A DNA stretch of 64,000 nucleotides, taken from positions 62,001 through 126,000 of IMG/VR virus record IMGVR_UViG_3300008114_000003; one strand, written 5' to 3'. The position numbers and the translations under genes were made by a program. The notes beneath the pieces were generated by a model. That model saw only the letters and a list, made by a program, of their open reading frames with translations, did no database searches and was not told the origin of the DNA. This document shows, piece by piece, positions 1 to 64,000 of this stretch. Source of the stretch: a virus. Numbering within the stretch: position 1 is the first letter of the stretch; each line of letters starts with the position of its first letter.

Positions 1-428
1 TTCACCAAAACTTTAAATTTATATTGAAAATCATTGTTATACTTATATCTAAGTTTCTCATTTAATTTTTCTCTATTTTCGAACTTATATTTCCTACTCT
101 TAATTTTTATAGTATGTTTATTCTCCAAATATCTATTTTTAATTCTTTCAATAACCTCCTCTTTTGAGTTATATTTTTTTAATATTTTCGAACGTTTATC
201 TTTGTTATTTTTTACCCATTCATATGAACGGTCTATAACATCTTGTTTATTATTTTGATAATATTTATCCTTGATAGATTTAACCACTTCAATATTATTA
301 CTAATCCATTTTTTATTTCTACTATAACAACAATCTTTACAATCTTTACGCAATCCATCCTTAGAGGATTTTCTTTTATAGAAATTTATCTCATCCTTTT
401 CAATATTACAAATACTACAAATTTTCAT
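1..428 (-). CDS. HNH-family homing endonuclease, N-terminal part (runs off window)
   Basis: The reading frame opens at an ATG (complement of 426-428) and stays open to the window edge, about 142 codons. It starts MKICSICNIEKDEINFYKRK and has two CxxC pairs (CSIC, then CKDC), followed by a long Lys/Asn/Tyr-rich charged linker. This is the same architecture as the complete HNH endonucleases at 38852-39532, 40809-41396 and 47036-47599 (zinc ribbon, basic linker, C-terminal HNH). The catalytic HNH part would lie beyond the left edge, so nuclease identity is inferred from the shared N-terminal plan. Plus-strand open frames over the same bases are Phe/Leu-rich shadows. Confidence 0.75.
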   Translation of the reverse strand, partial: MKICSICNIEKDEINFYKRKSSKDGLRKDCKDCCYSRNKKWISNNIEVVKSIKDKYYQNNKQDVIDRSYEWVKNNKDKRSKILKKYNSKEEVIERIKNRYLENKHTIKIKSRKYKFENREKLNEKLRYKYNNDFQYKFKVLV

Positions 429-472
429 TTTATGAAACTTTTTTATTTTATATATAAAAAAGTTTCTCTTTC

Positions 473-664
473 CTAGTATACTTTTTTTATTAATTCTAAT
501 ACATCTAAAGTACCCTCTCTATATGAAAACTCCTTTAACCTTCTTTCAGGGAAATTAGAATTTCTCCATTTAGATGATACGGATTTAGTAACTTCGAAAT
601 ACTCTTCTAATTTTTGATTATATCTTTTCTGTATGTAAAATTCTATAAAAAATATATCTATCAT
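473..664 (-). CDS. hypothetical protein, 63 aa
   Basis: A short basic and aromatic protein ending LDVLELIKKVY. It contains KWRNSNFPERRL, which looks like a small folded helical domain. Function is not recognised. It sits between the partial HNH endonuclease and the divergent gene at 693, in the usual tight spacing of this genome. Codon use is like its neighbours. Confidence 0.5.
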   Translation of the reverse strand: MIDIFFIEFYIQKRYNQKLEEYFEVTKSVSSKWRNSNFPERRLKEFSYREGTLDVLELIKKVY

Positions 665-678
665 TCTAATTTATTATT

Positions 679-688
679 TTTATATATA
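679..688 (+). promoter_or_regulatory. TTTATATATA-N4-ATG start motif
   Basis: The decamer TTTATATATA lies exactly 4 nt before the ATG at 693. It belongs to the recurrent TT(A/T)ATATATA-N4-ATG signal of this window, proposed as a phage promoter giving nearly leaderless mRNA. Inference from recurrence. Confidence 0.5.
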
Positions 689-692
689 CTCT

Positions 693-1034
693 ATGAAAAG
701 AATAAAGTTGTTTGAGGAATTCCAATTTTCTTTTAATAAAGAAGATAAGATTAAATCTATTAAAAACCTACACGGTTTACCAAAAGAATTAAAAGAAGTT
801 GCTTATGAACTCGTTAAATATGTGACAAGTGTTAAAAAAGGTAAAGTTTTTGGACTAGAATTACACCCAGAATTAAAAAGGAAAATTAAAGAAGGTGGAT
901 ATCCAAATGGATATGATATGGGTATTGATAAAGATGGGTATTTTATTCATACTCATAGAGCGCGTAGCAAAAGTCATGATAAACCTAGTGGTATCACAGC
1001 TAAAGAAATGAAATTTATAGATTCAACTGGTTAA
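693..1034 (+). CDS. small protein with capsid-targeting-like N-terminus
   Basis: 113 aa starting MKRIKLFEEF, one of fourteen proteins here that share a Met-Lys-hydrophobic-x-Lys-x-Phe-x-Glu type N-terminus resembling the T4 internal-protein capsid-targeting sequence. The body is basic. The C-terminus has a distinctive stretch (GYFIHTHRARSKSH, then KFIDSTG) that I recall from other phage hypothetical proteins but cannot assign. The start is supported by the TTTATATATA-N4-ATG signal. Function unknown; an internal head protein is a hypothesis. Confidence 0.6.
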   Translation: MKRIKLFEEFQFSFNKEDKIKSIKNLHGLPKELKEVAYELVKYVTSVKKGKVFGLELHPELKRKIKEGGYPNGYDMGIDKDGYFIHTHRARSKSHDKPSGITAKEMKFIDSTG

Positions 1035-1035
1035 A

Positions 1036-1365
1036 TTATCTTAACATCCAGTCACCAGACTTTATTTCTTTGAAGTTTGAAACATCATGTTTATATTCAT
1101 AAACCCAACAATCTAAATCAGAAGATGTTCTAACCTTTTTTCTAATATATTCATCACCTTCAAATTCATCTAATTTATCAAATACAACAGGATCTATTAA
1201 ATAAACATCACCAACAACTTTACCTTCACCACTAACAAAGCCTGGATAAAAGTTATCAACTCTATATAATTTCCCCTTAATTGTAGATTTACCACAAAAT
1301 GTAGTCTTACCTAAAAGATCTCTAGCAGAGTCTCTAAACATACCATAAACAAATATATACTCCAT
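1036..1365 (-). CDS. gamma-glutamylcyclotransferase-like (GGCT/AIG2 fold) protein
   Basis: 109 aa. The N-terminus FVYGMFRDSA matches the family phosphate-loop signature YGTLR/YGSLR with substitutions. The mid region (GKLYRVDNFYPGFV, then VVGDVYLID) and the acidic DEFEGDEYIRK segment, which should carry the catalytic Glu, follow the family order. GGCT-fold enzymes release 5-oxoproline from gamma-glutamyl peptides or amines; the substrate here is unknown. It converges tail to tail with 693-1034. A TTAATATATA motif lies 5 nt upstream of its ATG. Confidence 0.75.
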   Translation of the reverse strand: MEYIFVYGMFRDSARDLLGKTTFCGKSTIKGKLYRVDNFYPGFVSGEGKVVGDVYLIDPVVFDKLDEFEGDEYIRKKVRTSSDLDCWVYEYKHDVSNFKEIKSGDWMLR

Positions 1366-1376
1366 AAATGTATATA

Positions 1377-1904
1377 TTAATTTAACAAATCGTTAATTAT
1401 ATGATCTCTATAATCATTAAAATATTTATTGAATTCTTCAACACCTACTCGGAATTCTTCATTCCTATCATTTAAAATTATTATCATTCCATGATAAATA
1501 GGATCCCAACAATAAAGATACTTAATATCTTCGTAAAATCTATATTTTCGACTACCATAATTATAGTCTAACTTACAATATTTTGTACAAATACAAACAA
1601 GAAAGTTATAAGTTACTTTTATATTTTCTCCACTTTTTCTATCCCAATGTCGCTTTATTTCTTGTTTTGATTTCGGGTTATATCCCTTTAATTTTTTAAC
1701 TCTTTTCCAACCAAGTATTTTATTGTGTATTTCTTTTTTATCATTATTACACTTTTTGATGAACTCTAATTCATCAATACCTAATCGTTTAGCAAACTTC
1801 TCAGGACTAAATCTAGTAAACTTATGAAAATCGACTAAATTATCTTCGGTTATTTTAGTCTTGATTAAACTATCATATAATGAGTTATATTCTTCTAATG
1901 TCAT
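1377..1904 (-). CDS. hypothetical protein, 175 aa
   Basis: Mostly helical N-terminal half with a possible helix-turn-helix-like stretch (SPEKFAKRLGIDELEFIKKC, about residues 33-52). The C-terminal half is rich in Tyr, Asp and Cys. No enzyme motif recognised. Its start overlaps the end of the HAD gene (1901) by 4 nt, so the two are probably co-transcribed. Confidence 0.6.
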   Translation of the reverse strand: MTLEEYNSLYDSLIKTKITEDNLVDFHKFTRFSPEKFAKRLGIDELEFIKKCNNDKKEIHNKILGWKRVKKLKGYNPKSKQEIKRHWDRKSGENIKVTYNFLVCICTKYCKLDYNYGSRKYRFYEDIKYLYCWDPIYHGMIIILNDRNEEFRVGVEEFNKYFNDYRDHIINDLLN

Positions 1905-2398
1905 TCTAAAAACTTTAAAATCTTACTTGATATGTTACATTGTTTTAAACCTTCTCGCTCACGAGTTTTAACGAAATTATCTAATTCACTTAAATCCATA
2001 TCATCAATAGCAACCCAATGTGTTACCTCTGGATGATTACTTAACCATAAGTTAATTTCATCTACTCGTATATCAGCTTTCTTAGTGATTGTTTGAAGTT
2101 CTGGTGTGAAATCAATAGGACCTTTTATAACACCATATCGGTGAAATAAATCTTTCATTTCATCTAACGTAGCATGTAAACGCCAATCACTAGAACAAAC
2201 TATCTCAGCACCAGATGTTAATATTATATCATTTAAAACATCAACTGCCATCTTATTGAAATTGTCTAAACGAATGTAAGCAGGAATATCATCTTCGTCT
2301 CCACCCTCAAGAATAAATCGTTTCTTTTTCTGAAAACGACTACTCCATTCACGACTTAAACAAACCACTCCGTCATGATCTAAAAATATTACCTTCAT
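1901..2398 (-). CDS. HAD-superfamily phosphatase, SAK (RNA-repair) type
   Basis: 165 aa. Motif I is FLDHDGVV (nucleophile Asp7, acid/base Asp9), motif II is CSSDWR (Ser69-Arg73), and the acidic motif is AIDDMD (Asp132/Asp133). The FLDxDGVL plus SSDWR combination is typical of the HAD_SAK_2 group, described from Swiss-Army-Knife RNA-repair proteins where a HAD domain is predicted to act on nucleic-acid end phosphates. With the kinase-only polynucleotide kinase at 16022 and two RNA ligases, it could supply the missing phosphatase step. Family call fairly firm; RNA role inferred. Confidence 0.7.
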   Translation of the reverse strand: MKVIFLDHDGVVCLSREWSSRFQKKKRFILEGGDEDDIPAYIRLDNFNKMAVDVLNDIILTSGAEIVCSSDWRLHATLDEMKDLFHRYGVIKGPIDFTPELQTITKKADIRVDEINLWLSNHPEVTHWVAIDDMDLSELDNFVKTREREGLKQCNISSKILKFLE

Positions 2399-2420
2399 TT
2401 TACAAATATATGAAAATTAA

Positions 2421-2606
2421 TTATAAAAAACTACTATTTCTATTATTATTCTTAATTGATTGTATAGAGAAATCTTTTATGTCACAATCAGTAATTGGAT
2501 TAGATGAATGACCATATGGAACCGCAGTATATCTCTTAACACCATCCTTATCAGTTTGAATGATTGAGTAAAGTTTTCCATCTTTTGAGTACCTAAAAAT
2601 TGTCAT
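2421..2606 (-). CDS. hypothetical protein, 61 aa
   Basis: A short protein, MTIFRYSKDGKLYSIIQ onward, predicted as a small beta-rich domain with a polar Asn-rich tail. It lies upstream of the HAD gene on the same strand. Function not recognised. Confidence 0.5.
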   Translation of the reverse strand: MTIFRYSKDGKLYSIIQTDKDGVKRYTAVPYGHSSNPITDCDIKDFSIQSIKNNNRNSSFL

Positions 2607-2643
2607 ATCTTTCTTATTTTTAATCTATTATATGTATATATTT

Positions 2644-2684
2644 ATGTCAAAATGTCATAATTAGTCTAATGGCATATAATTTGA
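2644..2684 (+). promoter_or_regulatory. stress-type promoter/operator upstream of the UVR-motif gene
   Basis: Box A is ATGTCAAAATGTCAT (2644-2658). TGGCA follows at 2670, then TTTGA from 2680; the start codon is 33 nt further on. The same three elements with identical spacing (26 and 10 nt) precede dnaK at 62561-62601, where box A is a perfect inverted repeat (ATGTCA-AAA-TGACAT). The TGGCA-N5-TTTG spacing resembles a -24/-12 promoter. I infer a stress-regulated promoter mimicking a host chaperone promoter. Confidence 0.6.
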
Positions 2685-2715
2685 AGATACTTATATAAAA
2701 AAAGAAAAAAAAGTT

Positions 2716-3036
2716 ATGAGAAAAATTTATTATTTATTTGATTTAGTTGATTTATTTTCAAATGAAAATATTTTTGAAAATAAAATGAATTATCCAAAAG
2801 ATGGTGATAAAAATTGGACCAAAACAACAGAAGAATTTGAATCTAATGGAATGACTATTAAAAAAGAAACTTGGGTTAGCCTGGATGGAACATCAACGTA
2901 TGTTAAAACATACACTGAAAACAAAAAGAGTATTGATGTCAAAGAGCTTGAATCCGCTTTAAAAATAGCAGTTGAAAAAGAAGAATATGAAAAAGCTGCT
3001 GAACTTCGTGACCAAATTAAGAAGTTGAAGAAATAA
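2716..3036 (+). CDS. UVR-motif protein (McsA/UvrB-C-like C-terminus)
   Basis: 106 aa. The N-terminal ~70 residues are unassigned. The C-terminal ~33 residues form a clear UVR motif (ALKIAVEKEEYEKAAELRDQ), the helical hairpin found in UvrB/UvrC, ClpC and the ClpC adaptor McsA. A promoter with the same architecture as that of dnaK lies upstream, and a ClpC-like ATPase with its own UVR segment is at 23782. I infer a stress-linked adaptor or scaffold; DNA-repair use is the alternative. A terminator follows directly. Confidence 0.65.
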   Translation: MRKIYYLFDLVDLFSNENIFENKMNYPKDGDKNWTKTTEEFESNGMTIKKETWVSLDGTSTYVKTYTENKKSIDVKELESALKIAVEKEEYEKAAELRDQIKKLKK

Positions 3037-3040
3037 AAAA

Positions 3041-3066
3041 AAGACCTCAAAATTGAGGTCTTTTTA
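3041..3066 (+). terminator. intrinsic terminator after the UVR gene
   Basis: Perfect 10-bp stem AAGACCTCAA / TTGAGGTCTT with a 2-nt loop and a T tract. Confidence 0.85.
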
Positions 3067-3069
3067 TTT

Positions 3070-3190
3070 TAAAAACACTATTCTGTGTTTGGGCCATCCA
3101 ATATTGGATTTGACTCCACCACCTTATTTTTCTAAATAAGGAAAATATGAAAGAAGATATTAATTATAAATTCTTTTTGTAGAAAAGTTT
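3070..3190. other. intergenic stretch with two small hairpins
   Basis: About 120 non-coding bases between convergent genes. It holds CCAATATTGG and CCTTATTTTTCTAAATAAGG, both self-complementary, next to an unusually GC-rich patch (TGGGCCATCC). No tRNA cloverleaf or intron core could be drawn by eye. It may be a small RNA or an old insertion scar. Confidence 0.25.
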
Positions 3191-3192
3191 TA

Positions 3193-3369
3193 TTATTTAT
3201 CACCTTTTTCTTCTTCAACTGAAGCCGCTCTATAAGGAGTAGCTAACTTCTTAATTTCACCAATGAATTTTCTTGCTTCACCAGCGTTTTTCTTAAATTT
3301 ACCATTATGAGCTGCGTCAAATTTTTCCCATAAATCTTTTAATTGTTCATAAACTTCTTGTTTTGACAT
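3193..3369 (-). CDS. histone-H1-like (Hc1-type) small basic protein
   Basis: 58 aa (MSKQEVYEQLKDLWEKFD onward) with a Lys/Ala-rich middle (GEARKFIGEIKKLATPYR). The pattern resembles the Hc1/histone-H1-like proteins common in Bacteroidota, which bind DNA and compact the nucleoid. It lies 44 nt downstream of uvsX on the same strand. It is shorter than many Hc1 proteins and lacks a long Lys/Ala tail, so the call is by resemblance only. Confidence 0.5.
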   Translation of the reverse strand: MSKQEVYEQLKDLWEKFDAAHNGKFKKNAGEARKFIGEIKKLATPYRAASVEEEKGDK

Positions 3370-3413
3370 ATTATTTTATTTTATTTTTTAGGGTTAAGTA
3401 CCCTTCGACTTTC

Positions 3414-4637
3414 TTATTCAAATAGATCTGCTGCATCACTATCAACATATCCATCATTATCATCATCATCTCCACCCATTACTTCATTGAACTGTTTTTC
3501 AACCTCTTCAATTTCATCCAATGATTTGAATCTGAAATAATCATTAACAATTGGTGCCATTTTTTCTAAAACATCTTGTGTAAACACCTCTTGAGTAAAT
3601 AATTGTTTTGTTGTAACTGATTTCCCTAAGTGAGAAATATACCAACGGTTTCCACCAGGAACAAACTTAATCTCACCAGTTGATTTATCAACTTCTTCTT
3701 TACCTTTTGCGATACCAATTTGTTCAAAGAATTCTGGACGACAAAATGCGTCTAAGCCAGTGTAAGGATTCATACCATGAATAAAAGATATATCAAATCT
3801 AATTTTCTTAGGTTTTGCCAATCTATTTTTTTGAGTTTTGAAAAGTACTGTAATACCGGAAGCACCTAAATCCATTTCATCCTCTTCAGAAGTTTTTAAT
3901 TTACTTTTTGACATAAATCCAATTACAGATGCTGAATAAAGTAGACCATTACCTCCGCGGAGTCGCTCTTGTGGAAAAAGATCCATTGTTAGATATGTAT
4001 GGTTTGCCACCAAAAGTGGAATTTCTAAGTAACCCAAGTCTGTATTTATACTTCTAAACATAGAACCAAGTGCTTTAGCTTTAGTCATATCTTGTTTAAT
4101 ATCACCTTTTAATAAATCTTCTTTTTCTTTATTTGAAGCCATTTGTCCCAAAGAATCTAAAACAATCATCAATTTAGGCATCTCATAACCAGCTAGTTTT
4201 TGTTCTTTTAACTCATCTATCAATTTTGTTAAAGTTATGTTCACGTCTTCTACTTTATTAGATCTAACTAATCTAAATTTATCTAAAGAGTTATCAATTC
4301 CAAATTTTGGTAAGTCTTCTAAATCAATAGCCTGTTCAGTATCAATGTATATTACTGAATATCCTAATTTCTGAGCTTGTTTAGCACATGAGTAACAAAG
4401 AAAGCTCTTACCAGCACCTGATTCACCAGCAAACGCAGTTATTCTATTTGTAGCAATACCACCCCCTAATAATCTACCAGATAAAGCAGCATCTAATAAA
4501 TAAACACCAGTTGTTATAAATTGTTTTTCTTTAATTTCTTTTTCTACTAAAATTGGAACTGATTTTGCAATATTATCTAATATTGATCCAACTTTACTAA
4601 ACTCAAATTTCTTCGTTTCTTTTCCTTGTTTTGCCAT
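3414..4637 (-). CDS. uvsX: UvsX-type RecA recombinase
   Basis: 407 aa, close to T4 UvsX (391). RecA-fold strand-exchange ATPase for phage recombination-dependent replication and repair. Walker A is GESGAGKS (residues 71-78), Walker B-like LMIVLDSLG follows near residue 160, and the DNA-binding loop region includes RLRGGNGLLYSAS. The C-terminus is very acidic (GGDDDDNDGYVDSDAADLFE), as in UvsX/RecA regulatory tails. A TTAATATATA motif lies about 30 nt upstream. A homing endonuclease is inserted just upstream on the other strand. Confidence 0.93.
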   Translation of the reverse strand: MAKQGKETKKFEFSKVGSILDNIAKSVPILVEKEIKEKQFITTGVYLLDAALSGRLLGGGIATNRITAFAGESGAGKSFLCYSCAKQAQKLGYSVIYIDTEQAIDLEDLPKFGIDNSLDKFRLVRSNKVEDVNITLTKLIDELKEQKLAGYEMPKLMIVLDSLGQMASNKEKEDLLKGDIKQDMTKAKALGSMFRSINTDLGYLEIPLLVANHTYLTMDLFPQERLRGGNGLLYSASVIGFMSKSKLKTSEEDEMDLGASGITVLFKTQKNRLAKPKKIRFDISFIHGMNPYTGLDAFCRPEFFEQIGIAKGKEEVDKSTGEIKFVPGGNRWYISHLGKSVTTKQLFTQEVFTQDVLEKMAPIVNDYFRFKSLDEIEEVEKQFNEVMGGDDDDNDGYVDSDAADLFE

Positions 4638-4740
4638 TTTAATTAAATTCTTTTTTATACTTTATATATTAAAAAATAATTCCCCCTTTATAAATTTTTT
4701 TAAAAACTCCAAAATAAATTATCAAGGAGGGAATAATTTA

Positions 4741-4750
4741 TTTATATATA
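4741..4750 (+). promoter_or_regulatory. TTTATATATA-N4-ATG start motif
   Basis: TTTATATATA placed exactly 4 nt before the ATG at 4755; member of the recurrent start-site motif. An imperfect inverted repeat (CCCCCTT ... AAGGAGGG) lies at 4680-4733 between the divergent uvsX and endonuclease genes. Confidence 0.5.
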
Positions 4751-4754
4751 CAAT

Positions 4755-5804
4755 ATGACTAGGGAAGAATTTTTAGAAAGAGCACGTGATAAGCATGGAT
4801 ATAAATATGAATATCCAAATTTGAAAGATAAAGTATTATCAACTGATGATATAGATATAATCTATAACGGTGAACTATATAGACAAAAAGTTGTTAAGCA
4901 CATAACATTGGGTCGTTGTCCAGAGAAAAATACACCAACAAAAACCACCGAGCAATTTATTAAAGAAGCTAAAGAAGTTTGGGGTGATAAATATGATTAT
5001 TCATTAGTAAAATATAAGGGAGCTCTTAAAAAGGTTAAGATAATATATGATGGTCTTATATTTGAACAGGTCGCTATTTCTCATTTACAGGGACAATGTT
5101 GTGAAAAAAATTTAACCAAAGATAATTTTATAAGAAAATCAATAAATAAACATGGTGATAAATACGATTATTCTATGGTTAAATATATATCAGGTGATAT
5201 TCCTGTTTTAATAGGATATAAAGGTGTGTATTATTTACAAAAACCATATAATCACATAGGTGGTTCTAAACCAGAGAATATTGAATTATCAGTAAGAAAG
5301 ACAACTAAAAAGTTTATACAAGAGGCTAATTTAGTTCATGATTTTAAGTTTAGTTATGATAAAACTGATTATGTTAAGAATCAGATTAAGGTTATAATTA
5401 CTTGTCCTATACATGGTGATTTTAATCAAACTCCACTTTCACATTTACAGGGTAATGGTTGCCCTAGTTGTAGTGAATCTCGTGGTGAAAAGTTAATTTC
5501 TAAATATTTGGATAAGAATGATATTTCATATTATAGACAGCATAAGTTTCCTGATTGTAAGAATATATTTCAATTACCATTTGATTTTTATTTACCGAAA
5601 TACAGAACTATAATAGAGTTTGATGGTAAACAACATTATGAGCCGATTGAACATTTTGGTGGTTTAGAGGCTTATGAGCGTTTAAAGGTGAATGATAAGA
5701 TTAAGAATGATTATTGTGAGGATAATTATATTAATATAATAAGAATTAGATATGATCAGATTGATCGTATTTATTATATATTAAATGAGAGTTTAAGATT
5801 ATAA
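4755..5804 (+). CDS. PD-(D/E)XK (EDxHD/Vsr-like) homing endonuclease
   Basis: 349 aa. Residues ~1-240 hold four degenerate repeats of about 60 aa (KHGYKYEY, WGDKYDYS, HGDKYDYS, HDFKFSYD), a putative DNA-reading array; the last ends CPIHGDFNQTPLSHLQGNGCPSC, a zinc-binding-like knuckle. The C-terminal nuclease has GEKLISKYL, PFDFYLP and IIEFDGKQHYEP, the Glu/Asp/Glu-x-Asp-x-x-x-His pattern of Vsr-like EDxHD homing nucleases. It is free-standing beside uvsX, a classic site for such elements. It overlaps the convergent gene at 5799 by 6 nt. Confidence 0.85.
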   Translation: MTREEFLERARDKHGYKYEYPNLKDKVLSTDDIDIIYNGELYRQKVVKHITLGRCPEKNTPTKTTEQFIKEAKEVWGDKYDYSLVKYKGALKKVKIIYDGLIFEQVAISHLQGQCCEKNLTKDNFIRKSINKHGDKYDYSMVKYISGDIPVLIGYKGVYYLQKPYNHIGGSKPENIELSVRKTTKKFIQEANLVHDFKFSYDKTDYVKNQIKVIITCPIHGDFNQTPLSHLQGNGCPSCSESRGEKLISKYLDKNDISYYRQHKFPDCKNIFQLPFDFYLPKYRTIIEFDGKQHYEPIEHFGGLEAYERLKVNDKIKNDYCEDNYINIIRIRYDQIDRIYYILNESLRL

Positions 5805-6221
5805 ACTAATACATACACAATAGTAATCATATCCTTGATGACCTCTTAATAAAGGTTGTTCATACAAAACTTCCACTTTATAATTAGGATATTCGTCTTT
5901 TAGGTTATTTATAGCACCTTCCAATTTAAGAAGGAATTCATTTGTTATTTTATTAAATTCAATAAAGTCGGATATTTCTCCTTTATATCCATCTGCTGTG
6001 AATTTCACTTCTAACTCAGGACAATTTATAAATACTCTACAATCTGTTGGGTTTCCACTTTCGGTTACTTCTTCAAGTGTTTCTGAATTGCCCCAACGGA
6101 ATTCACCACATTCATTATCTTCATTATATGAATATTCCACTAAATCAGTGAAACAATGTTTGATATACTCAACATCAATTGAATTATCGGTATTTTCGTT
6201 AAATTTTCTTAGGTGTTTCAT
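5799..6221 (-). CDS. MKHLRKFNE-tagged paralogue 1 (putative internal head protein)
   Basis: 140 aa beginning MKHLRKFNEN, then SIDVEYIKHCFTDLVE. First of three adjacent genes with the same N-terminal tag. Its body is closest to the third copy (6601-6993): both have EYIKHCF and DEYPNYK/N. The tag resembles the T4 capsid-targeting sequence, and FNE matches a hydrophobic-x-Glu prohead-protease cleavage site. Function otherwise unknown. Confidence 0.65.
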   Translation of the reverse strand: MKHLRKFNENTDNSIDVEYIKHCFTDLVEYSYNEDNECGEFRWGNSETLEEVTESGNPTDCRVFINCPELEVKFTADGYKGEISDFIEFNKITNEFLLKLEGAINNLKDEYPNYKVEVLYEQPLLRGHQGYDYYCVCISL

Positions 6222-6604
6222 ACTTTATATTCAATATTTATTTTTAACTCACCAATTCTATTTACAATGAAGTTAACTTCATTTCCTTCACTTTCTATAT
6301 CTTTAATTATGGCGTTTATACTATTAAGTGTTTCTTGTTTAATTCTTAATATTTCCATCTCATTTTCAATTGACGCTTTTAAAAAACCAGCATTTCCATA
6401 TGGTGATCTATTCCATAATTTACCTTCAACAGGTTCCAATTTAACTTCAACATAAACACATTGAACACCTTCCACTCTTATTGGTTTTGCTATCAAAATA
6501 TTAACATTATAGTAACCACTCTCTGAGATATCAGCAAAAAGTGTTTCTAGATATGATTTAGTTTCATCTTCAAAACTTTCATTAAATTTTCTTAGGTGTT
6601 TCAT
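6218..6604 (-). CDS. MKHLRKFNE-tagged paralogue 2 (putative internal head protein)
   Basis: 128 aa beginning MKHLRKFNES. The body (YLETLFADISESGYYNVNI onward) is more divergent than in copies 1 and 3 but has similar length and a similar alternating beta/helix plan. It overlaps both neighbours by 4 nt, so the triplet is one translationally coupled unit. Confidence 0.65.
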   Translation of the reverse strand: MKHLRKFNESFEDETKSYLETLFADISESGYYNVNILIAKPIRVEGVQCVYVEVKLEPVEGKLWNRSPYGNAGFLKASIENEMEILRIKQETLNSINAIIKDIESEGNEVNFIVNRIGELKINIEYKV

Positions 6605-6993
6605 TTTTTATTATTTATATTTATCTGGAAGTAGTCATTTGGTCTATCATCATCCTCTTCGTAATTTATTTCAATATTATAATTAGGATATTCATCTTTT
6701 AATCTTTTGATTGAGATATCAATTGATTTAATAATATGTGATATTCTTTCAGAATTACCAATCATTCTTTCAAAAGTTCCACCCTTAGTTATTCTAGGGA
6801 TATCTATGGTTAAATCAACATATTCGTCATTAAGTGTGATTTCATCGTTTGGATTATCACGTAGATAATCTTCATGTGTATCATATTCTACATCACATTC
6901 TGGATCATCTGATAAGTCATTAAAACAATGTTTGATATATTCTATATCAAGATGCTCATTTATACTTTCGTTAAACTTTCTTAGGTGTTTCAT
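6601..6993 (-). CDS. MKHLRKFNE-tagged paralogue 3 (putative internal head protein)
   Basis: 130 aa beginning MKHLRKFNES, then EYIKHCFNDLSDDPEC. Strongly acidic body with RLKDEYPNYNIEINYEEDD near the C-terminus, homologous to copy 1. First gene of the triplet in transcription order, directly downstream of 6993-7457. Confidence 0.65.
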   Translation of the reverse strand: MKHLRKFNESINEHLDIEYIKHCFNDLSDDPECDVEYDTHEDYLRDNPNDEITLNDEYVDLTIDIPRITKGGTFERMIGNSERISHIIKSIDISIKRLKDEYPNYNIEINYEEDDDRPNDYFQININNKK

Positions 6994-7457
6994 TATTTAA
7001 ATTTACCTGGGTATATTTTTCTCCACTCGTGACCTTGTGGTACATCAGATGCTCTAACACCAAATATCTTTTTCTCTGGACAAGTATCTTCTCCGTTTAA
7101 TAAGAAGTTGTTATTACAAGCCCAAACCTCAATATTTCTATTTATTCTTTGACCAACATGGAAAGGAAATCTAATATTAGCTTTATTGTCAATTGATTCT
7201 ATTCTCATTGAACTATCTAATACAACTGTTATTTGTAAATTTCTATTTCTTTTTCCTGTAAAAATTAGTTCTTTAGAGTTTAAATAGCTTTCACTTATTT
7301 CATCTTCTCCATTTTCTAACTCTTGTTCCATCTCAATCTTCTTTTTCTCTTCCTCTTCATCTAAATAACTAGGTAGATTTATTTCAGTTGGAGTGTCTTG
7401 GTTCCACTTGTGTTGAAACTTTCTTGCGAAGTCTTTATATTTTTCTATCTTTCCCAT
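6993..7457 (-). CDS. hypothetical protein, 154 aa
   Basis: I choose the ATG at 7457 (MGKIEKYKDFARKF) over the one at 7478. In the 7478 version the ATG falls inside the 4-nt spacer that follows the TTAATATATA motif (7479-7488), whereas other genes put their ATG after the spacer. The protein has a Glu/Lys-rich segment (residues ~32-60), then a beta-rich domain with two Cys (VWACNN, DTCPEKK) and a C-terminus HEWRKIYPGKFK. Function not recognised. Confidence 0.55.
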   Translation of the reverse strand: MGKIEKYKDFARKFQHKWNQDTPTEINLPSYLDEEEEKKKIEMEQELENGEDEISESYLNSKELIFTGKRNRNLQITVVLDSSMRIESIDNKANIRFPFHVGQRINRNIEVWACNNNFLLNGEDTCPEKKIFGVRASDVPQGHEWRKIYPGKFK

Positions 7458-7499
7458 AAATAATTTTTGATTATACATTATATATTAAAATATAATTAT

Positions 7500-7507
7500 T
7501 ATATTTG
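7500..7507 (+). promoter_or_regulatory. Bacteroidota-type -7 promoter element
   Basis: TATATTTG fits the host TAnnTTTG element; the start codon of the downstream gene is at 7533, leaving a leader of about 20 nt. Confidence 0.6.
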
Positions 7508-7532
7508 TAAAACAAACAAAAAAATAAAGGTC

Positions 7533-7760
7533 ATGGGAAGAATTAAAGATTTAGTAATTGAGTTACAAAATGAGTTTGGTTATAATATGGAATTCTTACC
7601 AGAAGATTTCAATATGGATGAATATTTAGCAAAGAGAGCTCAAGAAGTAGAAGTTAAACCATTACCATTATCGAGTGTTGATAGAGATACTTTGAATTTT
7701 GCAACTAAAGTAACATACGAACCTTTATTTTGTGACAAAGTAAAATCAAAAAATAAGTAA
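7533..7760 (+). CDS. hypothetical protein, 75 aa
   Basis: Start chosen at MGRIKDLVIELQNEFGYN, downstream of the TATATTTG promoter at 7500-7507; a longer frame would begin upstream of that promoter. Helical N-terminus followed by a polar tail (KPLPLSSVDRDTLNF). Function not recognised. A strong terminator follows. Confidence 0.6.
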   Translation: MGRIKDLVIELQNEFGYNMEFLPEDFNMDEYLAKRAQEVEVKPLPLSSVDRDTLNFATKVTYEPLFCDKVKSKNK

Positions 7761-7782
7761 AAAAACTTTCATATTTTCTTAT

Positions 7783-7811
7783 AAAAGTCTCTAAAACAGA
7801 GACTTTTTTTT
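7783..7811 (+). terminator. intrinsic terminator
   Basis: Stem AAAAGTCTCT / AGAGACTTTT with a 5-nt loop and an extended T tract. Confidence 0.85.
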
Positions 7812-7818
7812 ATTTTCT

Positions 7819-7828
7819 TTAATATATA
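7819..7828 (+). promoter_or_regulatory. TTAATATATA-N4-ATG start motif
   Basis: TTAATATATA, spacer GAAT, ATG at 7833; it follows directly on the terminator of the preceding gene, so this gene needs its own promoter here. Confidence 0.55.
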
Positions 7829-7832
7829 GAAT

Positions 7833-8177
7833 ATGAAGGAAATAAAGGGATTTGAAGTTGTGCATTTAAAACCAAACGCACAAAATTTAGAAATGTGGAT
7901 AGCATATGACATTGAAAGTAAAATGGCTATTGGACACATTTTCATGACTATTGAAAATAATCAAAAGATAAAATTCTTAGATGCTTGGGTTGATGAGGAT
8001 CACCGAAGAAAAGGAATATTCAGATCTCTGTGGGACACCAGATGGGACTTTGTAAATCAAAATTACAAAGGATATCTTGTTTATGCTTGGTGTAAAGATA
8101 CTTCTCTTCCTCTTCTATTAGAGAAAGGTTTCGAACCAGGTGAAATAGTTACTTATGTAGAAAAATTTATAAACTAA
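7833..8177 (+). CDS. GNAT-family N-acetyltransferase-like protein
   Basis: 114 aa. Motif A of the GNAT fold is visible as DAWVDEDHRRKGIFRSLWD (residues ~49-67), where the R-R-K-G-I turn binds the acetyl-CoA pyrophosphate. The C-terminal LLLEKGFEPGE matches the usual terminal strand region. It is short for the family. The substrate cannot be told. Confidence 0.75.
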   Translation: MKEIKGFEVVHLKPNAQNLEMWIAYDIESKMAIGHIFMTIENNQKIKFLDAWVDEDHRRKGIFRSLWDTRWDFVNQNYKGYLVYAWCKDTSLPLLLEKGFEPGEIVTYVEKFIN

Positions 8178-8218
8178 AATATCTTTTAAATATATACTAA
8201 TAAATAAAAGTATATACT

Positions 8219-8398
8219 ATGCCAGCAAAAGATAAAATGTTTTCATTAAGACTTCCAGCAAAATTTTTAGAAGAATATAAAGAATTTTGTGATGAACATT
8301 CTATAAACATCTCTAAAAGGATTAGAAAATTCATGGAGAAGGACTTAGAAGCTTGGAGAATTAGAAAACAACAAATGAATAACAAAAATAGTAATTAA
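8219..8398 (+). CDS. ribbon-helix-helix-like small DNA-binding protein
   Basis: 59 aa: MPAKDKMFSLRLPAKFLEEY, then helices ending RKQQMNNKNSN. A short beta strand (MFSLRLP) followed by two helices (FLEEYKEFCDEH, ISKRIRKFMEKDL) fits the MetJ/Arc ribbon-helix-helix fold. A phage transcription regulator is plausible. Its 3' end overlaps the convergent GIY-YIG gene by 4 nt. Confidence 0.6.
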   Translation: MPAKDKMFSLRLPAKFLEEYKEFCDEHSINISKRIRKFMEKDLEAWRIRKQQMNNKNSN

Positions 8399-9141
8399 AA
8401 ATAATCAGATTTATAAACCCATTTGTAACCACAATGGGTTTTTCTCTTACCATTACAAACATTTATAACATTAGATTTTTGATATCCAGCTTTTTCAATA
8501 TCAACTAAACTTACCCATTCACAAATAAGGTTATTATCCATATCTAATTGTAGTATTATATCTTTAGATTTTCCATAATTCCAAGATTTTTTACCTTTTT
8601 TCGAATCCGAAATTTTATTCTTAGTTTCATTTGATAATTTCTTACCAAGATTTATATCCCTCAATTTAGCTTTGGTATCTTCTGATAATACTTTACCTCT
8701 TTGTGATTCGGACATCTTTTTCTTAGTCTCATCTGATGTTACTCTATCCTTTCTAGCCAATCTTAATTTCTTTTTAGTTTCTTCCGTGTGTTTCTTTCCC
8801 CACATAGGATGGTTTTCACCAGAGACATCTCTACCAAAAAAACCATTTACCATTGCAAGAGACTCATTTATATAATCTTTTGAATTAACTACATCAAACT
8901 CTATATGTAGTTTCAATTCTTCTGATAGTGCATCTAATCTTGTATCATGATATGATAATATTTGTATTTTAAATAAATGTATATTATTATCTATTTCATC
9001 ATAGAATATTTTTCTATATTTAATTGATCTTATACTACCAAAATATTTTCCAGATTTTATTTTCTCTTCCGATGTAGATCCTATATAAAATTTAGGCAAT
9101 TTATATCCACTATAAGTGACTAAGTATGTAACATATTTCAT
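8395..9141 (-). CDS. GIY-YIG homing endonuclease with NUMOD repeats
   Basis: 248 aa. The N-terminal GIY-YIG-type nuclease begins YVTYLVTYSG ... FYIGSTSEE. Residues ~100-185 hold several NUMOD3 DNA-binding repeats (HPMWGKKHTEETKKK, SDETKKKMSESQRGK, SEDTKAKLR, SNETKNKISDSKKGK). The C-terminus is a NUMOD1/IENR1-type helix-turn-helix (ISLVDIEKAGYQKSNVINVC-like, ending CGYKWVYK). It is free-standing between a virion gene and small genes. TTTATATATA sits 4 nt upstream of the ATG (9146-9155). Confidence 0.9.
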   Translation of the reverse strand: MKYVTYLVTYSGYKLPKFYIGSTSEEKIKSGKYFGSIRSIKYRKIFYDEIDNNIHLFKIQILSYHDTRLDALSEELKLHIEFDVVNSKDYINESLAMVNGFFGRDVSGENHPMWGKKHTEETKKKLRLARKDRVTSDETKKKMSESQRGKVLSEDTKAKLRDINLGKKLSNETKNKISDSKKGKKSWNYGKSKDIILQLDMDNNLICEWVSLVDIEKAGYQKSNVINVCNGKRKTHCGYKWVYKSDYF

Positions 9142-9188
9142 ATACTATATATAAAAAGTATAACTACCTACTTGTATTATCCAAAACT

Positions 9189-11426
9189 TTATTCATAAGA
9201 TGGGAATTTAGGTAAAAAAATTCGAGAATTCGCATTATCTGCGAATATTAAGTGTTTAGAATCATCTCCTATTATATACATATTAAGTATCTTATTGTGA
9301 TAACTTTCTGGTATAATATCATTAAATAATCTAATATTAGTTACTTTCATATCTGATCCAATCAATTTACAAGTATTGATTGTATCACTTTCGATTAGAT
9401 ATTCAAATGGTGTTATATCAGTTGTGTTATAATACACTTTTCTTAATATTGTACTAATTAAAGATCCTGCTCTTGATTCATCATCAACATTTCTCTTATA
9501 AATCCATTGATCAATCTTTCTTTGTCTTTGGTCAATATTAATAGTATAACAATACCAAACTCCTTCTTCTAAAGCCACAGTATCATTTGTCTCATAACCC
9601 ATTAAATCAAAAGTATAAGTATCAGAGTTTAAAGTAACTGTAATTTTATCATTCTTTAAATCAAATTTATAACCTTGATTTGTAGCATCATTATAATTTG
9701 TAAATAAATTATAATTATCATCTATTACATAATTATGTATATTAAACCATATATAATATGATAGATTGTCGGATTCTCTTAAATAATTTCTCATATTCAA
9801 ATATTGAACACCTACTTCACCAAAAGTAATTGAAGCTAAGTCATAATTAGAACGTGATACAATAGTTGATGAATTTTCAATTAACTCTTTATCTATTGCA
9901 GCTGTATAAGATAGTCTTATAGGATCTTTAGTAAGAGGTGCTAATTGTTCTTTATTTGCAATAGCGTTTTTAGCTTCATTAATATCATTCCCGAATAATT
10001 CATCAATTGTACTATTCTTAGTTAACTTATCAACAGTTTGTTTAACATCATTATTAGAGTAATTGATATTTGCTGATTTGTTGAATTTTTTCAATATTAA
10101 TTTGTAATAAACAGCAGAGTTGTTAAAATTTCTAAATTGCTGTGCATGATCTACTGTAAATAATCTATTTATGTCACAGAAATAAAGAAAATCTTCTTTA
10201 GCTGGTCTTCTTTGTGGACCAAATATTTCTTTAAACTGTTGCTTAGTTATATGAACCTGCATAGTTTCAAATAGATTTAAATCAAATTGATTCATCACTA
10301 TTTGAGAGTCAGGAAAGTTGTTTTGATCGACAGAAACTTTTAAATCTCCTTGACAAACAACATTATATAATTGATATTCATTAAATATTTTATCTTCACC
10401 TTTTTTATCTGGATCTGTAGCAAAATAAATTACTTTATGACCAAATACTTGTTGAGCATCATTACTTAACTTTTGTAGTAAATTCATTGCTGAATTTTGT
10501 TGATATGGATTATATAGATTTGCTTTATCATCAGTTGATAACTGAGGTAAATTACTACCATCCGTAGCACAATTCTGACCATTAATACCTGTTGTATTTG
10601 AAGCTGGTACAAAATTCCCGTTAGCGTCTGTGTAACCCAACATATTAGACTGACAACATTCTCTAATTCCAAATAAATTTGTTTTAAAATAATCTTTACT
10701 AACATTTTGAAAGTCACCAATTAAGTTAATATCTTGTATAGTTACTGTTGAATTTGAGTTATTTGTTATACTATATTCTATTTGAAAAAATCTAATTGGA
10801 TTTATTCTCAATGTTGAAATGTTTTGTGTTGTTAAAAACTCCCAGTTAGACCATGTTTTACTATTATCTTGTGAAAATCTATATTTAATATCAACATTAG
10901 TTAAGTTACTACCAGATATTATTTCTATATCAGTTATTCTAAAAACTTTATAAATAAAAGGAGCTTTCATTATAATTGTTTTACCAGATGCAATACTTAT
11001 TGTCGAACCATCGGTTACTTCTTCTCTTTCTAATTCACCCTCTAATGAATATTCCAAAAGCTTAACATTTCCAATATCAGAAGTACCAGTTCTAACCCAT
11101 TTAATCTCTAAATACATCGGAAATGCAGCCGACCAATCAGGAAAGTTTTCAAAATATTTTGTTAAATCTAACCAAGCAGACCAATCATAACCATTTCTAG
11201 ATATTCTATAATAATGTTTTAAATATCTAGTTGGTGTTAATCCTAAAGTATCATAACTAAATTTTGTAAATCTCTTAACATTTTGTAAATTTGGAAAAGA
11301 TAAAATATATTCACTATCTATACTTGTAAATATAGGAGTAGCATTTGATGCTGTAGCAGAAGCTGTTATATCAAATTTATTTGATATTAATATTTTACCA
11401 GCTAACTCGTCATATTTTATTTGCAT
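9189..11426 (-). CDS. large virion structural protein (tail/baseplate-type) with LamG-like C-terminal region
   Basis: 745 aa. The N-terminal ~250 residues contain repeated strands with paired motifs (RYLKHYYRISRNGYDWSAW; YRFSQDNSKTWSNWE), typical of fibronectin/carbohydrate-binding-like beta sandwiches in phage tail proteins. The middle includes GIRECCQSNMLGYTDANGN. The C-terminal ~200 residues look like a concanavalin/LamG-type sandwich (WFNIHNYV ... GVWYCYTINIDQRQRKIDQW). No enzymatic motif seen. TTAATATATA-N4-ATG precedes the start (11431-11440). The exact virion role is inferred from size and composition. Confidence 0.6.
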   Translation of the reverse strand: MQIKYDELAGKILISNKFDITASATASNATPIFTSIDSEYILSFPNLQNVKRFTKFSYDTLGLTPTRYLKHYYRISRNGYDWSAWLDLTKYFENFPDWSAAFPMYLEIKWVRTGTSDIGNVKLLEYSLEGELEREEVTDGSTISIASGKTIIMKAPFIYKVFRITDIEIISGSNLTNVDIKYRFSQDNSKTWSNWEFLTTQNISTLRINPIRFFQIEYSITNNSNSTVTIQDINLIGDFQNVSKDYFKTNLFGIRECCQSNMLGYTDANGNFVPASNTTGINGQNCATDGSNLPQLSTDDKANLYNPYQQNSAMNLLQKLSNDAQQVFGHKVIYFATDPDKKGEDKIFNEYQLYNVVCQGDLKVSVDQNNFPDSQIVMNQFDLNLFETMQVHITKQQFKEIFGPQRRPAKEDFLYFCDINRLFTVDHAQQFRNFNNSAVYYKLILKKFNKSANINYSNNDVKQTVDKLTKNSTIDELFGNDINEAKNAIANKEQLAPLTKDPIRLSYTAAIDKELIENSSTIVSRSNYDLASITFGEVGVQYLNMRNYLRESDNLSYYIWFNIHNYVIDDNYNLFTNYNDATNQGYKFDLKNDKITVTLNSDTYTFDLMGYETNDTVALEEGVWYCYTINIDQRQRKIDQWIYKRNVDDESRAGSLISTILRKVYYNTTDITPFEYLIESDTINTCKLIGSDMKVTNIRLFNDIIPESYHNKILNMYIIGDDSKHLIFADNANSRIFLPKFPSYE

Positions 11427-11430
11427 AACA

Positions 11431-11440
11431 TATATATTAA
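11431..11440 (-). promoter_or_regulatory. TTAATATATA-N4-ATG start motif
   Basis: Decamer exactly 4 nt before the ATG of the 745-aa virion gene; a structural (late-type) gene under this motif supports a late-promoter reading. Confidence 0.55.
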
Positions 11441-11510
11441 ATTATAAAACTTACTTAAATTTTTTATTTAAAATAATTCTAAATAATTTTGTGGATAAAT
11501 AAATAATATC

Positions 11511-11518
11511 TATATTTG
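11511..11518 (+). promoter_or_regulatory. Bacteroidota-type -7 promoter element
   Basis: TATATTTG about 31 nt before the peptidase ATG at 11550; fits TAnnTTTG. Confidence 0.6.
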
Positions 11519-11549
11519 TATTATAAATAAGAAACTAAAAAAAAGAGCG

Positions 11550-12785
11550 ATGAATATCAAAGAGAAATTTTTAGAATTAACATCAAGAACATATCCAAAT
11601 GGTACAGAAGAACAATTGTTTCCAATTCTACATTCTACTGTTGATGGTTTACAAACTGATGAATTCGGTAACCTCTTTATTAAGATAGGTGAGAGTGACG
11701 TGATGTTTACATCACACTTAGATACTGCTACTTCCGCTTTATCTCCAGTAAAACACGTTATTGAAGAAAACATAATCAAAACAGATGGTACTTCTATCTT
11801 AGGTGCTGATGATAAAGCTGGTGTGACTATTATGTTGTATATGATTAAAAACAACATCCCAGGTCTTTACTACTTTTTCTTAGGTGAAGAAGTTGGTTGT
11901 ATCGGTTCTAAGAAAGTTGCTGAAGTTCAAAAGAAAGAAAAAATTGAAGGTATTAACAAAGTTGTTTCTTTTGATAGACGTGGTACTTCTTCAATTATCA
12001 CACACCAAACTTCTAGACGTTGTTGTTCAGAAGAATTCGGTGAAGCTCTTTCTAAACAATTCAATGAAGTTGAATCAACATTTGATTATAAAAATGACGA
12101 TACTGGTGTTTTAACTGACTCTGTACAATTTATCTCAATCTATCCAGAGTGTACAAACATTTCAGTTGGTTATTATAGTGAACACACTTTTTCCGAAAGA
12201 CAAGATATTGATCACTTAACAAAATTAGCTGAAGCTTGTTTAAAAGTAAATTGGGCTGAACTTCCAGTTAAACGTGACCCTTCTGTTACAGAATATAAAT
12301 CATACAAAAGCTACGGATCTTACTGGGATGATGATTACGGTTATGGATATGGTAGAAGTTACACATCTTCTTGGAATTCTACAAGTGTGAGTAAAGTTAA
12401 AACAGAAAATGTTTGGTTCCACGATAGAAAATACAACTACTTGTCTAAAGTAGAGATTGAATCTTTATCTAAGAAAGTTGTGTCAGTTGATTTATGTAAA
12501 GAGCGTATCTCTTATGAGCAAAACTTAATTGAAGATTTACTTGTATCATTGGATATTGAGTATATTGATACTGAATGGGATGGTTTCAAATTAACAGTTT
12601 ACTACAAATTGAACCACAAAACAGATTGTACACGTAACGACTTGTTAGAGTACTTACCTGAATTAGACTACTCAAATGGTGATGATTTAGGTGAAGCAAC
12701 AGTTACTCCTGGTGGAAACTTACCAAGTAAAACTGATGATGAATATGATTGGGGAGCTTGGGGTGGTTACTGTGACTCTTTCTAA
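11550..12785 (+). CDS. M20/M42-like zinc aminopeptidase
   Basis: 411 aa. The di-metal ligand set of the co-catalytic peptidase clan is readable in order: SHLDT (His56, Asp58), LGADDKAG (Asp87, bridging), FLGEEVGCIGS (Glu113/Glu114), VSFDRRG, and a late His in YYSEHTFSERQD. Residues ~240-270 are a Tyr/Ser/Gly-rich insert (SYWDDDYGYGYGRSY), followed by a ~140-aa C-terminal extension ending in acidic and Trp/Gly-rich sequence, not seen in ordinary family members. It likely cleaves N-terminal residues or small peptides. Upstream is a host-type promoter and downstream a strong terminator, so it is monocistronic. Confidence 0.85.
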   Translation: MNIKEKFLELTSRTYPNGTEEQLFPILHSTVDGLQTDEFGNLFIKIGESDVMFTSHLDTATSALSPVKHVIEENIIKTDGTSILGADDKAGVTIMLYMIKNNIPGLYYFFLGEEVGCIGSKKVAEVQKKEKIEGINKVVSFDRRGTSSIITHQTSRRCCSEEFGEALSKQFNEVESTFDYKNDDTGVLTDSVQFISIYPECTNISVGYYSEHTFSERQDIDHLTKLAEACLKVNWAELPVKRDPSVTEYKSYKSYGSYWDDDYGYGYGRSYTSSWNSTSVSKVKTENVWFHDRKYNYLSKVEIESLSKKVVSVDLCKERISYEQNLIEDLLVSLDIEYIDTEWDGFKLTVYYKLNHKTDCTRNDLLEYLPELDYSNGDDLGEATVTPGGNLPSKTDDEYDWGAWGGYCDSF

Positions 12786-12796
12786 TAATAACTAAT

Positions 12797-12828
12797 GAAA
12801 AAGACTGATCTAAAAATCAGTCTTTTTC
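12797..12828 (+). terminator. intrinsic terminator
   Basis: Perfect 13-bp stem GAAAAAGACTGAT / ATCAGTCTTTTTC with a short A-rich loop, directly after the peptidase gene. Confidence 0.85.
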
Positions 12829-12868
12829 ACTTTTTAATACTATAATATATATAAACAAAAGTTTTTAT

Positions 12869-13042
12869 ATGGCTAAGAATGGGGATATAATTTTTCTTGA
12901 AAGAAGGCTTCAAGAATTATTAGAGAAGGAGGATTACGAAAGAGCTGCTATCGTAAAAAGATGGATTGATGAATTAACTATTTTTTACGATAAAAAAAAG
13001 AAAATTTTGGAAGATGATTTATCTAAAAACAAACAAAGATAA
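12869..13042 (+). CDS. small UVR-motif protein, 57 aa
   Basis: MAKNGDIIFLERRLQELLEK, then EDYERAAIVKRWIDEL. The helical hairpin RLQELLEKEDYERAAIVKRW matches the UVR motif also present at 2716-3036 and in the ClpC-like protein. Nearly the whole protein is this motif plus a Lys-rich tail. It overlaps the next gene by 29 nt. Confidence 0.6.
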   Translation: MAKNGDIIFLERRLQELLEKEDYERAAIVKRWIDELTIFYDKKKKILEDDLSKNKQR

Positions 13043-13292
13043 TATAGTTTCAATTTCAAGAGAAAATATAAAAAGTCAACAAGATGAATTTCCTAGATAC
13101 GTTGAATTTGTTGATAGTGTTATTATAGAAAGTTACGATTCAATCGATACTTTGAAGTTTAAAGATATTAACCCTATAATTACAATAAACATAAATTCAA
13201 CTATTCAATATAGAGTAGAGTACAAAGGTGATCCAGATGATTTTTTAAAATCAATTATTAGAGACAACAAACTAAACGATTTATTAAAATGA
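13014..13292 (+). CDS. hypothetical protein of the C-terminal RDxKL family
   Basis: 92 aa, beta-rich, ending IIRDNKLNDLLK. The terminal R-(D/N)-x-(K/R)-(L/I)-(N/E)-x-(L/I)-L pattern recurs at the C-terminus of 13289-13633, 13617-13868, 17285-17557 and 23394-23741, and more weakly of 55277-55603. Function unknown. ATGA-type overlap with the next gene. Confidence 0.6.
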   Translation: MIYLKTNKDNIVSISRENIKSQQDEFPRYVEFVDSVIIESYDSIDTLKFKDINPIITININSTIQYRVEYKGDPDDFLKSIIRDNKLNDLLK

Positions 13293-13633
13293 TAAAAGGT
13301 AGAGTTCTTTATGATTCTGATATAAAAGATCATAATAAATTAGGAGTTTATGGTATTTTTGATACCAAAAAAGTAACTTGGGAATATTTTGTTATATCTT
13401 ATATTTCTAAAAACAATGAAATATCATTAACGGCTGAAATATGTACCTATGGAAATACAAAACCAACTTTTGATGATATTAAAAGATATGGGTTAAAAGT
13501 AAATGAAATTGAAGTTGGTAAAAAATTCATTTTAGATTATAAATCTAAATGGGAAAGTGGATTAAATGTAACAACACAAGAAGATAGAGATAGAAAACTA
13601 AACGAAATTTTAGACAATGAGAACACTAACTGA
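13289..13633 (+). CDS. hypothetical protein of the C-terminal RDxKL family
   Basis: 114 aa, alternating strands (ITLTAEICTYGN-like segments) with KFILDYKSKWESGL before the terminal tail EDRDRKLNEILDNENTN. Second of three consecutive family members that overlap one another. Confidence 0.6.
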   Translation: MIKGRVLYDSDIKDHNKLGVYGIFDTKKVTWEYFVISYISKNNEISLTAEICTYGNTKPTFDDIKRYGLKVNEIEVGKKFILDYKSKWESGLNVTTQEDRDRKLNEILDNENTN

Positions 13634-13868
13634 AATATACAATAACAAATACGATGTAAGAGAATCAGAAATTCCTAGAGAGTTTTACAAAAGCTTTCAA
13701 GAATTCATGTTTGGATCAACTTGTTACAAAGACGATTCCTCTGGTGAGGATGAATTTGTTTATTACATATCAGATTTTAAAATGTGGTATAGACTTAACA
13801 TAAAAGAAATAGAATTATACGAAAAAAGACAAGAAAGAGATGATAAAATTAATAAATTATTAGATTAA
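13617..13868 (+). CDS. hypothetical protein of the C-terminal RDxKL family
   Basis: 83 aa, ending KRQERDDKINKLLD. Contains FYKSFQEFMFGSTCYKDDSS and a strand pair (FVYYISDFKMWYRLNIKEIE). It overlaps the preceding gene by 17 nt. Confidence 0.55.
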   Translation: MRTLTEIYNNKYDVRESEIPREFYKSFQEFMFGSTCYKDDSSGEDEFVYYISDFKMWYRLNIKEIELYEKRQERDDKINKLLD

Positions 13869-13891
13869 TTTATATCATGATGTTACATGTT

Positions 13892-13901
13892 TTTATATAT
13901 A
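13892..13901 (+). promoter_or_regulatory. TTTATATATA-N4-ATG start motif
   Basis: TTTATATATA, spacer GCTT, ATG at 13906. Confidence 0.5.
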
Positions 13902-13905
13902 GCTT

Positions 13906-14358
13906 ATGTATCAAGTATTTAAAATGATATTTACACAAAATTCATATGAATTGAACAATGAGTACTCAAAATTATCTGAGCACGAAAAAGAAACAATTGC
14001 AAATATTTTACCAGATGGTTATTTTGAATTTAATGATAAATTAGAACAATTTAATTTATTTTTGATAATAACTAAAGAAGATTTAGATAGATATGCTAAA
14101 ATACTTGATGAAAATTTTATTCGTTTTAAATTAAAAAATATAACTAAGGATCTTTTAAATGGACTAGACATTCAAGAACATTTAAAAGATTATATAAATC
14201 CTTTAAATAGACATCGATTCAATACCTTTAAAATGAAGTTAGAAGAATGGATAAATCAAAATTTAGACATAGATACTATTTTAGATAGAATAAATCAAAT
14301 TGGTATTGAAAATCTAACTAAATTAGAAATAAAGTTTTTGGATAATTATAAAGTTTAA
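13906..14358 (+). CDS. hypothetical helical protein, 150 aa
   Basis: Mainly helical, Asn/Lys/Leu-rich; contains LSEHEKETIANILPDGYFEF and a C-terminal region LDTILDRINQIGIENLTKLE. No motif recognised. Preceded by the TTTATATATA start motif. Confidence 0.6.
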   Translation: MYQVFKMIFTQNSYELNNEYSKLSEHEKETIANILPDGYFEFNDKLEQFNLFLIITKEDLDRYAKILDENFIRFKLKNITKDLLNGLDIQEHLKDYINPLNRHRFNTFKMKLEEWINQNLDIDTILDRINQIGIENLTKLEIKFLDNYKV

Positions 14359-14360
14359 TG

Positions 14361-14368
14361 TATATTTG
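14361..14368 (+). promoter_or_regulatory. Bacteroidota-type -7 promoter element
   Basis: TATATTTG, 24 nt before the ATG at 14393; probably drives the 14393-16005 operon (four overlapping genes, then the kinase with its own promoter). Confidence 0.6.
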
Positions 14369-14392
14369 TAAATAACTCTAAAAAAAAATATT

Positions 14393-14560
14393 ATGAAATC
14401 ACTTTTTATTAAAGCATTAAGACCTGTTCTTCAAATTTACGCTAACTTCTTAATCACACAATTAGAAACTGATAATTTAGACTTATATGAACATTATATG
14501 TCACAAGCTGTTTTATTAGATTTCTGTGCAACTGAATACTATGATATTTATTTAGACTAA
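14393..14560 (+). CDS. hypothetical protein, 55 aa
   Basis: MKSLFIKALRPVLQIYANFL, then a polar acidic helix ending EYYDIYLD. Amphipathic helical small protein, first gene of an operon, overlapping the cREC-like gene by the shared A of TAATG. Function unknown. Confidence 0.55.
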   Translation: MKSLFIKALRPVLQIYANFLITQLETDNLDLYEHYMSQAVLLDFCATEYYDIYLD

Positions 14561-14937
14561 TGAAAAAATTATACTTAGACGATTTAAGAATACCAAAAGA
14601 CTCTATCGGATTTGTTCCAGATAATTTAAACCAATTTTATTGGGCTAACGACTGGACTATCGTTAGAAACTTTTGGGAGTTCTGTAATTATATCCAAAAG
14701 TTTGGATTACCAGACTTTATTTCTTTCGATCATGATTTAGCTGACGAACACTATGTTAGTGACGTTAACTATAATGATTATAAAGAAAAAACTGGATATG
14801 AGGCAGCAAAATGGTTAGTTGATTGGTGTTTTGATAACAAAAAATCATTACCAGATTTTGTTGTACATTCGGCTAATACTGTTGGTAAAGTAAATATTGA
14901 AAGTTATTTAAATAACGCTAAAAAACATTTACTATGA
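14560..14937 (+). CDS. cyclic-phosphate-processing receiver (cREC)-like protein A
   Basis: 125 aa. Receiver-like fold with LYLDDLRIP (double Asp, residues 4-12), WTIVRNF, GLPDFISFDHDLAD (central Asp), GYEAAKWLVDWC and the C-terminal VHSANTVGK. This pattern matches the cREC family, predicted from gene neighbourhoods to act on cyclic or terminal phosphates in RNA-repair systems. A paralogue is at 47638-48021. It lies in the same region as the polynucleotide kinase (16022). The function is predicted for the family, not proven. Confidence 0.7.
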   Translation: MKKLYLDDLRIPKDSIGFVPDNLNQFYWANDWTIVRNFWEFCNYIQKFGLPDFISFDHDLADEHYVSDVNYNDYKEKTGYEAAKWLVDWCFDNKKSLPDFVVHSANTVGKVNIESYLNNAKKHLL

Positions 14938-15245
14938 ATTTTTTAAAGGCTCACTTAGTAGCAAACATTAAAAGACTTTATAAAGATTATGAAACTAAAT
15001 TAGGATTAGATCCTAGTGTTAAATTTTTATATCTTGATGAACCAGTATTAACCACTAAGAAAAAAATTAATAGAATTAATGCTTGGTACCCATATGCTTT
15101 AGATGAAGTTGTAAATAGTGGTTGGCATGATTTAAAAGGTGGTGAGATAAAAGAGATTTGGCAAAAAATTAAAAGTAATAAAGTCTATGTTGTAAAAAAC
15201 ATTGGTGGTAAATTCTATAAAGTGAGAAAAAAAGATGATATTTAA
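14934..15245 (+). CDS. hypothetical protein, 103 aa
   Basis: Begins MNFLKAHLVANIKRLYKDYE; contains NAWYPYALDEVVNSGWHDLKGG and ends in a Lys-rich beta segment (KVYVVKNIGGKFYKVRKKDD). It overlaps the cREC-like gene by ATGA and the next gene by 11 nt. Function not recognised. Confidence 0.6.
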   Translation: MNFLKAHLVANIKRLYKDYETKLGLDPSVKFLYLDEPVLTTKKKINRINAWYPYALDEVVNSGWHDLKGGEIKEIWQKIKSNKVYVVKNIGGKFYKVRKKDDI

Positions 15246-16005
15246 TTTAAGAGATATTAACTTCTATTATAATGGTGTTAGTGAAGATCACAATGTCACA
15301 TATGATTGTGAGAATAATGGATGCCATGATGAAGGTATATGTCGTTGTGGTATGATAACAGATGTTTATATCACAGATGTTGATATTACTCGTATATCAA
15401 ATATTATTTATGATACTATCAATGATGGTGATAATGATTTATCAATAAAGAGAAATGTTAAGTTAGATCTTTTGCTAAATGGTTATGGAAAAGATATGGA
15501 TCTTTATATGATAGATCGTATTCTTAGAAAATGGAAAGTATATGATCCGAATTCTTGGGATGTTGATATTTGTGGTGGATATTATGGTCAAGAAATCGAA
15601 GATATTTTACTTAAACAAAATATCTGTGATGAATTAAACTCAGAGATAATTAAAGCTCTTTCAATTGAACCTTTAGGTGAACGAGTTGAGTATCTCTTAA
15701 AATTAGAATATAATAAAATTCTACCTGAATTAAAAGAAAGTGAATGGTCATTAGAAATTGTTGATTTGGATAAAATTATTTTTGGTAGTGAACATCATGT
15801 AAAAAAATGTAAAAAAGAGATTGAGAAAGGATCTGTAAAATACAGAGGATATTTCTATGATGATAAAAATTATAACACGGTATTAACTAAGTTAATAAGA
15901 GGTGTTGCCATTAAAAAAGGAGATAATTATAGATTGATTGATGGATACCATCGTTGTTTATCAACCGGAAATAACAGAGTTAAACTTTTGATTGCTAAAA
16001 AATAA
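15235..16005 (+). CDS. ParB-like C-terminal domain protein with N-terminal Cys cluster
   Basis: 256 aa. Residues ~24-40 contain a Cys-rich knot (CENNGCHDEGICRC). The C-terminal ~90 residues (from WSLEIVDLDKIIFG) end LIRGVAIKKGDNYRLIDGYHRCLS; the DGxHR signature preceded by hydrophobic strands is characteristic of ParB/sulfiredoxin-fold domains. Such phage proteins may be CTPases, nucleases or kinases. Function is not inferable beyond fold. Confidence 0.5.
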   Translation: MIFNLRDINFYYNGVSEDHNVTYDCENNGCHDEGICRCGMITDVYITDVDITRISNIIYDTINDGDNDLSIKRNVKLDLLLNGYGKDMDLYMIDRILRKWKVYDPNSWDVDICGGYYGQEIEDILLKQNICDELNSEIIKALSIEPLGERVEYLLKLEYNKILPELKESEWSLEIVDLDKIIFGSEHHVKKCKKEIEKGSVKYRGYFYDDKNYNTVLTKLIRGVAIKKGDNYRLIDGYHRCLSTGNNRVKLLIAKK

Positions 16006-16009
16006 TTAT

Positions 16010-16017
16010 TATATTTG
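16010..16017 (+). promoter_or_regulatory. TAnnTTTG promoter abutting a start codon (leaderless)
   Basis: TATATTTG is separated from the kinase ATG by only 4 nt (TATT), so the transcript should begin at or just before the start codon. The same layout occurs at 47625 and 60003. Confidence 0.6.
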
Positions 16018-16021
16018 TATT

Positions 16022-16489
16022 ATGAAAGCTAAAATATTTATATTGATTGGAGTACCAATGTCAGGTAAATCAACTTGGGTAAGAGAAAACTACCCAAACA
16101 CTAAAGTTATATCTAGAGATGATATAGTTTTAGAAGTACATGGATCTAACGATTATAATAAAGCTTTTAATGAAGTTAATCAAAAAGAAGTTAATCGAAT
16201 ATTAGACGAACGCTTATTAGATGCTTCTAAATCAAACGAAGATGTTATCATAGATATGACTAACATGACTTCTAAAAGAAGAAGATCAACTCTTAAATAT
16301 TTCACTGACTTCTACAAAGAAGCAGTTGTATTCCCCGTTTTATCAAACGAAGAATATGATAGAAGAAATAAAATAAGAACTGTTAACGAAAACAAATCAA
16401 TACCATTAGCAGTTTTAAGAACTATGCTTAACTCTTATCAATCACCAACCAAAGAAGAAGGATTTGATAAAATAACTGTATTAAAATAA
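16022..16489 (+). CDS. polynucleotide-kinase-like P-loop kinase
   Basis: 155 aa from the ATG next to the TATATTTG element; a longer frame starting at 15992 would begin inside the upstream gene and its start codon would precede the promoter. Walker A is GVPMSGKST (residues 10-18), followed by VISRDDIVLE and VIIDMTNMTSKRRR, the layout of the 5'-kinase domain of T4 Pnk (pseT): P-loop, substrate Asp, lid with Arg. It has only the kinase half; the T4 C-terminal 3'-phosphatase domain is absent. It likely phosphorylates 5'-OH RNA or DNA ends for the RNA ligases at 58511 and 60134. Confidence 0.75.
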   Translation: MKAKIFILIGVPMSGKSTWVRENYPNTKVISRDDIVLEVHGSNDYNKAFNEVNQKEVNRILDERLLDASKSNEDVIIDMTNMTSKRRRSTLKYFTDFYKEAVVFPVLSNEEYDRRNKIRTVNENKSIPLAVLRTMLNSYQSPTKEEGFDKITVLK

Positions 16490-16491
16490 TT

Positions 16492-16839
16492 ATGATAACT
16501 GTTAAAAAAGCAATACAAGAATTATCAGATGCTGTTACAGCATCTGGTAAATCATTAGAACAAATTGGAAAAGTCCCGGTATTTGAATATTTGAGGCAGG
16601 CTGGTATAAACCAGGATAGTTTCAATGATATTTGGAATAAGTTGGTTGAATTACATACCAAACCAATTGTTACTGCGGTTGGGTCGAAAGTTGATTGGGG
16701 TACCGGAATTTCAGGAAAATCTGGTAATATGGGTACATCAGGACCAGTAGGTGTAATTCAAAATAATCCAGTACCTCAAGAAAAACAAAGAGTTCCGAGG
16801 AAATCAGTCTTTGGTGAGATTAAGAAAATAGCCGGGTAG
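16492..16839 (+). CDS. hypothetical protein, 115 aa
   Basis: Helical N-terminal half (KAIQELSDAVTASGKSLEQI, then VFEYLRQAGINQDSF) and a low-complexity Gly/Ser/Val/Pro-rich C-terminal half (GTGISGKSGNMGTSGPVG). It follows the kinase by 2 nt. Function not recognised. A weak inverted repeat (AACTCCA ... TGGAGTT, 16857-16882) lies downstream without a strong T tract. Confidence 0.55.
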   Translation: MITVKKAIQELSDAVTASGKSLEQIGKVPVFEYLRQAGINQDSFNDIWNKLVELHTKPIVTAVGSKVDWGTGISGKSGNMGTSGPVGVIQNNPVPQEKQRVPRKSVFGEIKKIAG

Positions 16840-16894
16840 TAAAAAAATACTAAAAATAACTCCATCATTATTTGGTGGAGTTAAACTTATGCCT

Positions 16895-16902
16895 TATATT
16901 TG
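16895..16902 (+). promoter_or_regulatory. Bacteroidota-type -7 promoter element
   Basis: TATATTTG 20 nt before the ATG at 16923. Confidence 0.6.
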
Positions 16903-16922
16903 TTATATAAATAATAAGACAT

Positions 16923-17285
16923 ATGACAACTATCAACAACATCGACATTTCAAAATTAAAATACGTAGAAGGACAATTTATTCCATCTAAAGATTTTTCT
17001 GATTATATTGATGAAGATACAACGTATGTTTCTGAAGAGGGTTATATCTACTTAGATAATGAAGATGATATCTGTGTTGATATTAAATTCGAACAAAATA
17101 TTTCCGGTTATATTACAGGTTGTCCTGGAGACTACTGGACACCAGCTTCTTATTCAGCTGTTATTGAAGATGATAGTTTTGATATCTTATCTTTAGAAAT
17201 TGATGGTGAAGAAGTTGAACTTACTAAAGAAATCGAAGAGATTTTAAACTCTATTGTTAGAGAGAAAATTTATGGAGTTAAATAA
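16923..17285 (+). CDS. hypothetical acidic protein, 120 aa
   Basis: Beta-rich and acidic, with FIPSKDFSDYIDEDTTYVSE and GCPGDYWTPASYSAV in the centre. It ends with helices (ELTKEIEEILNSIVREKIY). Function not recognised. It shares one base with the next gene (TAATG). Confidence 0.6.
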   Translation: MTTINNIDISKLKYVEGQFIPSKDFSDYIDEDTTYVSEEGYIYLDNEDDICVDIKFEQNISGYITGCPGDYWTPASYSAVIEDDSFDILSLEIDGEEVELTKEIEEILNSIVREKIYGVK

Positions 17286-17557
17286 TGAACAAGGAAATTA
17301 TTGAACAGTATATACACGAATTATGTTATAAAAAATCATCATCTGAAAATCCATATTTAGATGTCAAGGATCTTAAAATAAATAAAATTGCTATTTTAAA
17401 TGATGTTGTTGAGACTGTTTACTATTTTAACTTAACAAGTCGAAAAGATCCTAATATAAAAATGGAAATAAAAGGACATCATAAATTCACAAAAAAAGAT
17501 TTTATACCTTACTTGAGAGATAAAAGACTAGAAGATTTATTGAAATCCATAGACTAA
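17285..17557 (+). CDS. hypothetical protein of the C-terminal RDxKL family
   Basis: 90 aa, ending YLRDKRLEDLLKSID, the same tail type as at 13014-13868 and 23394-23741. The middle has a strand pair (VVETVYYFNLTSRKDPNIK). Its stop overlaps the convergent membrane-protein gene by 4 nt. Confidence 0.6.
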   Translation: MNKEIIEQYIHELCYKKSSSENPYLDVKDLKINKIAILNDVVETVYYFNLTSRKDPNIKMEIKGHHKFTKKDFIPYLRDKRLEDLLKSID

Positions 17558-18891
17558 CTCTGTGGTTTCTTCTCTAAATTAATTTCAACACCTTCTTTTT
17601 TGAAGTAAGATGAAATCAATCCTTCTAAAACTAATAGTAAACAAATCAAACCAAATATCTTAATAACAGAATCCATTCCAGAAATATCTACTATTAACTT
17701 AGAGAATAACTTAAATACCAAATTCCAAGGTTCCTCTAATTGAGAAACTCCAAACTGAGTAAATATAACTTTACTTGGTGAATCAATTAAATTAGGAATA
17801 CCTAATATAACAGCGTTTAATGCTGCGAATTCAAACACACCCGGACCACCTAATGCTTTTACAAAATTTGAAAGACCTTTTGCTGCATTTTTAGATATTA
17901 AATTTATAGAAGTTGAGATTAAAGCTTTCATAGGCGCTAATAACAAAAGAATAACTTTCAATACTAATTTCATCCACCATTTAGTTTTTCCTTCCTCTGG
18001 TGGTGAGGTTTGTTTCATATCTAAAAACCATTTCATAAACCAATCTTTAGCATCTAAAACTTTATCAGAAACACTTTTAACAGCCTTAACATCACCAACA
18101 TTTTTAGTAAACTCATTTCCGTCTTTATCTTTGAAAGTTATAGTATCACCATCAATTTTAAAAATTTCTTTCTCAGCAGTTTCACCATTATCCCTTGTAT
18201 AAGAAACTTTATCACCTACTTTAAAATCCTCATTTATTGAGTAAAAACTTTTAAGAATATCAAATGATTCTAATTTTAATTCATCTTCTATATTTGAAAC
18301 TTCAGCTTCAGCATCTGAGATAACTTTATCATCTACCGTTTCAATTTTTTTATTGAATGATGAAACAAACTTTGTTTTTAAAAAGTCAGTTGTTTGTTTA
18401 ATGTTTGATAAATCACTTTTTAATTCTTCTTTGTCTATTTTCTTCTGAGTTATCAACTCAACTATTTTCTTGTCAATTGGTTGTTTGAATTGAGTTGTTA
18501 TGTTCTTAACATTGTTTTGACTAATATTTAAAAGAACTTTTATAATTGCTTCAAAAAACTTTACAACACCTGATATTAAAGACTTCATACCTTCTTTAAT
18601 CTTTAAAAGTTTTTCTTTTATAGTAGAAAACATTTTACCACCAACCTTTTTACCATTATCATAAACTGTTTTAAAGAAATCTTTAATTCCAAATTCTTCT
18701 TTCAATAAATCAATTTTATGACTTATTAAATTCTCTTTAATGAATAATTTTTCTTCGTTAGTGAATATAGATGATCTTAAACTCATTTCCCATATCGAAT
18801 TTGAGAAGTCATTAAATATCTGCTTTTCAATAATTGGAACCTGTTTTCTAACAGATTTTACAAATGATTTATAGTCTCTTATATAGTCCAT
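17554..18891 (-). CDS. large helical membrane-associated protein, 445 aa
   Basis: Residues 1-~220 are amphipathic helices and coiled-coil-like sequence. Residues ~220-265 form a small KOW/SH3-like beta unit (FKVGDKVSYTRDNGETAEKE). After ~300 come several hydrophobic segments (LVLKVILLLLAPMKALI, VFEFAALNAVILGIP, IFGLICLLLVLEGLI) consistent with 3-4 membrane helices. It could be a virion-borne membrane-penetration or ejection protein, or a host-membrane protein. The TTAATATATA start motif (18896-18905) precedes it. Confidence 0.55.
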   Translation of the reverse strand: MDYIRDYKSFVKSVRKQVPIIEKQIFNDFSNSIWEMSLRSSIFTNEEKLFIKENLISHKIDLLKEEFGIKDFFKTVYDNGKKVGGKMFSTIKEKLLKIKEGMKSLISGVVKFFEAIIKVLLNISQNNVKNITTQFKQPIDKKIVELITQKKIDKEELKSDLSNIKQTTDFLKTKFVSSFNKKIETVDDKVISDAEAEVSNIEDELKLESFDILKSFYSINEDFKVGDKVSYTRDNGETAEKEIFKIDGDTITFKDKDGNEFTKNVGDVKAVKSVSDKVLDAKDWFMKWFLDMKQTSPPEEGKTKWWMKLVLKVILLLLAPMKALISTSINLISKNAAKGLSNFVKALGGPGVFEFAALNAVILGIPNLIDSPSKVIFTQFGVSQLEEPWNLVFKLFSKLIVDISGMDSVIKIFGLICLLLVLEGLISSYFKKEGVEINLEKKPQS

Positions 18892-18922
18892 AGATTATAT
18901 ATTAAAAATAGAATTCTTAATT

Positions 18923-18932
18923 TTAATATATA
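18923..18932 (+). promoter_or_regulatory. TTAATATATA-N4-ATG start motif
   Basis: TTAATATATA, spacer AAAT, ATG at 18937; divergent from the minus-strand copy at 18896-18905, so both genes have a motif in a 45-nt gap. Confidence 0.55.
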
Positions 18933-18936
18933 AAAT

Positions 18937-20853
18937 ATGAAGATAAGAAAACTCGGAGATAAAAAATGGAAAGTATTGATTTTTCAAGGATCACCTAGAG
19001 ATCCTGATACTTGTCCTAATATGGAATCAAAAACTCACAAAGTAATTGAGTATGTTATAGAAAAATGGTCTCCATTTTTAGAAATAAAAGTTATTGATTT
19101 ATCTGTAAATAAATCTAAAAAACCAAATATACAACCTTGTAAGGGTTGTGTTTCAACTGCTGGCGGATTTCATTGTATCGCAGAAGGTGAGAGAGTTGAG
19201 ACTAAATATGGATATAAAAAAATTGAAGATATCTTAATAGGAGATGAATTATCAACCGGAACCGTTTATAATTTTATGAAAACCGGTGATAATTCTATTA
19301 TATATGAGGTTACAACAAGCGACGGAAGAAAAATAAAATTAACTGATAATCATCCTATAAAAGTAATAAATCCTATTTACAAAAATAATAATAAAAAAAA
19401 ACTAAAAGGATATACTGAAGAATGGATCGATGTTAAGAATCTAAAAACCGGTGATAGAATACCATTTAAATTTACTGGTGAATTTAAAGAAGATGAATCA
19501 AATTTAGATAAATATCTTTTATGTGGCTTATTATGGGGAGATGGAGCGGTTCATCATAAAAGACTTAAATTATGTTATGATGTAAGAGATGAAATTCTAA
19601 TTGAAAAACTATCTAATAATTTTAATATCTCAATTTCTGAGAAGGGAGTTATATCAAAAAATACCGAAGTTAAATGGATAAAATTTAATGACAATGAAAC
19701 CAATTTATTTATCAACAATCTTATATTTGAAGAAAAAAACAAGAATATATATGATCGAAGAATTCCAGAATCCATAATGAATTCATCAAAAAGTCAAGTT
19801 TCTAATTTTTTAAATGGTTGGTTTGCTAGTGATGGATCAATTATTAAAAGAAATAATAGAGGAAACGATTATTATGAAATAAATCTAACAAGTGTTAGTA
19901 AAGATTCTTTAAGAGATTGTCAATTGCTACTTTCTAAATTTGGTATAAAATCATCTATAACCTATTTGGATCATATAGAAACTTTTAGGTTTAATAAATT
20001 TATAAAAAGAGCATCTATGTTAGTTATAAGTGGCCTTAATGCTAATATTTTTATGGAAAAAATAGGAATATTTAATAAGGATTATAAATTTAAAAAAATT
20101 TCTTATAGAAAATCTAAAAATTATGACTATTATGGTAAAGTCGAAAAAATAGAAGAAATTGGTAGATCAAATGTTTATGATATATCTGTTTCAAAATCAC
20201 ATAAATTTATATGTGAAGGTATAGAAGTTCACAATTGTCACTTTCCTTGTAGTTGTTATTTCAAAGGGATGAAAGAACCTGATTTACTTTCAGAGTTAAA
20301 TGTTTATGAATTACTACAAGAGGCTGATGCTTTTTTAGTATTTTCTCCAATACACTGGCACTCCTTATCATCACAAGTTAAAACTCTTTTTGATAGATTG
20401 GTCAGTGTTAATCAAACTCTTACAATTGATGATGCCAAGAAACTAATGGGTTCTGATAATATTAAAAGATCAGAAGTTACTGGTAAGTTCGCTAAGTCTG
20501 GTAAATATGACAATCTTCTAAGAAATCATTTAGAAGGTAAAGTTGGTGGATTTTACGCACATGGTGATGACGGTGCTGATGATTATGAGGGTAAAGAATT
20601 ACCAGAATCATATTCCGATGTATTTGATGATGGTTTTTCAAATAATGCCAAAAATGTCGTAATGCCATTCGTAATGCAACTTAAATATTCTGGAGTTTGG
20701 GTTCCTGATAATTTAATAGAAACGTTTTATACAAATAAAAATATTAATTATTATGTAGCTAATAAGTTAAAGAATAAAGAACTTTATGATAGAGCCGATA
20801 ATTTAATCAATAATCTTTTAGATTATTTAGATGAAAAAAATAAAGAAATATAA
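18937..20853 (+). CDS. flavodoxin-like NAD(P)H/FMN reductase precursor, interrupted by an intein
   Basis: 638 aa precursor. The host protein is residues 1-79 joined to 434-638 (284 aa after splicing). The N-extein has a flavodoxin_2/FMN_red phosphate loop (LIFQGSPRDPDTC, residues 14-26) and CKGCVSTAGGFH. The C-extein continues CHFPCSCYFKGM and then a flavodoxin core (ADAFLVFSPIHWHSLSSQVKTLFDRL). The joined Cys-rich loop resembles the FMN/Fe-S-binding loop of iron-sulfur flavoproteins. It is probably an FMN-dependent oxidoreductase; its substrate is unknown. The ATG overlaps no other gene and has the TTAATATATA motif. Confidence 0.8.
   Translation: MKIRKLGDKKWKVLIFQGSPRDPDTCPNMESKTHKVIEYVIEKWSPFLEIKVIDLSVNKSKKPNIQPCKGCVSTAGGFHCIAEGERVETKYGYKKIEDILIGDELSTGTVYNFMKTGDNSIIYEVTTSDGRKIKLTDNHPIKVINPIYKNNNKKKLKGYTEEWIDVKNLKTGDRIPFKFTGEFKEDESNLDKYLLCGLLWGDGAVHHKRLKLCYDVRDEILIEKLSNNFNISISEKGVISKNTEVKWIKFNDNETNLFINNLIFEEKNKNIYDRRIPESIMNSSKSQVSNFLNGWFASDGSIIKRNNRGNDYYEINLTSVSKDSLRDCQLLLSKFGIKSSITYLDHIETFRFNKFIKRASMLVISGLNANIFMEKIGIFNKDYKFKKISYRKSKNYDYYGKVEKIEEIGRSNVYDISVSKSHKFICEGIEVHNCHFPCSCYFKGMKEPDLLSELNVYELLQEADAFLVFSPIHWHSLSSQVKTLFDRLVSVNQTLTIDDAKKLMGSDNIKRSEVTGKFAKSGKYDNLLRNHLEGKVGGFYAHGDDGADDYEGKELPESYSDVFDDGFSNNAKNVVMPFVMQLKYSGVWVPDNLIETFYTNKNINYYVANKLKNKELYDRADNLINNLLDYLDEKNKEI
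19174..20235 (+). mobile_element. intein with LAGLIDADG homing endonuclease, 354 aa
   Basis: Begins at Cys80 (CIAEGERVETKYGYKKIEDI, block A) and ends HKFICEGIEVHN before Cys (blocks F/G, splice Asn and +1 Cys). Block B is TDNH. Two LAGLIDADG-type helices are visible: LCGLLWGDGAV and FLNGWFASDGSI, each with its acidic catalytic residue, so it should be an active-type bifunctional intein. It is inserted in the Cys-rich functional loop of the flavodoxin-like host, as expected for inteins. Confidence 0.92.
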
Positions 20854-21341
20854 TGAAAAAGTTTTTTGAGTTTTTTGATGATGAAGATTTAAAATCAAGA
20901 TTTGAAATACCTTATTTAAAGGGAGAAATGGATAAAGAGATTTCTAAAAATTTTACAAAAATACCTTTAAGTTCTGGTGATGAGAATACAGATAAATTAG
21001 TTGAGAATGTTTTAATTCAATATCCAATACTAACTAAGTTTCAGTCACAGTTAGTCGATCATGATGGAGATAGATTTGTAGCTTTTTATGCAACTTCATA
21101 TAAACCAGTACAAGGTATGACTTTTTATGCTCAAGCTGGATTAGCTTTTATAGAAGATACTTATGTTATTACTTTAATATTGAAAGATGTTGAAGATGAC
21201 GATCAAGATAATTGGGAGATTAGAGATTATGAAGTAACAGAAATGGAAGATGTTTATTCTATAATGGACTCTTTTATGATGGCTTGTGAAAAACTTAATA
21301 TAGTTAAACCAGAAGATAAATTCTCTATAATGAGAAACTAA
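20853..21341 (+). CDS. hypothetical protein, 162 aa
   Basis: Begins MKKFFEFFDDEDLKSRFEIP, loosely like the tagged proteins listed elsewhere but without the conserved Lys. The body is an alpha/beta domain with FYATSYKPVQGMTFYAQAGLA. It shares one base with the reductase stop (TAATG), so it is coupled to it. Function not recognised. Confidence 0.6.
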   Translation: MKKFFEFFDDEDLKSRFEIPYLKGEMDKEISKNFTKIPLSSGDENTDKLVENVLIQYPILTKFQSQLVDHDGDRFVAFYATSYKPVQGMTFYAQAGLAFIEDTYVITLILKDVEDDDQDNWEIRDYEVTEMEDVYSIMDSFMMACEKLNIVKPEDKFSIMRN

Positions 21342-21550
21342 GACTTCTTAATTAAATGCCAAGTATTTACTAATATAACACCACTATTCAAAAGAATTAG
21401 TGGTGTTCTTCCATGATAAAAGGCGTAAAATAAAAAGATGACACATCCTATATTATTTAATATTCTAAGCCACTTTACATTTTTTACAACAAAAGATATA
21501 AAAATTATAACTGACCCAACATATGCTAAAAATTCAATGTAACTATACAT
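21338..21550 (-). CDS. small membrane protein, 70 aa
   Basis: Start set at MYSYIEFLAYVGSVIIFISF because TTTATATATA lies exactly 4 nt upstream (21555-21564); a longer frame starting at 21577 would begin upstream of that motif. Three hydrophobic segments (AYVGSVIIFISFVV, IGCVIFLFYAF, LILLNSGVILVNTW) fit a YgjV/SemiSWEET-like small membrane protein. Role unknown. Convergent overlap with 20853-21341. Confidence 0.6.
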   Translation of the reverse strand: MYSYIEFLAYVGSVIIFISFVVKNVKWLRILNNIGCVIFLFYAFYHGRTPLILLNSGVILVNTWHLIKKS

Positions 21551-21568
21551 ATTGTATATATAAATAAA

Positions 21569-21596
21569 AAAAACCACTGAAATTCAGTGGTTTTTT
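21569..21596 (-). terminator. intrinsic terminator
   Basis: Stem AACCACTGA / TCAGTGGTT with A and T tracts on both sides; ends the short minus-strand gene at 21595-21681. Confidence 0.75.
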
Positions 21597-21681
21597 ATAT
21601 TAATCTTCTTCCTCTTGATAGTCTTTTTAAATTTTCAGGATCTCCCGAAATTTCCAATCTGTTGTCGCAATTATTTTCCAT
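21595..21681 (-). CDS. mini-protein, 28 aa (start of a YubB-like fold?)
   Basis: MENNCDNRLEISGDPENLKR, then a short Arg-rich tail. N-x-C-x-N-R-L-E-I-S-G-D resembles the first strand of the phage/plasmid YubB-like (DUF1281) ferredoxin-fold proteins, but only 28 codons exist before the stop. It ends in the terminator at 21569-21596. It may be a decayed remnant or a genuine small protein. Confidence 0.35.
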   Translation of the reverse strand: MENNCDNRLEISGDPENLKRLSRGRRLI

Positions 21682-21790
21682 AATATTCAATTTTAAAAGT
21701 TACATGACATATATAAACTAAAATATAAAAGTTTAAAATAAACTTAATTTATTTTTTAAACTATAATAATTAGTTTTTGAATAGTGATTA

Positions 21791-21831
21791 AAAAGAGGCT
21801 TAAAGATTTATTTTTAAGACCTCTTTTTTTT
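21791..21831 (+). terminator. intrinsic terminator
   Basis: AAAAGAGGCTTAAA pairs with TTTAAGACCTCTTTT (one mismatch), followed by T8, in the 180-nt gap before mgtC. Confidence 0.7.
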
Positions 21832-21865
21832 GTAAATGAAAAAACATTATTTTTATAAATAAGTA

Positions 21866-22309
21866 ATGAATATTTATAATGAACTATCACTACTACTTCC
21901 TATAACAATAAAAATACTAGTAGCAACAATATGTGGATCACTAGTTGGTTGGGAAAGAGAAAAGAAAAATAAATTTGCTGGTCTTAGAACAAACCTTCTA
22001 ATTTGTGTTGGATCAGCAATTTTTACTATTGGTTCCTTTTATGCAGGAACTTTGTACAATGTTGACCCAACTCGTATCCTATCAACAATAGTTACTGGTA
22101 TGGGATTTTTAGGTGGTGGTGTTATTATGAGAGATAATGATAAAATGATTGGTATAACAACCGCGGCTTTTATCTGGGTAATATCTGGAATTGGAATATT
22201 AGCTGGAATGGGTTTAGTTCTTATACCTATAATTTTAACAATAGGACTTTTAATAGTCACTAGATATTTTGAAAAAGTAGAAAGATATATAAGAAATGAT
22301 AGAAATTGA
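21866..22309 (+). CDS. MgtC/SapB-family membrane protein
   Basis: 147 aa, four hydrophobic segments. Family signatures: GSLVGWEREKKNKFAGLRTN, LICVGSAIFTIGSF, GMGFLGGGVIMR and GITTAAFIWVISGIGI. This is the core MgtC/SapB domain without the C-terminal ACT-like domain of Salmonella MgtC. MgtC proteins inhibit or modulate the F1Fo ATP synthase and phosphate/Mg2+ homeostasis in several bacteria. As a phage accessory gene it might tune host energetics. It overlaps the CYTH gene by 14 nt. Confidence 0.9.
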   Translation: MNIYNELSLLLPITIKILVATICGSLVGWEREKKNKFAGLRTNLLICVGSAIFTIGSFYAGTLYNVDPTRILSTIVTGMGFLGGGVIMRDNDKMIGITTAAFIWVISGIGILAGMGLVLIPIILTIGLLIVTRYFEKVERYIRNDRN

Positions 22310-22784
22310 AAGAAAATTCCTTTTAAAGGCAATGCCTGATATTCTTCCAAGTGAGATTATAAAAATAGACCAATTTTATTTTAAAAATAAAGAAGGTATT
22401 TGGGAAAGAGTTAGACAATACGATTCTAATGTAAATGGTAAGAAATGGATTCATACCATAAAATATAGAATTAATGATATGTCAAACGAAGAAGTAGAAA
22501 AAGAAATATCTAAAAAAGAGTTTGATAAGTTTAAAACTAAGTGTTATACAAATAAATTAAACGCTCGTCATATAAGAAAAGAAAGATGGGTTTATCCAGA
22601 TGGTGACTTAAAATGGGAAGTTGATTTATTTAAAGATAATTATCACTTAATTATTGCTGAGATTGAAATACCATCAGAAGATTATGAATTAAATATTCCC
22701 GAATTTATAAATAAAAAGAGTTTATTGGAAGTCACCGGATTAAAACAATTTAGTAATCGTAGTCTTTCTATTAAACTAAAATAA
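22296..22784 (+). CDS. CYTH-domain triphosphate tunnel enzyme
   Basis: 162 aa. Starts MIEIERKFLL, the EIExKFL hallmark of CYTH proteins (adenylate cyclase class IV / thiamine triphosphatase / inorganic triphosphatase). Further charged strands follow in order: RVRQYD, HTIKYRI, EVEKEIS, KERWVYP, KWEVDLF, IAEIEIP, the eight-stranded tunnel residues that bind Mg-triphosphate. The C-terminus LLEVTGLKQFSNRSLSIK fits. The substrate is unknown. Coupled to mgtC by overlap, suggesting a joint accessory module. Confidence 0.85.
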   Translation: MIEIERKFLLKAMPDILPSEIIKIDQFYFKNKEGIWERVRQYDSNVNGKKWIHTIKYRINDMSNEEVEKEISKKEFDKFKTKCYTNKLNARHIRKERWVYPDGDLKWEVDLFKDNYHLIIAEIEIPSEDYELNIPEFINKKSLLEVTGLKQFSNRSLSIKLK

Positions 22785-22803
22785 TTTTTCTAATATAAAC
22801 TCT

Positions 22804-23397
22804 ATGGAAAAATTAGAATTAAGGATGTATGGATTCGTGCCATATAACATTAGTGAAATACAAAAAGGAATACAATTTGGACACACCGTAGTTGAATATG
22901 GATTAGTAAATCATTTAGATAATGATTACTTAAATTGGGCTAAGTATAATAAAACATTTATTATTCTTAATGGTGGTACCTCAAACCACTCTGTTGATAG
23001 ATATAGAGAAGAAGCTTTCAATAAAGGTTGGAGAGAAGATGAAACTTATGTTGGATCAATGGAAACAATTAAAACCACTTTAGAAGAAAATGATGTTAAG
23101 ATTGCTACTTTCTACGAACCAGATTTAAATGATATGTTATCTGGTATTTGTTTTATTGTGGATGAAAGAGTTTTTAATAAGAAATACTTAGGTCTTGGAG
23201 ATTGGATTGTTGAAAACTATGGTGATATGATTATGGATAATCATGGTTTTGGATTCAATGTTTCAAGATTAGAAAAACAAATAAAGTATTCCGAGATACC
23301 AAAAGAACAAAAAATCTATCAAAAATGGGTTGAGTACATTGGTGGTGAAAAGAATGTATTTCTTAGAGACTACTTATCAAAATTTAGATTAGCATGA
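22804..23397 (+). CDS. phage conserved protein, possible PTH2-like fold
   Basis: 197 aa: LRMYGFVPYNISEIQKGIQF, then GHTVVEYGL, KTFIILNGGTSN and ATFYEPDLNDMLSGICFIVD. The first strand, a helix with Ile-Gln-x-Gly-His, and the later strand carrying a substrate-like EPDLN resemble peptidyl-tRNA hydrolase II, but several PTH2 residues cannot be placed. I recall similar proteins as conserved hypotheticals in phages. ATGA overlap with the next gene. Confidence 0.45.
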   Translation: MEKLELRMYGFVPYNISEIQKGIQFGHTVVEYGLVNHLDNDYLNWAKYNKTFIILNGGTSNHSVDRYREEAFNKGWREDETYVGSMETIKTTLEENDVKIATFYEPDLNDMLSGICFIVDERVFNKKYLGLGDWIVENYGDMIMDNHGFGFNVSRLEKQIKYSEIPKEQKIYQKWVEYIGGEKNVFLRDYLSKFRLA

Positions 23398-23741
23398 CAA
23401 CTTGGTTAAAAATAGAAGATAATATTTTCGAGATTATTAAATCTGAACATCAATTCACTATTGATAATAGTTGGACTTCTAGTTTTTTTTCAATAGATAC
23501 TAAATCTAATCCAACTTATTTTGATATAATACTTAATTACTATTCGAGTAAAAAAGTTTTTGATTGGGAAGATAATAAATCAAAGGGGTTTTCAGCTAGT
23601 ATAAAAACGATGGATATTTTTGATAATATTTTATCTTTTACAATAAAGAGTAAAGAGTGGGGTATCAAGGATAAAGCTTATGAAAGAAACGAAAGATTAG
23701 AACAAATACTACCAGAAGAAAAAACTTCTGATGAAAAATAA
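23394..23741 (+). CDS. hypothetical protein of the C-terminal RDxKL family
   Basis: 115 aa with paired strands (FTIDNSWTSSFFSIDTKSNP; SFTIKSKEWGIKDK) and the tail YERNERLEQILPEE. Member of the small-protein family defined at 13014. Coupled by ATGA to the preceding gene. Confidence 0.6.
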   Translation: MTTWLKIEDNIFEIIKSEHQFTIDNSWTSSFFSIDTKSNPTYFDIILNYYSSKKVFDWEDNKSKGFSASIKTMDIFDNILSFTIKSKEWGIKDKAYERNERLEQILPEEKTSDEK

Positions 23742-23781
23742 AATATAATAAATTACTTTGTAACCAAAATTTTTTAATAAT

Positions 23782-25971
23782 ATGGGAAAAACTAATAAAG
23801 ACAATCAGTATTACAAAAACTTACCTGATGTGAGAATGGCTATTGAAGATGATGATGATGATGATAAGACATTCTCTTCATCTTCTAAGAAATCTGATAC
23901 TAAATCTAAAACTCCAGTTTTAGATACATATAGTCGTGATTTGACTAAAATGGCTGAAGAGGGTAGATTAGACCCTATCGTAGGTCGTGAAAAAGAAATT
24001 GAAAGAGTTTCACAAATTCTTTCTCGTAGAAAGAAAAACAATCCAATTTTAATTGGTGAACCAGGTGTTGGTAAATCTTCAATTGCTGAAGGATTAGCAC
24101 TTAGAATTGTTCAAAGAAAAGTATCTAGACTTCTTTTTAATAAAAGAGTTGTTATGCTTGACTTAGCATCTATGGTCGCTGGTACTAAATACCGTGGACA
24201 ATTTGAGGAAAGAATTAAGGCTTTAATGGCTGAAATGGAAAAAAATCCTGATGTCATCCTTTTCATTGATGAAATTCATACTATGATTGGTGCTGGTGGA
24301 GCTTCTGGATCAATGGATGCTTCCAATATGTTTAAACCAGCTTTAGCAAGAGGTGAAATTCAAATCATTGGTGCTACTACTTTAGACGAGTATAGAAAAC
24401 ACATTGAAAAAGATGGAGCGTTAGAAAGACGTTTTCAAAAAGTTCAAGTTGAACCTGCTACTCCAGAAGAGACAATGATTATCATTGGTAATATTAAAGA
24501 TAAATATGAGTCACATCACAATGTTACTTACACACCGGAAGCAATTAAGGCTTGTGTTGATTTAACTTCTCGTTATATGACTGATAGATTTTTACCAGAT
24601 AAGGCTATTGATGCTATGGATGAAGCTGGATCAAGAGTTCATATTTCAAATATTGTTGTTCCAAAAGAAATTACAGATATTGAAAACAAAATATTGGAGA
24701 TTAAGGATCAAAAACATGATGTTATCAGATCTCAAAAATACGAAGAGGCTGCTAAATTAAGAGATACTGAGAGAAAGTTGAACGATGCTTTGGAAAAGGC
24801 TAGAAAAAACTGGGAAGAAGAATCATCTAAAAATCGTCAAATTGTAACTGAGGATAATGTAGCAGAGGTTGTATCAATGATTACAGGTATTCCTTTACAA
24901 AAAGTAAGTGAAAAGGAAAACAATAGACTTGCTAAAATGGGTCAAGAAATTGCTGGTAAAGTAGTTGGTCAAGATGAAGCTGTTAAGAAAGTAGTTAGAG
25001 CTATTCAAAGAGGTAGAGTTGGTATGAAAGATGCTAACAGACCTGTATTCAGTGGTATGTTGATTGGTAACTCTGGTGTTGGTAAAACTGAGTTGGCTAA
25101 ACAAATCGCTAAATATCTATTTGACTCTGAGGACTCTTTAATTAGATTGGATATGTCTGAATATATGGATAAAATTTCAATTTCTAAAATTCAAGGTTCA
25201 GCTCCAGGATATGTTGGTTATGAAGATAGTAACGTTCTTGATAGAATTAGAAGAAAACCTTATTCTGTTATTCTTTTTGATGAGATTGAAAAAGCAAATC
25301 CTGAGGTATTTAACTTATTCTTACAAATGTTAGATGATGGTCACATGACTGATTCACACGGTAGAAAAGTAAGTTTTAAAAATTGTATTATTTTAATGAC
25401 TTCTAACGTAGGTACAAGACAAGTTAAAGATTTTGGTACTGGAGTTGGTTTCTCTACTAAAACAAGAGAAAGTCAAAATGAAGAACACATTAAGGCGATT
25501 TTAGATAAAGAGTTGAAAAATAAATTTGCTCCTGAGTTTATCAATAGATTAGATGACATTATCTACTTTAGAGATTTAGGTAAAAATGAAATCTTGAAAA
25601 TTGTTGATTTAGAATTAAATAAAACAATTAAGAGAGCATCTGACATTGGTTTCCCAATTGAAATCACAGATGAATTAAAAGATCATCTTGTTGAAGTTGG
25701 TTATGATCCTAAATTTGGTGCTAGACCTTTAAAGAGAGCTATTCAAAGATGGGTTGATGATATAATTACTGATTATATTATTGAAAATAATCCAGAAGAA
25801 GGAACAAAATTCTTATGTGATTATAATAAAGAGGATGAACAATCTTTTATTAAACCTATCCACACACCAAGTGAAATTAAAGAGTTACAAGAACATTTAC
25901 TACCAGAAGTAAAGAATGATGATGTTAAGGTTGAGAAACCAAAACGAACAAGAAAAAAGAAAGATGAATAA
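23782..25971 (+). CDS. ClpC-like two-domain AAA+ unfoldase
   Basis: 729 aa, Hsp100/Clp family. An acidic, Ser-rich leader (residues 22-45) replaces the usual N-domain repeats. The first AAA+ domain has Walker A GEPGVGKS (92-99), FIDEIH and the R-finger segment ALERRFQ. A UVR-containing middle region follows (SQKYEEAAKLRDTERKL, ~310-330), as in ClpC. The second AAA+ domain has Walker A GNSGVGKT (~429-436), LFDEIEKANPEVF and a GVGF loop (~554-557) at the position of the ClpP-docking tripeptide. No clpP is present in the window, so it may use the host ClpP. The C-terminus is Lys-rich. The gene ends in a strong terminator. Confidence 0.9.
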   Translation: MGKTNKDNQYYKNLPDVRMAIEDDDDDDKTFSSSSKKSDTKSKTPVLDTYSRDLTKMAEEGRLDPIVGREKEIERVSQILSRRKKNNPILIGEPGVGKSSIAEGLALRIVQRKVSRLLFNKRVVMLDLASMVAGTKYRGQFEERIKALMAEMEKNPDVILFIDEIHTMIGAGGASGSMDASNMFKPALARGEIQIIGATTLDEYRKHIEKDGALERRFQKVQVEPATPEETMIIIGNIKDKYESHHNVTYTPEAIKACVDLTSRYMTDRFLPDKAIDAMDEAGSRVHISNIVVPKEITDIENKILEIKDQKHDVIRSQKYEEAAKLRDTERKLNDALEKARKNWEEESSKNRQIVTEDNVAEVVSMITGIPLQKVSEKENNRLAKMGQEIAGKVVGQDEAVKKVVRAIQRGRVGMKDANRPVFSGMLIGNSGVGKTELAKQIAKYLFDSEDSLIRLDMSEYMDKISISKIQGSAPGYVGYEDSNVLDRIRRKPYSVILFDEIEKANPEVFNLFLQMLDDGHMTDSHGRKVSFKNCIILMTSNVGTRQVKDFGTGVGFSTKTRESQNEEHIKAILDKELKNKFAPEFINRLDDIIYFRDLGKNEILKIVDLELNKTIKRASDIGFPIEITDELKDHLVEVGYDPKFGARPLKRAIQRWVDDIITDYIIENNPEEGTKFLCDYNKEDEQSFIKPIHTPSEIKELQEHLLPEVKNDDVKVEKPKRTRKKKDE

Positions 25972-25976
25972 TCTTT

Positions 25977-26010
25977 AAAAAGAGAGAGAGATTAAACTCT
26001 CTCTTTTTTA
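25977..26010 (+). terminator. intrinsic terminator after the ClpC-like gene
   Basis: Stem AAAGAGAGAG / CTCTCTCTTT with a TTAAA-type loop and T-rich tail; separates the unfoldase from the glycosylation island. Confidence 0.8.
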
Positions 26011-26038
26011 TTTTATATAAATAAAAAATAATTAAATA

Positions 26039-26764
26039 ATGAATAGATTTGTTTTTATAATCCCATATAGAAACGTCATTAACTATATTCAAGATTGTGC
26101 TAAGTCAATTATTGGTCAGAAATACCAAAATTGGATAGCTATTTTTTGTGATGATGCTTCAAATGATGGTACTTCTTTCAATTTACCAAAAGATGAAAGA
26201 TTTACTTTAAGAAAAAATAAAGAAAGAATTACTGCCTTACCTAACATACACTATGGTATAGTTGAATCTAATTTAGATGATGAGGATATCATTTGTATTT
26301 TAGATGGTGATGATTTTTTAGTGACACCAGATGCTTTAGATATTTTAAATTCTTTATATCAAGACAATACTTTACTTACCTATGGTCAGTATGTTTGGCC
26401 AAATGGTCAAATTGGTCATTGTAAACCATATACAAGAGAAGAGTTTAAACAACTTAGAAATGGCGGATATTGGGCTTCTCACATGAGAACTTATAAATAT
26501 AAGTTATATAAGGAGTTAATGAATCAAGATCCTGAATTAAATTGTTTCAAAGATAAAAATGGCGATTTTTATACTATGAGTTGTGATGTTGCTACAATGA
26601 CACCACTTATGGAAATTGCTGGGTTTGATAGAATAAAATTCAATCCTAATCCTATCTATTATTACAGAATACACCAACAAAATGATCATTTTGTTGACTC
26701 TAAATTACAGAAAGACGTTGCTGATGAACTTTTTGCTAAAAATAGTTTTCAAGAAATGAAATAA
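26039..26764 (+). CDS. family 2 glycosyltransferase
   Basis: 241 aa GT-A fold: FVFIIPYRNVINYIQDCAKS (nucleotide-sugar loop), IFCDDASNDGT, then the DxD-type ILDGDDFLVTPDAL. The C-terminal half carries MTPLMEIAGFDRIKF and YYYRIHQQNDH, acceptor-side features of GT2 enzymes. First gene of a ten-gene island that continues to 34495 with overlaps or short gaps. Confidence 0.85.
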   Translation: MNRFVFIIPYRNVINYIQDCAKSIIGQKYQNWIAIFCDDASNDGTSFNLPKDERFTLRKNKERITALPNIHYGIVESNLDDEDIICILDGDDFLVTPDALDILNSLYQDNTLLTYGQYVWPNGQIGHCKPYTREEFKQLRNGGYWASHMRTYKYKLYKELMNQDPELNCFKDKNGDFYTMSCDVATMTPLMEIAGFDRIKFNPNPIYYYRIHQQNDHFVDSKLQKDVADELFAKNSFQEMK

Positions 26765-26805
26765 AAACTTTGTTATAAAAACAAATATAAAAAATAAAAA
26801 ATAAT

Positions 26806-27429
26806 ATGCTTTTAGATTTTAACGGTATTTTAAGAAAATACAACATGGAGATTAATGGTGTTCTACATATTGGAGCTCACTATGGTGAAGAACATTCATT
26901 ATATAAAATGAATAATATAAATAAGATTGTTTATTTTGAACCTTTGAAAAATAACTTCCAAGTATTGGAATCAAAAGTTGGTTCAGATGCAACTTTATAT
27001 AACATTGCTTTAGGAGCAGAAGAAAAAGAAATTGAAATGTTTGTTGAAACAGCAAATAATGGTCAATCTTCTTCTATATTAGAACCAGCTTTACACTTAG
27101 TACAATATCCTGGTATTGTTTTTCACGATAGGGAAATGGTACAGATGAAAAGATTAGATGATGTTATTGATAACTCAAATAAAGAATACAACTTTATTAA
27201 TATTGATGTTCAAGGATATGAGTTAGAAGTTTTTAAAGGAGCTACCGAAACATTAAAAAATGTAGATTACATCATTGCTGAAATTAACAGAGATGAGGTT
27301 TATAAAAACTGTGCTAAAATAGATGAGTTGTGTCAATTCTTGGGTCAATTTGGTTTTGTATTTGTAGAACAAAACTGGGTAGGTGGTACTTGGGGAGATG
27401 GTCTTTTTGTTAAAAAAAATAAATTATAA
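26806..27429 (+). CDS. FkbM-family methyltransferase
   Basis: 207 aa SAM-dependent methyltransferase. GVLHIGAHYGEEHSLY (SAM loop), KIVYFEPLKNNF (acidic ribose contact), SSSILEP, then VQMKRLDDVI and FINIDVQGYELEVFKGATETL, the FkbM signature. It probably O-methylates a sugar made in the island. Its stop overlaps the next start (TAATG). Confidence 0.9.
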   Translation: MLLDFNGILRKYNMEINGVLHIGAHYGEEHSLYKMNNINKIVYFEPLKNNFQVLESKVGSDATLYNIALGAEEKEIEMFVETANNGQSSSILEPALHLVQYPGIVFHDREMVQMKRLDDVIDNSNKEYNFINIDVQGYELEVFKGATETLKNVDYIIAEINRDEVYKNCAKIDELCQFLGQFGFVFVEQNWVGGTWGDGLFVKKNKL

Positions 27430-28172
27430 TGAGAAAAATTTCAATTGCTATACCTTATTACAATAATAGCAAATTTATGAAAGAAACTCTATCTTATCCA
27501 ATTACGGATGATAGAGTTTCTGAAATAATAATTTGTGATGATAACTCATCTGATTTAGATGAGTTAAAAGTTATTATATCTGAATTAAACTCAGATAAAG
27601 TTAAACTTATTGAAAATAGTGAGAACTTAGGTGTTTATCTTAACAAGATAAGAGCTATAAAAAATTGTAGTAATGATTGGGTTATTTTATTTGATTCTGA
27701 TAATGTTATTGGTGAAAATTATATCAATCACCTATATGAAATAGATGATTGGAATAGTGATACGATATACGCACCAGCTTTCATCGAGAAAATAAACGAG
27801 AATGGTCATCACGATAGTTATTTTGATTATAGAATTTATTCAGGATTAATAACTAAAGAGAACTTCAGAAATTTAGATCACTTTAATAGTTTATTTCAAA
27901 CTATGATGAATACTTGTAACTATTTTGTCAACAAAGAAAATTATATAAAATGTTCCGAAAAAAACAGTCCAAACTATGACACTAGGTTAATATCTTCTTT
28001 AGATTCAATTACATTGTTATCTGATTGGCTAACATCCGATAATAAACTGTTTTTAATAAAAGATATGGGATATAAACATAGAATACATAGTAACTCTTCC
28101 TATTTAAAACATATGAATAAGATTAATGAAGGTGAGTGGACTAGACAGTTATATCAAAAAATTATGAGCTAA
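27429..28172 (+). CDS. family 2 glycosyltransferase
   Basis: 247 aa: ISIAIPYYNNSKFMKETL, IIICDDNSSDLDELK, DWVILFDSDNVIGENYI (DxD as DSD). Close paralogue of the next gene, with the same order of motifs and a shared NTCNYFVNKENY / NTGNFFVNKESY block, so a tandem duplication. Confidence 0.85.
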   Translation: MRKISIAIPYYNNSKFMKETLSYPITDDRVSEIIICDDNSSDLDELKVIISELNSDKVKLIENSENLGVYLNKIRAIKNCSNDWVILFDSDNVIGENYINHLYEIDDWNSDTIYAPAFIEKINENGHHDSYFDYRIYSGLITKENFRNLDHFNSLFQTMMNTCNYFVNKENYIKCSEKNSPNYDTRLISSLDSITLLSDWLTSDNKLFLIKDMGYKHRIHSNSSYLKHMNKINEGEWTRQLYQKIMS

Positions 28173-28173
28173 A

Positions 28174-28914
28174 ATGAATATATCTTTATGTATACCAAAT
28201 TATGAAAGAATTGAAATATTAATTGATTCTTTTATCAAAGTTTTAAATGATGATAGAATATCAGAAATTGTTATAATGGATGATAACTCATCAAATTATG
28301 CTAATATAAAATTAGCATTAGATGGATTATCTAATAACAAAATCAAACTATATAAACAAGATATAAATTTAGGAACATTTTTTAATAAACTTGAGTGTGT
28401 TAAAAAAGCGGAGAATGAATATATAATTTTATTAGACTCTGATAATATTATTGATGTAACATACATTGATAAAATATATCAAACTGATTGGTCTAAGAAT
28501 AAACTAATATCACCAGAAAGATTAATTCATCATGAACATAACATGTGGAATGAAAAAGGTATTTTTATAAAATATACTAAATTTAATGGGGTTAGGATTG
28601 ATAAGGCATTTTGTAAAAAACACTTTTTAGATGGTGGTGACTTATTAGATGTCTTATTAAATACTGGTAATTTTTTTGTTAATAAAGAATCATATATAAA
28701 ATCATTTGATATAAACACATTTAATAGAGATGTTGATATTTGTGATGTTGGATTTTTTAATTATTTATTTTTAAGTTCAAATGAAACCAATTATATAGAA
28801 GTTTGTCCTGATTTAGAATATACACATAGAGTACACCAAGGTAGTTACTATATGAATAATTCTTCTAAAAGTGGTAATCAAATTAATATACTAAAAAATA
28901 TTTTTACACAATGA
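28174..28914 (+). CDS. family 2 glycosyltransferase (paralogue of preceding gene)
   Basis: 246 aa: ISLCIPNYERIEILIDSF, IVIMDDNSSNYANIK, YIILLDSDNIIDVTYID (DSD). C-terminal EYTHRVHQGSYYMNN parallels KHRIHSNSSYLKHMN in the upstream copy. Sequence drift between the copies suggests different donor or acceptor specificity. Confidence 0.85.
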   Translation: MNISLCIPNYERIEILIDSFIKVLNDDRISEIVIMDDNSSNYANIKLALDGLSNNKIKLYKQDINLGTFFNKLECVKKAENEYIILLDSDNIIDVTYIDKIYQTDWSKNKLISPERLIHHEHNMWNEKGIFIKYTKFNGVRIDKAFCKKHFLDGGDLLDVLLNTGNFFVNKESYIKSFDINTFNRDVDICDVGFFNYLFLSSNETNYIEVCPDLEYTHRVHQGSYYMNNSSKSGNQINILKNIFTQ

Positions 28915-29753
28915 TGATACAAACACCTGACTCATTAAGAGTTGTTATAAATGTTCACTATCCACCTTTTAACTCACAAATATTTGAAGAGTTTTTTTAT
29001 AGTAAATATTTACAAAACCAGATAGAAACTGAGAGAATATACCTTCCAATTTTTTGGACAAGTTTGTATGTTAATAGAAACTATGGTAATGGAGATTTAT
29101 CCGATATTCAAAATTTTATTGATAATCTAGATAAAGATAAAAAATATTATACAATTGTTCAATACGATGATAATATTTTAAATAACTTTGGTGATTTAGA
29201 TATTAAAATATTTGCTATGGGTGGTCATGGTAAATATTCCGATAAATGTTATCCAATTCCGTTGAATTGTTTACCACCACCAAATATTTTTATAAATCCT
29301 GATAAAGATATATTTGCTTCTTTTATTGGTAGTGATACACACCCAGTTAGAGTCGCAATGAGAAATTCATTAGGAGGTGATTCTAAGTACTTTATTTCAC
29401 AACCAATTGGTTATGAACAATTTAGAGATGTTATGTCGAGAAGTATTTTTTCTCTTTGTCCAAGAGGATATGGTGAAACATCCTTTAGAATATGTGAAGC
29501 TCTTCAAAACGAATCTATACCAGTCTATATTTATGATAACCCACTAGTTCCTTTTAATACTGAATTTAATTTTGATGAGATTGGAGTACAAATTCATGTT
29601 AATGATATTTCAAAATTAGATGAAATATTATCTTCTAAAACACCTGAGGATATAAATAGATATGTTGAGAGAGGTAGAGAGATTTATAAAAAATATTTTG
29701 ACTATGATGGATGTTTTAACTCTATTATAGAAATATTACAAAAAAATAATTAA
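28911..29753 (+). CDS. exostosin-like (GT47-type) glycosyltransferase
   Basis: 280 aa. The C-terminal half has FASFIGSDTHPVRVAMRNSL, SIFSLCPRGYGETSFRICEA and SIPVYIYDNPLVPF, the exostosin-family pattern (CPRG...S.R..EA......PV). Donor unknown. It overlaps the preceding gene by ATGA. Confidence 0.8.
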   Translation: MMIQTPDSLRVVINVHYPPFNSQIFEEFFYSKYLQNQIETERIYLPIFWTSLYVNRNYGNGDLSDIQNFIDNLDKDKKYYTIVQYDDNILNNFGDLDIKIFAMGGHGKYSDKCYPIPLNCLPPPNIFINPDKDIFASFIGSDTHPVRVAMRNSLGGDSKYFISQPIGYEQFRDVMSRSIFSLCPRGYGETSFRICEALQNESIPVYIYDNPLVPFNTEFNFDEIGVQIHVNDISKLDEILSSKTPEDINRYVERGREIYKKYFDYDGCFNSIIEILQKNN

Positions 29754-29756
29754 AAG

Positions 29757-30569
29757 ATGATTTCAGTTTATTTTAATGGTAGATTAGGTAATCAAATATT
29801 TCAATATTTAGCTACTAGATTAGCATCATATAACAGTGGTATTAAATTTTTTGTACCAAAAAGTAAAGAAGAAGGTAATAATTTAGCAAATTATTGTAGA
29901 AAGTTTGGATACTATGAGATGTCAAATCCATCAAATCCACATTATTGGATTGGTGATAAACTATTTGATATAGACTTTGGTGAAATCGATGGTGATTTAC
30001 TACACAAACAAGAAGAAGGATCTCTTGATAATGTATCAGATAATACTTTTTTAAATGGTTTTTTTCAATCCGAAAACTATTTTATAGATAAAAAAGATTT
30101 AGTAAAATCTTGGATTCCTATTAGAAAAGAAAATATAGATAAAACAATTGATTTGATTCAAAAATATCCAATTGATGAATATTGTTATATACACTTCAGA
30201 GGAGCTGATTATAAAGATATTCATCATTGGTACTTACCTATTACTTACTATCAAGATGCTATTGATAAAGTTAGAGAAGTAAAAAATGATTTAAAGTTTT
30301 TAGTAATAACGGATGATGTTGAGGAGGCTAAGAAATTTTTCCCAGATTTTGATGTTATTAGTAATGAGATGGAAATTGATTTTTGCTTACTTTATCAATC
30401 TAAATATACGGTTATACCAAATTCTTCTTTTTCTTGGTGGGCTAGTTGGTTAAATGATGATAATATAATTACTGTTGCTCCTGAAAGATGGTTTAATTAT
30501 AATGTTGGTGGTGAATTTGATCCTCCTAAAATTAAAAGTGATAAATTCACATACATTGATAAAAAATAA
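29757..30569 (+). CDS. GT11-type (alpha-1,2-fucosyltransferase-like) glycosyltransferase
   Basis: 270 aa. GRLGNQIFQYLATRLA (N-terminal motif), YIHFRGADYKD (the HxRRxD-type donor motif with Gly-Ala) and NSSFSWWASWLN (motif III) are the three GT11 signatures. Probably transfers fucose or a related GDP-sugar. Directly followed by a second GT11 gene. Confidence 0.88.
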   Translation: MISVYFNGRLGNQIFQYLATRLASYNSGIKFFVPKSKEEGNNLANYCRKFGYYEMSNPSNPHYWIGDKLFDIDFGEIDGDLLHKQEEGSLDNVSDNTFLNGFFQSENYFIDKKDLVKSWIPIRKENIDKTIDLIQKYPIDEYCYIHFRGADYKDIHHWYLPITYYQDAIDKVREVKNDLKFLVITDDVEEAKKFFPDFDVISNEMEIDFCLLYQSKYTVIPNSSFSWWASWLNDDNIITVAPERWFNYNVGGEFDPPKIKSDKFTYIDKK

Positions 30570-30576
30570 AAAGATT

Positions 30577-31362
30577 ATGATTATAAGTAAAATACAAGGT
30601 GGTTTAGGAAATCAAATGTTTCAATGGGCTTATGGTAGATATTTATCTCATAAACATGATACCGAGTTGAGATTAGATACTAATTTCTATAATTATAGAT
30701 TACCCGGTACAACTCAAAGAGAGTTTTTATTAAATAGATTTACAAACATTTCAACAAATACAGATTTAAGAGTATCATTAGTTGGTCCTATCTATAAAAT
30801 AGAAGATAATTTTATTTTTAAAGAGGTGCCAAAGCCAGTGAATGTAAATTATTATCTAGATGGATATTGGCAAAGTGAAAAATATTTTAAAGAAATAGAA
30901 TCTTTGATTAGAGAAGATTTTAAACCAAGTGATGAGATGTTGAGTAAACTATTAAAAACTCCATTGATTGATAAAAATAATATTTCACTTCATATAAGAA
31001 GAACTGATTATGTTACCTCAAATGGTTATCATCCAGTACAATCTATTGAGTATTATAATAAAGCAGTTGAGACAATTGGTGAATATGATTACATCTTTGT
31101 TTTTTCTGATGATATAAAATGGTGTAAAGAAAATTTACATTTTGATAATATGATATTTATGGAAGGTTTTACTGACATTCAAGATTTATATTTGATGTCT
31201 TTTTGTAAGAATAATATTATTGCTAATAGTTCATTCAGTTGGTGGGGGGCTTGGTTAAATAATAATATGAATAAAAAAGTAGTTGCTCCTGAGAAATGGT
31301 TTGGTGATATGGCTAATATTAACACAACTGATATTATACCAGAAAGTTGGATAAAGATATGA
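30577..31362 (+). CDS. GT11-type glycosyltransferase, second copy
   Basis: 261 aa from the ATG at 30577 (MIISKIQGGLGNQMFQWAYG); a longer frame starting at 30475 runs through the upstream GT11 gene and is rejected. Motifs: GGLGNQMFQ, LHIRRTDYV, NSSFSWWGAWLN. It matches the canonical GT11 motif set more closely than the upstream copy. Confidence 0.9.
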   Translation: MIISKIQGGLGNQMFQWAYGRYLSHKHDTELRLDTNFYNYRLPGTTQREFLLNRFTNISTNTDLRVSLVGPIYKIEDNFIFKEVPKPVNVNYYLDGYWQSEKYFKEIESLIREDFKPSDEMLSKLLKTPLIDKNNISLHIRRTDYVTSNGYHPVQSIEYYNKAVETIGEYDYIFVFSDDIKWCKENLHFDNMIFMEGFTDIQDLYLMSFCKNNIIANSSFSWWGAWLNNNMNKKVVAPEKWFGDMANINTTDIIPESWIKI

Positions 31363-32465
31363 AGTATGATTATTTAATAGTTGGATCGGGATTATTTGGC
31401 TCAGTTTTTGCTAGAGAAATGAAAAACTCTGGTAAAAGTTGTTTAATTATTGAAAAGAGAAAACATATTGCCGGTAACCTTTATACTGAGAATATACATG
31501 GTATCAATGTTCATAAATATGGACCTCATATATTTCATACTTCGGATGATAAAGTTTGGGAATATGTTAATAAGTATGCTAAGTTTAATCATTTTAGATA
31601 TGAACCTTTAGCAAACTATAATGGTGAGATTTATAATCTACCATTCAACATGAATACATTTGGTAAAATGTGGAATATTTTTACACCTGAAGAGGTTAAA
31701 TCTAAAATAGATTCTCAGAGAATAAATATTGATAATCCAAGAAATTTAGAAGAGTTTGCTCTTTCTATGGTTGGTAAAGATATTTATGAAAAACTAATCA
31801 AAGAATATACAAAAAAACAATGGGGTAAAGATCCTTCTGAATTACCAACTTCTATAATTAAAAGAATACCAATTCGATTTAAATATGATAATAACTATTA
31901 TAGAGATAAATATCAAGGTATACCAATTGGTGGATATACTAAGATGATAGAAAATATAGTTGGTGATATAGAAGTAATTTATGGTGAAGATTTTTTATCT
32001 AAACGTGAATATTATGAATCTATATCAAATAAAATTGTTTACACTGGAAAGATTGATGAGTTTTTTGATTATGAATTTGGTAAATTAGAATATAGAAGTT
32101 TAAGATTTGATGAAGAAATATTACCTATCTCAAATTATCAAGGTGTTGCTGGTGTTAATTACACTAGCGAGAATGTATCATATACCCGTATAATAGAACA
32201 TAAACACTTTGACTTATTAGATGATACTAAATACACTATAATAACCAAGGAGTATCCACAAAAGTATAATGGTGAAAATGAAGCTTACTACCCTGTTAAT
32301 GATTATTTAAACAATTCTATATATAATCTCTATAAAGAAAGAAGTAAAGCTTTAGATAAATATATCTTTGGTGGTAGATTAGCAAATTATAAATATTATG
32401 ACATGCACCAAGTAATAGCAGAAGCTTTAAAAAAATCAAAAGATGAGATATGGTCGAAGTTGTAA
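31359..32465 (+). CDS. glf: UDP-galactopyranose mutase
   Basis: 368 aa from ATG 31359 (ATGA overlap with the previous stop). FAD-binding N-terminus MKYDYLIVGSGLFGSVFARE, IIEKRKHIAGNLY, HKYGPHIFHT (conserved His of the active-site loop), EYTKKQWGKDPSELP, IPIGGYTKMIEN and NDYLNNSIYNLYKE. It converts UDP-Galp to UDP-Galf, the donor for galactofuranose-containing glycans. Its presence shows the island makes a specific sugar precursor, not just transfers host ones. Confidence 0.95.
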   Translation: MKYDYLIVGSGLFGSVFAREMKNSGKSCLIIEKRKHIAGNLYTENIHGINVHKYGPHIFHTSDDKVWEYVNKYAKFNHFRYEPLANYNGEIYNLPFNMNTFGKMWNIFTPEEVKSKIDSQRINIDNPRNLEEFALSMVGKDIYEKLIKEYTKKQWGKDPSELPTSIIKRIPIRFKYDNNYYRDKYQGIPIGGYTKMIENIVGDIEVIYGEDFLSKREYYESISNKIVYTGKIDEFFDYEFGKLEYRSLRFDEEILPISNYQGVAGVNYTSENVSYTRIIEHKHFDLLDDTKYTIITKEYPQKYNGENEAYYPVNDYLNNSIYNLYKERSKALDKYIFGGRLANYKYYDMHQVIAEALKKSKDEIWSKL

Positions 32466-33061
32466 TAGCTAAATATAAAGAAGATATAAGTTGGACAAAA
32501 CTATTTAAGAGATCTAAACTTTTTATTTATGACAAAAGTGGTGATGATAATGGTTATATAAATTTACCAAATTTTGGTAGAGAAGCTCATACCTATCTAT
32601 ATCATATAGTTAATAATTATGATAATTTATCTGATTATGTTTGTTTCCTACAAGGTAATCCATATGATGGAGTAAAGGGTAATTTAAGTCAAAATATTGA
32701 GACTATTGACTCTTATAACGGATCAGACTTTCTTTGTTTATCACATCTTTTAAAATGTAACTTGGATGGCGGACCTGTACACCCTGGTTTGAATATAAAA
32801 GAAATTATATTTGATAAATATTTTGAAAATAGTCCAAATGAATTATATTTTATAGTAGGAGCTCAATTTTTAGTTAGTAGAAATTTTATAAAAATGAGAC
32901 CTAAGCAATTTTATATTAACCTACTAAGTGAGTTTGATAGAGATGATATAAATGATACAGTGATTCCACCACATAAAGGTGGTGGTGTTAATAAAATGCC
33001 GTGGATAATGGAGAGAATTTGGTTCTATGTATTTAACGAAAAATATAAATTAAAATTATGA
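32450..33061 (+). CDS. DUF3431-like putative glycan-modifying protein
   Basis: 203 aa: VVIAKYKEDISWTKLF, LPNFGREAHTYLYHIVNNYD, DYVCFLQGNPYDG, YFIVGAQFLVSRNFIKMRP and PWIMERIWFYVF. This matches the DUF3431-type pattern (N-x-GRE-x-HTYL, FLQG, GAQF, MERLW) often next to glycosyltransferases. Enzyme activity unknown. It overlaps glf by 16 nt. Confidence 0.7.
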   Translation: MVEVVIAKYKEDISWTKLFKRSKLFIYDKSGDDNGYINLPNFGREAHTYLYHIVNNYDNLSDYVCFLQGNPYDGVKGNLSQNIETIDSYNGSDFLCLSHLLKCNLDGGPVHPGLNIKEIIFDKYFENSPNELYFIVGAQFLVSRNFIKMRPKQFYINLLSEFDRDDINDTVIPPHKGGGVNKMPWIMERIWFYVFNEKYKLKL

Positions 33062-33819
33062 TTAACGAAAAAGATATTTGTTTTGTAACAACAACACTAT
33101 ATACTAAATTTTTGAATTATCAATCAAAAATTTTAAAGAGTAATTTTCCTGAAAGTCAACATATAGTAGTTGATGGTAGAAAGGAATGGCCCAATTCTTG
33201 GTTTTATTGGATTGAAGAAGTTAAAAAAACTGATTGTAAATACTTTGTTCATATTGATGAAGATTTCTTTTTAACATCAAAGGATGAGTTTTTAAAAGCT
33301 GTTCAGAAACTTGAAAGTGTTGATATACTTGGTGTATCAGATGGATATTCTCAATTTAGAGGTGCTAATCCAGTGGCTATTAATGCTTTTTTACTTATGG
33401 GTAAAATTGAATTTTTGAGAAAAGTTAATTTCTCAAATATACAATTTGGGTTTCATCCTGTTAATGGTTGGCTTAATAACTATGGAATTAAGTTTGAAGA
33501 AGATTATAAAAAAGATTTTAAATATCAACACGAAATTCAAGGTGGTTCTAATTTTAATTATGAACAAGAGCCTTACTACGCATTTTTATGGACTATGAAA
33601 AAGTTAGGTTGTAAATTTGATTATTTATATCCACACTTTGATGAGAGATTTAAATCGACAAATCCTAGATTAGATAAAGATTCACCAGATATAGGAATTC
33701 ATATGTGGTATACAAGAAACTGGTCTAGTAATGAAGATGTACATGGTATGACTAATATTGATAGATACAATTCTGTTGAAAGTTATATACTTGAAAATTT
33801 AATATTAGAAAATGAATAG
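33058..33819 (+). CDS. GT-A-like glycosyltransferase
   Basis: 253 aa: CFVTTTLYTKFLNYQSKILK, KYFVHIDEDFFLTSKDEF (acidic DxD-like metal site), GANPVAINAFLLMGK and IGIHMWYTRNW. A glycosyltransferase fold is inferred from the D-E-D strand end and context. It does not match a GT family I can name. Confidence 0.6.
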   Translation: MINEKDICFVTTTLYTKFLNYQSKILKSNFPESQHIVVDGRKEWPNSWFYWIEEVKKTDCKYFVHIDEDFFLTSKDEFLKAVQKLESVDILGVSDGYSQFRGANPVAINAFLLMGKIEFLRKVNFSNIQFGFHPVNGWLNNYGIKFEEDYKKDFKYQHEIQGGSNFNYEQEPYYAFLWTMKKLGCKFDYLYPHFDERFKSTNPRLDKDSPDIGIHMWYTRNWSSNEDVHGMTNIDRYNSVESYILENLILENE

Positions 33820-34495
33820 AGTTTATATAAATGTTGCTGTGATGGGTTCTGTTAATGAAGTTTTGACAAACCTATTAAATAGAATTAAAGATAGTAGTTT
33901 ATACGAAAATTGTGATGTAATCAATTTAGTCATTAATGGTGATATAAACTTATTAAAGGTGAATTTAGATGATCCTAAATATAAAATTTGGAATAAATAT
34001 AAAGATACTTCATATAATGAGTTTCCAACTTTAGATCTAATTTGGAAACATTCACAAGACGAAGATTTCAATGTTCTTTATTTACACACAAAAGGAGTAA
34101 GTAGAAATCATCCTTTTATAACGGATTGGACTAATTACTTATCTTATTTTAGTATAAATAAATGGGAAGATAGATTAGAAGAGTTAAAAGAGAATGATTG
34201 TACTGGTGTTAATTTAAGAGGTAATCCAGAAGATATCAAATTTCATCCTATGTATTGGGGATATGGTAAAGCCCCTAAACATTATTCTGGTAATTTTTGG
34301 TGGAGTAAATCTTCACATATTAAAAATTTATGTAATCCAATCACTTGGATGCCTAATAATGATTATCTGAAATGGAGAATGATGTGTGAAATGTGGGTTT
34401 GTCAATTACCAGAATCAAAATACTATAATGCTCATACATCAGATGTTGATCATTACCAAAATCCATATCCAGGAGAATTATATGAAACAGTTTAA
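33812..34495 (+). CDS. putative glycosyltransferase (YLHTKG type)
   Basis: 227 aa: VYINVAVMGSVNEVLTNLLN, FNVLYLHTKGVSRNHPFITD, GVNLRGNPEDIKFHPMYWGYG, FWWSKSSHIKNL and HTSDVDHYQNPYPGELY. The VLYLHTKG motif with a later W-x-x-x region is frequent in polysaccharide glycosyltransferases of bacteria. Last sugar-modifying gene of the island; it overlaps both neighbours. Confidence 0.65.
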   Translation: MNRVYINVAVMGSVNEVLTNLLNRIKDSSLYENCDVINLVINGDINLLKVNLDDPKYKIWNKYKDTSYNEFPTLDLIWKHSQDEDFNVLYLHTKGVSRNHPFITDWTNYLSYFSINKWEDRLEELKENDCTGVNLRGNPEDIKFHPMYWGYGKAPKHYSGNFWWSKSSHIKNLCNPITWMPNNDYLKWRMMCEMWVCQLPESKYYNAHTSDVDHYQNPYPGELYETV

Positions 34496-34643
34496 TCCCA
34501 GTGATGAGTTATCGAAGTTACTTTCTCAAGAATTAGCTAAGTCTATTGATAAAGAAATTATGAATGAACTATTTAGACTTTTTCCAAAAGTAACAATGAG
34601 TAGAAGAAATAAAATTAATAAAATATACAAAAAAGGTGATTAA
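34482..34643 (+). CDS. hypothetical protein, 53 aa
   Basis: Start at MKQFNPSDELSKLLSQELAK inside the 3' end of the preceding gene; an upstream start at 34386 is embedded in the glycosyltransferase and unlikely. Helical, basic C-terminus (SRRNKINKIYKKGD). Function unknown; it ends at a bidirectional terminator. Confidence 0.5.
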   Translation: MKQFNPSDELSKLLSQELAKSIDKEIMNELFRLFPKVTMSRRNKINKIYKKGD

Positions 34644-34661
34644 ATTAATCACCTTTTTTTT
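34631..34661. terminator. bidirectional terminator
   Basis: AAAAGGTGATTAA / TTAATCACCTTTT stem with A and T tracts on both sides, between the convergent island and virion genes. Confidence 0.85.
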
Positions 34662-35293
34662 CTCCAATGAGCAACTAAGTAGTTATCACCTATTAAATTA
34701 TTATCAATAATAACTGGTGTATCAAAGTCTTCAAGTATTTTTGCTTTATTATAAAGAAACTCAATATCATAGAAGTTAAAATGAAATGTCATTGTAAATT
34801 CTTTAGATGTTACTTTTTGTTGTGAGTAATTAAATGTATTATCACTTAAAGCTTTTAATATTATTTCATAAAATCGAATTATATAGATAGCATCTCTGTG
34901 TATATCAACACAAGTAATAGTAAATGGATAAAGAAATTGATTATCTAAATCTAAATAGTGTTTTGTTACAATATCAAATAAAAGCCAATAATTTAAATCA
35001 GAGTCAACAGATCTAAAAGTTATTGTTAACTCGTGAGTTGTTGATATATCCTGAACATTTTTAGCAGGTTTGAATTGTCTTTCTTTACCTCTTGGTAGAA
35101 CTTGTTTTGGTAAATCAATAGAAATACCTGGAAAGTTAACAGATTTAATAGTAGAGTTAATATAATCTATTATATTTTCGTATTGAACCCAATTCTTTTC
35201 AAGAATAGGCTTATATGTCTCAACTAACTCTGGCTTTAAAAAGTTACTCGGTAAATTAAATATAAACTGACTGGACTGTGAACTTAACCTCAT
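34649..35293 (-). CDS. putative tail structural protein, 214 aa
   Basis: Contains LTITFRSVDSDLNYWLLFDI, HYLDLDNQFLYPFTITCVD and EFTMTFHFNFYDIEFLYN, a beta-sandwich pattern similar to phage tail-tube or baseplate proteins. No signal peptide or enzymatic motif. It lies directly downstream of the 709-aa virion protein on the same strand. Call by pattern and context. Confidence 0.45.
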   Translation of the reverse strand: MRLSSQSSQFIFNLPSNFLKPELVETYKPILEKNWVQYENIIDYINSTIKSVNFPGISIDLPKQVLPRGKERQFKPAKNVQDISTTHELTITFRSVDSDLNYWLLFDIVTKHYLDLDNQFLYPFTITCVDIHRDAIYIIRFYEIILKALSDNTFNYSQQKVTSKEFTMTFHFNFYDIEFLYNKAKILEDFDTPVIIDNNLIGDNYLVAHWRKKR

Positions 35294-35310
35294 TTATTTA
35301 TTATTAATTT

Positions 35311-37440
35311 TTATGGTTTTTTATTAGGTGTTGTTTGACCTGAAATTAACTTTCTAGTAACGATAGCAGTTTCTTTTGGCATCTTAGGATCTTTAATGAT
35401 ATCTGGTGCCTTAGGAGCTTCATTATTAAGAATTTGAATATTATCAAGACTGTCGTAAATTTTAAATAATCCAGTATAAATAACTGTACTATTAGCACCT
35501 GTTGTACCAACAATATAAAAAATATTTACTTTAGCATCATAAATCTTTTTAACATTTAAAAATTTAGATTCAGGTATTTTAAATACAACTTGTCCTAACT
35601 TTAAGTTTACTTCTTTTGATTCAGTCATCAATTTAAAATCATGTGATGATGTATCATTTTTTATAACCATTTTAACTTCTGTAAAAGATGTTAAATCTAA
35701 ATAGTCTGGTTGTGTACTAACACCACTTGCAATAACAAACTTCATTATGTTATCAAATGGATATATTAATACTTGTAATTTTCCAATACCATAGAAAGTT
35801 GTGCTATTAACTATTGAGTTTTCTGATTTTGCTATAATATTAAATCTATCAACAAAAACTGGAAAAGGTACTTTTACTTCTTGGACTTGTACATTTCCAG
35901 CACCACCGCCTCCACCAAGACCCGCTCCGTTTCCGCCACCAGCACCACCAGCGCCTGTGTTTACATTAGGATAACCACCATTTGGATTACCAGAACCACC
36001 CGCTCCGGTTCCTGTACCAGCACCTGTACCAACACCTGTACCAGCACCTGTACCAGCACCTGTACCAGTGCCTGTTCCGTTTCCAGTACCGGTTCCTAAA
36101 CCATTTGTATTATTAATATTGTTTCCTTGATTTTGTAAAGCTAATAGATCTTTAAATGTTCCATTTGATCCAGAAAATAGTGCTTTTCCTATAGCTATTC
36201 CATTTTTATATCCAACACCTATTTGTTTTCCAAAATTTCTACCAGATACAGAATTTGATTTACCTAAAGAGTTAGTATTCCCTAATAAAGCAGCATCTAT
36301 ATTATTTTTAATATTATAAACTTTTGGTTTTAATGCGTTATCTAAATTTATTTTAGATAAACGTATGCTATATTTGGTTATTTCATCTTGTAACATACCA
36401 TAAGAAGCTCTTCTTAATATAAACGAATCATCAACTGAATCTATAAGTCTCATTTCAACATCTATAATTGCGGTTGTTGTTGAGAATTTAATAATTGGTC
36501 TATAATCAACTGTTTCGTTAAAACCATCATTTATAGTAACTGTTGTCTTTTTACCTCTTATATTTTGCTCATAAGTAATAATATCATACTGAACATAGTA
36601 TCTACGTCCTTCTCTTACAGAATCATCAATAAACTTTTTAAACTCAGCAATATTATTATTATATGTTCCAAATATTTCAAAATAATCACCATCGGATGAG
36701 TGTTGAATTTTTAATCCTAATCTTTCAAATTCTGGTGTTTGTGGTAAAGTTGTCGTAACTTTAGTTCCTAAAATATAATTTGTTCTACCATTAATCGTCT
36801 CAATACCATCAACAAAGTAAAAATCTATGAAAATTGGAGATGTTGAGCTTAAACCAATACCATCCGTTAAATTAAAATTAATACTATTTTCTTTTGGATA
36901 TTCTCCAGTTAGTTGAGCTGCAACTTCACTAACAGCTGGTATATCAATTGATATATTTTTACCCCATAGTTTTTCTTGAAAATAAAGTGGTGGTGCTGAA
37001 TAATTTAGTAAATTTGATTGACTAGTATTAGTCATGTCAAAAAAGAAATTTGATAAATCAAAACTTATTGTATTTGTTCTATCAAATGTATAAACTTTAA
37101 TATAAAAACCTAAATGCTCACCGAAAGTCCAGTTTACTGGAATATGAATTTTAACTGTATCATGTCTGACTGGTATACCAACTGAATAGTCTTTATATTG
37201 TAAATATGAATAGTAAGTCGTATCAACTACTGAAAACTTACCTGATATTGCATCTAATCTAAAAAGTTGATTTGATGGTATATTACCAGAAACACCATCT
37301 GGATCACCAACGTATGATCTTCTTCTATCTCTTGAGTCAATTAATATTTGATATTTCTCAGCTATAAGATTACCATCATTATAAATATATTCTAATAATA
37401 TATCTTTATCTAATTTTAAATATTTTGAAATCTTAGCCAT
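35311..37440 (-). CDS. large virion protein with Gly/Thr-rich hinge, 709 aa
   Basis: N-terminal ~400 residues of repeated beta domains (AEKYQILIDSRDRRRSYVGD, EHLGFYIKVYTFDR, VEMRLIDSVDDSF). Residues ~445-520 are a low-complexity Gly-Thr/Gly-Ala hinge (GTGTG/GAGTG units), then a C-terminal beta region (VKVPFPVFVDRFNIIAKSEN, then VLIYPFDNIMKFVIA). The repeats of immunoglobulin-like or adhesin-like strands suggest a tail, fibre or capsid-decoration component. Confidence 0.55.
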   Translation of the reverse strand: MAKISKYLKLDKDILLEYIYNDGNLIAEKYQILIDSRDRRRSYVGDPDGVSGNIPSNQLFRLDAISGKFSVVDTTYYSYLQYKDYSVGIPVRHDTVKIHIPVNWTFGEHLGFYIKVYTFDRTNTISFDLSNFFFDMTNTSQSNLLNYSAPPLYFQEKLWGKNISIDIPAVSEVAAQLTGEYPKENSINFNLTDGIGLSSTSPIFIDFYFVDGIETINGRTNYILGTKVTTTLPQTPEFERLGLKIQHSSDGDYFEIFGTYNNNIAEFKKFIDDSVREGRRYYVQYDIITYEQNIRGKKTTVTINDGFNETVDYRPIIKFSTTTAIIDVEMRLIDSVDDSFILRRASYGMLQDEITKYSIRLSKINLDNALKPKVYNIKNNIDAALLGNTNSLGKSNSVSGRNFGKQIGVGYKNGIAIGKALFSGSNGTFKDLLALQNQGNNINNTNGLGTGTGNGTGTGTGAGTGAGTGVGTGAGTGTGAGGSGNPNGGYPNVNTGAGGAGGGNGAGLGGGGGAGNVQVQEVKVPFPVFVDRFNIIAKSENSIVNSTTFYGIGKLQVLIYPFDNIMKFVIASGVSTQPDYLDLTSFTEVKMVIKNDTSSHDFKLMTESKEVNLKLGQVVFKIPESKFLNVKKIYDAKVNIFYIVGTTGANSTVIYTGLFKIYDSLDNIQILNNEAPKAPDIIKDPKMPKETAIVTRKLISGQTTPNKKP
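36001..36095 (-). repeat. Gly-Thr/Gly-Ala coding tandem repeats
   Basis: Short in-phase 6/12-nt units (CCAGCACCTGTA on the plus strand) repeated about seven times, encoding the GTGAGTG hinge of the 709-aa protein; such repeats can change length by slippage. Confidence 0.7.
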
Positions 37441-37470
37441 TTAAGTCTATAATGTTTTAGATATATATTA

Positions 37471-37514
37471 AAAAAGAAAACCTCTCATTTATACAATCAG
37501 AGGTTTTCTTTTAA
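37471..37514 (-). terminator. intrinsic terminator
   Basis: AAAAGAAAACCTCT / AGAGGTTTTCTTTT stem of 14 bp with a 13-nt loop, overlapping the 3' end of the gene ending at 37497. Confidence 0.75.
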
Positions 37515-37898
37515 TAGTCTTTCTTTAACACATTCAACTATTTGTTCTTCGGTTAAATCTGGATGATTTAAACAAATTTGTTTATATAATTCTTGTTCTT
37601 CTAAAGCTAATTTTTCAATTTCTTTATTGATTGGATTAGTAAAGTTTTCTAACTTTTTCCCTTCAGTTTCTATTTCATCAATTATTTTTAGTAACTCATT
37701 TAAAGAAGAATAACTTTCGTTGTTTTTATTTTCCTCTTTTTTCATGTCCTTTTCTAAATTATCAAGTTTTTTATAAGCATCATTCAACATTTGTAACGTT
37801 TCTTTTGCTTTTTCTTGATACTTATTTAAATCACTTAACATATTGATATAAGTTTTTCTAATATTAACAGCTGCTAATAAGAATCTTTCGTCTATCAT
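37497..37898 (-). CDS. coiled-coil protein, 133 aa
   Basis: Strongly helical with heptad spacing (INMLSDLNKYQEKAKETLQM, then KLDNLEKDMKKEENKNNES and LDEIETEGKKLENF-like segments). It overlaps the 303-aa gene by ATGA, so the two are coupled; both precede the 709-aa virion gene on the same strand. A scaffold or structural adaptor is possible. Confidence 0.55.
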   Translation of the reverse strand: MIDERFLLAAVNIRKTYINMLSDLNKYQEKAKETLQMLNDAYKKLDNLEKDMKKEENKNNESYSSLNELLKIIDEIETEGKKLENFTNPINKEIEKLALEEQELYKQICLNHPDLTEEQIVECVKERLLKENL

Positions 37899-38806
37899 TG
37901 TTGCTCAGTCTCTTTTTTGGCTCTTGGTTTTCGAGTGACTTTTTTTACTTCAGAAACTTTAATTTCTTCTTTTTCTTGTTTTAAATTTCTTTTTGTTGAA
38001 GCTATTGGTTTTTTTCTAGTTGTTGTTTTTTTAACTGATTTGTTATAAACCATTTCTTTTATCTTTTCAGAAATTTGAAATTTTAAATTTTCTGGATTTT
38101 TTAATAAATCATTAGCTATTTCAGATGCTAAGAAATCTATAATACTTTTTTCATATGAATCCTCCATCATTTCAATAAAGTCTAATCTAGGAATTTTATT
38201 ATTTAGAGTTAAATCTAAACTAAACTCAACTACTTTTTTGGCATTTCTGAACATTATGTGAATTGGATCTTCTGGTTTAGCAAGAGGTCTTTGAACAACA
38301 TCACCTTCTTCATTTCTTTGAACCTCTACTCTTTGCACATTATTATCAACAACTGGAGGTATATAAGTTTGTTGTGGTGGTGTTGGTAATTCTTCATCAT
38401 CGATTAATCTAGATAAAGCTTCCTGTTGTCTAACAGTTGCTTCTCTATTATCAATCACACCATACTTTCTAGCCAATTCCTCTCTTTCATCTTCAATTGA
38501 TGAATAAACAACCGCACTATCATCACTAGTTGGTCTAACTTGACCACTATAATTAGACATATTTACAGTTCCATCATCAACCATATTATCGGTTGGTATG
38601 TTTTTAATTGTTTCAGTTAATGATTCAAAAGCTGATCTATTATTAAGAAATGAACGAGGATCAATTTCTTCTACAAAGTAATTTGTATCACCTAATCTTC
38701 GAACATCAATTTTTTGTTTGTTTTCTAGAATTGCGATATTTTCAAATGAATCAATTACCTTAACAACCTCTCCAGTTCTAATATCTCTAAATTTTTTACC
38801 TTTCAT
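37895..38806 (-). CDS. hypothetical protein with Lys-rich C-terminal tail, 303 aa
   Basis: N-terminal ~50 residues form a small beta unit (KKFRDIRTGEVVKVIDSFEN). A disordered Asp/Ser/Pro region spans ~75-165 and a helical domain ~180-250 (ILIHIMFRNAKKVVEFSLDL-like). The tail after 250 is very basic (KKTTTRKKPIASTKRNLKQE), suited to binding DNA or RNA. Possibly a virion or assembly protein; not recognised. Confidence 0.5.
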   Translation of the reverse strand: MKGKKFRDIRTGEVVKVIDSFENIAILENKQKIDVRRLGDTNYFVEEIDPRSFLNNRSAFESLTETIKNIPTDNMVDDGTVNMSNYSGQVRPTSDDSAVVYSSIEDEREELARKYGVIDNREATVRQQEALSRLIDDEELPTPPQQTYIPPVVDNNVQRVEVQRNEEGDVVQRPLAKPEDPIHIMFRNAKKVVEFSLDLTLNNKIPRLDFIEMMEDSYEKSIIDFLASEIANDLLKNPENLKFQISEKIKEMVYNKSVKKTTTRKKPIASTKRNLKQEKEEIKVSEVKKVTRKPRAKKETEQQ

Positions 38807-38851
38807 AAAAATATATATATTTTTTAACTTCTGATTATATATATCTAAACC

Positions 38852-39532
38852 TTATTTGTTTAAATCAAAATCTATTTTATCCCTTTTAATAAACCTATTA
38901 GTATAAGAATCCAATGGTTGAAGATTTGTATAATGATTCAACTTTATAACATCGTCCTCGTTGATCGCACTGGATAACGGAATTATATGATCTATATCCC
39001 AAATTACTCCATAATTATCCCAAGACATATCACCAACAAATCTTTCCTCTAAATAATTTTTAAAAAACTCAATATCACAACCCAAAATATCTATCGACTT
39101 TTTATTCTTAGATAAACCTTTACATTTAATGGAGTTTCTTATTATCCTAGATATAACAGATTTTAACTTAAAAATGGGATCATTTTTTCTCCTCTCTCGC
39201 TGATAATTTGTTTTATACGATCTTATTTTTTCTCTATTTATCCTTGAATATTCTGACTTATATTTCTTTATTTTTTCTCTATTTTCTTCAGAATATTCTT
39301 TTTGATAAGTTAACTTTCGTTCCCTGTCTAAATTATATCTTTCTTTCTCTCTTTCTTTTATAGAGTCTTTATTTTTAGAATAGTATTCTTTTGATTTCTC
39401 TTTTAATTTCTCTTTATTTCTAAGAGCATATTCCTTTTTATATAAACTCTCACATTCTTTACAAGAATTTTTTGTTTTTACGAATAAGATCAATTCTTTT
39501 TCAATTCCACATTTTATACAAATTTTAGTCAT
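38852..39532 (-). CDS. HNH homing endonuclease, 226 aa
   Basis: N-terminal zinc ribbon (CIKCGIEKELILF ... CKECESLY), a long charged linker (KEYYSKNKDSIKEREKERYN repeats), then an HNH core: WDNYGVIWDIDHIIPLSSAI, LNHYTNLQPL. Free-standing beside gp32. TTTATATATA lies 4 nt before the ATG (39537-39546), so it carries the same start motif as neighbouring phage genes. Related to the copies at 1-428, 40809 and 47036. Confidence 0.9.
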   Translation of the reverse strand: MTKICIKCGIEKELILFVKTKNSCKECESLYKKEYALRNKEKLKEKSKEYYSKNKDSIKEREKERYNLDRERKLTYQKEYSEENREKIKKYKSEYSRINREKIRSYKTNYQRERRKNDPIFKLKSVISRIIRNSIKCKGLSKNKKSIDILGCDIEFFKNYLEERFVGDMSWDNYGVIWDIDHIIPLSSAINEDDVIKLNHYTNLQPLDSYTNRFIKRDKIDFDLNK

Positions 39533-39543
39533 AAGTTATATAT

Positions 39544-39579
39544 AAAAAAAGTGTCCTCTTTTTTGAGGACACTTTTTTT
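39544..39579 (-). terminator. intrinsic terminator downstream of gp32
   Basis: AAAAAAAGTGTCCTC / GAGGACACTTTTTTT stem, 6-nt T loop. It ends gp32 transcription and the HNH start motif overlaps its distal side. Confidence 0.85.
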
Positions 39580-39595
39580 ATTGATTTTTCAAATC

Positions 39596-40570
39596 TTACA
39601 AATCTGAAAAGAAATCGTCTTCCGATTCTACTTGTGTAGTAGTAGTCTTTTGAGTAAACGTTTCTTCGAACTCAAAATCATCTGAAGATGGTTTTGTTTC
39701 AGTTTTAGTCGCTGAGAATGAAGAAGAAGCTTTTCCAGTTAAGAAGTTAACGATTTCGTTAATCTTACCATTTTGCTCATCAGTCAATCTTTTTGGTGCG
39801 TATTCCTCTAAATCATGCTCTCTATCTGTTAAGAAATCTTTAACAATAGATTGAGCTTCTGGTTTAACTCTTACTTTACCATCAATTTCGATAGTTGGTA
39901 CATTTTTGAATACACCGTTTTTGAATACTGGTAAAGAAGTTGTCTCACTTTTAAAAGTTGACATTTTATAATCTGGGTAAGTTTCATCACCTGTTTGAAT
40001 TTCTTTAACAATAAGTACGAAATCTTTTCCTTCTGCTAAATCAAATACATTACAAGGTACTCCAGAAATTTCACCATTTTTCTCTTGAGAGATTTTATCT
40101 TTAATAGTTTTACCGTATTGGAAAATCATAATTTTACCAACTAATTCTGGTTGTTGTTCATCTTCAACTACAAGAACATAAGAGTAATACTTTTTAGAAT
40201 ATTTTAATTGTCTTGCTTTTTCAATTAAAACTGCGTTTTTAGAGTTTGTCATTGTGTAATACAAATCTGTTAAAGCACATTTCTCATTGAAGTTTTTTGG
40301 ACTATCAAACCATCCAGCTAATTCTCTAGGGTTTTTGATATCTACGAAGTGTGTGATTTTCTCGATAGCCATTTGACCTACTTTACCTTCTTTTGTTAAG
40401 TTAGGTAAAAGTCTAACTACTGATCTCCATCCTCTTTTTTTGTCTTTCACTTTTGAAAGATCTACTCGGTAAATACCGTCGTTGTTTGTTGTTGTCTTTT
40501 GCTCATTTAAGAAGTCCATTTTGCTGTCTAAGCCTCCATTAAATAGATCATCAATGTTTTCATTTGCCAT
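39596..40570 (-). CDS. 32: gp32-like single-stranded DNA-binding protein
   Basis: 324 aa (T4 gp32 is 301). Core with KRGWRSVVRLLPN, KITHFVDIKNPRELAGWFDS, SKKYYSYVLVVEDEQQPELV, GKIMIFQYGKTIKDKI and VFDLAEGKDFVLIVKE, the OB-fold pattern of T4-like gp32. Ends in a Ser/Asp/Glu tail (ESEDDFFSDL), the acidic C-terminal arm that recruits replisome partners. It coats ssDNA in replication and recombination with UvsX. HNH endonuclease genes flank it on both sides. Confidence 0.9.
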   Translation of the reverse strand: MANENIDDLFNGGLDSKMDFLNEQKTTTNNDGIYRVDLSKVKDKKRGWRSVVRLLPNLTKEGKVGQMAIEKITHFVDIKNPRELAGWFDSPKNFNEKCALTDLYYTMTNSKNAVLIEKARQLKYSKKYYSYVLVVEDEQQPELVGKIMIFQYGKTIKDKISQEKNGEISGVPCNVFDLAEGKDFVLIVKEIQTGDETYPDYKMSTFKSETTSLPVFKNGVFKNVPTIEIDGKVRVKPEAQSIVKDFLTDREHDLEEYAPKRLTDEQNGKINEIVNFLTGKASSSFSATKTETKPSSDDFEFEETFTQKTTTTQVESEDDFFSDL

Positions 40571-40643
40571 AATTGCTTTTTATTTATTTTTAATACTGAC
40601 TTTGTTGTCAGTTAATATTTATATTAGAAATAATTTGGAAAGT

Positions 40644-40793
40644 TTAATTTTTTTTCATATATTCCTCAATTAATTTCTCTATAACTTTTGATTTATCTAA
40701 AAGATTATCATCTATATGCTTTTCAAAAACTTCATATAAATTTGGATCCATAGAAAAATATATTTTTAATTTTCTTTTAGTTTTAATTTTCAT
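40644..40793 (-). CDS. ribbon-helix-helix-like small protein, 49 aa
   Basis: MKIKTKRKLKIYFSMDPNLY, then EVFEKHIDDNLLDKSKVIEKLIEEYMKKN. A strand followed by two helices with a Ser-x-hydrophobic turn fits a ribbon-helix-helix repressor. Short gap between the gp32 start and the HNH gene. Confidence 0.6.
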   Translation of the reverse strand: MKIKTKRKLKIYFSMDPNLYEVFEKHIDDNLLDKSKVIEKLIEEYMKKN

Positions 40794-40808
40794 ATTTTAT
40801 TTTATATT

Positions 40809-41396
40809 TTAATCAGACCATTTGTTTCCTTTAGATAGATTATCCTTAGCCCATAGTGGTTGAAAATTAGTGTAATGGTTTAACTCGTATATCTCATCTT
40901 CTGTATTAGCCCAACTTATCGGCGTTTTGTGGTCTAAGTGCCATTTACCATGATTTTCCCAAGTCATTCCTTCATTGAATTGACTTTCTATGTGAATTTT
41001 GAATTCTTCAAATGAACAGCCTAGTATATTATTCACTTTTGATTTTTTTGAAAATCCTCTTTTCTTAATCGATGTGTAAATCAACTTTCTTATAGATATC
41101 GATAGTTTAAATAGATTATCATATTTTTTTCTTTCATTTATATAAATATTTCTATTTTCTCTATTCTCTTCTTGATATTTTTTATTTCTCTCTATTATAT
41201 AATCTTTATTTTTAGAGTAATTTTCTCTAGATCTCTGTATAAGAATATCTCTATTATCAATATAATATTCTTTCATTTTTTCTTTTCTAGAATCATTATA
41301 TTTTTTATTTAAAATTTTATTACATTCTATACAAACTGACCATCTTTTAAATTGAGATAAATCTTTTTCTAATTCACATTTACTGCATTTTTTCAT
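40809..41396 (-). CDS. HNH homing endonuclease, 195 aa
   Basis: CSKCELEKDLSQF ... CIECNK zinc ribbon, charged linker, then WENHGKWHLDHKTPISWANT and LNHYTNFQPLWAKDNLSKGN, an HNH core nearly identical in layout to 47036-47599. The TTAATATATA motif sits 4 nt upstream (41401-41410) inside a perfect 20-nt palindrome (41399-41418). Confidence 0.9.
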   Translation of the reverse strand: MKKCSKCELEKDLSQFKRWSVCIECNKILNKKYNDSRKEKMKEYYIDNRDILIQRSRENYSKNKDYIIERNKKYQEENRENRNIYINERKKYDNLFKLSISIRKLIYTSIKKRGFSKKSKVNNILGCSFEEFKIHIESQFNEGMTWENHGKWHLDHKTPISWANTEDEIYELNHYTNFQPLWAKDNLSKGNKWSD

Positions 41397-41421
41397 AAGT
41401 TATATATTAATATATAACTTC

Positions 41422-41452
41422 TACCTTTTCTACCTTTTCTACCTTTTCTACT
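41422..41452. repeat. 9-bp tandem repeat
   Basis: TACCTTTTC repeated three times plus a partial copy, directly downstream of the 80-aa gene and upstream of the HNH start motif. Confidence 0.8.
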
Positions 41453-41694
41453 TAATTTTGTTGGTTAATTCCCATAATCTTTTCAGATAAATATTCTGTA
41501 TAAGCAATACTACCCAAACTCTCTTTTGTGTATTGAGAATAATCTGGCTTATACCATCTACTATCAAAATAATTATTATGTGAATTATCAATTACTTCAC
41601 CCCTAAAAATTTTTAAGATTTTTTGAGCTCTTAAAAAAGAATTATATCCAACATCATTTCTATATGGATCAACACTTATATAATATGGGTTCAT
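41452..41694 (-). CDS. hypothetical protein, 80 aa
   Basis: MNPYYISVDPYRNDVGYNSF, Tyr/Asn-rich, with IDNSHNNYFDSRWYKPDYSQ. It starts inside the stop of the upstream 56-aa gene (ATGA). Function not recognised. Confidence 0.55.
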   Translation of the reverse strand: MNPYYISVDPYRNDVGYNSFLRAQKILKIFRGEVIDNSHNNYFDSRWYKPDYSQYTKESLGSIAYTEYLSEKIMGINQQN

Positions 41695-41861
41695 TTTCTA
41701 ATTGTTTTAATACGTTCAACTTGATATTTCATTATATCGACATTTTTATATTGGTTTAAGAAATCAACTATTTTTTTATACATCTCAATAGGTGTTTCTA
41801 ATAAAATACATCCATATGGATAAACCCCCTCATTTATAAACTCAATATATTTTTTTATCAT
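41691..41861 (-). CDS. hypothetical protein, 56 aa
   Basis: MIKKYIEFINEGVYPYGCIL, then LETPIEMYKKIVDFLNQYKN. Small alpha/beta protein. TAAATATATA lies 4 nt before its ATG (41866-41875). It precedes the 80-aa gene with a 4-nt overlap. Confidence 0.55.
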   Translation of the reverse strand: MIKKYIEFINEGVYPYGCILLETPIEMYKKIVDFLNQYKNVDIMKYQVERIKTIRK

Positions 41862-41898
41862 ATTCTATATATTTATATCGCCATTCCAAAAAAGTTAT

Positions 41899-41906
41899 TA
41901 TATTTG
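41899..41906 (+). promoter_or_regulatory. Bacteroidota-type -7 promoter element
   Basis: TATATTTG 21 nt before the ATG at 41928; divergent from the minus-strand start motif at 41866-41875. Confidence 0.6.
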
Positions 41907-41927
41907 TAAAACAAAATAAGACGAGTT

Positions 41928-42098
41928 ATGGAAAGATATTCAATGAAAGAGGTTTTAAAACAAAAGTATGGAGAAGTAGAAAAATCTAAAGGTGGTAAAG
42001 TTGCTACCAAAAGAGCTACTAAAAATGCTGAGAAAAAAGAAACTGGTAAATATGTTACCAAAATCGTAGATGGTGTTAAATATATGGTTTTGAAATAA
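41928..42098 (+). CDS. small basic protein, 56 aa
   Basis: MERYSMKEVLKQKYGEVEKS, then a Lys/Thr/Ala-rich central stretch (GGKVATKRATKNAEKKETGK) and KIVDGVKYMVLK. A nucleic-acid-binding role is possible. It overlaps the next gene by TAATG. Confidence 0.55.
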   Translation: MERYSMKEVLKQKYGEVEKSKGGKVATKRATKNAEKKETGKYVTKIVDGVKYMVLK

Positions 42099-42499
42099 TG
42101 ACTAGTGAAGAAATAATAGAAGGCAATAAAATCATAGCTGAGTTTATGGTTCCTAACTGGGAACTTCTTAAATCAGATACTTATGAGGGTGGAATTGAAA
42201 CTAAAGACTTATGGGTAGCCGCGAGTCTTTGTAGTGAAGAATATGGAACACTAAGATATCATATTTCATATGACTCACTCTTTAGAGTGATTGATAAATT
42301 AGAAGAAGATATTTATAATTGGGTTACTTTATCTGGTCATAGATGTTTAATAGAAGAAAAATGTCCATATAGTGGTAAAGTCTATAAAAAAGTAGAGTAT
42401 AACGGACTAAACTCAAAAGGTAGTAAAATAGAAAACTACTGGAGAACAGTAGTTGATTTTATAAAATATCTCAATGAAGAAAAAAAGAGTGATTTATAA
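42098..42499 (+). CDS. hypothetical protein, 133 aa
   Basis: Begins MTSEEIIEGNKIIAEFMVPN; the layout with EEYGTLRYHISYDSLFRVID and VVDFIKYLNEEK recalls conserved hypothetical proteins of Bacteroidota phages (IxxNKxIAEFM near the start, then YHxSWD-type). Function unknown. A bidirectional terminator follows. Confidence 0.6.
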   Translation: MTSEEIIEGNKIIAEFMVPNWELLKSDTYEGGIETKDLWVAASLCSEEYGTLRYHISYDSLFRVIDKLEEDIYNWVTLSGHRCLIEEKCPYSGKVYKKVEYNGLNSKGSKIENYWRTVVDFIKYLNEEKKSDL

Positions 42500-42514
42500 T
42501 CACTCTTTTTTTTT
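42481..42514. terminator. bidirectional terminator
   Basis: AAAAAAGAGTGATT / AATCACTCTTTTTT stem with a 3-nt loop, between convergent genes. Confidence 0.85.
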
Positions 42515-42515
42515 A

Positions 42516-42839
42516 TTAGTTTAAACTATAATAACCTGGGCCAGGATAACCTTCAAATCCTGGAGGTGGTCCATCTTGATCATCGTCTTCATCTTCATCA
42601 TAATAATCTTCATCATCGTCATCCGAATCAAAATCAAAACCCATATTTACCAATTCAGACATAACTTCATCGGTTAGTTTCATATCACCTTTTCTTTCTT
42701 CCATGTAATTATCAAACATACCTACTGTGAACTTACCTTTTTCCTTTTTAATTTCTTCTAGTTTTGGTAGAATATCTTCAGCAATTTCTTCAGCTAAACT
42801 CTTATCATTATAACCTTCAAACGTTTTTAAATATTTCAT
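42516..42839 (-). CDS. acidic protein with capsid-targeting-like N-terminus, 107 aa
   Basis: MKYLKTFEGYNDKSLAEEIA at the start, then a helical part and a highly acidic segment (DFDSDDDDEDYYDEDEDDDQ) with a Gly/Pro-rich end (GPPPGFEGYPGPGYYSLN). The tag matches the family of fourteen. Its acidity is unlike its basic neighbours. Confidence 0.6.
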   Translation of the reverse strand: MKYLKTFEGYNDKSLAEEIAEDILPKLEEIKKEKGKFTVGMFDNYMEERKGDMKLTDEVMSELVNMGFDFDSDDDDEDYYDEDEDDDQDGPPPGFEGYPGPGYYSLN

Positions 42840-42854
42840 ATCTATTTTTATTTT

Positions 42855-43085
42855 TTAAATTCTCTTGAAATTATTTATCTCAACACACATATCAATATCT
42901 TCATAAGATTCACCATCAGAAACATCACTACCTTGTTCAACTAGAAACTTATTTAACTCTTCTCTTGTAGGCATTTGTGGGTGCTCAATAAAATAGATGT
43001 AGTGATCAGAACTTTCACTTGTAGTCGTTAAAACAAATTGTTTCATCTGACTATTATTTTCATTATATTTATTTAAGTATTTCAT
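42855..43085 (-). CDS. protein with capsid-targeting-like N-terminus, 76 aa
   Basis: Start chosen at MKYLNKYNENNSQMKQFVLT, which aligns with the tag family; a start 12 codons earlier at 43121 would put the tag inside. The body is a small alpha/beta domain (YIYFIEHPQMPTREELNKFL). Confidence 0.55.
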   Translation of the reverse strand: MKYLNKYNENNSQMKQFVLTTTSESSDHYIYFIEHPQMPTREELNKFLVEQGSDVSDGESYEDIDMCVEINNFKRI

Positions 43086-43095
43086 ATTGTATTTT

Positions 43096-43740
43096 TTATT
43101 TTTTAATGTATTCATATACATATTTTTTAAATCTCTTTTGAGTTTCTAAATCCATAGAAGAATAAACATTTTGAATCCAAGATACTTTTTTACCACCTCT
43201 CAAAACATCTAAAATATCATCATCACTCATTCCCACTTTTCTACATTGAACAATAAATGAGTCAGCATAAGCCATAACTTCATCGGTTGAACTAAAATAT
43301 TTCTTATGATCCACTGGTGATCTTTCTAAGTTTCTTATAGTTACATCTGGTCTTCTTTGAGCTTGTTGTTTATGTACAGATTCGTGTCTTAATACTTCTT
43401 CCAAAAAGTCTAATAACCTATTCTTTAATGGACTATTAATAGACTTTATAAACTCATTCTCATCTATACAGATATACATTTTATTAGTATAAACATTATG
43501 AGCTCCCCATCGAATACCACCCATTAATGGAGGCATATCAACCGGAACCAACTCGATTTCCTTTTTTGTTTGTAGTTTAGATTTAAAGTATTCAACATCA
43601 ACAAACTCAACATTCATATCATTGAATATCTCTTTTAAGTTATCTAATGTTATGTTACTCATTGATCTAACTTTTTCAAGAGCTTCCGTGAAATCATATG
43701 GTTGAATTACAGCCTCATTAAATCTTTTCAAATATTTCAT
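43096..43740 (-). CDS. HExxH metallopeptidase-like protein with capsid-targeting-like N-terminus
   Basis: 214 aa. Tag MKYLKRFNEA with FNE at residues 7-9 (a possible prohead-protease site). Zincin-type motif LRHESVHKQQ (His119, Glu120, His123), followed by STDEVMAYAD where Glu154 is a candidate third ligand. No signal peptide. A virion-packaged protease acting in the host cell is a hypothesis from the combination of tag and motif. TTAATATATA-N4-ATG precedes it (43745-43754). Confidence 0.65.
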   Translation of the reverse strand: MKYLKRFNEAVIQPYDFTEALEKVRSMSNITLDNLKEIFNDMNVEFVDVEYFKSKLQTKKEIELVPVDMPPLMGGIRWGAHNVYTNKMYICIDENEFIKSINSPLKNRLLDFLEEVLRHESVHKQQAQRRPDVTIRNLERSPVDHKKYFSSTDEVMAYADSFIVQCRKVGMSDDDILDVLRGGKKVSWIQNVYSSMDLETQKRFKKYVYEYIKK

Positions 43741-43763
43741 AATGTATATATTAATTTTAATTA

Positions 43764-44108
43764 TTAATTTCTTCTTATATATGATATGTGTAAATTATAA
43801 TTGATATAATCAATTGAGAATGTCGCTGGATTTCTAATTGATTTAGAATCAACTTCTCCTCTTCTATACAATCTGAATCCAAATCCTTTAAGATAATTAT
43901 CCAAATGGTTAAATACATCTGATATTTCATCTAAAGTAAATTTATTCTTTGATGAGATATCGATTGTAACTTGATCAACTGGTTTATCAAAATAACTAAT
44001 AGTATATTTAAAATAACTTGGTAGTTCCATCAAAACATCTTCAATATATTCCTTATCAGGTAATTCTAAAACAGATTCAAACAACTTAAAGCTTTTTATC
44101 CTTTTCAT
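43764..44108 (-). CDS. MKRIKSFKLFES-tagged paralogue 1
   Basis: 114 aa, beginning MKRIKSFKLFESVLELPDKE. Shares its first 12 residues with the next gene, while the bodies differ. LFE is a hydrophobic-x-Glu cleavage-like site. It overlaps 44105-44572 by ATGA-type coupling. Confidence 0.6.
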   Translation of the reverse strand: MKRIKSFKLFESVLELPDKEYIEDVLMELPSYFKYTISYFDKPVDQVTIDISSKNKFTLDEISDVFNHLDNYLKGFGFRLYRRGEVDSKSIRNPATFSIDYINYNLHISYIRRN

Positions 44109-44572
44109 ATTTTATTTACTTTTTTATTTTCTTCAAGATTGTCCATCAATTTATTCATATAACCTCTCAAATCAATTGTGTACGCAACACGAACTCTATT
44201 ACTAGACATTCCTATTCTATTACCAATACACACATAATCTAAATGTTCTTTTAATAAACGAAGAAACCTTTCTAATAAATCTTTATTTTTATCTTGTTCA
44301 ACTTCATCCATAGTAACCATAAGCATTAAACCATTTCCATCATCATCACCATGAAAGGTTGAACTAAAATCATCACAAGAACGACCAAATCTATCCTCAT
44401 TTTTTAAATAAATAGATTGAATATTTACTTTACAATCAACTAAATGATCTTCTAACTCATAAAGTATACCTTCTATATCCTCTCTAACCTCAGATAGAAC
44501 AACAACTCTATCTTTTGCCGTCATTTTACTACCTGTTGATTCAAACAACTTAAAACTTTTTATCCTTTTCAC
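44105..44572 (-). CDS. MKRIKSFKLFES-tagged paralogue 2 (GTG start)
   Basis: 155 aa beginning MKRIKSFKLFESTGSKMTAK; the start codon is GTG (complement of 44570-44572), unusual in this window. Central acidic loop (CDDFSSTFHGDDDGNGLMLM). Predicted alpha/beta; no motif recognised. Confidence 0.6.
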   Translation of the reverse strand: MKRIKSFKLFESTGSKMTAKDRVVVLSEVREDIEGILYELEDHLVDCKVNIQSIYLKNEDRFGRSCDDFSSTFHGDDDGNGLMLMVTMDEVEQDKNKDLLERFLRLLKEHLDYVCIGNRIGMSSNRVRVAYTIDLRGYMNKLMDNLEENKKVNKI

Positions 44573-44575
44573 AAT

Positions 44576-44866
44576 TTATTTATTTTGTTTATTATCTTCA
44601 CCTTTAAACGGACCTAACATACCTTTTAAGTTCCAAGAAGAGACAAACTTCTTGTTGTGTTTTTCATAGTCTTCATATGACTCAATACCACTATCAATAG
44701 GATTTTCAATATATTGAATGTTAGCACCTTGTTTATTCATATCAGAAATACGATTACCAATATCAGTTTTAGCTGACATCTTCATAACTTTTTTTAACTG
44801 ATCTACTGTTTGTTGACGAGGTAAAGCCTCATTTATACTAAACTCTTCAAATTTCAATATCTTCAT
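44576..44866 (-). CDS. protein with capsid-targeting-like N-terminus, 96 aa
   Basis: MKILKFEEFSINEALPRQQT start (INE as the possible cleavage site). Remainder polar and helical. TTAATATATA sits 4 nt before the ATG (44871-44880). Confidence 0.6.
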   Translation of the reverse strand: MKILKFEEFSINEALPRQQTVDQLKKVMKMSAKTDIGNRISDMNKQGANIQYIENPIDSGIESYEDYEKHNKKFVSSWNLKGMLGPFKGEDNKQNK

Positions 44867-44876
44867 ATTCTATATA

Positions 44877-45239
44877 TTAATTTTTACGACTATAAATACC
44901 AACCGACAGTGCATAATTATATGAGTTATCCGGTAAATCATAGAACTTAACATCTTCTAATTCATATCCTTCAAACCTAATTTTATATTGTGGTAATCTT
45001 GGAATATCTTTTAATCTCTTTTCACCAAGTTCTTTAGCCATTTGTACCATTTCATCTCTATCATAAACATCATAGTTTGAAAAACATCTATCACACCAAC
45101 CTTCGGTATAAATAATTTTATCTCCAATTTTAGTTATGATATTTGTTTGAGATGGAATATCAGAATCGGGTATAGAGTTTACTAAGTCCGATAATTCGGA
45201 TTCAAAGTTAAAACTCTCAAATAATTTAAGTTTTTTCAT
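44877..45239 (-). CDS. protein with capsid-targeting-like N-terminus, 120 aa
   Basis: MKKLKLFESFNFESELSDLV start. Contains WCDRCFSNYDVYDRDE, a CxxC pair, and a beta C-terminus ending ALSVGIYSRKN. TAAATATATA-N4-ATG precedes it (45244-45253). Confidence 0.6.
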   Translation of the reverse strand: MKKLKLFESFNFESELSDLVNSIPDSDIPSQTNIITKIGDKIIYTEGWCDRCFSNYDVYDRDEMVQMAKELGEKRLKDIPRLPQYKIRFEGYELEDVKFYDLPDNSYNYALSVGIYSRKN

Positions 45240-45283
45240 TATTTATATATTTAATTTTTAATATATAAAAATAAAACGACAAG

Positions 45284-45589
45284 ATGAAAAATATCAAAAC
45301 TTGGGATATGTTCAACGAAGGTAAAACAATGAAAGCATCTAAATCATCTGATTCTGATGTTAAAGTTGAAAAATTCAGAGAAACTATTGAGAACTTCTTG
45401 AAAAATATGAAAGACGCTAAAGTTAAAACTGTTGGTACAGATTTAGAAGTTAACTTAGAAGATGTTAAAGTTCAAGTAATGTTCCGTAAAGATTATGTTG
45501 GTGTTAAGAAAGTAGGTGAGAAAGCCGAAGAATTCAAATACGACCAATTAGGAAAAATTAAAAGTGAAATCAAAAAACACTTAAAATAA
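45284..45589 (+). CDS. protein with capsid-targeting-like N-terminus, 101 aa
   Basis: MKNIKTWDMFNEGKTMKASK start (FNE at residues 10-12). The rest is Lys/Val-rich, alternating helix and strand (VEKFRETIENFLKNMKDAKV). The only plus-strand gene of this tag cluster; a bidirectional terminator follows. Confidence 0.6.
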   Translation: MKNIKTWDMFNEGKTMKASKSSDSDVKVEKFRETIENFLKNMKDAKVKTVGTDLEVNLEDVKVQVMFRKDYVGVKKVGEKAEEFKYDQLGKIKSEIKKHLK

Positions 45590-45592
45590 AAA

Positions 45593-45616
45593 AAAACCAC
45601 TCAATTGAGTGGTTTT
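45593..45616. terminator. bidirectional terminator
   Basis: AAAACCACTC / GAGTGGTTTT with AATT in the middle: a perfect palindromic stem in a gap between convergent genes. Confidence 0.85.
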
Positions 45617-45954
45617 ATTATTTCTTCTATTATTTCATTTCTCGATTCAGACTTAATCATATTAAGTAAATCCCCATATGTAATTTCTTCACTTAATAAT
45701 TCATCTTTGTAATAAATATCAAACTCAGCAAAACTAGCAGTGTCTCCATCCATTCTTGGTAATTCACCATCATATCCTCTATACGAAACCATTGTAAGTC
45801 CTCTGAAAAATCCCCAACCACTTGAAACTAATAGATTTTGATTCCATTCAGTGTAATCAGATTCTATTGTAACTTCGGTTCCACCAACATAATATTCATC
45901 TGGTTTTGCAATGAATTTAAAGTCCTTTAAAAAATCAATCTTAGAAATCATCAT
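45601..45954 (-). CDS. hypothetical protein, 117 aa
   Basis: [20 protein letters not shown], beta-rich, with [20 protein letters not shown]. It overlaps the end of nrdB by 14 nt, so it is translated in the same operon. Function not recognised. Confidence 0.6.
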
Positions 45955-46900
45955 CTAAACTATCAAAGTCAATATTCTTATCAGAAGCTTTTTGATATTC
46001 AGAAACTCTTTTCTCGAAGAAGTTAGATTTGTTTTGTAAAGAAAGCATATCCATAAAATCAAAAGGATTTTCAGAGTTATAAACTTTCTTACAACCTAAT
46101 TCAGTTAACCAGAAGTCAGCAACGAACTCTATGTATTGTTGCATCATCTTAGCGTTCATACCAATTAAAGAAACTGGTAAAGAATCAGTAACGAATTCTT
46201 TTTCAATCTCAACTGCTTCAGTAATAATCTCAGTAATTCTTTCAGCACTAACTTTATTCGTGATGTATTTGTTATGTAACAAACAAGCGAACTCACAGTG
46301 TAAACCTTCATCTCTTGAAATTAACTCATTAGAGAATGCTAAACCTGGCATTAAACCTCTTTTCTTTAACCAGAAAATAGAACAGAATGATCCAGAGAAA
46401 AAGATACCTTCAACAGCAGCAAAGGCAATTAATCTTTCAGCAAATGAATCAGATTCAATCCATTTAAGTGCCCACTCAGCTTTCTTTTTAACAGATGGTA
46501 CTGTTTCAATAGCATTGAATAAATGATCTCTTTCTTTAGAATCTTTGATATAAGTATCAATCAATAAAGAGTAAGTTTCAGAGTGAACATTCTCCATTGC
46601 TATTTGAAAACCATAAAAACTTTTAGCCTCTGGATACTGAACTTCTTTTAAGAAATTCTCAGCTAAGTTTTCATTTACGATACCATCAGATGCAGCGAAG
46701 AATGCTAAAACATTTTTAATATAATGTTTTTCATCATCATTTAATTTTTCATTCCAGTCAGTTAAATCTTGTGCTAAATCAATCTCTTCGCTCGTCCAAA
46801 ATGACATTTCAGCAGTTTTATACTTTTCCCAAATGTCATGATATTTCAACGGAAACATCACAAAACGACTTTTGTTTTCTTTTAAAATATGTTCTTCCAT
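45941..46900 (-). CDS. nrdB: class Ia ribonucleotide reductase small subunit
   Basis: 319 aa. Di-iron ligands and radical site are readable: Asp72 in SDG, Glu103/His106 in MENVHSETY, radical Tyr110 after SET, later [11 protein letters not shown] (Glu/His ligands). The C-terminus DSLDDDF matches the tail that docks on the large subunit. It supplies the tyrosyl radical for dNTP synthesis in infection. No nrdA lies in the window. The sequence follows the eukaryote-type R2 pattern ([15 protein letters not shown]). Confidence 0.95.
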
Positions 46901-46960
46901 AATAATTTATTTTGTTTTTTTTATATATTCAATTTGAAATTTGTTTAGTTTTTAAAAAAA

Positions 46961-46993
46961 GAAAACCACCGAGGAGCGAATTCAGTGGTTTTC
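46961..46993 (-). terminator. terminator downstream of HNH gene
   Basis: GAAAACCAC / GTGGTTTTC stem with a 15-nt loop and a T tract in the minus direction. Confidence 0.6.
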
Positions 46994-46995
46994 AA

Positions 46996-47035
46996 AAATA
47001 TAGTCCACCCAGAGGGGCTTTAACTATAACGGGTC
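46996..47035. other. GC-rich patch after the HNH gene
   Basis: A 40-nt GC-richer stretch (TCCACCCAGAGGGGC; CGGGTCCTAAGCC) between the HNH stop and its terminator; composition stands out against the AT-rich background. No gene; possibly brought in with the endonuclease. Confidence 0.3.
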
Positions 47036-47599
47036 CTAAGCCGTTTCTTTAAATTTATTACCTTTTGACAAATTATCTTTTGCCCAAAGTGGTTGTAAGT
47101 TTGATAGAGAATTTACTGTACTCAATTTTGTATTTTTATTAAATTTACTTATTGGTTTTTTATGATCAATATGCCATTCACCATAATTATCCCAAGACAT
47201 TCCGTCTTTAAATTGACATTCTATTCTTTGTTTCAATTTAAGACTATTATACCCTAAAATCTCAAATGTTTTTTTATTCTTTTTTACTCCAAAATATTTT
47301 AAACATCTTCTTAGAATATCCCTAGCTGAATTTCCGATTCTAATATTTAGATTATTTTTTCTAAGTTCCTTTCTTCTCTCCGAATAACTACTCTCATAAT
47401 TCTTTGATTTTATTTTATAATCACCGGTATTCCTATATAATCGTTTTCTTTCTAAAACTCTATTAGTATTTGATTTGTAATGTTTTTTAACCATATCTTT
47501 TGAGCAATCTTTACAATAAATTTGATATCCAGTTTTAGAATTTTTCTTCTTGTGAAAATCACTCAACTCTTTATCAATGGAACATTTTTTACAAATCAT
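47036..47599 (-). CDS. HNH homing endonuclease, 187 aa
   Basis: CKKCSIDKELSDF ... CKDCSKD zinc ribbon, basic linker, then WDNYGEWHIDHKKPISKFNK and LQPLWAKDNLSKGNKF, an HNH core. Free-standing, next to nrdB, a favoured target of such elements. TTAATATATA-N4-ATG at 47604-47613. Confidence 0.9.
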   Translation of the reverse strand: MICKKCSIDKELSDFHKKKNSKTGYQIYCKDCSKDMVKKHYKSNTNRVLERKRLYRNTGDYKIKSKNYESSYSERRKELRKNNLNIRIGNSARDILRRCLKYFGVKKNKKTFEILGYNSLKLKQRIECQFKDGMSWDNYGEWHIDHKKPISKFNKNTKLSTVNSLSNLQPLWAKDNLSKGNKFKETA

Positions 47600-47624
47600 A
47601 TTTTATATATTAAAAAATTATCCG

Positions 47625-47632
47625 TATGTTTG
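47625..47632 (+). promoter_or_regulatory. TAnnTTTG promoter abutting a start codon (leaderless)
   Basis: TATGTTTG followed by 5 nt and ATG 47638; an upstream in-frame ATG at 47626 falls inside this element and is rejected as a start. Confidence 0.55.
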
Positions 47633-47637
47633 CTATT

Positions 47638-48021
47638 ATGAAAAGGTTATTTTTAGACGATTGGCGAATTCCTAGAGACTGTGCTACTTATATGTGGCAA
47701 AGAAAGGTGAATTGTACCGTATTCCACGAAGAATGGGATATAGTAAGATCGTATGGTCAATTTAAATCTTGGATAATTGAAAATGGTATACCAGATTTAG
47801 TAGCATTTGATTATGATTTAGCTGATGTTGAAGAATTAAAAGAAGAACTTCCATTTGAATATTGGTTTAATCTAGATGAAAATAGAGTTTATACTGGATT
47901 GGATTGTGTTATTTTTTTACTTAACTATTGTAAAGAAAGAAACTTAAACTTTCCTGAATATATTATTCATTCAGCAAATCCGGATGGAAGTGATGAAATA
48001 AAAAAACTTTTAGCTGTGTAA
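47638..48021 (+). CDS. cyclic-phosphate-processing receiver (cREC)-like protein B
   Basis: 127 aa from MKRLFLDDWRIPRDCA; an earlier ATG lies within the promoter element. Motifs as in 14560-14937: FLDDWRIP, WDIVRSY, GIPDLVAFDYDLAD, YTGLDCVIFLLNYC and IIHSANPDG. Paralogue of copy A, with a longer middle insertion (ELKEELPFEYWFNLDENR). Confidence 0.7.
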   Translation: MKRLFLDDWRIPRDCATYMWQRKVNCTVFHEEWDIVRSYGQFKSWIIENGIPDLVAFDYDLADVEELKEELPFEYWFNLDENRVYTGLDCVIFLLNYCKERNLNFPEYIIHSANPDGSDEIKKLLAV

Positions 48022-48037
48022 GATATACAATGTTTAT

Positions 48038-48259
48038 ATGAGAGCTTTTTTGATTATAGACACAGAAGATTTAAGAAAAGAAATTGAGGTAACACATACT
48101 CAAGTAAACTCCTTAATACCTATTATTAAGAAGATAAATAAAAATCATAGTGATTATCAATCACATGATTCATGGGAATTATTTGTGGAAATTTTAAACA
48201 CAGAACCCGTAATAAGTGTTGATGATATAACATCAATAAATATCTCATATCATATTTAG
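48038..48259 (+). CDS. hypothetical protein, 73 aa
   Basis: MRAFLIIDTEDLRKEIEVTH start; central Lys/Ile segment and short beta tail (ISVDDITSINISYHI). It follows the cREC-like gene by 16 nt on the same strand. Function not recognised. Confidence 0.55.
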   Translation: MRAFLIIDTEDLRKEIEVTHTQVNSLIPIIKKINKNHSDYQSHDSWELFVEILNTEPVISVDDITSINISYHI

Positions 48260-48283
48260 TAATTAATTATAAAACAACATAAA

Positions 48284-48598
48284 ATGTTAAAACACGAAGT
48301 TAAAATTGAGTTTCAAAACTCAGAAGTTTTAAAATCTATTATTGAAAAATCCTACTTTGAGGAAGGAACTAATGGTAAATTATTTGGTAAAAGTAATTAC
48401 TTAGTTATGTCTAGTGACATAGAACCAGAAGCATTTGAAATCTTAAAAGAAGTTAAAAACTCAACAGTTAAAATCTGTAATCAAGAAATTATCGATGGTT
48501 CAATGAGATTTATCGTTGAGGAAACTGAAGGTGAGTTGAGAATGTATCCAGCATCTATTTATTGTGTAAAAGAAGAAGATAAGTATAGCTTTTATTAA
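48284..48598 (+). CDS. hypothetical protein, 104 aa
   Basis: MLKHEVKIEFQNSEVLKSII, alternating strands and helices (a ferredoxin-like order is possible), ending IYCVKEEDKYSFY. Function not recognised. Convergent 4-nt overlap with the endonuclease gene. Confidence 0.6.
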   Translation: MLKHEVKIEFQNSEVLKSIIEKSYFEEGTNGKLFGKSNYLVMSSDIEPEAFEILKEVKNSTVKICNQEIIDGSMRFIVEETEGELRMYPASIYCVKEEDKYSFY

Positions 48599-49242
48599 TA
48601 TTCAAAATTATATTTATTACTTTTAAGTAAATTTATTCTTCTTTTTGTTATACAACAATTATCTATACCACCTATGATATAAGGTGGTATAGACTCTTTA
48701 AAACCTTGATAAATTGATATTTTATGGTCTATCGTCGGATATGACATATCATTGGAGTTTAATTTCATATTTTCCAAAATGTTCTCTTTATCATAAAAAT
48801 CAAGACCATCCCAAATCTCAAATAAATAAGGTTTATTTCTATTGGTTATTCTATTAACTAATTTTCTATATTTTTTAAAATCAATAGAAGATTCAAATGG
48901 TATATAAATACCCTTTTCCTCTTTAGTTTTTATCATCTTATTCGAATTATTATATTTTGAGTCACCATATATTCTTTCTTTTGTAATAGAAGTCTTTTTA
49001 TTTTTACAACCTTTACATGAATAATAATTATATCTACTTTTATTCCTCAAATAGGCTCTATATTGTAGCTTTTTATGAGATCCACATATTTCACAACAAC
49101 AATCTATTATAATTGGACTTTTATGAGATAAATGATTTATGTCAATTTCTATAATATCATACATCTTAACATCATAAAATTCACTTAGTCTGTTATAGTT
49201 TAGAGGAACTATTGTCGTTTTTATCTTTTTTGTTAATAACAT
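48595..49242 (-). CDS. HNH-like homing endonuclease, 215 aa
   Basis: A zinc ribbon (CCCEICGSHKKL ... CKGCKNKK) in the N-terminal half, then a C-terminal region with LFEIWDGLDFYDKENILEN, YPTIDHKISIYQGF (Asp-His of an HNH-type core) and CCITKRRINLLKSNKY. It differs from the other three HNH genes in lacking the long charged linker. Free-standing next to the IMPDH/GMPR gene. A 34-bp palindrome lies upstream. Confidence 0.8.
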   Translation of the reverse strand: MLLTKKIKTTIVPLNYNRLSEFYDVKMYDIIEIDINHLSHKSPIIIDCCCEICGSHKKLQYRAYLRNKSRYNYYSCKGCKNKKTSITKERIYGDSKYNNSNKMIKTKEEKGIYIPFESSIDFKKYRKLVNRITNRNKPYLFEIWDGLDFYDKENILENMKLNSNDMSYPTIDHKISIYQGFKESIPPYIIGGIDNCCITKRRINLLKSNKYNFEY

Positions 49243-49245
49243 AAG

Positions 49246-49279
49246 ATTCGTAATTTAATATATATATTAAATTACGAAT
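49246..49279. repeat. 34-bp perfect palindrome in divergent promoter region
   Basis: Two 17-nt arms (ATTCGTAATTTAATATA and its exact complement) meeting at an AT centre with no loop, between the divergent endonuclease and IMPDH/GMPR-like genes. Each arm carries a TTAATATATA-like core, suggesting a bidirectional promoter/operator. Confidence 0.7.
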
Positions 49280-49319
49280 GTCTGCTAATGGACATATGAT
49301 AAAAAAATAAATTTTCCTT

Positions 49320-50339
49320 ATGATAAAACTTGATTGGAATGATATTAGTATAGTACCAGCGATGATCTCTTCAATTTCTTCAAGAAGTGAGATAAATCCA
49401 TATTTAAATGATAAGTTACCACTATTTACAGCTCCTATGGATACAGTAATAGATGAGAAAAACATAAATGAATTTGAAAAAAACTATATAAACATTTGCT
49501 TACCAAGAAATGTTAAGTATGATACTTTAAAAAATGATAACTATTTTTACTCTTATGGATTAGACGAAATCTACAATTTATACAATTCAGATTCTAAATT
49601 ACCAAAGAAGGTTCTTATTGACGTAGCAAACGGAAATATGCTTAGACTTTGGGAGGTTTCTAAACTATTAAAGGAAAAATTTGGAGACAACATTGAACTT
49701 ATGGTTGGTAATATCGCTAATCCAAAAACTTATAGAGAATTTTGTGAAATTGGTGTTGATTGGATCAGAGTTGGTATTGGTGGTGGTTCTGCTTGTACAA
49801 CTTCAGCTAACGTCGCTATTCACTATCCAATGGCTTCTTTAATAAGAGAATGTAAAGATCTTTCTTATGGTGTTGATAAACCAACAAAGATTATCGCTGA
49901 TGGTGGATTTAAAAACTTTTCAGATATAATTAAAGCTTTAGCGATGGGTGCTGATGCTGTTATGTTGGGTGGTGTTTTCAACAAATGTTTAGAAAGTTGT
50001 AGTGATAGTTTTTCTAAAAACGAATTAGGAGACTTTACACAACTATCTAAAGAAGAAGCTGAGAAATACTTTGATGAAGGTGCTACTATCTATAAGTATT
50101 ATAGAGGTATGTCAACAAAAGAAGTTCAAAAGTCTTGGAATAGAAAAGTAATTAAAACTGGAGAAGGCATTAGTAAATATAATAATGTAGAATATAAATT
50201 ATCTGGTTGGTGTGAAAACTTTACAGATTATTTAAAGTCTGCTATGTCTTATACCGGGTGTAGAACTTTAGAAGAATACTGTGGAGAAGTTGAGTGGATT
50301 CAAATTAGTGATAACGCTTTTAATAGATTTAATAAGTAA
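49320..50339 (+). CDS. IMPDH/GMP-reductase-family enzyme
   Basis: 339 aa (beta/alpha)8 barrel. SIVPAMISSISSRSEINPYL (start of barrel), APMDTV, IDVANGN, MVGNIANPKTY, the catalytic loop GIGGGSACTT (Cys159, with GGGSA instead of the usual GPGS) and ADGGFKNFSDIIKALAMGAD-type phosphate-binding residues. No CBS insert, so it is closer in length to GMP reductase. It interconverts IMP and XMP or GMP, altering purine pools. Function between the two activities not settled. Confidence 0.85.
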   Translation: MIKLDWNDISIVPAMISSISSRSEINPYLNDKLPLFTAPMDTVIDEKNINEFEKNYINICLPRNVKYDTLKNDNYFYSYGLDEIYNLYNSDSKLPKKVLIDVANGNMLRLWEVSKLLKEKFGDNIELMVGNIANPKTYREFCEIGVDWIRVGIGGGSACTTSANVAIHYPMASLIRECKDLSYGVDKPTKIIADGGFKNFSDIIKALAMGADAVMLGGVFNKCLESCSDSFSKNELGDFTQLSKEEAEKYFDEGATIYKYYRGMSTKEVQKSWNRKVIKTGEGISKYNNVEYKLSGWCENFTDYLKSAMSYTGCRTLEEYCGEVEWIQISDNAFNRFNK

Positions 50340-50341
50340 AC

Positions 50342-50370
50342 AAAAAACCAGTCAATGACTGGTTTTTTTT
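50342..50370. terminator. bidirectional terminator
   Basis: AAAAAACCAGTCA / TGACTGGTTTTTT stem with a 1-nt centre, between convergent genes. Confidence 0.85.
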
Positions 50371-50995
50371 ATTCATTATCTATTGATATAATATAATCTA
50401 TTAGAGATTTGATACTATCAAACTTTTTAGTTCTATATTGAACGAGATATAATTCATTCTCACTAACATAATTAACCTTATGATCATAATCTTCTAAATG
50501 TTCATATTGAACACCAAACTGAACAATATCTTTATGTTCACCATTTATTGTATAATTAACTCTTTTTAAGTTATCACCTAAAAATTTCATACTTTTTATG
50601 ATTAAATCTAAATCAGTATTATCGAAATAGAATTTACTTAATTTAAAAGCAAATTGGTTTGTATCTGGATTAAATCCAGATGTAAAAAAACCTTTAAGTT
50701 GTTCAAAATACTTATTTGAGATATTATATTTTTTACTCGTTGTTCCATGACCGTGTTCAAATATCCAATCACATTGTTCTTTATTAAAATCAAATATACT
50801 AACCGGTAATGACTTAGAATGAGATTCTTCACCCTCTTCTTTTCTTTTTGTTAGAACAGCATTTATATCTCTAATTTTATCACCCAATTCGTTATATTCA
50901 ATTCTTGACCAATGTAATAACTCTTCAAGATCCTCTGTATCCATTGAATCATAAGAATGAACTTTATTTTCGTTATAACTCTTTATGTATTTCAT
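50369..50995 (-). CDS. protein with capsid-targeting-like N-terminus, 208 aa
   Basis: MKYIKSYNENKVHSYDSMDT start (YNE). Body has DLEELLHWSRIEYNELGDKI and NYTINGEHKDIVQFGVQYEH. No motif recognised. It overlaps the 321-aa gene by a single base, so the two are translationally coupled. Confidence 0.6.
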   Translation of the reverse strand: MKYIKSYNENKVHSYDSMDTEDLEELLHWSRIEYNELGDKIRDINAVLTKRKEEGEESHSKSLPVSIFDFNKEQCDWIFEHGHGTTSKKYNISNKYFEQLKGFFTSGFNPDTNQFAFKLSKFYFDNTDLDLIIKSMKFLGDNLKRVNYTINGEHKDIVQFGVQYEHLEDYDHKVNYVSENELYLVQYRTKKFDSIKSLIDYIISIDNE

Positions 50996-51960
50996 TACTT
51001 TATATTTTTATTTTCATAATTGTGGTTTAATGTAATTCTCATAAATGTTCTACGTTTACCTTTACTAATCAAAAGAGTTTCATGTGGTGTATTACTTGAC
51101 ATAAAATACAATTGATTCTTTTCAAATACAACTTTTCTATCATCGGTCAATTGTTCTTGCATTTTTTCAAATGAACCTTCTCCTAAAATCTCACCATAGA
51201 ACTCACCACTCCAAGCCTGACACCCAACTTCAGTTGATACAGTTAGAATACCTCCTTTACTTTCAGACACATAATCAGCAATTGGAATAATAACATCTTT
51301 ATACGGTAATACCCAATCCATTTTAACATGAGAGTTATCAGACTTAGCTTCATATTGATACTCTTTTATACGAGCACCTCCCCAACTTGGTTGTGGTTCA
51401 GCACCACCCCAAGAAGCTTTAAAATCATCATCGTACCTAGCACCACCCCAACTTGGCTTTGGTTCAGCACCACCCCAACTTGGCTTTGGTTCAGCACCAC
51501 CCCAAGAAGCTTTAAATTCATCCTCGTAATCTTCAACATCATCGAAGAAATCATCACTTAAAACATCATCAACTTTTGTCTCGTTTAATTTTTTGAAGTT
51601 AGGATCAACACAAAAATTACCATCAATATGAACTCCTTCTCTTCTAAGAAACTCATCAGTTGTGAAGAATTTAGTATCAATTGTAACATAGTGTGTATTC
51701 GCGCCTTCTTGTAGAGGTATATTTTTAATTACTTCATTAAAAGCTTCCTCCCATATTTTAAATCCTTCGGGTAAAGAAACCCAACCTCCTGTATTTTCAA
51801 ATGGCATAACACTTAATTTAAAATCTCCAAACTCTGGATCTGGTAAAATAACTTCACCTAGATTTTTAACATTAGTTCTGTGATAGTTAACATTTTCTAT
51901 CAATCTAACATTATTTCTTAAACTCTCTTTAAAATTTTCAATATTTTTCAAATACTTCAT
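50995..51960 (-). CDS. 2OG/Fe(II)-oxygenase-like protein with capsid-targeting-like N-terminus and SWGGA repeats
   Basis: 321 aa. Tag MKYLKNIENFKESLRNNVRL. The core has H-x-D (GVHIDGNF, His111/Asp113), then a distal His293 in SSNTPHETLL followed by RRTFMRI (Arg304/Arg308), the order of a 2-oxoglutarate/Fe(II) dioxygenase. Between them, residues 151-197 hold five (A/P)SWGGA(E/R) repeats in a flexible insert. The metal triad is plausible but the fold cannot be confirmed by eye. Coupled to 50369-50995. Confidence 0.5.
   Translation of the reverse strand: MKYLKNIENFKESLRNNVRLIENVNYHRTNVKNLGEVILPDPEFGDFKLSVMPFENTGGWVSLPEGFKIWEEAFNEVIKNIPLQEGANTHYVTIDTKFFTTDEFLRREGVHIDGNFCVDPNFKKLNETKVDDVLSDDFFDDVEDYEDEFKASWGGAEPKPSWGGAEPKPSWGGARYDDDFKASWGGAEPQPSWGGARIKEYQYEAKSDNSHVKMDWVLPYKDVIIPIADYVSESKGGILTVSTEVGCQAWSGEFYGEILGEGSFEKMQEQLTDDRKVVFEKNQLYFMSSNTPHETLLISKGKRRTFMRITLNHNYENKNIK
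51374..51511 (-). repeat. SWGGA-coding tandem repeats
   Basis: Five copies of a SWGGA-coding unit, two of them exact 27-nt neighbours (PSWGGAEPK), within the oxygenase-like gene. Slippage-prone. Confidence 0.8.
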
Positions 51961-51991
51961 ACTTCATATTATTTTTTTATTACTTTATATA

Positions 51992-52108
51992 TTAAATATC
52001 AGATTTATATTTCCATATATAACCACCACTAGATTTTGATTTACCAGTACAAACACTTCTTATACCCTGTGTCAATATACCCAAATCAACAGAGGCTGCT
52101 TTATATTC
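51992..52108 (-). pseudogene. frameshifted C-terminal end of the GIY-YIG endonuclease
   Basis: In the frame adjacent to the 52072-52893 stop, translation continues AASVDLGILTQGIRSVCTGK and ends GGYIWKYKSDI, a complete NUMOD1/IENR1 C-terminus. Loss of one A in a short A run (TTT at 52100-52102 on the plus strand) explains the shift. Confidence 0.75.
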
Positions 52109-52893
52109 TCATACTCTTTTATGAAATTTCCATTTAAATCATATTGATATATCGGTTTGAATTTATCACCTCCTTTATTAAAACTAACCGGTGTTAGATC
52201 ACCTTCAAATCTCCACACATATCCACCAACCATTTTAACTTTATTCTTACAACATTTTGATATATTGCCATGTGATAGGTTATTTATTTTAGAAGCGTTA
52301 TTTATTGAGGGGTAAATATTTATTAAATTCATATCAATATCATACTGATAAACCGATTTACAGTCTTGTATTAAGATATCATTTAACTTTTGTTCTTCTG
52401 TTTTAGAATCCTCATATCTTTTATTAGATATTCTTAATTTATCACGTTCTTCTTCTTTACTAAAACGTTCTTTAGCTTTAATACTCAATTCTTTCTTAGT
52501 TTCCTCTGATAGAATAAGTTTATAGTTTTTATACCTTTCAATCTGTGATTCAGACATTTTTTTCTTTGTTTCATCGGACATTTTTTTATTCTTATTTCCA
52601 CCTGAGTCCGTATTTGTCAGAGGATGTCCCTCACTTTTAAATTTATCAATCCAATATATTTCTCTTTCGCATACCTCATTATATGATAATATATTCTCCT
52701 CAATTGACTCAATTATAGGTTTTAAACCATTTAATTTTAAACTTTTAACCCAATTTGATTTATGAGATTTTGAGTTTTCCGAATAATGAGATTTAAGTCT
52801 TTGTTTTAAATCATTAAATGTTAATCCAATATATCTAATTTCATTAGATATTGGGTCTATGAGCTTGTATATAGTATATTTTATTTCTTCCAT
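52072..52893 (-). CDS. GIY-YIG homing endonuclease, C-terminally frameshifted
   Basis: 273 aa. GIY-YIG nuclease YTIYKLIDPISNEIRYIGLT (residues ~6-25), NUMOD3 repeat (MSDETKKKMSESQIERYKN), and NUMOD1/IENR1 helix-turn-helix units (SINNASKINNLSHGNISKCC, then VGGYVWRFEGD). The last unit breaks off as ENIKQPLLIWVY; the missing part is in another frame downstream. Free-standing beside a virion gene. Upstream, TATATA lies 4 nt before the ATG in a near-consensus motif (52898-52907). Confidence 0.85.
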   Translation of the reverse strand: MEEIKYTIYKLIDPISNEIRYIGLTFNDLKQRLKSHYSENSKSHKSNWVKSLKLNGLKPIIESIEENILSYNEVCEREIYWIDKFKSEGHPLTNTDSGGNKNKKMSDETKKKMSESQIERYKNYKLILSEETKKELSIKAKERFSKEEERDKLRISNKRYEDSKTEEQKLNDILIQDCKSVYQYDIDMNLINIYPSINNASKINNLSHGNISKCCKNKVKMVGGYVWRFEGDLTPVSFNKGGDKFKPIYQYDLNGNFIKEYENIKQPLLIWVY

Positions 52894-52946
52894 ATACTAT
52901 ATATAATTTATTTTAACCTCCCCCCGTTAAAATTGTGTCGTTTTGG

Positions 52947-53747
52947 TTATTTCTTCACCATAAAAAAGAAACTGGAATTTGATTGACCCTTGATTTCATC
53001 CTCCACTTCTTTAACTTCTTCTTTACCTTGAGATATTAAATCTGCGCTATTTATTTTTATCGAACCGGGAAGTTGAAAATCATAACGACCAACCATATTA
53101 CCCAACATAACTTTAGACCAACCAACACAATACTTATAAAAAAGATCATCTTTAAATAAATTTTCTCTTGGTATGTTAGCATAAGCCTCCATAACAACAT
53201 CATATTTAACATCAGTTAATATGTGTATTCTGTGATTTAAGTGATTGAAGTGGTGTTTAAGTGTATATTTATTTAACTGATTTAACATATCACTCATGTT
53301 ATCTAATACAGTTTTATATAAACCTAATTCACCAATAGTTGTTACATAAGATGATAGATATGGTTGATTTGTAACACCTAAGTTAACTGATAAATTTGGT
53401 GTATTAATACCTAATTGAAATAAACTATCTCCTCGTACTTCATAAAGATAAGCAACTGACTGAATTTCACATGGAACTTCAACATATCTATAACTCGTAA
53501 ATTCTTCGGTGAAGAAAGCTTCTTTTCTTATTAAGAAGTACATTTTCTGTACAGCGTATTGGTACCATCTGTAAAAATAAGGAAGAGCTCTATTTTCTAT
53601 TATTTGTCTAACACTAGCATCTGGTAAAGTTTTAGGTAAAGCACACGCAATTGTTAACTCGGTTTGAACCAAATCAACCATTTCTTCAATTGTGTAGCCA
53701 CCTTGGTAAGGAACATATTCATCACCATAACCGTTTAAATCAGCCAT
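52947..53747 (-). CDS. putative virion neck/adaptor-type structural protein, 266 aa
   Basis: YVPYQGGYTIEEMVDLVQTE start region, then a helical-beta fold with IIENRALPYFYRWYQYAVQK, EEFTSYRYVEVPCEIQSVAY and LHHFNHLNHRIHILTDVKYD-type segments; near the C-terminus SKVMLGNMVGRYDFQLPGSI. Polarity and size are like T4-type neck or head-completion proteins, but I cannot align it with a named one. A TTAATATATA motif lies about 20 nt upstream. Confidence 0.5.
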   Translation of the reverse strand: MADLNGYGDEYVPYQGGYTIEEMVDLVQTELTIACALPKTLPDASVRQIIENRALPYFYRWYQYAVQKMYFLIRKEAFFTEEFTSYRYVEVPCEIQSVAYLYEVRGDSLFQLGINTPNLSVNLGVTNQPYLSSYVTTIGELGLYKTVLDNMSDMLNQLNKYTLKHHFNHLNHRIHILTDVKYDVVMEAYANIPRENLFKDDLFYKYCVGWSKVMLGNMVGRYDFQLPGSIKINSADLISQGKEEVKEVEDEIKGQSNSSFFFMVKK

Positions 53748-53789
53748 AAAAATTATTTTATTTTAGTGTATATATTAAAATAATTTTAC

Positions 53790-53797
53790 TATATTTG
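53790..53797 (+). promoter_or_regulatory. Bacteroidota-type -7 promoter element
   Basis: TATATTTG 20 nt before the ATG at 53818. Confidence 0.6.
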
Positions 53798-53817
53798 TAA
53801 GACAAAATCGGAGAGTT

Positions 53818-53994
53818 ATGAAAGGGAAAATTAAAATCGGAAAAATTACACAAGAGCAAATCTTAACAGTTTATAAGAAAGCGTCTAGAGAGATGGAATT
53901 AGAGAACTCTACTGGTTGGGTTGCTAAACATAAAGTTCATAAATCAGCTAAGAACTATACAAGAAAAGATAAACACAAAGTTAGCTTTGTATAA
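53818..53994 (+). CDS. small basic protein, 58 aa
   Basis: MKGKIKIGKITQEQILTVYK, then ASREMELENSTGWVAKHKVH and a Lys/His-rich tail. Resembles short basic proteins of phage or bacteria that bind nucleic acids. A terminator follows immediately. Confidence 0.6.
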   Translation: MKGKIKIGKITQEQILTVYKKASREMELENSTGWVAKHKVHKSAKNYTRKDKHKVSFV

Positions 53995-53998
53995 TAAA

Positions 53999-54025
53999 AA
54001 AAGAGAGAATTTAATTCTCTCTTTT
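53999..54025. terminator. bidirectional terminator
   Basis: AAAAGAGAGAATT / ATTCTCTCTTTT stem with adjacent A and T tracts, between convergent genes. Confidence 0.8.
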
Positions 54026-54197
54026 ATTTTGAATATATTTTTCTAATTTTAGATTGTCTATTTGAAATTATCCATCGTCTCAATTCTTCAATGAACAAAT
54101 TATCTGGGTATATTCTACCATTATTCCTATTCATTCGATCAAATTTTTGTAAAACTCCGTGTAAAATATATTTACCATCAACTATTTCTACTTTCAT
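54024..54197 (-). CDS. short protein resembling the N-terminus of prohead protease, 57 aa
   Basis: [40 protein letters not shown]. The N-x-NGRIYP block with the preceding LQK-type strand is like the start of T4-type prohead core proteases (gp21 type), but the catalytic domain is absent. It overlaps the end of dnaJ by 4 nt. A fragment or a short adaptor; weak call. Confidence 0.4.
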
Positions 54198-55264
54198 ACT
54201 TTAAATGTATTTGAGTTTTTAAACTTCTCTAAAATCATTCTTTCATCAAGTGGAATATCTTTTGGTATTTTCAAATTAAATTTTATATAAAGATCTCCTA
54301 AACCATAATTTAAGTCTGGAATACCTTTACCTGAAATTCTAATTGTTTTCCCGTGTTCTGTTCCAGCTTCAACTAAAACCGGTATATCACCATGTGGTGT
54401 TGATACAGTTATATTATTACCACAAAGAGCATCTATAACAGATATTGTTTTTTCTACAACTATATTATTACCTTCTCTTTTGAATGAGAAGTCTTGAGCT
54501 TCTTCTATAATAATAAAAAGATCACCTGGTATTCCATTTCTAACATCATTTCCATTACCATTCATTTTCAACTGCATTCCATTTGAAACACCTGCTGGTA
54601 CTTGAATATCAACTACTTGTTCTTGTAAAGTAGTACCATCTCCATGGCAATGATTACACTTATTGTGAATTTGTTCACCAGAACCTCCACAATCTGGACA
54701 ATGTGTTTGAGTTCTTACTTGTCCAAATGGTGTATTTTGAACAACAACTCTTTGTCCTGTTCCATTACAAACTAAACATTCTCTTACATCAGAACCTCCT
54801 TTTCCATCACAAGGATTACATTTTACTTGTCTTCTGTATTTTAATTTTTTAGTTGTTCCTTTAAGTATCTCATCAATATTAACAACAACTTTAATTCTTA
54901 AATCACCACCTTTTTTAGTTCTTTGTCTTTGTTGTTGTCTTCCACCAAAAGGATTACCACCAAAGATATCACCAAACTGTGAAAATATATCATCCATTGA
55001 AAATCCGTGACCACCACCAAATGGATTACCTCCTCCAAATGGATTACCACCAGTTGAACCAAATCTATCATAACTCTGGCGTTTAGAAGGATCGCTAAGA
55101 GTTTCATAAGCTTCAGCCGCCTCTTTAAATTTAGCCTCTGCTTCTGGATTATTAGGATTTTTATCTGGATGAAACTGCATAGCCATCTTACGATAAGCTT
55201 TTTTAATTTCATCATCAGTTGCTCCTTTATTAACTCCTAAAATAGTATAATAGTCTTTATTCAT
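54194..55264 (-). CDS. dnaJ: DnaJ co-chaperone
   Basis: 356 aa, full type I DnaJ. J domain with HPD at residues 32-34 (MQFHPDKNP), Gly/Phe-rich linker (~70-105), four zinc-knuckle repeats ([32 protein letters not shown]) and the C-terminal substrate domains ([16 protein letters not shown]). It stimulates DnaK ATPase and delivers unfolded proteins. It lies in one minus-strand unit with grpE and three small genes. Confidence 0.97.
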
Positions 55265-55276
55265 TTTTTAGATTTT

Positions 55277-55603
55277 TTATTTTAATATATTATTTAGTAA
55301 TATGTCTCTTTTAATAGATTTAAGAGGTTCATTAAATCTTATTTTTGTATTTGAATTATAATCAAACCAAAATGAATCATTTTCATAAGTAGTCCAATTA
55401 TAATCTTTTTTTGTATGAAATCTTAAAATTGGTAGTTTATTCATAATATCTCTACATAGTTCAATGATTTTATCTTCATCAAACTCTTCCTCATCTATTT
55501 TATTAACCTCATCACAAAAGTAGTCCATTACTTCACCAACAGTCTCATTAACTACTCTTAAATAGTTTTTATCTGTTCTAGTACTTTCGATATACCAATT
55601 CAT
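55277..55603 (-). CDS. hypothetical protein in the chaperone operon, 108 aa
   Basis: MNWYIESTRTDKNYLRVVNE start; ends IKRDILLNNILK, a weak match to the C-terminal RDxKL family. It lies between dnaJ and the 178-aa gene, overlapping the latter by 4 nt. Its position suggests co-expression with the chaperones; role unknown. Confidence 0.55.
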   Translation of the reverse strand: MNWYIESTRTDKNYLRVVNETVGEVMDYFCDEVNKIDEEEFDEDKIIELCRDIMNKLPILRFHTKKDYNWTTYENDSFWFDYNSNTKIRFNEPLKSIKRDILLNNILK

Positions 55604-56136
55604 TTTAATGTCTTTTTAAGTTTCAAATCTCTTATCTCTAATTTAATTTCATCATATGTTTTATTTCTACAATTAGAAATCATTTTGTTTATATAGTTTT
55701 GACAAACTAAGTTTAAAGTTTCTATACCCATATCTAAATACTTAAACTCTATTAAACAATTTTTAATTTTTGGTAGAAAGTCAACTAAATAGTTGATAAA
55801 ATCATCAACATCCCAATATAGTTGAAATAATTCTAGCTTTTTATCACCATATTCCGAGAAATTAAATAAAGTTGGTTTGTTTATAAAAACCATAGACCAA
55901 GTTTTTCTAATGGCTGGTATGATAAGTACTTCTAGTTCATCCTCATCATCACCAATTTTACCAGATAATAAACTAAAAACCTCAATTCTATTATCTAAAA
56001 CATATTCTAAATCAGATTTAAGATTTGATTTTAATTCATCATCAACACCAGTAAGCATAGAATCAACAAGACTTTGTTTATATAAGTCTTGTTGTAATAA
56101 TTCTATAAAGCTTTTTTTGTTTACTGGTAAGTTCAT
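55600..56136 (-). CDS. hypothetical protein in the chaperone operon, 178 aa
   Basis: All-helical, acidic. Contains SLVDSMLTGVDDELKSNLKS and YIKNKMISNCRNKTYDEIKL-type helices. It overlaps grpE by one base and the next gene by 4 nt. No motif recognised. Confidence 0.55.
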   Translation of the reverse strand: MNLPVNKKSFIELLQQDLYKQSLVDSMLTGVDDELKSNLKSDLEYVLDNRIEVFSLLSGKIGDDEDELEVLIIPAIRKTWSMVFINKPTLFNFSEYGDKKLELFQLYWDVDDFINYLVDFLPKIKNCLIEFKYLDMGIETLNLVCQNYINKMISNCRNKTYDEIKLEIRDLKLKKTLK

Positions 56137-56663
56137 TATTCACCTAATATGATTTTAGGATATCTAAATGGTTTACCATCTAATGTATATCCCTTACTAA
56201 CAACATCAACAATTTTCTTTTCACCAATTGGTAAAATTGATATAACTTCGTGTAAATCAGTATCATACTCTTCAGTTTGAATAGTTTCAATTCCTTGACC
56301 TTTTAAAAACTTTTCAATTTTAGAAGCGATTAACTCAACACCTTCTCGAGCTGAATCATCTTTAATATTTTTGATTGCTAAAGAAATATCAGAGTCCATA
56401 TCCAAAATAGAAGTAATCATAGAAACTTTTGTATTATTTCTTAATTCTTCTTTTTCTTTGATAACTCTTTTTTTATAGTTATCAAATTCAGCAGCTAATC
56501 TTAAATAATTATTATTTGATTCTTTTAATTGTTCTTCTAAATGAGAAACGTGTAGTCTTGGATTATCTTCTAATACAATTTCTTCATTCTTACCAGTTAA
56601 GTCAAGACCAACTTTTTGATCATCAATTTTCATACTCTCTACTTCAATCTTTTTATCTTCCAT
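56136..56663 (-). CDS. grpE: GrpE nucleotide-exchange factor
   Basis: 175 aa. Long N-terminal acidic/helical part, then RLAAEFDNYKKRVIKEKEEL (coiled-coil dimer helix), EFLKGQGIETIQTEEYDTDLH-type loop and the C-terminal beta domain GYTLDGKPFRYPKIILGE. It exchanges ADP for ATP on DnaK. One-base overlap with the downstream gene indicates a single transcript with dnaJ. Confidence 0.95.
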   Translation of the reverse strand: MEDKKIEVESMKIDDQKVGLDLTGKNEEIVLEDNPRLHVSHLEEQLKESNNNYLRLAAEFDNYKKRVIKEKEELRNNTKVSMITSILDMDSDISLAIKNIKDDSAREGVELIASKIEKFLKGQGIETIQTEEYDTDLHEVISILPIGEKKIVDVVSKGYTLDGKPFRYPKIILGE

Positions 56664-56667
56664 TTTA

Positions 56668-57156
56668 TTAATAATTAAATTTTAACATTTTCTTTATTGT
56701 TGCGGAGTTGTAAAACTCATAAGTAACATTCTTATCAACTACTTTGTGTATTTCTAATTTTTCAACTTCTAATTTAAAGTTATCAACATATTCAACTAAT
56801 TCTCTAAGAGATTTAGCATAAGATGCTGATGGTACCCAATAATCCGGAAACTTATCTAAAAATTTATCAACAGCTGTATCGAATGTTTTCTTTCTAATAA
56901 GTAAATATTCATTCACTTTAGAAGATTTGTTTGTTAAGATTTCAATGATGTAATTATTAAATTTGAAAATTAAGTTATCAGTTTCAATAACTTTTAAAAG
57001 TCCAATAACAAGAGCATCTTGTTCAGAGATAGAAACTTCAGTATTTTCCCTTAAAATTCTCTCAGCTTCTTTATCGGAACCACCTAAAATGTAATAAACG
57101 TAAGTGTCCCATAAACATCTTTTAACTATATCTTCTGGATATATATTTATAGTCAT
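56668..57156 (-). CDS. hypothetical protein upstream of grpE, 162 aa
   Basis: MTINIYPEDIVKRCLWDTYV; helical, with SISEQDALVIGLLKVIETDN and VPSASYAKSLRELVEYVDNF. First gene of the chaperone operon in transcription order, 4 nt before grpE. Role unknown. Confidence 0.55.
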   Translation of the reverse strand: MTINIYPEDIVKRCLWDTYVYYILGGSDKEAERILRENTEVSISEQDALVIGLLKVIETDNLIFKFNNYIIEILTNKSSKVNEYLLIRKKTFDTAVDKFLDKFPDYWVPSASYAKSLRELVEYVDNFKLEVEKLEIHKVVDKNVTYEFYNSATIKKMLKFNY

Positions 57157-57238
57157 AATATTATAATATTTTTCTTTATTATAGAAACATACATATATAA
57201 AGTTTATAATGTAATATATAACACAAAAAAATTAAAGA

Positions 57239-57415
57239 ATGAAGCATAAAATCAAAACACCAAACGGAGTAGGAACTCTAGAGAAAATATACGCTAGTGA
57301 ATTGGGGTTTTTAATGGTTAGAGTTTACTTTCCTGATACAAAATCATTTATAACATATAATGTTGATAAGTTAGAAAATTTTTTAGAAAATACACAATTA
57401 AAATTAGAAAAGTAG
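57239..57415 (+). CDS. hypothetical protein, 58 aa
   Basis: MKHKIKTPNGVGTLEKIYAS, a small beta barrel-like sequence (PNGVGTLEKIY ... MVRVYFPDTKSFITYNVDKL). The N-terminus resembles KOW/SH3-type small proteins that read tRNA or RNA. No motif recognised. Confidence 0.5.
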   Translation: MKHKIKTPNGVGTLEKIYASELGFLMVRVYFPDTKSFITYNVDKLENFLENTQLKLEK

Positions 57416-57423
57416 TATATTTG
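57416..57423 (+). promoter_or_regulatory. Bacteroidota-type -7 promoter element
   Basis: TATATTTG 18 nt before the ATG of the ligase remnant at 57442; it matches the TATATTTG at 58472-58479 before the intact ligase. Confidence 0.55.
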
Positions 57424-57441
57424 TGGAAAATTTAAAAAGTA

Positions 57442-57516
57442 ATGGAACAGACAAAATACAATCGGACATATCATCTACCTTGGTCACCAGGATCAACAAA
57501 TGATGATAATTTATTT
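57442..57516 (+). pseudogene. 5' remnant of a second Rnl2-like RNA ligase gene
   Basis: MEQTKYNRTYHLPWSPGSTN-DD... aligns with the start of the intact ligase at 58511 (MSKYPRTYHLPFSPGTTNDD). Only about 25 codons remain before similarity ends at the endonuclease gene, whose 3' end overlaps them on the other strand. The short frame continues to a stop at 57582 without ligase motifs. Same promoter type as the intact copy. Confidence 0.75.
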
Positions 57517-58424
57517 AAAACTAAAGAAGTTAAATCTTTAGTTTTTTTTATTTCACTTTCCCATATGTATATCACAAAATAACCTATTTCTTCCGCTTTT
57601 ATCCTTTTATCTCTATCTTTATCCCATATATCAGATACTTTCTTATAACCACCTGGGAATTTAATACTTTCATCTATATTATAGATCTCTGGATTACAAT
57701 GCCAATAATCACCATTTACTTCAATTAAAATGTTAGTATTCACTAACCTAAAATCAAATAATTTACCCTTTAGTGGGAATTGAGTTGTATATGATATTGA
57801 TAGATTGTTAAGAACTTCTGATATTTTGGTTTCTAAATTAGATTTGCCATTATAATTAAATATTTTATTTTTTTGTTCATCATTTAAATTGTTCCAATAT
57901 TTTTTAATTGATTCTTTTTGTTTACACTTTCTTATTTCATTTTCATCATCAGTTAAATTGTTCCAAGCAAAATTATTATCTATTATCCATTTTTTAAATT
58001 CATTATTTTTGAATATGTTATCAACACCATAATTTTTCATAAATGTGTCTGATTTTTTATTTTTAATATCCAATACCTTTGACACATTATCAACTCCATA
58101 CTTCTCCATACAAGTTTTTTTATACTTAATAGATGATATTAATTTTGAACTTTCTGAAATACTCCTCTTAGGTATTGAATAATACTCCAAAAGAAATATA
58201 AAAGATTTAAAATCGATATTAAAATCATTTTTAATATCAACTAGACTTTTTAAATTCTCAACATAATTTAATGTAATAACCTCTCTTTTTGAAATATGTG
58301 GAAAATTTTTTTGAATAAACATAAATTTTATTTCTCTTTTATCATTTGTAGTTTTTAATTTACAATGATATATGTGTGGGTTATTAAAAACCACAACATC
58401 ACAAAAGGGACACTTTCTAATCAT
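57471..58424 (-). CDS. PD-(D/E)XK-type homing endonuclease, 317 aa
   Basis: An N-terminal zinc ribbon (CPFCDVVVFNNPHIYHCKLK) and a central region of KYGVDNVSKVLDIKNKK-type repeats, then a Vsr-like nuclease: NLETKISEVLNNLSISY, LFDFRLVNTNILIEVNGDYW (Asp ... Glu-x-x-Gly-Asp-x-Trp) and WDKDRDKRIKAEEIGYFVIY. The last codons (FVDPGDQGR) lie antisense to the ligase remnant. TTAATATATA-N4-ATG precedes it (58429-58438). Confidence 0.85.
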   Translation of the reverse strand: MIRKCPFCDVVVFNNPHIYHCKLKTTNDKREIKFMFIQKNFPHISKREVITLNYVENLKSLVDIKNDFNIDFKSFIFLLEYYSIPKRSISESSKLISSIKYKKTCMEKYGVDNVSKVLDIKNKKSDTFMKNYGVDNIFKNNEFKKWIIDNNFAWNNLTDDENEIRKCKQKESIKKYWNNLNDEQKNKIFNYNGKSNLETKISEVLNNLSISYTTQFPLKGKLFDFRLVNTNILIEVNGDYWHCNPEIYNIDESIKFPGGYKKVSDIWDKDRDKRIKAEEIGYFVIYIWESEIKKTKDLTSLVLNKLSSFVDPGDQGR

Positions 58425-58471
58425 ACATTATATATTAAAGTGAAAAAGTTGTTTTTTACCATTTTTTCAGT

Positions 58472-58479
58472 TATATTTG
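58472..58479 (+). promoter_or_regulatory. Bacteroidota-type -7 promoter element
   Basis: TATATTTG 31 nt before the RNA ligase ATG at 58511. Confidence 0.55.
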
Positions 58480-58510
58480 TAACATAAACAATATTTTTGA
58501 ATATCTTATC

Positions 58511-59155
58511 ATGAGTAAATACCCAAGAACATATCATTTACCTTTCTCACCCGGTACTACCAATGATGATAGAATATCTGAGAGTGTTAAATCTATTTTG
58601 GGTATTGATATTATCATAACCGAAAAGTTAGATGGATCTAACTCATCGATGATAAATGAGGGTGTCTTTGCTAGATCACATATAGATTTTTCTAAAAATC
58701 CATGGGATAATGAAGTTAGACAACTACACGAAATAAAAGTAAAAGGTAATTTAGAAGATGATGTTTTTTTATTCGGTGAGAATATGGAAGGCATTCATTC
58801 AATAGAATATACAAATTTAAAATCATACTTTTATTTATTTGGTGTTAGAGATAATAACATCTGGACACCTTGGAGTGTGGTTGAAGAATATTCTTACTTA
58901 TTGGATTTACCACTTGTACCAGTTTTATTTAAAGGTATTGTAAATACCGAAAAAGAATTAAAAGACTTAGTTATGGGTTTTGTAACAGAACAATCTGAAT
59001 TAGGTGGATCAAGAGAAGGTATTGTCGTAAGAAATGCTGGTGTGTTTCATAATGATAATTTCTCGGATAATGTAATGAAATGGGTTAGAAAAGGTCATGT
59101 TCAGACAGATGAACATTGGACCAAGAATTGGAAAAAATCAAATATAAATTATTAA
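58511..59155 (+). CDS. Rnl2-like RNA ligase
   Basis: 214 aa nucleotidyltransferase core. Motif I TEKLDGSN (adenylated Lys39), motif III-like FLFGENMEGIHSIEY (88-100), motif IV REGIVVRN (168-175) and motif V VMKWVRKGH (Lys190, Lys194). Short, without a C-terminal specificity domain. Likely seals RNA nicks or breaks. The adjacent remnant shows that the gene was once duplicated. Confidence 0.85.
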   Translation: MSKYPRTYHLPFSPGTTNDDRISESVKSILGIDIIITEKLDGSNSSMINEGVFARSHIDFSKNPWDNEVRQLHEIKVKGNLEDDVFLFGENMEGIHSIEYTNLKSYFYLFGVRDNNIWTPWSVVEEYSYLLDLPLVPVLFKGIVNTEKELKDLVMGFVTEQSELGGSREGIVVRNAGVFHNDNFSDNVMKWVRKGHVQTDEHWTKNWKKSNINY

Positions 59156-59156
59156 T

Positions 59157-59339
59157 ATGACAATAGAAGAAAAAATTAAACTTAACAAAGAAATTAGATC
59201 TTATAAAGGTGATAATCAATTTATCATTTCTTTACAGAAAGCTCTGAAAGGTAATTATGTTCAAAAAGTAGAACATAATGGTAAGAATGTTAAAATTCTT
59301 TCTGATAAACAATACGAAGCAGCTAAGATAAATTTCTAA
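59157..59339 (+). CDS. hypothetical protein, 60 aa
   Basis: MTIEEKIKLNKEIRSYKGDN, small helical N-terminus and a basic strand end (NVKILSDKQYEAAKINF). It starts one base after the ligase stop, so is in the same transcript. Function not recognised. Confidence 0.55.
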   Translation: MTIEEKIKLNKEIRSYKGDNQFIISLQKALKGNYVQKVEHNGKNVKILSDKQYEAAKINF

Positions 59340-59369
59340 ACATTATATTCTACTCAGTATATAATCAAT

Positions 59370-59567
59370 ATGGAAAATTATATTGAAGATATGAAATTAT
59401 TAGGAACCGTACACTCTCACGGTTCAATAGATGAATATTACCATGTAAGAATTAAAGATGGTAAACAAACAACATTTGAATTTAGAGTTGTTAAACATAC
59501 AAAACAGAGAGTGAGTAGTTATAAAATAGATCAATCAGATCTACCAAAATCAATAGAACTTCAATGA
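59370..59567 (+). CDS. hypothetical protein, 65 aa
   Basis: MENYIEDMKLLGTVHSHGSI, a small beta sheet (FEFRVVKHTKQRVSSYKID). It overlaps the cytidylyltransferase gene by 4 nt. Function not recognised. Confidence 0.5.
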   Translation: MENYIEDMKLLGTVHSHGSIDEYYHVRIKDGKQTTFEFRVVKHTKQRVSSYKIDQSDLPKSIELQ

Positions 59568-59980
59568 GAGTAGGATTTACATGTTCTTGCTTTGACCTTT
59601 TTCATGCTGGTCATATTATGATGTTGAAAGAAGCTAAATCAATTTGCGATTATTTAATTGTTGGATTACAAACAGATCCTACAATAGATAGACCAGAAAA
59701 GAATAAACCAATACAAAGTGTTGTTGAAAGATTTATTCAATTAGAGGCTTGTAAATATGTAGATGAAGTTGTTGTTTACGCAACTGAAAAAGACTTACTA
59801 GATATTCTTTATTCTTATCCGATTAATGTTAGAATAGTTGGAGAAGAATATAAAGATAAAGACTTCACAGGTAAAGATCTATCACACATAGAAATGTATT
59901 ACAACTCTAGAAAACATTCATTCTCAACAACCGAACTAAGAGGTAGAGTTATCGAAAGATATAAAAGTGATAAAAAATAA
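59564..59980 (+). CDS. cytidylyltransferase-family (TagD-like) nucleotidyltransferase
   Basis: 138 aa Rossmann nucleotidyltransferase. FTCSCFDLFHAGHIMMLKEA carries the HxGH motif (HAGH), YLIVGLQTDPTIDRPEKNKP follows, and RKHSFSTTELRGRV corresponds to the RTxxxSTT motif of glycerol-3-phosphate cytidylyltransferases. It probably makes a CDP-polyol or activated sugar precursor. Substrate not deducible. In context it may feed surface or virion glycan modification. Confidence 0.8.
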   Translation: MRVGFTCSCFDLFHAGHIMMLKEAKSICDYLIVGLQTDPTIDRPEKNKPIQSVVERFIQLEACKYVDEVVVYATEKDLLDILYSYPINVRIVGEEYKDKDFTGKDLSHIEMYYNSRKHSFSTTELRGRVIERYKSDKK

Positions 59981-60002
59981 TATTATTTTATTAATTTTTC
60001 CG

Positions 60003-60010
60003 TATTTTTG
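60003..60010 (+). promoter_or_regulatory. TAnnTTTG promoter abutting a start codon (leaderless)
   Basis: TATTTTTG, then TAAA and ATG at 60015. Confidence 0.5.
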
Positions 60011-60014
60011 TAAA

Positions 60015-60116
60015 ATGAAATTTGAACGTGTTAAAAAAATCATACAAAAAATAGATTGGATTTGGGTATTCTTTCCCATTTACTATTATTGGAAAGATAT
60101 AGATGATTTAACTTAA
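60015..60116 (+). CDS. mini-protein with hydrophobic segment, 33 aa
   Basis: MKFERVKKIIQKIDWIWVFF, PIYYYWKDIDDLT. A basic amphipathic head followed by an aromatic/hydrophobic stretch, so possibly membrane-associated. Supported by a closely spaced promoter element and by its position directly before the Rnl1 gene. Function unknown. Confidence 0.45.
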   Translation: MKFERVKKIIQKIDWIWVFFPIYYYWKDIDDLT

Positions 60117-60133
60117 CTTAAAATTTTAATAAG

Positions 60134-61357
60134 ATGTACAATATACCAACATATAACGAAGCTGTCAAACTAACTCAAGGTAAAAGATATGTACCTGAGA
60201 TAGATCAATATTTAGACGCTGCTTTCTACGAGGCTAAACTTGTAGTTGATGGGTATAATGTATCTATATTCAACTATCGTTTAGCAACTTACAATGACTT
60301 TAAATACAACGATGCTTTTGAATTAAGAGGTTTAGTTTACGTCTTTAATGAAGATGGTTCTGTGTATAAATCATATAGATTGTTACATAAATTTTTCAAC
60401 TTAAACCAAGTTGAAGAAACTCAATACTCTTTAGTAAAAGATCGAGTTGTTAAATCTGTTTTCAATAAAGAAGATGGTTCTATTGGTTCTTTCATAAAAT
60501 TACCAAACGGAAATGTTGTTGCTAAATCTAAAATGTCTTTTGAATCAGACCAAGCTTATGGTATGAACAAAATATACAACTCTAACGCAGATATAAAAAG
60601 ATTTGTTGATTGGTCATTAGATAACGATTTAGTTGCTGTATTTGAGTATGTGGCTCCACACAACCGTATAGTTTTAAAATATGATAAAGAAGAATTAATC
60701 TTATTAAGATTAAGAAGAAACTCTACTGGTGAATACTTAAACCTCCACGATTATTCAGATGTTATAGGTAATTTAAAAACTGCTGAGTCTTTTGATCTAT
60801 CATTAGATGAATTGGTTGAATTGGCTAAAACTGTTGAAGGTGTTGAAGGTTGGGTAGTTGACTTAGATGGTTTATTTGTTAAAATAAAAACTGTTTGGTA
60901 TTGTGAAAGACATGGTCTTTTAACAGAAGACTTGTATCGTGAAAACATACTAGTTAAATACATATTAGATGATAAAATAGATGATGTCTTAGGTCAAATC
61001 CCAGAAGATGAAAAAGAAGCACACGCTCGTATAGAAAAAATAATAGCGGCTGTCTCTAAGGCAGTTAAAATGAAAGTTGATTCTATATTAGAAGATTGGA
61101 AAGTGTTTCAAACTATGGCTGATGGTAAAGATTGGACTGGTGATTTAAAAGATCAACTAATGAGAAAGTCTTATGCTATGAAGTATAAGAAAACTAAAAA
61201 TTTTGGAGCTGTGATGTCTATGGCGAAAGGTAACGATGTCTATGATATAGTTACTGAACAAATAGCTAAGGAAACTTTTAGATTACAAAATGCGAGAGCG
61301 TTTTTATTTCAAATAGATCCAACTCTAAACTTTAAAGATGGTGAAATAGAAGATTAA
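60134..61357 (+). CDS. T4 Rnl1-like RNA ligase
   Basis: 407 aa (T4 Rnl1: 374). AFELRGLVYVFNEDGSVYKS upstream, motif I NKEDGSIGS (adenylated Lys112), AVFEYVAPHNRIVLKY (motif III/IIIa), EGWVVDLDGLFVKIKT (motifs IV/V) and a C-terminal helical domain. The upstream FELRG stretch and the long helical tail match Rnl1. It repairs tRNA cut by host anticodon nucleases in T4; a similar counter-defence role is likely here with the PNK-like kinase. A weak inverted repeat (61356-61380) follows. Confidence 0.88.
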   Translation: MYNIPTYNEAVKLTQGKRYVPEIDQYLDAAFYEAKLVVDGYNVSIFNYRLATYNDFKYNDAFELRGLVYVFNEDGSVYKSYRLLHKFFNLNQVEETQYSLVKDRVVKSVFNKEDGSIGSFIKLPNGNVVAKSKMSFESDQAYGMNKIYNSNADIKRFVDWSLDNDLVAVFEYVAPHNRIVLKYDKEELILLRLRRNSTGEYLNLHDYSDVIGNLKTAESFDLSLDELVELAKTVEGVEGWVVDLDGLFVKIKTVWYCERHGLLTEDLYRENILVKYILDDKIDDVLGQIPEDEKEAHARIEKIIAAVSKAVKMKVDSILEDWKVFQTMADGKDWTGDLKDQLMRKSYAMKYKKTKNFGAVMSMAKGNDVYDIVTEQIAKETFRLQNARAFLFQIDPTLNFKDGEIED

Positions 61358-61377
61358 GGGAGGTGAAATATCCTCTC

Positions 61378-61662
61378 TTAAAAACTTCTAAAATCTTTTA
61401 CACCACCTATATTCTGTAAAATTGGTGAGCTATTTTTAATTGATGGTTTGGAACTAACTGTAATCACATCATCTAAACCTAAACTAGACTTCATCAAGTC
61501 TGGATACTTTGTAAAGTAATCCGTTAAGAATTTAATATTCTCTTCCTCTGATTTATCATTATCCCAAAGATGTCCAAGATTTTGTTTATTTGTTTCAATA
61601 TAATCAACAACTTCTTTATTAATAACTGGATTCCAATTAGACCACTCAACTATATACTTCAT
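61378..61662 (-). CDS. hypothetical protein, 94 aa
   Basis: MKYIVEWSNWNPVINKEVVD, polar, mostly helical, ending LQNIGGVKDFRSF. It begins MKY but lacks the rest of the tag. The TTAATATATA start motif precedes it (61667-61676). Function not recognised. Confidence 0.55.
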   Translation of the reverse strand: MKYIVEWSNWNPVINKEVVDYIETNKQNLGHLWDNDKSEEENIKFLTDYFTKYPDLMKSSLGLDDVITVSSKPSIKNSSPILQNIGGVKDFRSF

Positions 61663-61705
61663 ATTTTATATATTAAACTTTCAATATTGAAATTCTATAA
61701 ATGAT

Positions 61706-62572
61706 ATGAACACATTATATGGGATGGTTACACTTAAAGTAACCAATGAATATGCGGATAAAGCGGTTGATTCATTTTTGAGAAATACTTATTTAGAACC
61801 AGGTGACAGATTTATAATGATTGATAATGATGGTGATTTTAAATCAAATTGGAATAATGGTAGAATAAAAGAAGAAGATATTATAGTAAATAGTAAAATT
61901 GAAAATTTTTCTCATAACATGAATATTCTTATGAGAATTGCGGTTGAAGAAGAAAAAAACCTTATCTTCATGAGTAATGATGTTATCTTTACTCCAAATT
62001 GGTCAAAGTTATTGGGGAATAGTGATTATATACTAACTGTTCCATCTTGTAATCAAACACATACCGATTTGGGAATACCTGGATTTTTATCACTAAATGA
62101 CTTTAATGAAAGATATGATATACTAAATCAGATATCAGAACACGTTAATAAACAACCATCTTACTTTCAAAGAATGCTAATGGCTTTTTATGTTTGTAGA
62201 ATACCACTAAAGATAATAAAAGAAGTTGGTGAGTATGATGAAATGTTTACCGTTGGTGGTGAAGATGTTGATTATAGACTAAGATGTTTAATGAAAGGTT
62301 TTGGTGTCACTTATACACCATCATTCCTATTACATTTTAATGGAAAATCTTCTTGGAATGGAGTTGAAAATACACAACAAATAAAAGAAAGAGAATATAA
62401 GTACACAATGCAATTTATATCTAAATGGGGATTAGATTTAAAAGATCTTTGTTTAGTTAATACTGATGTTATGAGAGTTGTAAATAAATATAACCTATAC
62501 AACTTTATGAACGAAGGTAACTATAATGGTTTACTATTATATGTCATAAATAAAACAAGTATGTCAAAATGA
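61706..62572 (+). CDS. family 2-like glycosyltransferase
   Basis: 288 aa. LYGMVTLKVTNEYADKAVDS, RFIMIDNDGDF, IVNSKIENFSHNMNILMRIA, LIFMSNDVIFTPNWSKLL (acceptor loop) and VGGEDVDYRLRCLMKGFGVT (the ED-x-D-YR C-terminal signature of GT2). Away from the main island but of the same general type. Its final codons run through the inverted repeat of the dnaK promoter. Confidence 0.8.
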   Translation: MNTLYGMVTLKVTNEYADKAVDSFLRNTYLEPGDRFIMIDNDGDFKSNWNNGRIKEEDIIVNSKIENFSHNMNILMRIAVEEEKNLIFMSNDVIFTPNWSKLLGNSDYILTVPSCNQTHTDLGIPGFLSLNDFNERYDILNQISEHVNKQPSYFQRMLMAFYVCRIPLKIIKEVGEYDEMFTVGGEDVDYRLRCLMKGFGVTYTPSFLLHFNGKSSWNGVENTQQIKEREYKYTMQFISKWGLDLKDLCLVNTDVMRVVNKYNLYNFMNEGNYNGLLLYVINKTSMSK

Positions 62573-62601
62573 CATATAAATTAAAGTGGCACACAATTTG
62601 A
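62561..62601 (+). promoter_or_regulatory. stress-type promoter/operator upstream of dnaK
   Basis: Perfect inverted repeat ATGTCA-AAA-TGACAT (62561-62575), TGGCA at 62587, TTTGA from 62597, ATG of dnaK at 62632. Spacings (26, 10, then 31-32 nt) match the 2644-2684 copy exactly except the last, by one base. Confidence 0.65.
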
Positions 62602-62631
62602 CAATGTATAAATAAAAAACAAAAATAAAAT

Positions 62632-64000
62632 ATGGCAAAAGACGTAATTATTGGAATTGACTTAGGAACAACTAACTCGTGTGTAGCAGTAGTTGAAGGT
62701 GGTGAACCAATCGTAATCAGTAATGCTGAAGGTAAAAGAACAACTCCTTCTATTATTTCATTTACAGAAAATGATAGAAAGATTGGTGATCCAGCAAAAA
62801 GACAAGCGGTTACTAACCCTAAAAAAACTATCTACTCAATTAAAAGATTTATTGGTAAAGATTTTAATGTTTGTAAAGATGAGGTAACTAGAGTACCTTA
62901 TGAAGTAGTTTCAAACGGAGCTAATGTACCTACTGTTAAAATCGATGATAGAAATTATACTCCACAGGAGTTATCAGCAATGATTCTTCAAAAGATGAAG
63001 AAAACAGCTGAAGATTATTTAGGATATGAAGTGAAAAGAGCGGTTATTACCGTACCAGCTTACTTCGGTGATGCTGAGAGAACTGCAACTATTGAGGCTG
63101 GTGAAATCGCTGGTTTAAAAGTTGAAAGAATTATCAACGAACCTACAGCAGCGGCTTTAGCGTATGGTTTAGATAAGAAAAACACAGACTCTAAAATTTT
63201 AGTATTTGACTGTGGTGGTGGTACTCATGACGTTTCTGTGTTAGAGATTGGTGATGGTGTATTTGAAGTAAAATCTACTGACGGTGATACTCACTTAGGT
63301 GGTGACGACTTTGATAATGCAATTATTACTTGGATGGTTGAAGAATTCAAATCTGAAAACTCTATGGATTTATCAAAAGATCCTATGGCTTTACAAAGAT
63401 TGAAAGATGCGGCTGAAAAAGCTAAAATTGAATTATCTTCTACATCTGAAAGTGAAATTAACTTACCTTACATCACAGCTAGAGACGGAATGCCTCTTCA
63501 CTTTGTTAAGAAATTAACTAAGGCTAAATTTGAACAATTAACTTCATCTTTAGTTGATAGAGCTATCAGTTGTGCTAAATCAGCTTTGAAAAACGCAGGT
63601 TTAAAACCAGCTGATATTGACGAAGTTATCTTAGTAGGTGGTTCTACAAGAATTCCAGCAATTCAAGATGCTATTGAAAGTTATATTGGTAAGAAACCAA
63701 ACAAATCCGTGAACCCTGATGAAGTTGTTGCTTTAGGTGCGGCTATTCAAGGAGCTGTTTTAACCGGTGGTATTACTGACGTTTTACTTTTAGATGTTAC
63801 TCCACTTTCTTTAGGTATTGAAACAATGGGTGGTGTGTTTACTAAATTAATTGAAGCAAACACTACTATTCCAACTAAGAAAAGTGAAACATTCTCAACA
63901 GCATCCGATAATCAACCTTCAGTAGAATTACACGTTTTACAAGGTGAAAGAGCGATGGCTAAAGACAACCGAACTTTAGGTCGTTTCCACTTAGATGGTA
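62632..64000 (+). CDS. dnaK: DnaK (Hsp70) chaperone, 5' part (runs off window)
   Basis: 456 codons present; the frame is open to the right edge. Nucleotide-binding domain signatures: [18 protein letters not shown] at the start, [17 protein letters not shown]-type, [14 protein letters not shown] (His in place of the usual Phe: GGGTHDV rather than GGGTFDV) and [11 protein letters not shown]. The substrate-binding domain begins ([20 protein letters not shown]). It acts with DnaJ and GrpE encoded 6-9 kb upstream. Own stress-type promoter. The C-terminal lid lies outside the window. Confidence 0.97.

Follow-up and report, generated by a model that had tools for sequence, protein, structure and literature searches.

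The internal proteins of the T-even phages have only an N-terminal leader in common, and this leader directs their packaging (PMC12373910, PMC3012670). At least 10 internal proteins have been reported from relatives of T4; T4 itself has three, which block type IV restriction enzymes (PMC12373910, PMC3012670). The protease gp21 of T4 removes the N-terminal propeptides of internal and capsid proteins and also cuts the core (PMC5694885). T4 provides the precedent for the tags described here (PMC3012670, PMC5694885, PMC12373910). No paper on such tags in megaphages was found in the open-licence literature, and no proteomics of any such tagged virion was found in the literature.

The DNA analyzed in this study (hereafter the window) covers 64,000 nucleotides (62001-126000) of a virus record 126,978 bases long. 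The 127-kb source fragment is part of a Mahaphage-like megaphage. The nearest named relatives of the window are LR745206.1 (634,780 bases) and LR756502.1 (642,428 bases), and the more distant ones are LR756504.1, LR756501.1 (735 kb), Tenacibaculum phage PTm1 and Sphingomonas phage PAU. Complete huge phages of 634, 636, 642 and 735 kb are known, the clade Mahaphage comprises all genomes above 634 kb in the 2020 study, and Bacteroidetes hosts have been predicted for the Mahaphage huge phages (PMC7162821). We consider, with a probability of about 0.78, that the tags of this phage are T4-type capsid-targeting sequences on an exceptional scale, with docking on the scaffold, cleavage and ejection.

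The sequence-only reading had listed fourteen window genes with such a tag, and all fourteen were found in place (Table 1). In 13 of the 14, [LIVMFYW]-x-E is present with the Glu at residues 8-13, in agreement with the claim that most tags carry an early hydrophobic-x-Glu. The site of 42516 is weak, with Thr at P3 and no hydrophobic-x-Glu. As gene calling relied on a simple script, individual start positions may be inaccurate. For the ORF 42855-43121, the better start is the internal Met at 43085 (MKYLNKYNEN).

Table 1. Tagged genes of the window and the RNA ligase gene; a slash marks the putative cut site.
Position	Strand	Feature	Remark
693..1034	+	tagged protein MKRIKLFE/EF, 113 aa	no Pfam match
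5799..6221	-	tagged protein MKHLRKFNE/N, 140 aa	paralogue of 6601; tagged orthologue in LR745206.1
6218..6604	-	tagged protein MKHLRKFNE/S, 128 aa	
6601..6993	-	tagged protein MKHLRKFNE/S, 130 aa	paralogue of 5799
20853..21341	+	doubtful tag MKKFFEFFDDED	orthologue MSIKRLYEFFDDED
41691..41861	-	tag MIKKYIEFINE/G (MIKKYIEFINEG), 56 aa	missed by the sequence-only reading
42516..42839	-	tagged protein MKYLKTFE/G (MKYLKTFEGY), 107 aa	tagged orthologue in LR745206.1
42855..43085	-	tagged protein MKYLNKYNE/N	start moved to internal Met
43096..43740	-	tagged protein MKYLKRFNE/A	HExxH zincin-like motif
43764..44108	-	tagged protein MKRIKSFKLFE/S	belongs to large paralogous family
44105..44572	-	tagged protein VKRIKSFKLFE/S	GTG start
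44576..44866	-	tagged protein MKILKFEEFSINE/A	
44877..45239	-	tagged protein MKKLKLFE/S	
45284..45589	+	tagged protein MKNIKTWDMFNE/G	
50369..50995	-	tagged protein MKYIKSYNE/N	tagged orthologue in LR745206.1
50995..51960	-	tagged protein MKYLKNIENFKE/S	phrog_8970 domain, SWGGA repeat insert
60134..61357	+	T4-type RNA ligase 1, without tag	starts at domain

Pfam showed no domain in most of the tagged proteins of the window, and its RecA, Clp, RNR, DnaJ, GrpE and glycosyltransferases carry no tag. The closest match to the T4 tag in the window is that of 41691-41861, a fifteenth tagged gene. Its product looks like a truncated 2H phosphoesterase, and longer relatives in LR756502.1 and LR745206.1 match Acb1/2'-5' RNA ligase. 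The tags of 43764 and 44105 are identical. The Glu-Ala junction of 43096-43740 is unchanged across three orthologues, and in the model of this protein residues 1-15 are of low confidence or disordered, the first helix starting at residue 18. A structure search with the model gave no significant match, and a sequence search of the PDB gave one weak match only (E=0.0079, not significant). The structure predictions were made from proteins of IMG/VR loci and from a single window protein.

Across the whole 127-kb contig, the motif is present at 22 of the 83 starts of the form M.?[KR] vs 2 of 141 internal sites of that form (Fisher p=6e-9), and the tag is therefore not due to chance. Shuffles predict 4.1 motif starts vs the 22 seen. 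Similar excesses of starts over internal sites were observed in LR756502.1 (125/434 vs 33/726), LR745206.1 (105/418 vs 37/717), LR756501.1 (73/428 vs 37/987) and the first 360 kb of LR756504.1 (27/224 vs 11/361). PTm1, with a similar G+C content of 30%, showed no motif excess (2/118 starts vs 6/207 internal sites). The complete relatives of 634-735 kb encode about 75-150 tagged proteins each. The number of tagged proteins is of this order per complete relative and not fourteen.

A possible interpretation, which the sequence-only reading had raised against itself, is that MK-rich N-termini arise by chance in an A+T-rich genome, through a bias in base composition or at the translation start. Lys at position 2 is indeed enriched in all these phages, PTm1 included. 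PTm1 has the same G+C content, however, and lacks the motif, and the amino-acid pattern reaches residues 7-12. The motif is about 5 times rarer in the internal and shuffled controls, and 47 of the 48 MK[HY][LI]K tags of LR756502.1 differ in DNA, with varied codons. Codon or start bias is refuted by these PTm1, internal, shuffled and DNA-level controls, and we regard it as scarcely credible.

The cut-site pattern [LIVMFYW]xE[SAGN] was also counted by residue, the Met-Lys part being ignored. It peaks at residues 8-14, with 126 occurrences vs 29.5 expected in LR756502.1, 126 vs 34 in LR745206.1, 98 vs 36 in LR756501.1 and 24 vs 7.9 in a fourth set; the peak of PTm1 is weak (22 vs 13.8 expected). 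The tag is enriched in 80 further IMG/VR loci as well (69/963 genes vs 28/1455 internal sites), which share orthologues with one another. No such tag signal was seen in the 400 kb scanned of Lak-B9, a further Mahaphage. The signal is absent or marginal in Lak-B9 and PTm1, yet both have a gp21-like protease. The tagged proteins are slightly acidic, contrary to a possible expectation for proteins beside packed DNA.

The bodies of the tagged proteins had been described as otherwise unrelated. This holds for most of them, but 5799 and 6601 are paralogous at E=7e-7, and 43764 has many paralogues. The shared N-terminus might accordingly be a remnant of one expanded protein family. Tagged genes tend to be neighbours in tandem (47 adjacent pairs, where 19.5 are expected), and a profile search joined 38-39 of the 148 tagged proteins of LR756502.1, about a quarter, into one paralogous family, to which 20-21 of the 130 tagged proteins of LR745206.1 and 43764 of the window also belong. 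Several members outside the motif also have tag-like starts. BLAST, in contrast, placed the 148 proteins of LR756502.1 in 141 clusters, and the tagged proteins include such unrelated enzymes and domains as RNA ligase, tRNA nucleotidyltransferase, SET, DHH, radical SAM, 2H phosphoesterase and NFACT-R. Since the one family joins only these fractions, descent explains a minority of the tags. As a full explanation, common descent is refuted by the tags on unrelated enzyme folds, and we judge it very unlikely.

Orthologues also differ in their tags, which argues further against common descent. The tag is a module that swaps or vanishes between orthologues at a fixed Glu-(Ser/Gly) junction. Among the NFACT-R proteins encoded beside the capsid gene, 29 of 38 N-termini end in Glu-(Ser/Gly/Ala/Asn) at tag distance. 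Both the class and the length of the tag change between these orthologues, the forms MKYLKYFE, MIKNFNSFNE and MRNLSTFKRFLNE alternating before a conserved E-(S/G)-K-K. The RNA ligase orthologues in LR745206.1 and LR756502.1 have about 16-22 extra residues, which are the tag. Upstream of the window RNA ligase 60134 there is an in-frame TAA at 15 bases, with no start codon between; this ligase and its tagged orthologues are a natural tag-minus comparison. The tRNA nucleotidyltransferase (CCA-adding enzyme) begins MI(L/I)xKYxxFLES in LR745206.1 and LR756502.1 and has no tag in LR756504.1. The 2H phosphoesterase of LR756502.1, which matches the Acb1 and 2'-5' RNA ligase models, carries the tag MIKKYLEFMKES.

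A Ser, Ala or Gly follows the tag Glu in 74% of tags in the contig, 58% in LR745206.1, 57% in LR756502.1 and 42% in LR756501.1, whereas other Glu residues are followed by one of these three in 13-16% of cases. LR756504.1 (first 360 kb) showed no such preference (just 20%). Hydrophobic-x-Glu followed by a small residue looks like a gp21-type cut site. The sequence-only reading had proposed a search for a gp21-like protease in the rest of the genome; the complete relatives examined have one with the H/S/D triad, and the 127-kb contig itself does not. A Peptidase_S77 match was found in each of LR745206.1, LR756502.1, LR756504.1, LR756501.1 and PTm1, under the curated cut-off except in PTm1. The protease gene of the relatives adjoins the capsid gene, and the His, the Ser and the Asp region of T4 are conserved in the alignment. 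The PF03420 search of the 127-kb contig and the scaffold search of its sister contigs gave no match; these absences mean little, since all of these contigs are fragments. Because the head module is absent from them, we infer the protease and scaffold of the window phage from its relatives.

In the megaphages, protease and scaffold form one fusion protein, whose long scaffold part contains the unit LDKNIxYSEY(I/L)AEN 10-12 times. Across 80 IMG/VR scaffold contigs the spacing of the units is 14 residues (724 cases), the exception being one constant 42-residue gap (77 cases). AlphaFold2 predicted the scaffold stretch 235-448 as one long helix, with low to moderate confidence. Hydrophobic-x-Glu sites of the same type occur throughout the scaffold of the relatives, and the N-termini of their major capsid proteins have such a site, HQINE/N, before the conserved part in a loose alignment. 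A DNA pattern for MKHLK-type tags ending (F/Y)NE retrieved 41 IMG/VR stretches; of the contigs concerned, at least 8 also appear in the list of 80 scaffold contigs. Both may simply mark one phage clade.

A profile was derived solely from scaffold repeats (45 units, taken from four megaphages), tags being left out. Over 46,912 ten-residue windows of T4, its ranks 1 and 2 were the T4 targeting sequence KTYQEFIAEA, in the two T4 proteins with a known targeting sequence; 27 of 500 column-permuted profiles equalled this result. At megaphage N-termini, in register with the tag Glu, the profile gave 7 matches vs 0.7 expected, 8 vs 1.3 and 14 vs 1.3, an enrichment equalled by 3-8 of 500 permuted profiles. 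These results are supportive and not blind, since the repeats were chosen for study after the tags had been seen. The profile matches the MIKKYxEFINE tag class in register, and only that class. The commonest class (MKHLKxFNE, MKHLKxYKIFE) gave no score with it, and the MKHLKxFNE tags have only the general pattern and spacing in common with the T4 tag.

It is worth considering whether the tag instead sorts proteins elsewhere (to a phage-made compartment, a membrane assembly site or a host complex) or is removed for some other reason, and has come to resemble the T4 tag by convergence, both being short amphipathic peptides. In agreement with this explanation, the scaffold repeat is not obviously mimicked by the dominant MKHLKxFNE class. 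On the other hand, the site is of the protease type with a small residue after the Glu, the same type of site occurs in the scaffold and the capsid protein, and the scaffold profile retrieves the T4 tag. The overlap of tag and scaffold contigs points the same way, with the reservation about a shared clade given above. Sorting elsewhere therefore appears unlikely. The T4-type capsid-targeting interpretation put forward by the sequence-only reading, in contrast, is supported by the protease, the cut site, the sites in capsid protein and scaffold, the modularity and the T4 profile match.

On the capsid-targeting interpretation, the N-terminal segment would dock on the scaffold late in infection, and the tagged protein would thereby be recruited into the prohead core. 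The tag, at least in the MIKKYxEFINE class, resembles one unit of the 14-residue helical repeat of the scaffold. The gp21-family protease, scaffold-fused in the relatives, would cut after hydrophobic-x-Glu to remove the tag, and cuts at like sites would break up the scaffold. Freed of its tag, the cargo would stay with the DNA, be ejected into the next host and act before phage gene expression. There it would probably mend tRNA damaged by the host, quench immune signals made of cyclic nucleotides and counter host defence in other ways. The presence of RNA ligase, CCA-adding enzyme, an Acb1-like enzyme and NFACT-R among the tagged proteins would accord with roles in repair and in evading immunity during the first minutes.

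A more specific proposal, which we hold tentatively and at somewhat less than even odds, is that capsid targeting is scaffold mimicry: the tag would imitate the 14-residue unit, the cargo would co-assemble with the scaffold, and the scaffold-fused protease would release it, with more than 100 exchangeable cargoes and a related tag in T4. The recognition in capsid targeting would then have a concrete answer, namely likeness to the repeat of the scaffold itself, and the largest phages would be an open delivery platform, preloaded among others with tRNA repair and breakers of cyclic-nucleotide signals. If the capsid-targeting interpretation is true, a short tag predicts which of the largely uncharacterised megaphage proteins are injected at the start of infection, and candidates for early counter-defence factors can be read off directly.

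Among the known systems, DarB of P1 is similar in that its N-terminal signal suffices to bring a reporter protein inside the head (PMC9024508); the Dar proteins differ in that no shared consensus was found. The phiKZ-like phages (SPN3US, phiKZ) resemble the proposed megaphage system in a large head-protein cargo and in propeptides cut after Glu by a related protease. Several of their propeptides exceed 100 residues (PMC5694885), whereas no propeptide of that length was found here, the megaphage tags ending at residues 8-14. In the cultured Sphingomonas phage PAU, about 20 proteins start MKTLxxLYE(S/A), in many cases with KLNE(S/A) after it, and the capsid protein begins ...AKLNES. PAU is alike in its hydrophobic-x-Glu-small sites and gp21-like protease, and unlike in its tag consensus and in the frequent second site KLNE(S/A), which is like that of its own capsid protein. 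T4 is alike in that its tag MKTYQEFIAE/A is, like the megaphage tags, a 10-15-residue N-terminal tag on otherwise unrelated proteins. The general pattern in both is K-x-aromatic-x-x-aromatic followed by hydrophobic-x-Glu, with the likeness to the T4 sequence itself seen in the MIKKYxEFINE class, and both systems have a gp21-family protease and a counter-defence theme. The megaphages differ from T4 in having about 75-150 tagged proteins per complete relative vs 3 T4 internal proteins, in their mixed tag classes and the fusion of the protease to a repeat scaffold, and in a putative cargo that includes RNA-repair enzymes and an Acb1-like phosphodiesterase.

Tag codons were examined in LR756502.1 and LR745206.1, the nearest named megaphage relatives. 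In LR756502.1, C-ending codons predominated for His and Tyr at tag position 3: His was encoded by CAC in 68% of cases (32% genome-wide), and Tyr by TAC in 65% (21% genome-wide).

Tagged proteins also form paralogous families. The large family, with about 39 members in LR756502.1 and about 21 in LR745206.1, is spread over many loci (e.g. L029 and L030), and its body is short and conserved, of the (D/E)ILxDLxDDGF type. The four paralogues encoded elsewhere on the contig share the N-terminal tag MK[YFH]IKL(F/Y)EAF, and the two of them that were searched against Pfam gave no match.

Features of the window and of the rest of the contig
Feature	Coordinates
NADPH-dependent FMN reductase-like protein, intein-interrupted	window 18937-20853
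Glycosyltransferase cluster (GT2, GT11, exostosin GT47) and UDP-galactopyranose mutase	window 26039-34495
Tagged protein with phrog_8970 domain	window 50995-51960
RNA-repair genes: two RNA ligases, one HAD_SAK_2 protein	window 58511-59155, 60134-61357, 1901-2398
Four paralogous tagged proteins, 511-586 aa	contig (G000) 40721-42319 and 55066-61035, outside window

The tagged phrog_8970 domain protein of the window contains an insert of SWGGA-type tandem repeats. The intein of the FMN reductase-like protein has a LAGLIDADG endonuclease domain. The glycosyltransferases and the mutase suggest surface glycan modification. None of the three RNA-repair proteins is tagged; RNA ligase 1, however, is tagged in relatives.

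Follow-up and report, generated by a model that had tools for sequence, protein, structure and literature searches.

The RNA ligase locus

The window analysed here is a 64-kb stretch from the 127-kb record of an uncultured giant phage. At the ligase locus, minus-strand genes and a 58-aa ORF are followed by a stub ORF, an endonuclease gene on the minus strand and a complete RNA ligase gene. The stub ORF starts at 57442 with MEQTKYNRTYHLPWSPGSTNDD and is open for 46 codons. Only its first 22 codons, to GATGAT (57442..57507, plus strand), are homologous to the start of the ligase, and past codon 22 the 46-aa ORF is the antisense of the endonuclease coding sequence. When the stub was compared with the ligase start at 58511, 41 of 54 nt were identical; the best other ungapped 54-mer anywhere in the 64-kb window had a score of 30. 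When the phage's own 127-kb record was searched by tblastn with the ligase as query, exactly two places were found, the stub and the intact ligase. These results confirm a preliminary description of this DNA, which had noted the start of a ligase upstream of the intact gene; the length of about 25 codons given there is reduced to 22.

A promoter-like box, TATATTTG (TAnnTTTG), lies upstream of each start on the plus strand. The box at 57416..57423 would belong to the displaced original ligase start, and the one at 58472..58479, in front of the present ligase, is read as carried by the element described below. The remnant thus has a promoter-like box of its own, as had been proposed. TAnnTTTG is also found in the same position before the ligases of the related loci L010-L014. 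The stretch after the stub was scanned for a terminator and none was found. An identical arrangement is present in three IMG/VR contigs from different samples, which excludes an assembly artefact. We considered a group I intron encoding the endonuclease and rejected it, since Rfam gave no intron match in 56500-60200 and the ligase ORF is complete without splicing.

The endonuclease

The endonuclease gene (57471..58424, minus strand) encodes 317 amino acids. Its stop codon falls in codons 10-11 of the stub, in agreement with the preliminary description, and the last 11 residues (SSFVDPGDQGR) together with the stop are encoded by stub DNA read in antisense, so that the end of the gene lies in ligase sequence. 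The tail past a conserved W is 29 residues long, compared with mostly 21 in relatives (range 14-29). Residues 311-317 have an AlphaFold pLDDT below 50 and are modelled as disordered.

Relatives of the endonuclease in PHROGs are annotated as homing endonucleases (E = 4.8e-13), while the match to the NCBIfam Vsr model is weak (E = 1e-3) and under its cut-off. In an AlphaFold model built from 17 relatives the C-terminal domain is modelled confidently, with a pLDDT of about 91-95 for most of residues 201-300. Using Foldseek, the best solved match of the catalytic domain was I-Bth0305I (3R3P; E = 1.3e-4, TM 0.77 to the target), and the second was Vsr (1CW0; E = 3.9e-4). D224, D239, H242, D270 and E289, candidates for the catalytic E, D, H and D of EDxHD enzymes, are invariant in 17 relatives. 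Because the best solved match of the modelled domain is I-Bth0305I, followed by Vsr, the predicted fold indicates that the enzyme is Vsr/EDxHD-like, of the I-Bth0305I type, and not a canonical PD-(D/E)XK enzyme. It is likewise not a LAGLIDADG protein of the HO/WHO/VDE kind. Vsr-like enzymes (I-Bth0305I/EDxHD) form a degenerate branch of the PD-(D/E)XK fold. The earlier assignment of a minus-strand homing endonuclease is thus retained, and its PD-(D/E)XK label applies in the sense of this degenerate branch only.

A 42%-identical endonuclease occurs in the 735-kb phage LR756501 (L132:7995-8918). It adjoins a tail-sheath gene, about 3 kb from the ligase of LR756501, and was rejected as a case of the same insertion for that reason.

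Relatives with a single uninterrupted ligase

The flanking gene order is kept in three huge-phage relatives, L003 (LR756502), L004 (LR745206) and L010 (an IMG/VR contig), each with one ligase and with neither endonuclease nor stub between the flanking genes. The left flank is marked by a 162-aa ORF (56668..57156, minus strand), found at 64-70% in all three, and by the 58-aa ORF (57239..57415, plus strand), which precedes the ligase in these phages too, at 33% in L003 and 40% in L010. The right flank is a 60-aa ORF (59157..59339, plus strand), found at 59-60% in L003 and L004. The nearest relatives of the window are about 70% identical to it, and a near-identical empty site is absent. None of the relatives has two ligases at the locus. 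An intact tandem pair, which the preliminary description had expected as the empty site, was therefore not found in the related phages compared, where L003, L004 and L010 represent the single-ligase state.

The 54-nt core of the stub is identical to the ligases of L003, L004, L010, L011 and L013 at 45-47 positions and to that of L012 at 41. The stub thus resembles the ligases of five of six relatives (45-47/54) more than its own neighbour (41/54), and its KYNRTYHLPWSPGSTNDD is identical in L010, L011 and L013. The stub is short, and 54 nt are all that enters into this comparison. Had the ligase been duplicated in tandem recently, the two copies in the window would be each other's nearest kin; after an old duplication, pairs would be expected among the relatives. 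Judged from these comparisons, the stub most likely represents the original 5' end of the resident ligase rather than what is left of a second copy.

The present ligase gene

The complete ligase (58511..59155, plus strand; 214 aa, PF09414) matches Pfam RNA_ligase with E = 5.5e-25 and has kept the nucleotidyl-transfer motifs KLDG, FGENM and EGIVVR. A search by sequence for solved relatives found none. The first ~67 codons are divergent, while the remainder resembles relatives. Of the positions that do not vary in five relatives, the window ligase differs at 12 of 52 within residues 1-77, compared with 4 of 76 within residues 78-214 (Fisher p = 0.005, with the boundary picked after viewing the alignment); such a pattern is seen in none of the other members. 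MaxChi places a break after residue 67 (permutation p = 0.037), and it also gives p = 0.032 for L003 at a different break. Nine of the 12 deviant residues are common to the HNH-ligase lineage of L016, compared with four for the next-best outgroup. In a tree of the N-terminal part the window ligase lies outside its relatives; a placement inside the clade was not rejected by the AU test (p = 0.43). Taken together, the alignments give a moderate chimera signal, and the 5' end of the ligase was likely imported and co-converted to about codon 67. A database search for the donor of the N-terminus returned only the three identical contigs.

Ligase homologues are altered in other ways elsewhere. In Prevotella phage Lak-C1 (L134:4983-8486) the homologue is in three pieces with two inserts of ~1.4 kb, the first of which has a TnpB-like ORF; an Rfam intron was searched for there and none was found. 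In L036:4990-5160 an independent internal deletion has cut the ligase to its first ~20 and last ~30 codons. An N-terminal HNH domain is fused to the ligase in one phage lineage (L016:4590-5684 and L005), and in L004 (7988-8308) HNH is encoded by a gene of its own after the ligase.

The same layout at other endonuclease loci

We compared the flanks at 63 distinct loci of related endonucleases. At five of these (the window, L041, L049, L079 and L107) the endonuclease is flanked left and right by the same gene start, with both copies on one strand, and L064 is a sixth locus with a stub, an endonuclease and a complete gene. In all, the layout occurs beyond the window at the loci of five other endonuclease families. 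Among mismatched-flank controls, 1 of 120 matched, and this one joined two loci with the same target gene. The orientation at L041 is exactly that of the window, with the stub forward, the endonuclease reversed and the complete gene forward. At the other four layout loci the target is a glycosyltransferase starting MKKLKVLVVPSDRTGVSYFRS.

A near-identical pair of empty and filled sites is provided by L162 and L107, which are 95% identical in their flanks. The glycosyltransferase gene is uninterrupted in L162. Counted from the ATG, the stub of L107 equals L162 over 56 nt (...GTAAGCTACTT). After codon 18, 1,014 bp consisting of the endonuclease and a complete new gene start are inserted in L107, and the L162 sequence picks up again at AGCTACTTCCG past this element. 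This comparison indicates that a single insertion creates the stub/endonuclease/complete-gene layout. The substitute 5' end in L107 has a new N-terminal extension that uninterrupted genes do not have. In the window, the end of the stub homology and the parallel with L107, whose 1,014-bp element is exactly delimited, would place the inserted element at 57508..58570. It would contain the endonuclease, the ligase promoter and the substitute ligase 5' end, and at ~1.06 kb it is of the same size as the element in L107.

The glycosyltransferase genes of L107:5320-7000, L064 and L076 also contain an apparent intein after RIGWLGGS (CMTPDTEIL...). Such a gene would be host to homing elements of two kinds, an intein and an endonuclease element.

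Glycosyltransferase cassettes with a stop and a short gap

In 15 distinct glycosyltransferase-type cassettes a stop codon follows directly after codon ~27. A TGA or TAA interrupts the gene immediately downstream of GVS or GVG, and coding restarts 2-10 nt past the stop in any of the three frames. The landing codon shares its first two bases with the codon before the stop in 15/15 cassettes and encodes the same amino acid in 14/15. Downstream of the gap the ORF is intact (mostly 378-778 codons). The substitute start in glycosyltransferase loci adds a short N-terminal extension, which usually contains TP and has R or Q as its last residue. Over 25 homologues that are not broken in this way also lack the extension. 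An inverted repeat, CCCCAG...CTGGGG, ends just before the stop. This repeat was part of the pattern used in the cassette search, and L107, L076, L064, L056 and L049 had been found before that search. In L041 the repeat keeps pairing through G-U pairs. The stop and gap are located in L107:5325-5480 and also occur in L138, L139, L140, L142-L146, L148-L150, L152-L154, L157-L159, L161, L082, L041 and L043. Short programmed translational bypassing would be the simplest reading of the cassettes, which we regard as candidate elements on the basis of their sequences. Upstream of the cassettes in L139, L142, L145, L149, L152, L154 and L159 no Vsr-like endonuclease was detected, with some of these loci ending early. 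The stop and gap may outlive the endonuclease. By contrast with the mobA/gene 60 type of bypass cassette, the ORF of the window ligase is continuous, with no stop and no gap between matched codons.

A homing element that would replace the 5' end of its target

The arrangement is best explained by one insertion of a ~1.06-kb homing element at about codon 22 of the ligase, where it would have replaced the 5' end of the gene and displaced the original start; we give this reading a probability of about 0.75. The free-standing Vsr-like endonuclease would cut the RNA ligase gene of phages that lack the endonuclease, close to codon 22. Along with the endonuclease gene, repair of the break from a donor would then copy in a promoter and start codon and a ligase 5' end that has diverged, the source of the divergent first ~67 codons. 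This 5' end would be resistant to cutting and would continue in frame into the remainder of the resident gene. In such a repair the stub and the sequence upstream of it would serve as one arm and the rest of the gene as the other. The original start, pushed upstream as a 22-codon stub, would act as the left homology arm in the next round of homing. Homing would leave the old start upstream as a stub, followed by the endonuclease and by a target gene that is chimeric and begins within the element, with no need for splicing.

The preliminary description had explained the locus by tandem duplication of the ligase and loss of most of the upstream copy on endonuclease invasion. Two ligase starts in direct repeat, one of them truncated at the endonuclease, are what such a history would leave. 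We nevertheless consider it unlikely and have abandoned it, since all syntenic relatives have a single ligase, the stub is nearer to those relatives than to its supposed sister copy and the parallel layout in L107 arose from one insertion into a single-copy gene. Slightly less likely again is a local origin of the present 5' end, by break-induced re-duplication of the start and quick divergence, possibly selected to escape cutting; the element would then have entered between the stub and this second start. Consistent with this, the N-part tree leaves the window ligase beside the same clade. However, the match of 9 of the 12 deviant residues to one outgroup, L016, looks more like import than random drift, and the extension on the substitute 5' end in L107 is absent from uninterrupted genes.

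We find it very improbable that the stub works as a small gene or leader in its own right, with a regulatory role for the ligase or the endonuclease. A promoter-like box, a frame open for 46 codons and an AT-only hairpin 3' of the stub could be taken for such a gene, but the hairpin is ordinary when compared with shuffles (z -1.5), the homology to the ligase ends at codon 22 with antisense endonuclease sequence beyond it, and comparable stubs at other loci have unrelated tails. Returning to the insertion of a 5'-end-replacing element, the case for a wider group is somewhat better than even: phage homing elements would insert in the 5' part of a gene, bring a substitute start and leave the old start as an arm stub. 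One branch belongs to the same estimate: its substitute start would close with a hairpin, a stop and a matched landing codon, and ribosomes would have to hop over 2-10 nt to make the protein, giving a family of short natural bypass elements that homing endonucleases would spread.

Comparison with known systems

WHO elements of Torulaspora and Lachancea yeasts replace the 3' end of FBA1 (PMC7282813). As in these yeasts, the endonuclease gene of the window has a complete copy of the target gene on one side and a displaced piece of it on the other. Empty alleles with one uninterrupted target are also shared, represented here by the distant L003, L004 and L010 and, for the glycosyltransferase, by the near-identical L162. 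Homing of WHO elements swaps one end of the target for a resistant version, the fragment acts as the second homology arm, no splicing is needed and the target gene is chimeric; the window element would do likewise. The two differ in that WHO uses HO/VDE-like LAGLIDADG proteins at the 3' end of FBA1 in yeast (PMC7282813), whereas the window element concerns a 5' end with promoter and start codon, a Vsr-like endonuclease and a phage. By analogy, the element would work like the WHO family without being a member of it.

Intronless homing in T4, with the free-standing SegF beside gene 56 and SegG beside gene 32 (PMC2988022), likewise places a phage endonuclease next to its likely target gene, which is co-converted. 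The T4 enzymes cut at sites hundreds to thousands of bases away from their own genes, and no displaced fragment is left behind (PMC2988022); in the window, by contrast, the element lies at the presumed cut site itself, within the target gene. In T4, mobA with the 50-nt bypass insert of gene 60 (PMC5009743) pairs an endonuclease with a protective change in the target, as the window element would, and it shares the stop and the matched take-off and landing codons with the glycosyltransferase loci. Its gap is 50 nt instead of 2-10 nt, and of the two only the glycosyltransferase cassette brings an entire new start for the gene; the coding sequence of the window ligase is without a gap. With I-Bth0305I and the EDxHD homing endonucleases the window enzyme shares its catalytic domain, as its best structural match. 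Unlike I-Bth0305I it is free-standing, with no intron found, and its other domains differ. In the open-licence literature, where WHO, intronless homing and gene 60 were found, we did not find phage elements replacing a 5' end or hops as short as these.

Short natural relatives of T4 gene 60 bypassing have long been presumed to exist (2016 review, PMC5009743), and the glycosyltransferase cassettes, if correctly read, would supply them. A phage element that replaces a 5' end, if true, would account for gene-start stubs and chimeric gene starts that annotation has missed, and its homing would be testable by simple cleavage assays. Homing elements in essential genes are normally harmless through self-splicing RNA or protein. 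Replacement of the gene's own end is a third route to harmlessness, described in the literature searched only for yeast, where WHO elements act on the 3' end of FBA1. If the 5'-end version in phages is true, this strategy would have evolved independently with a different nuclease.
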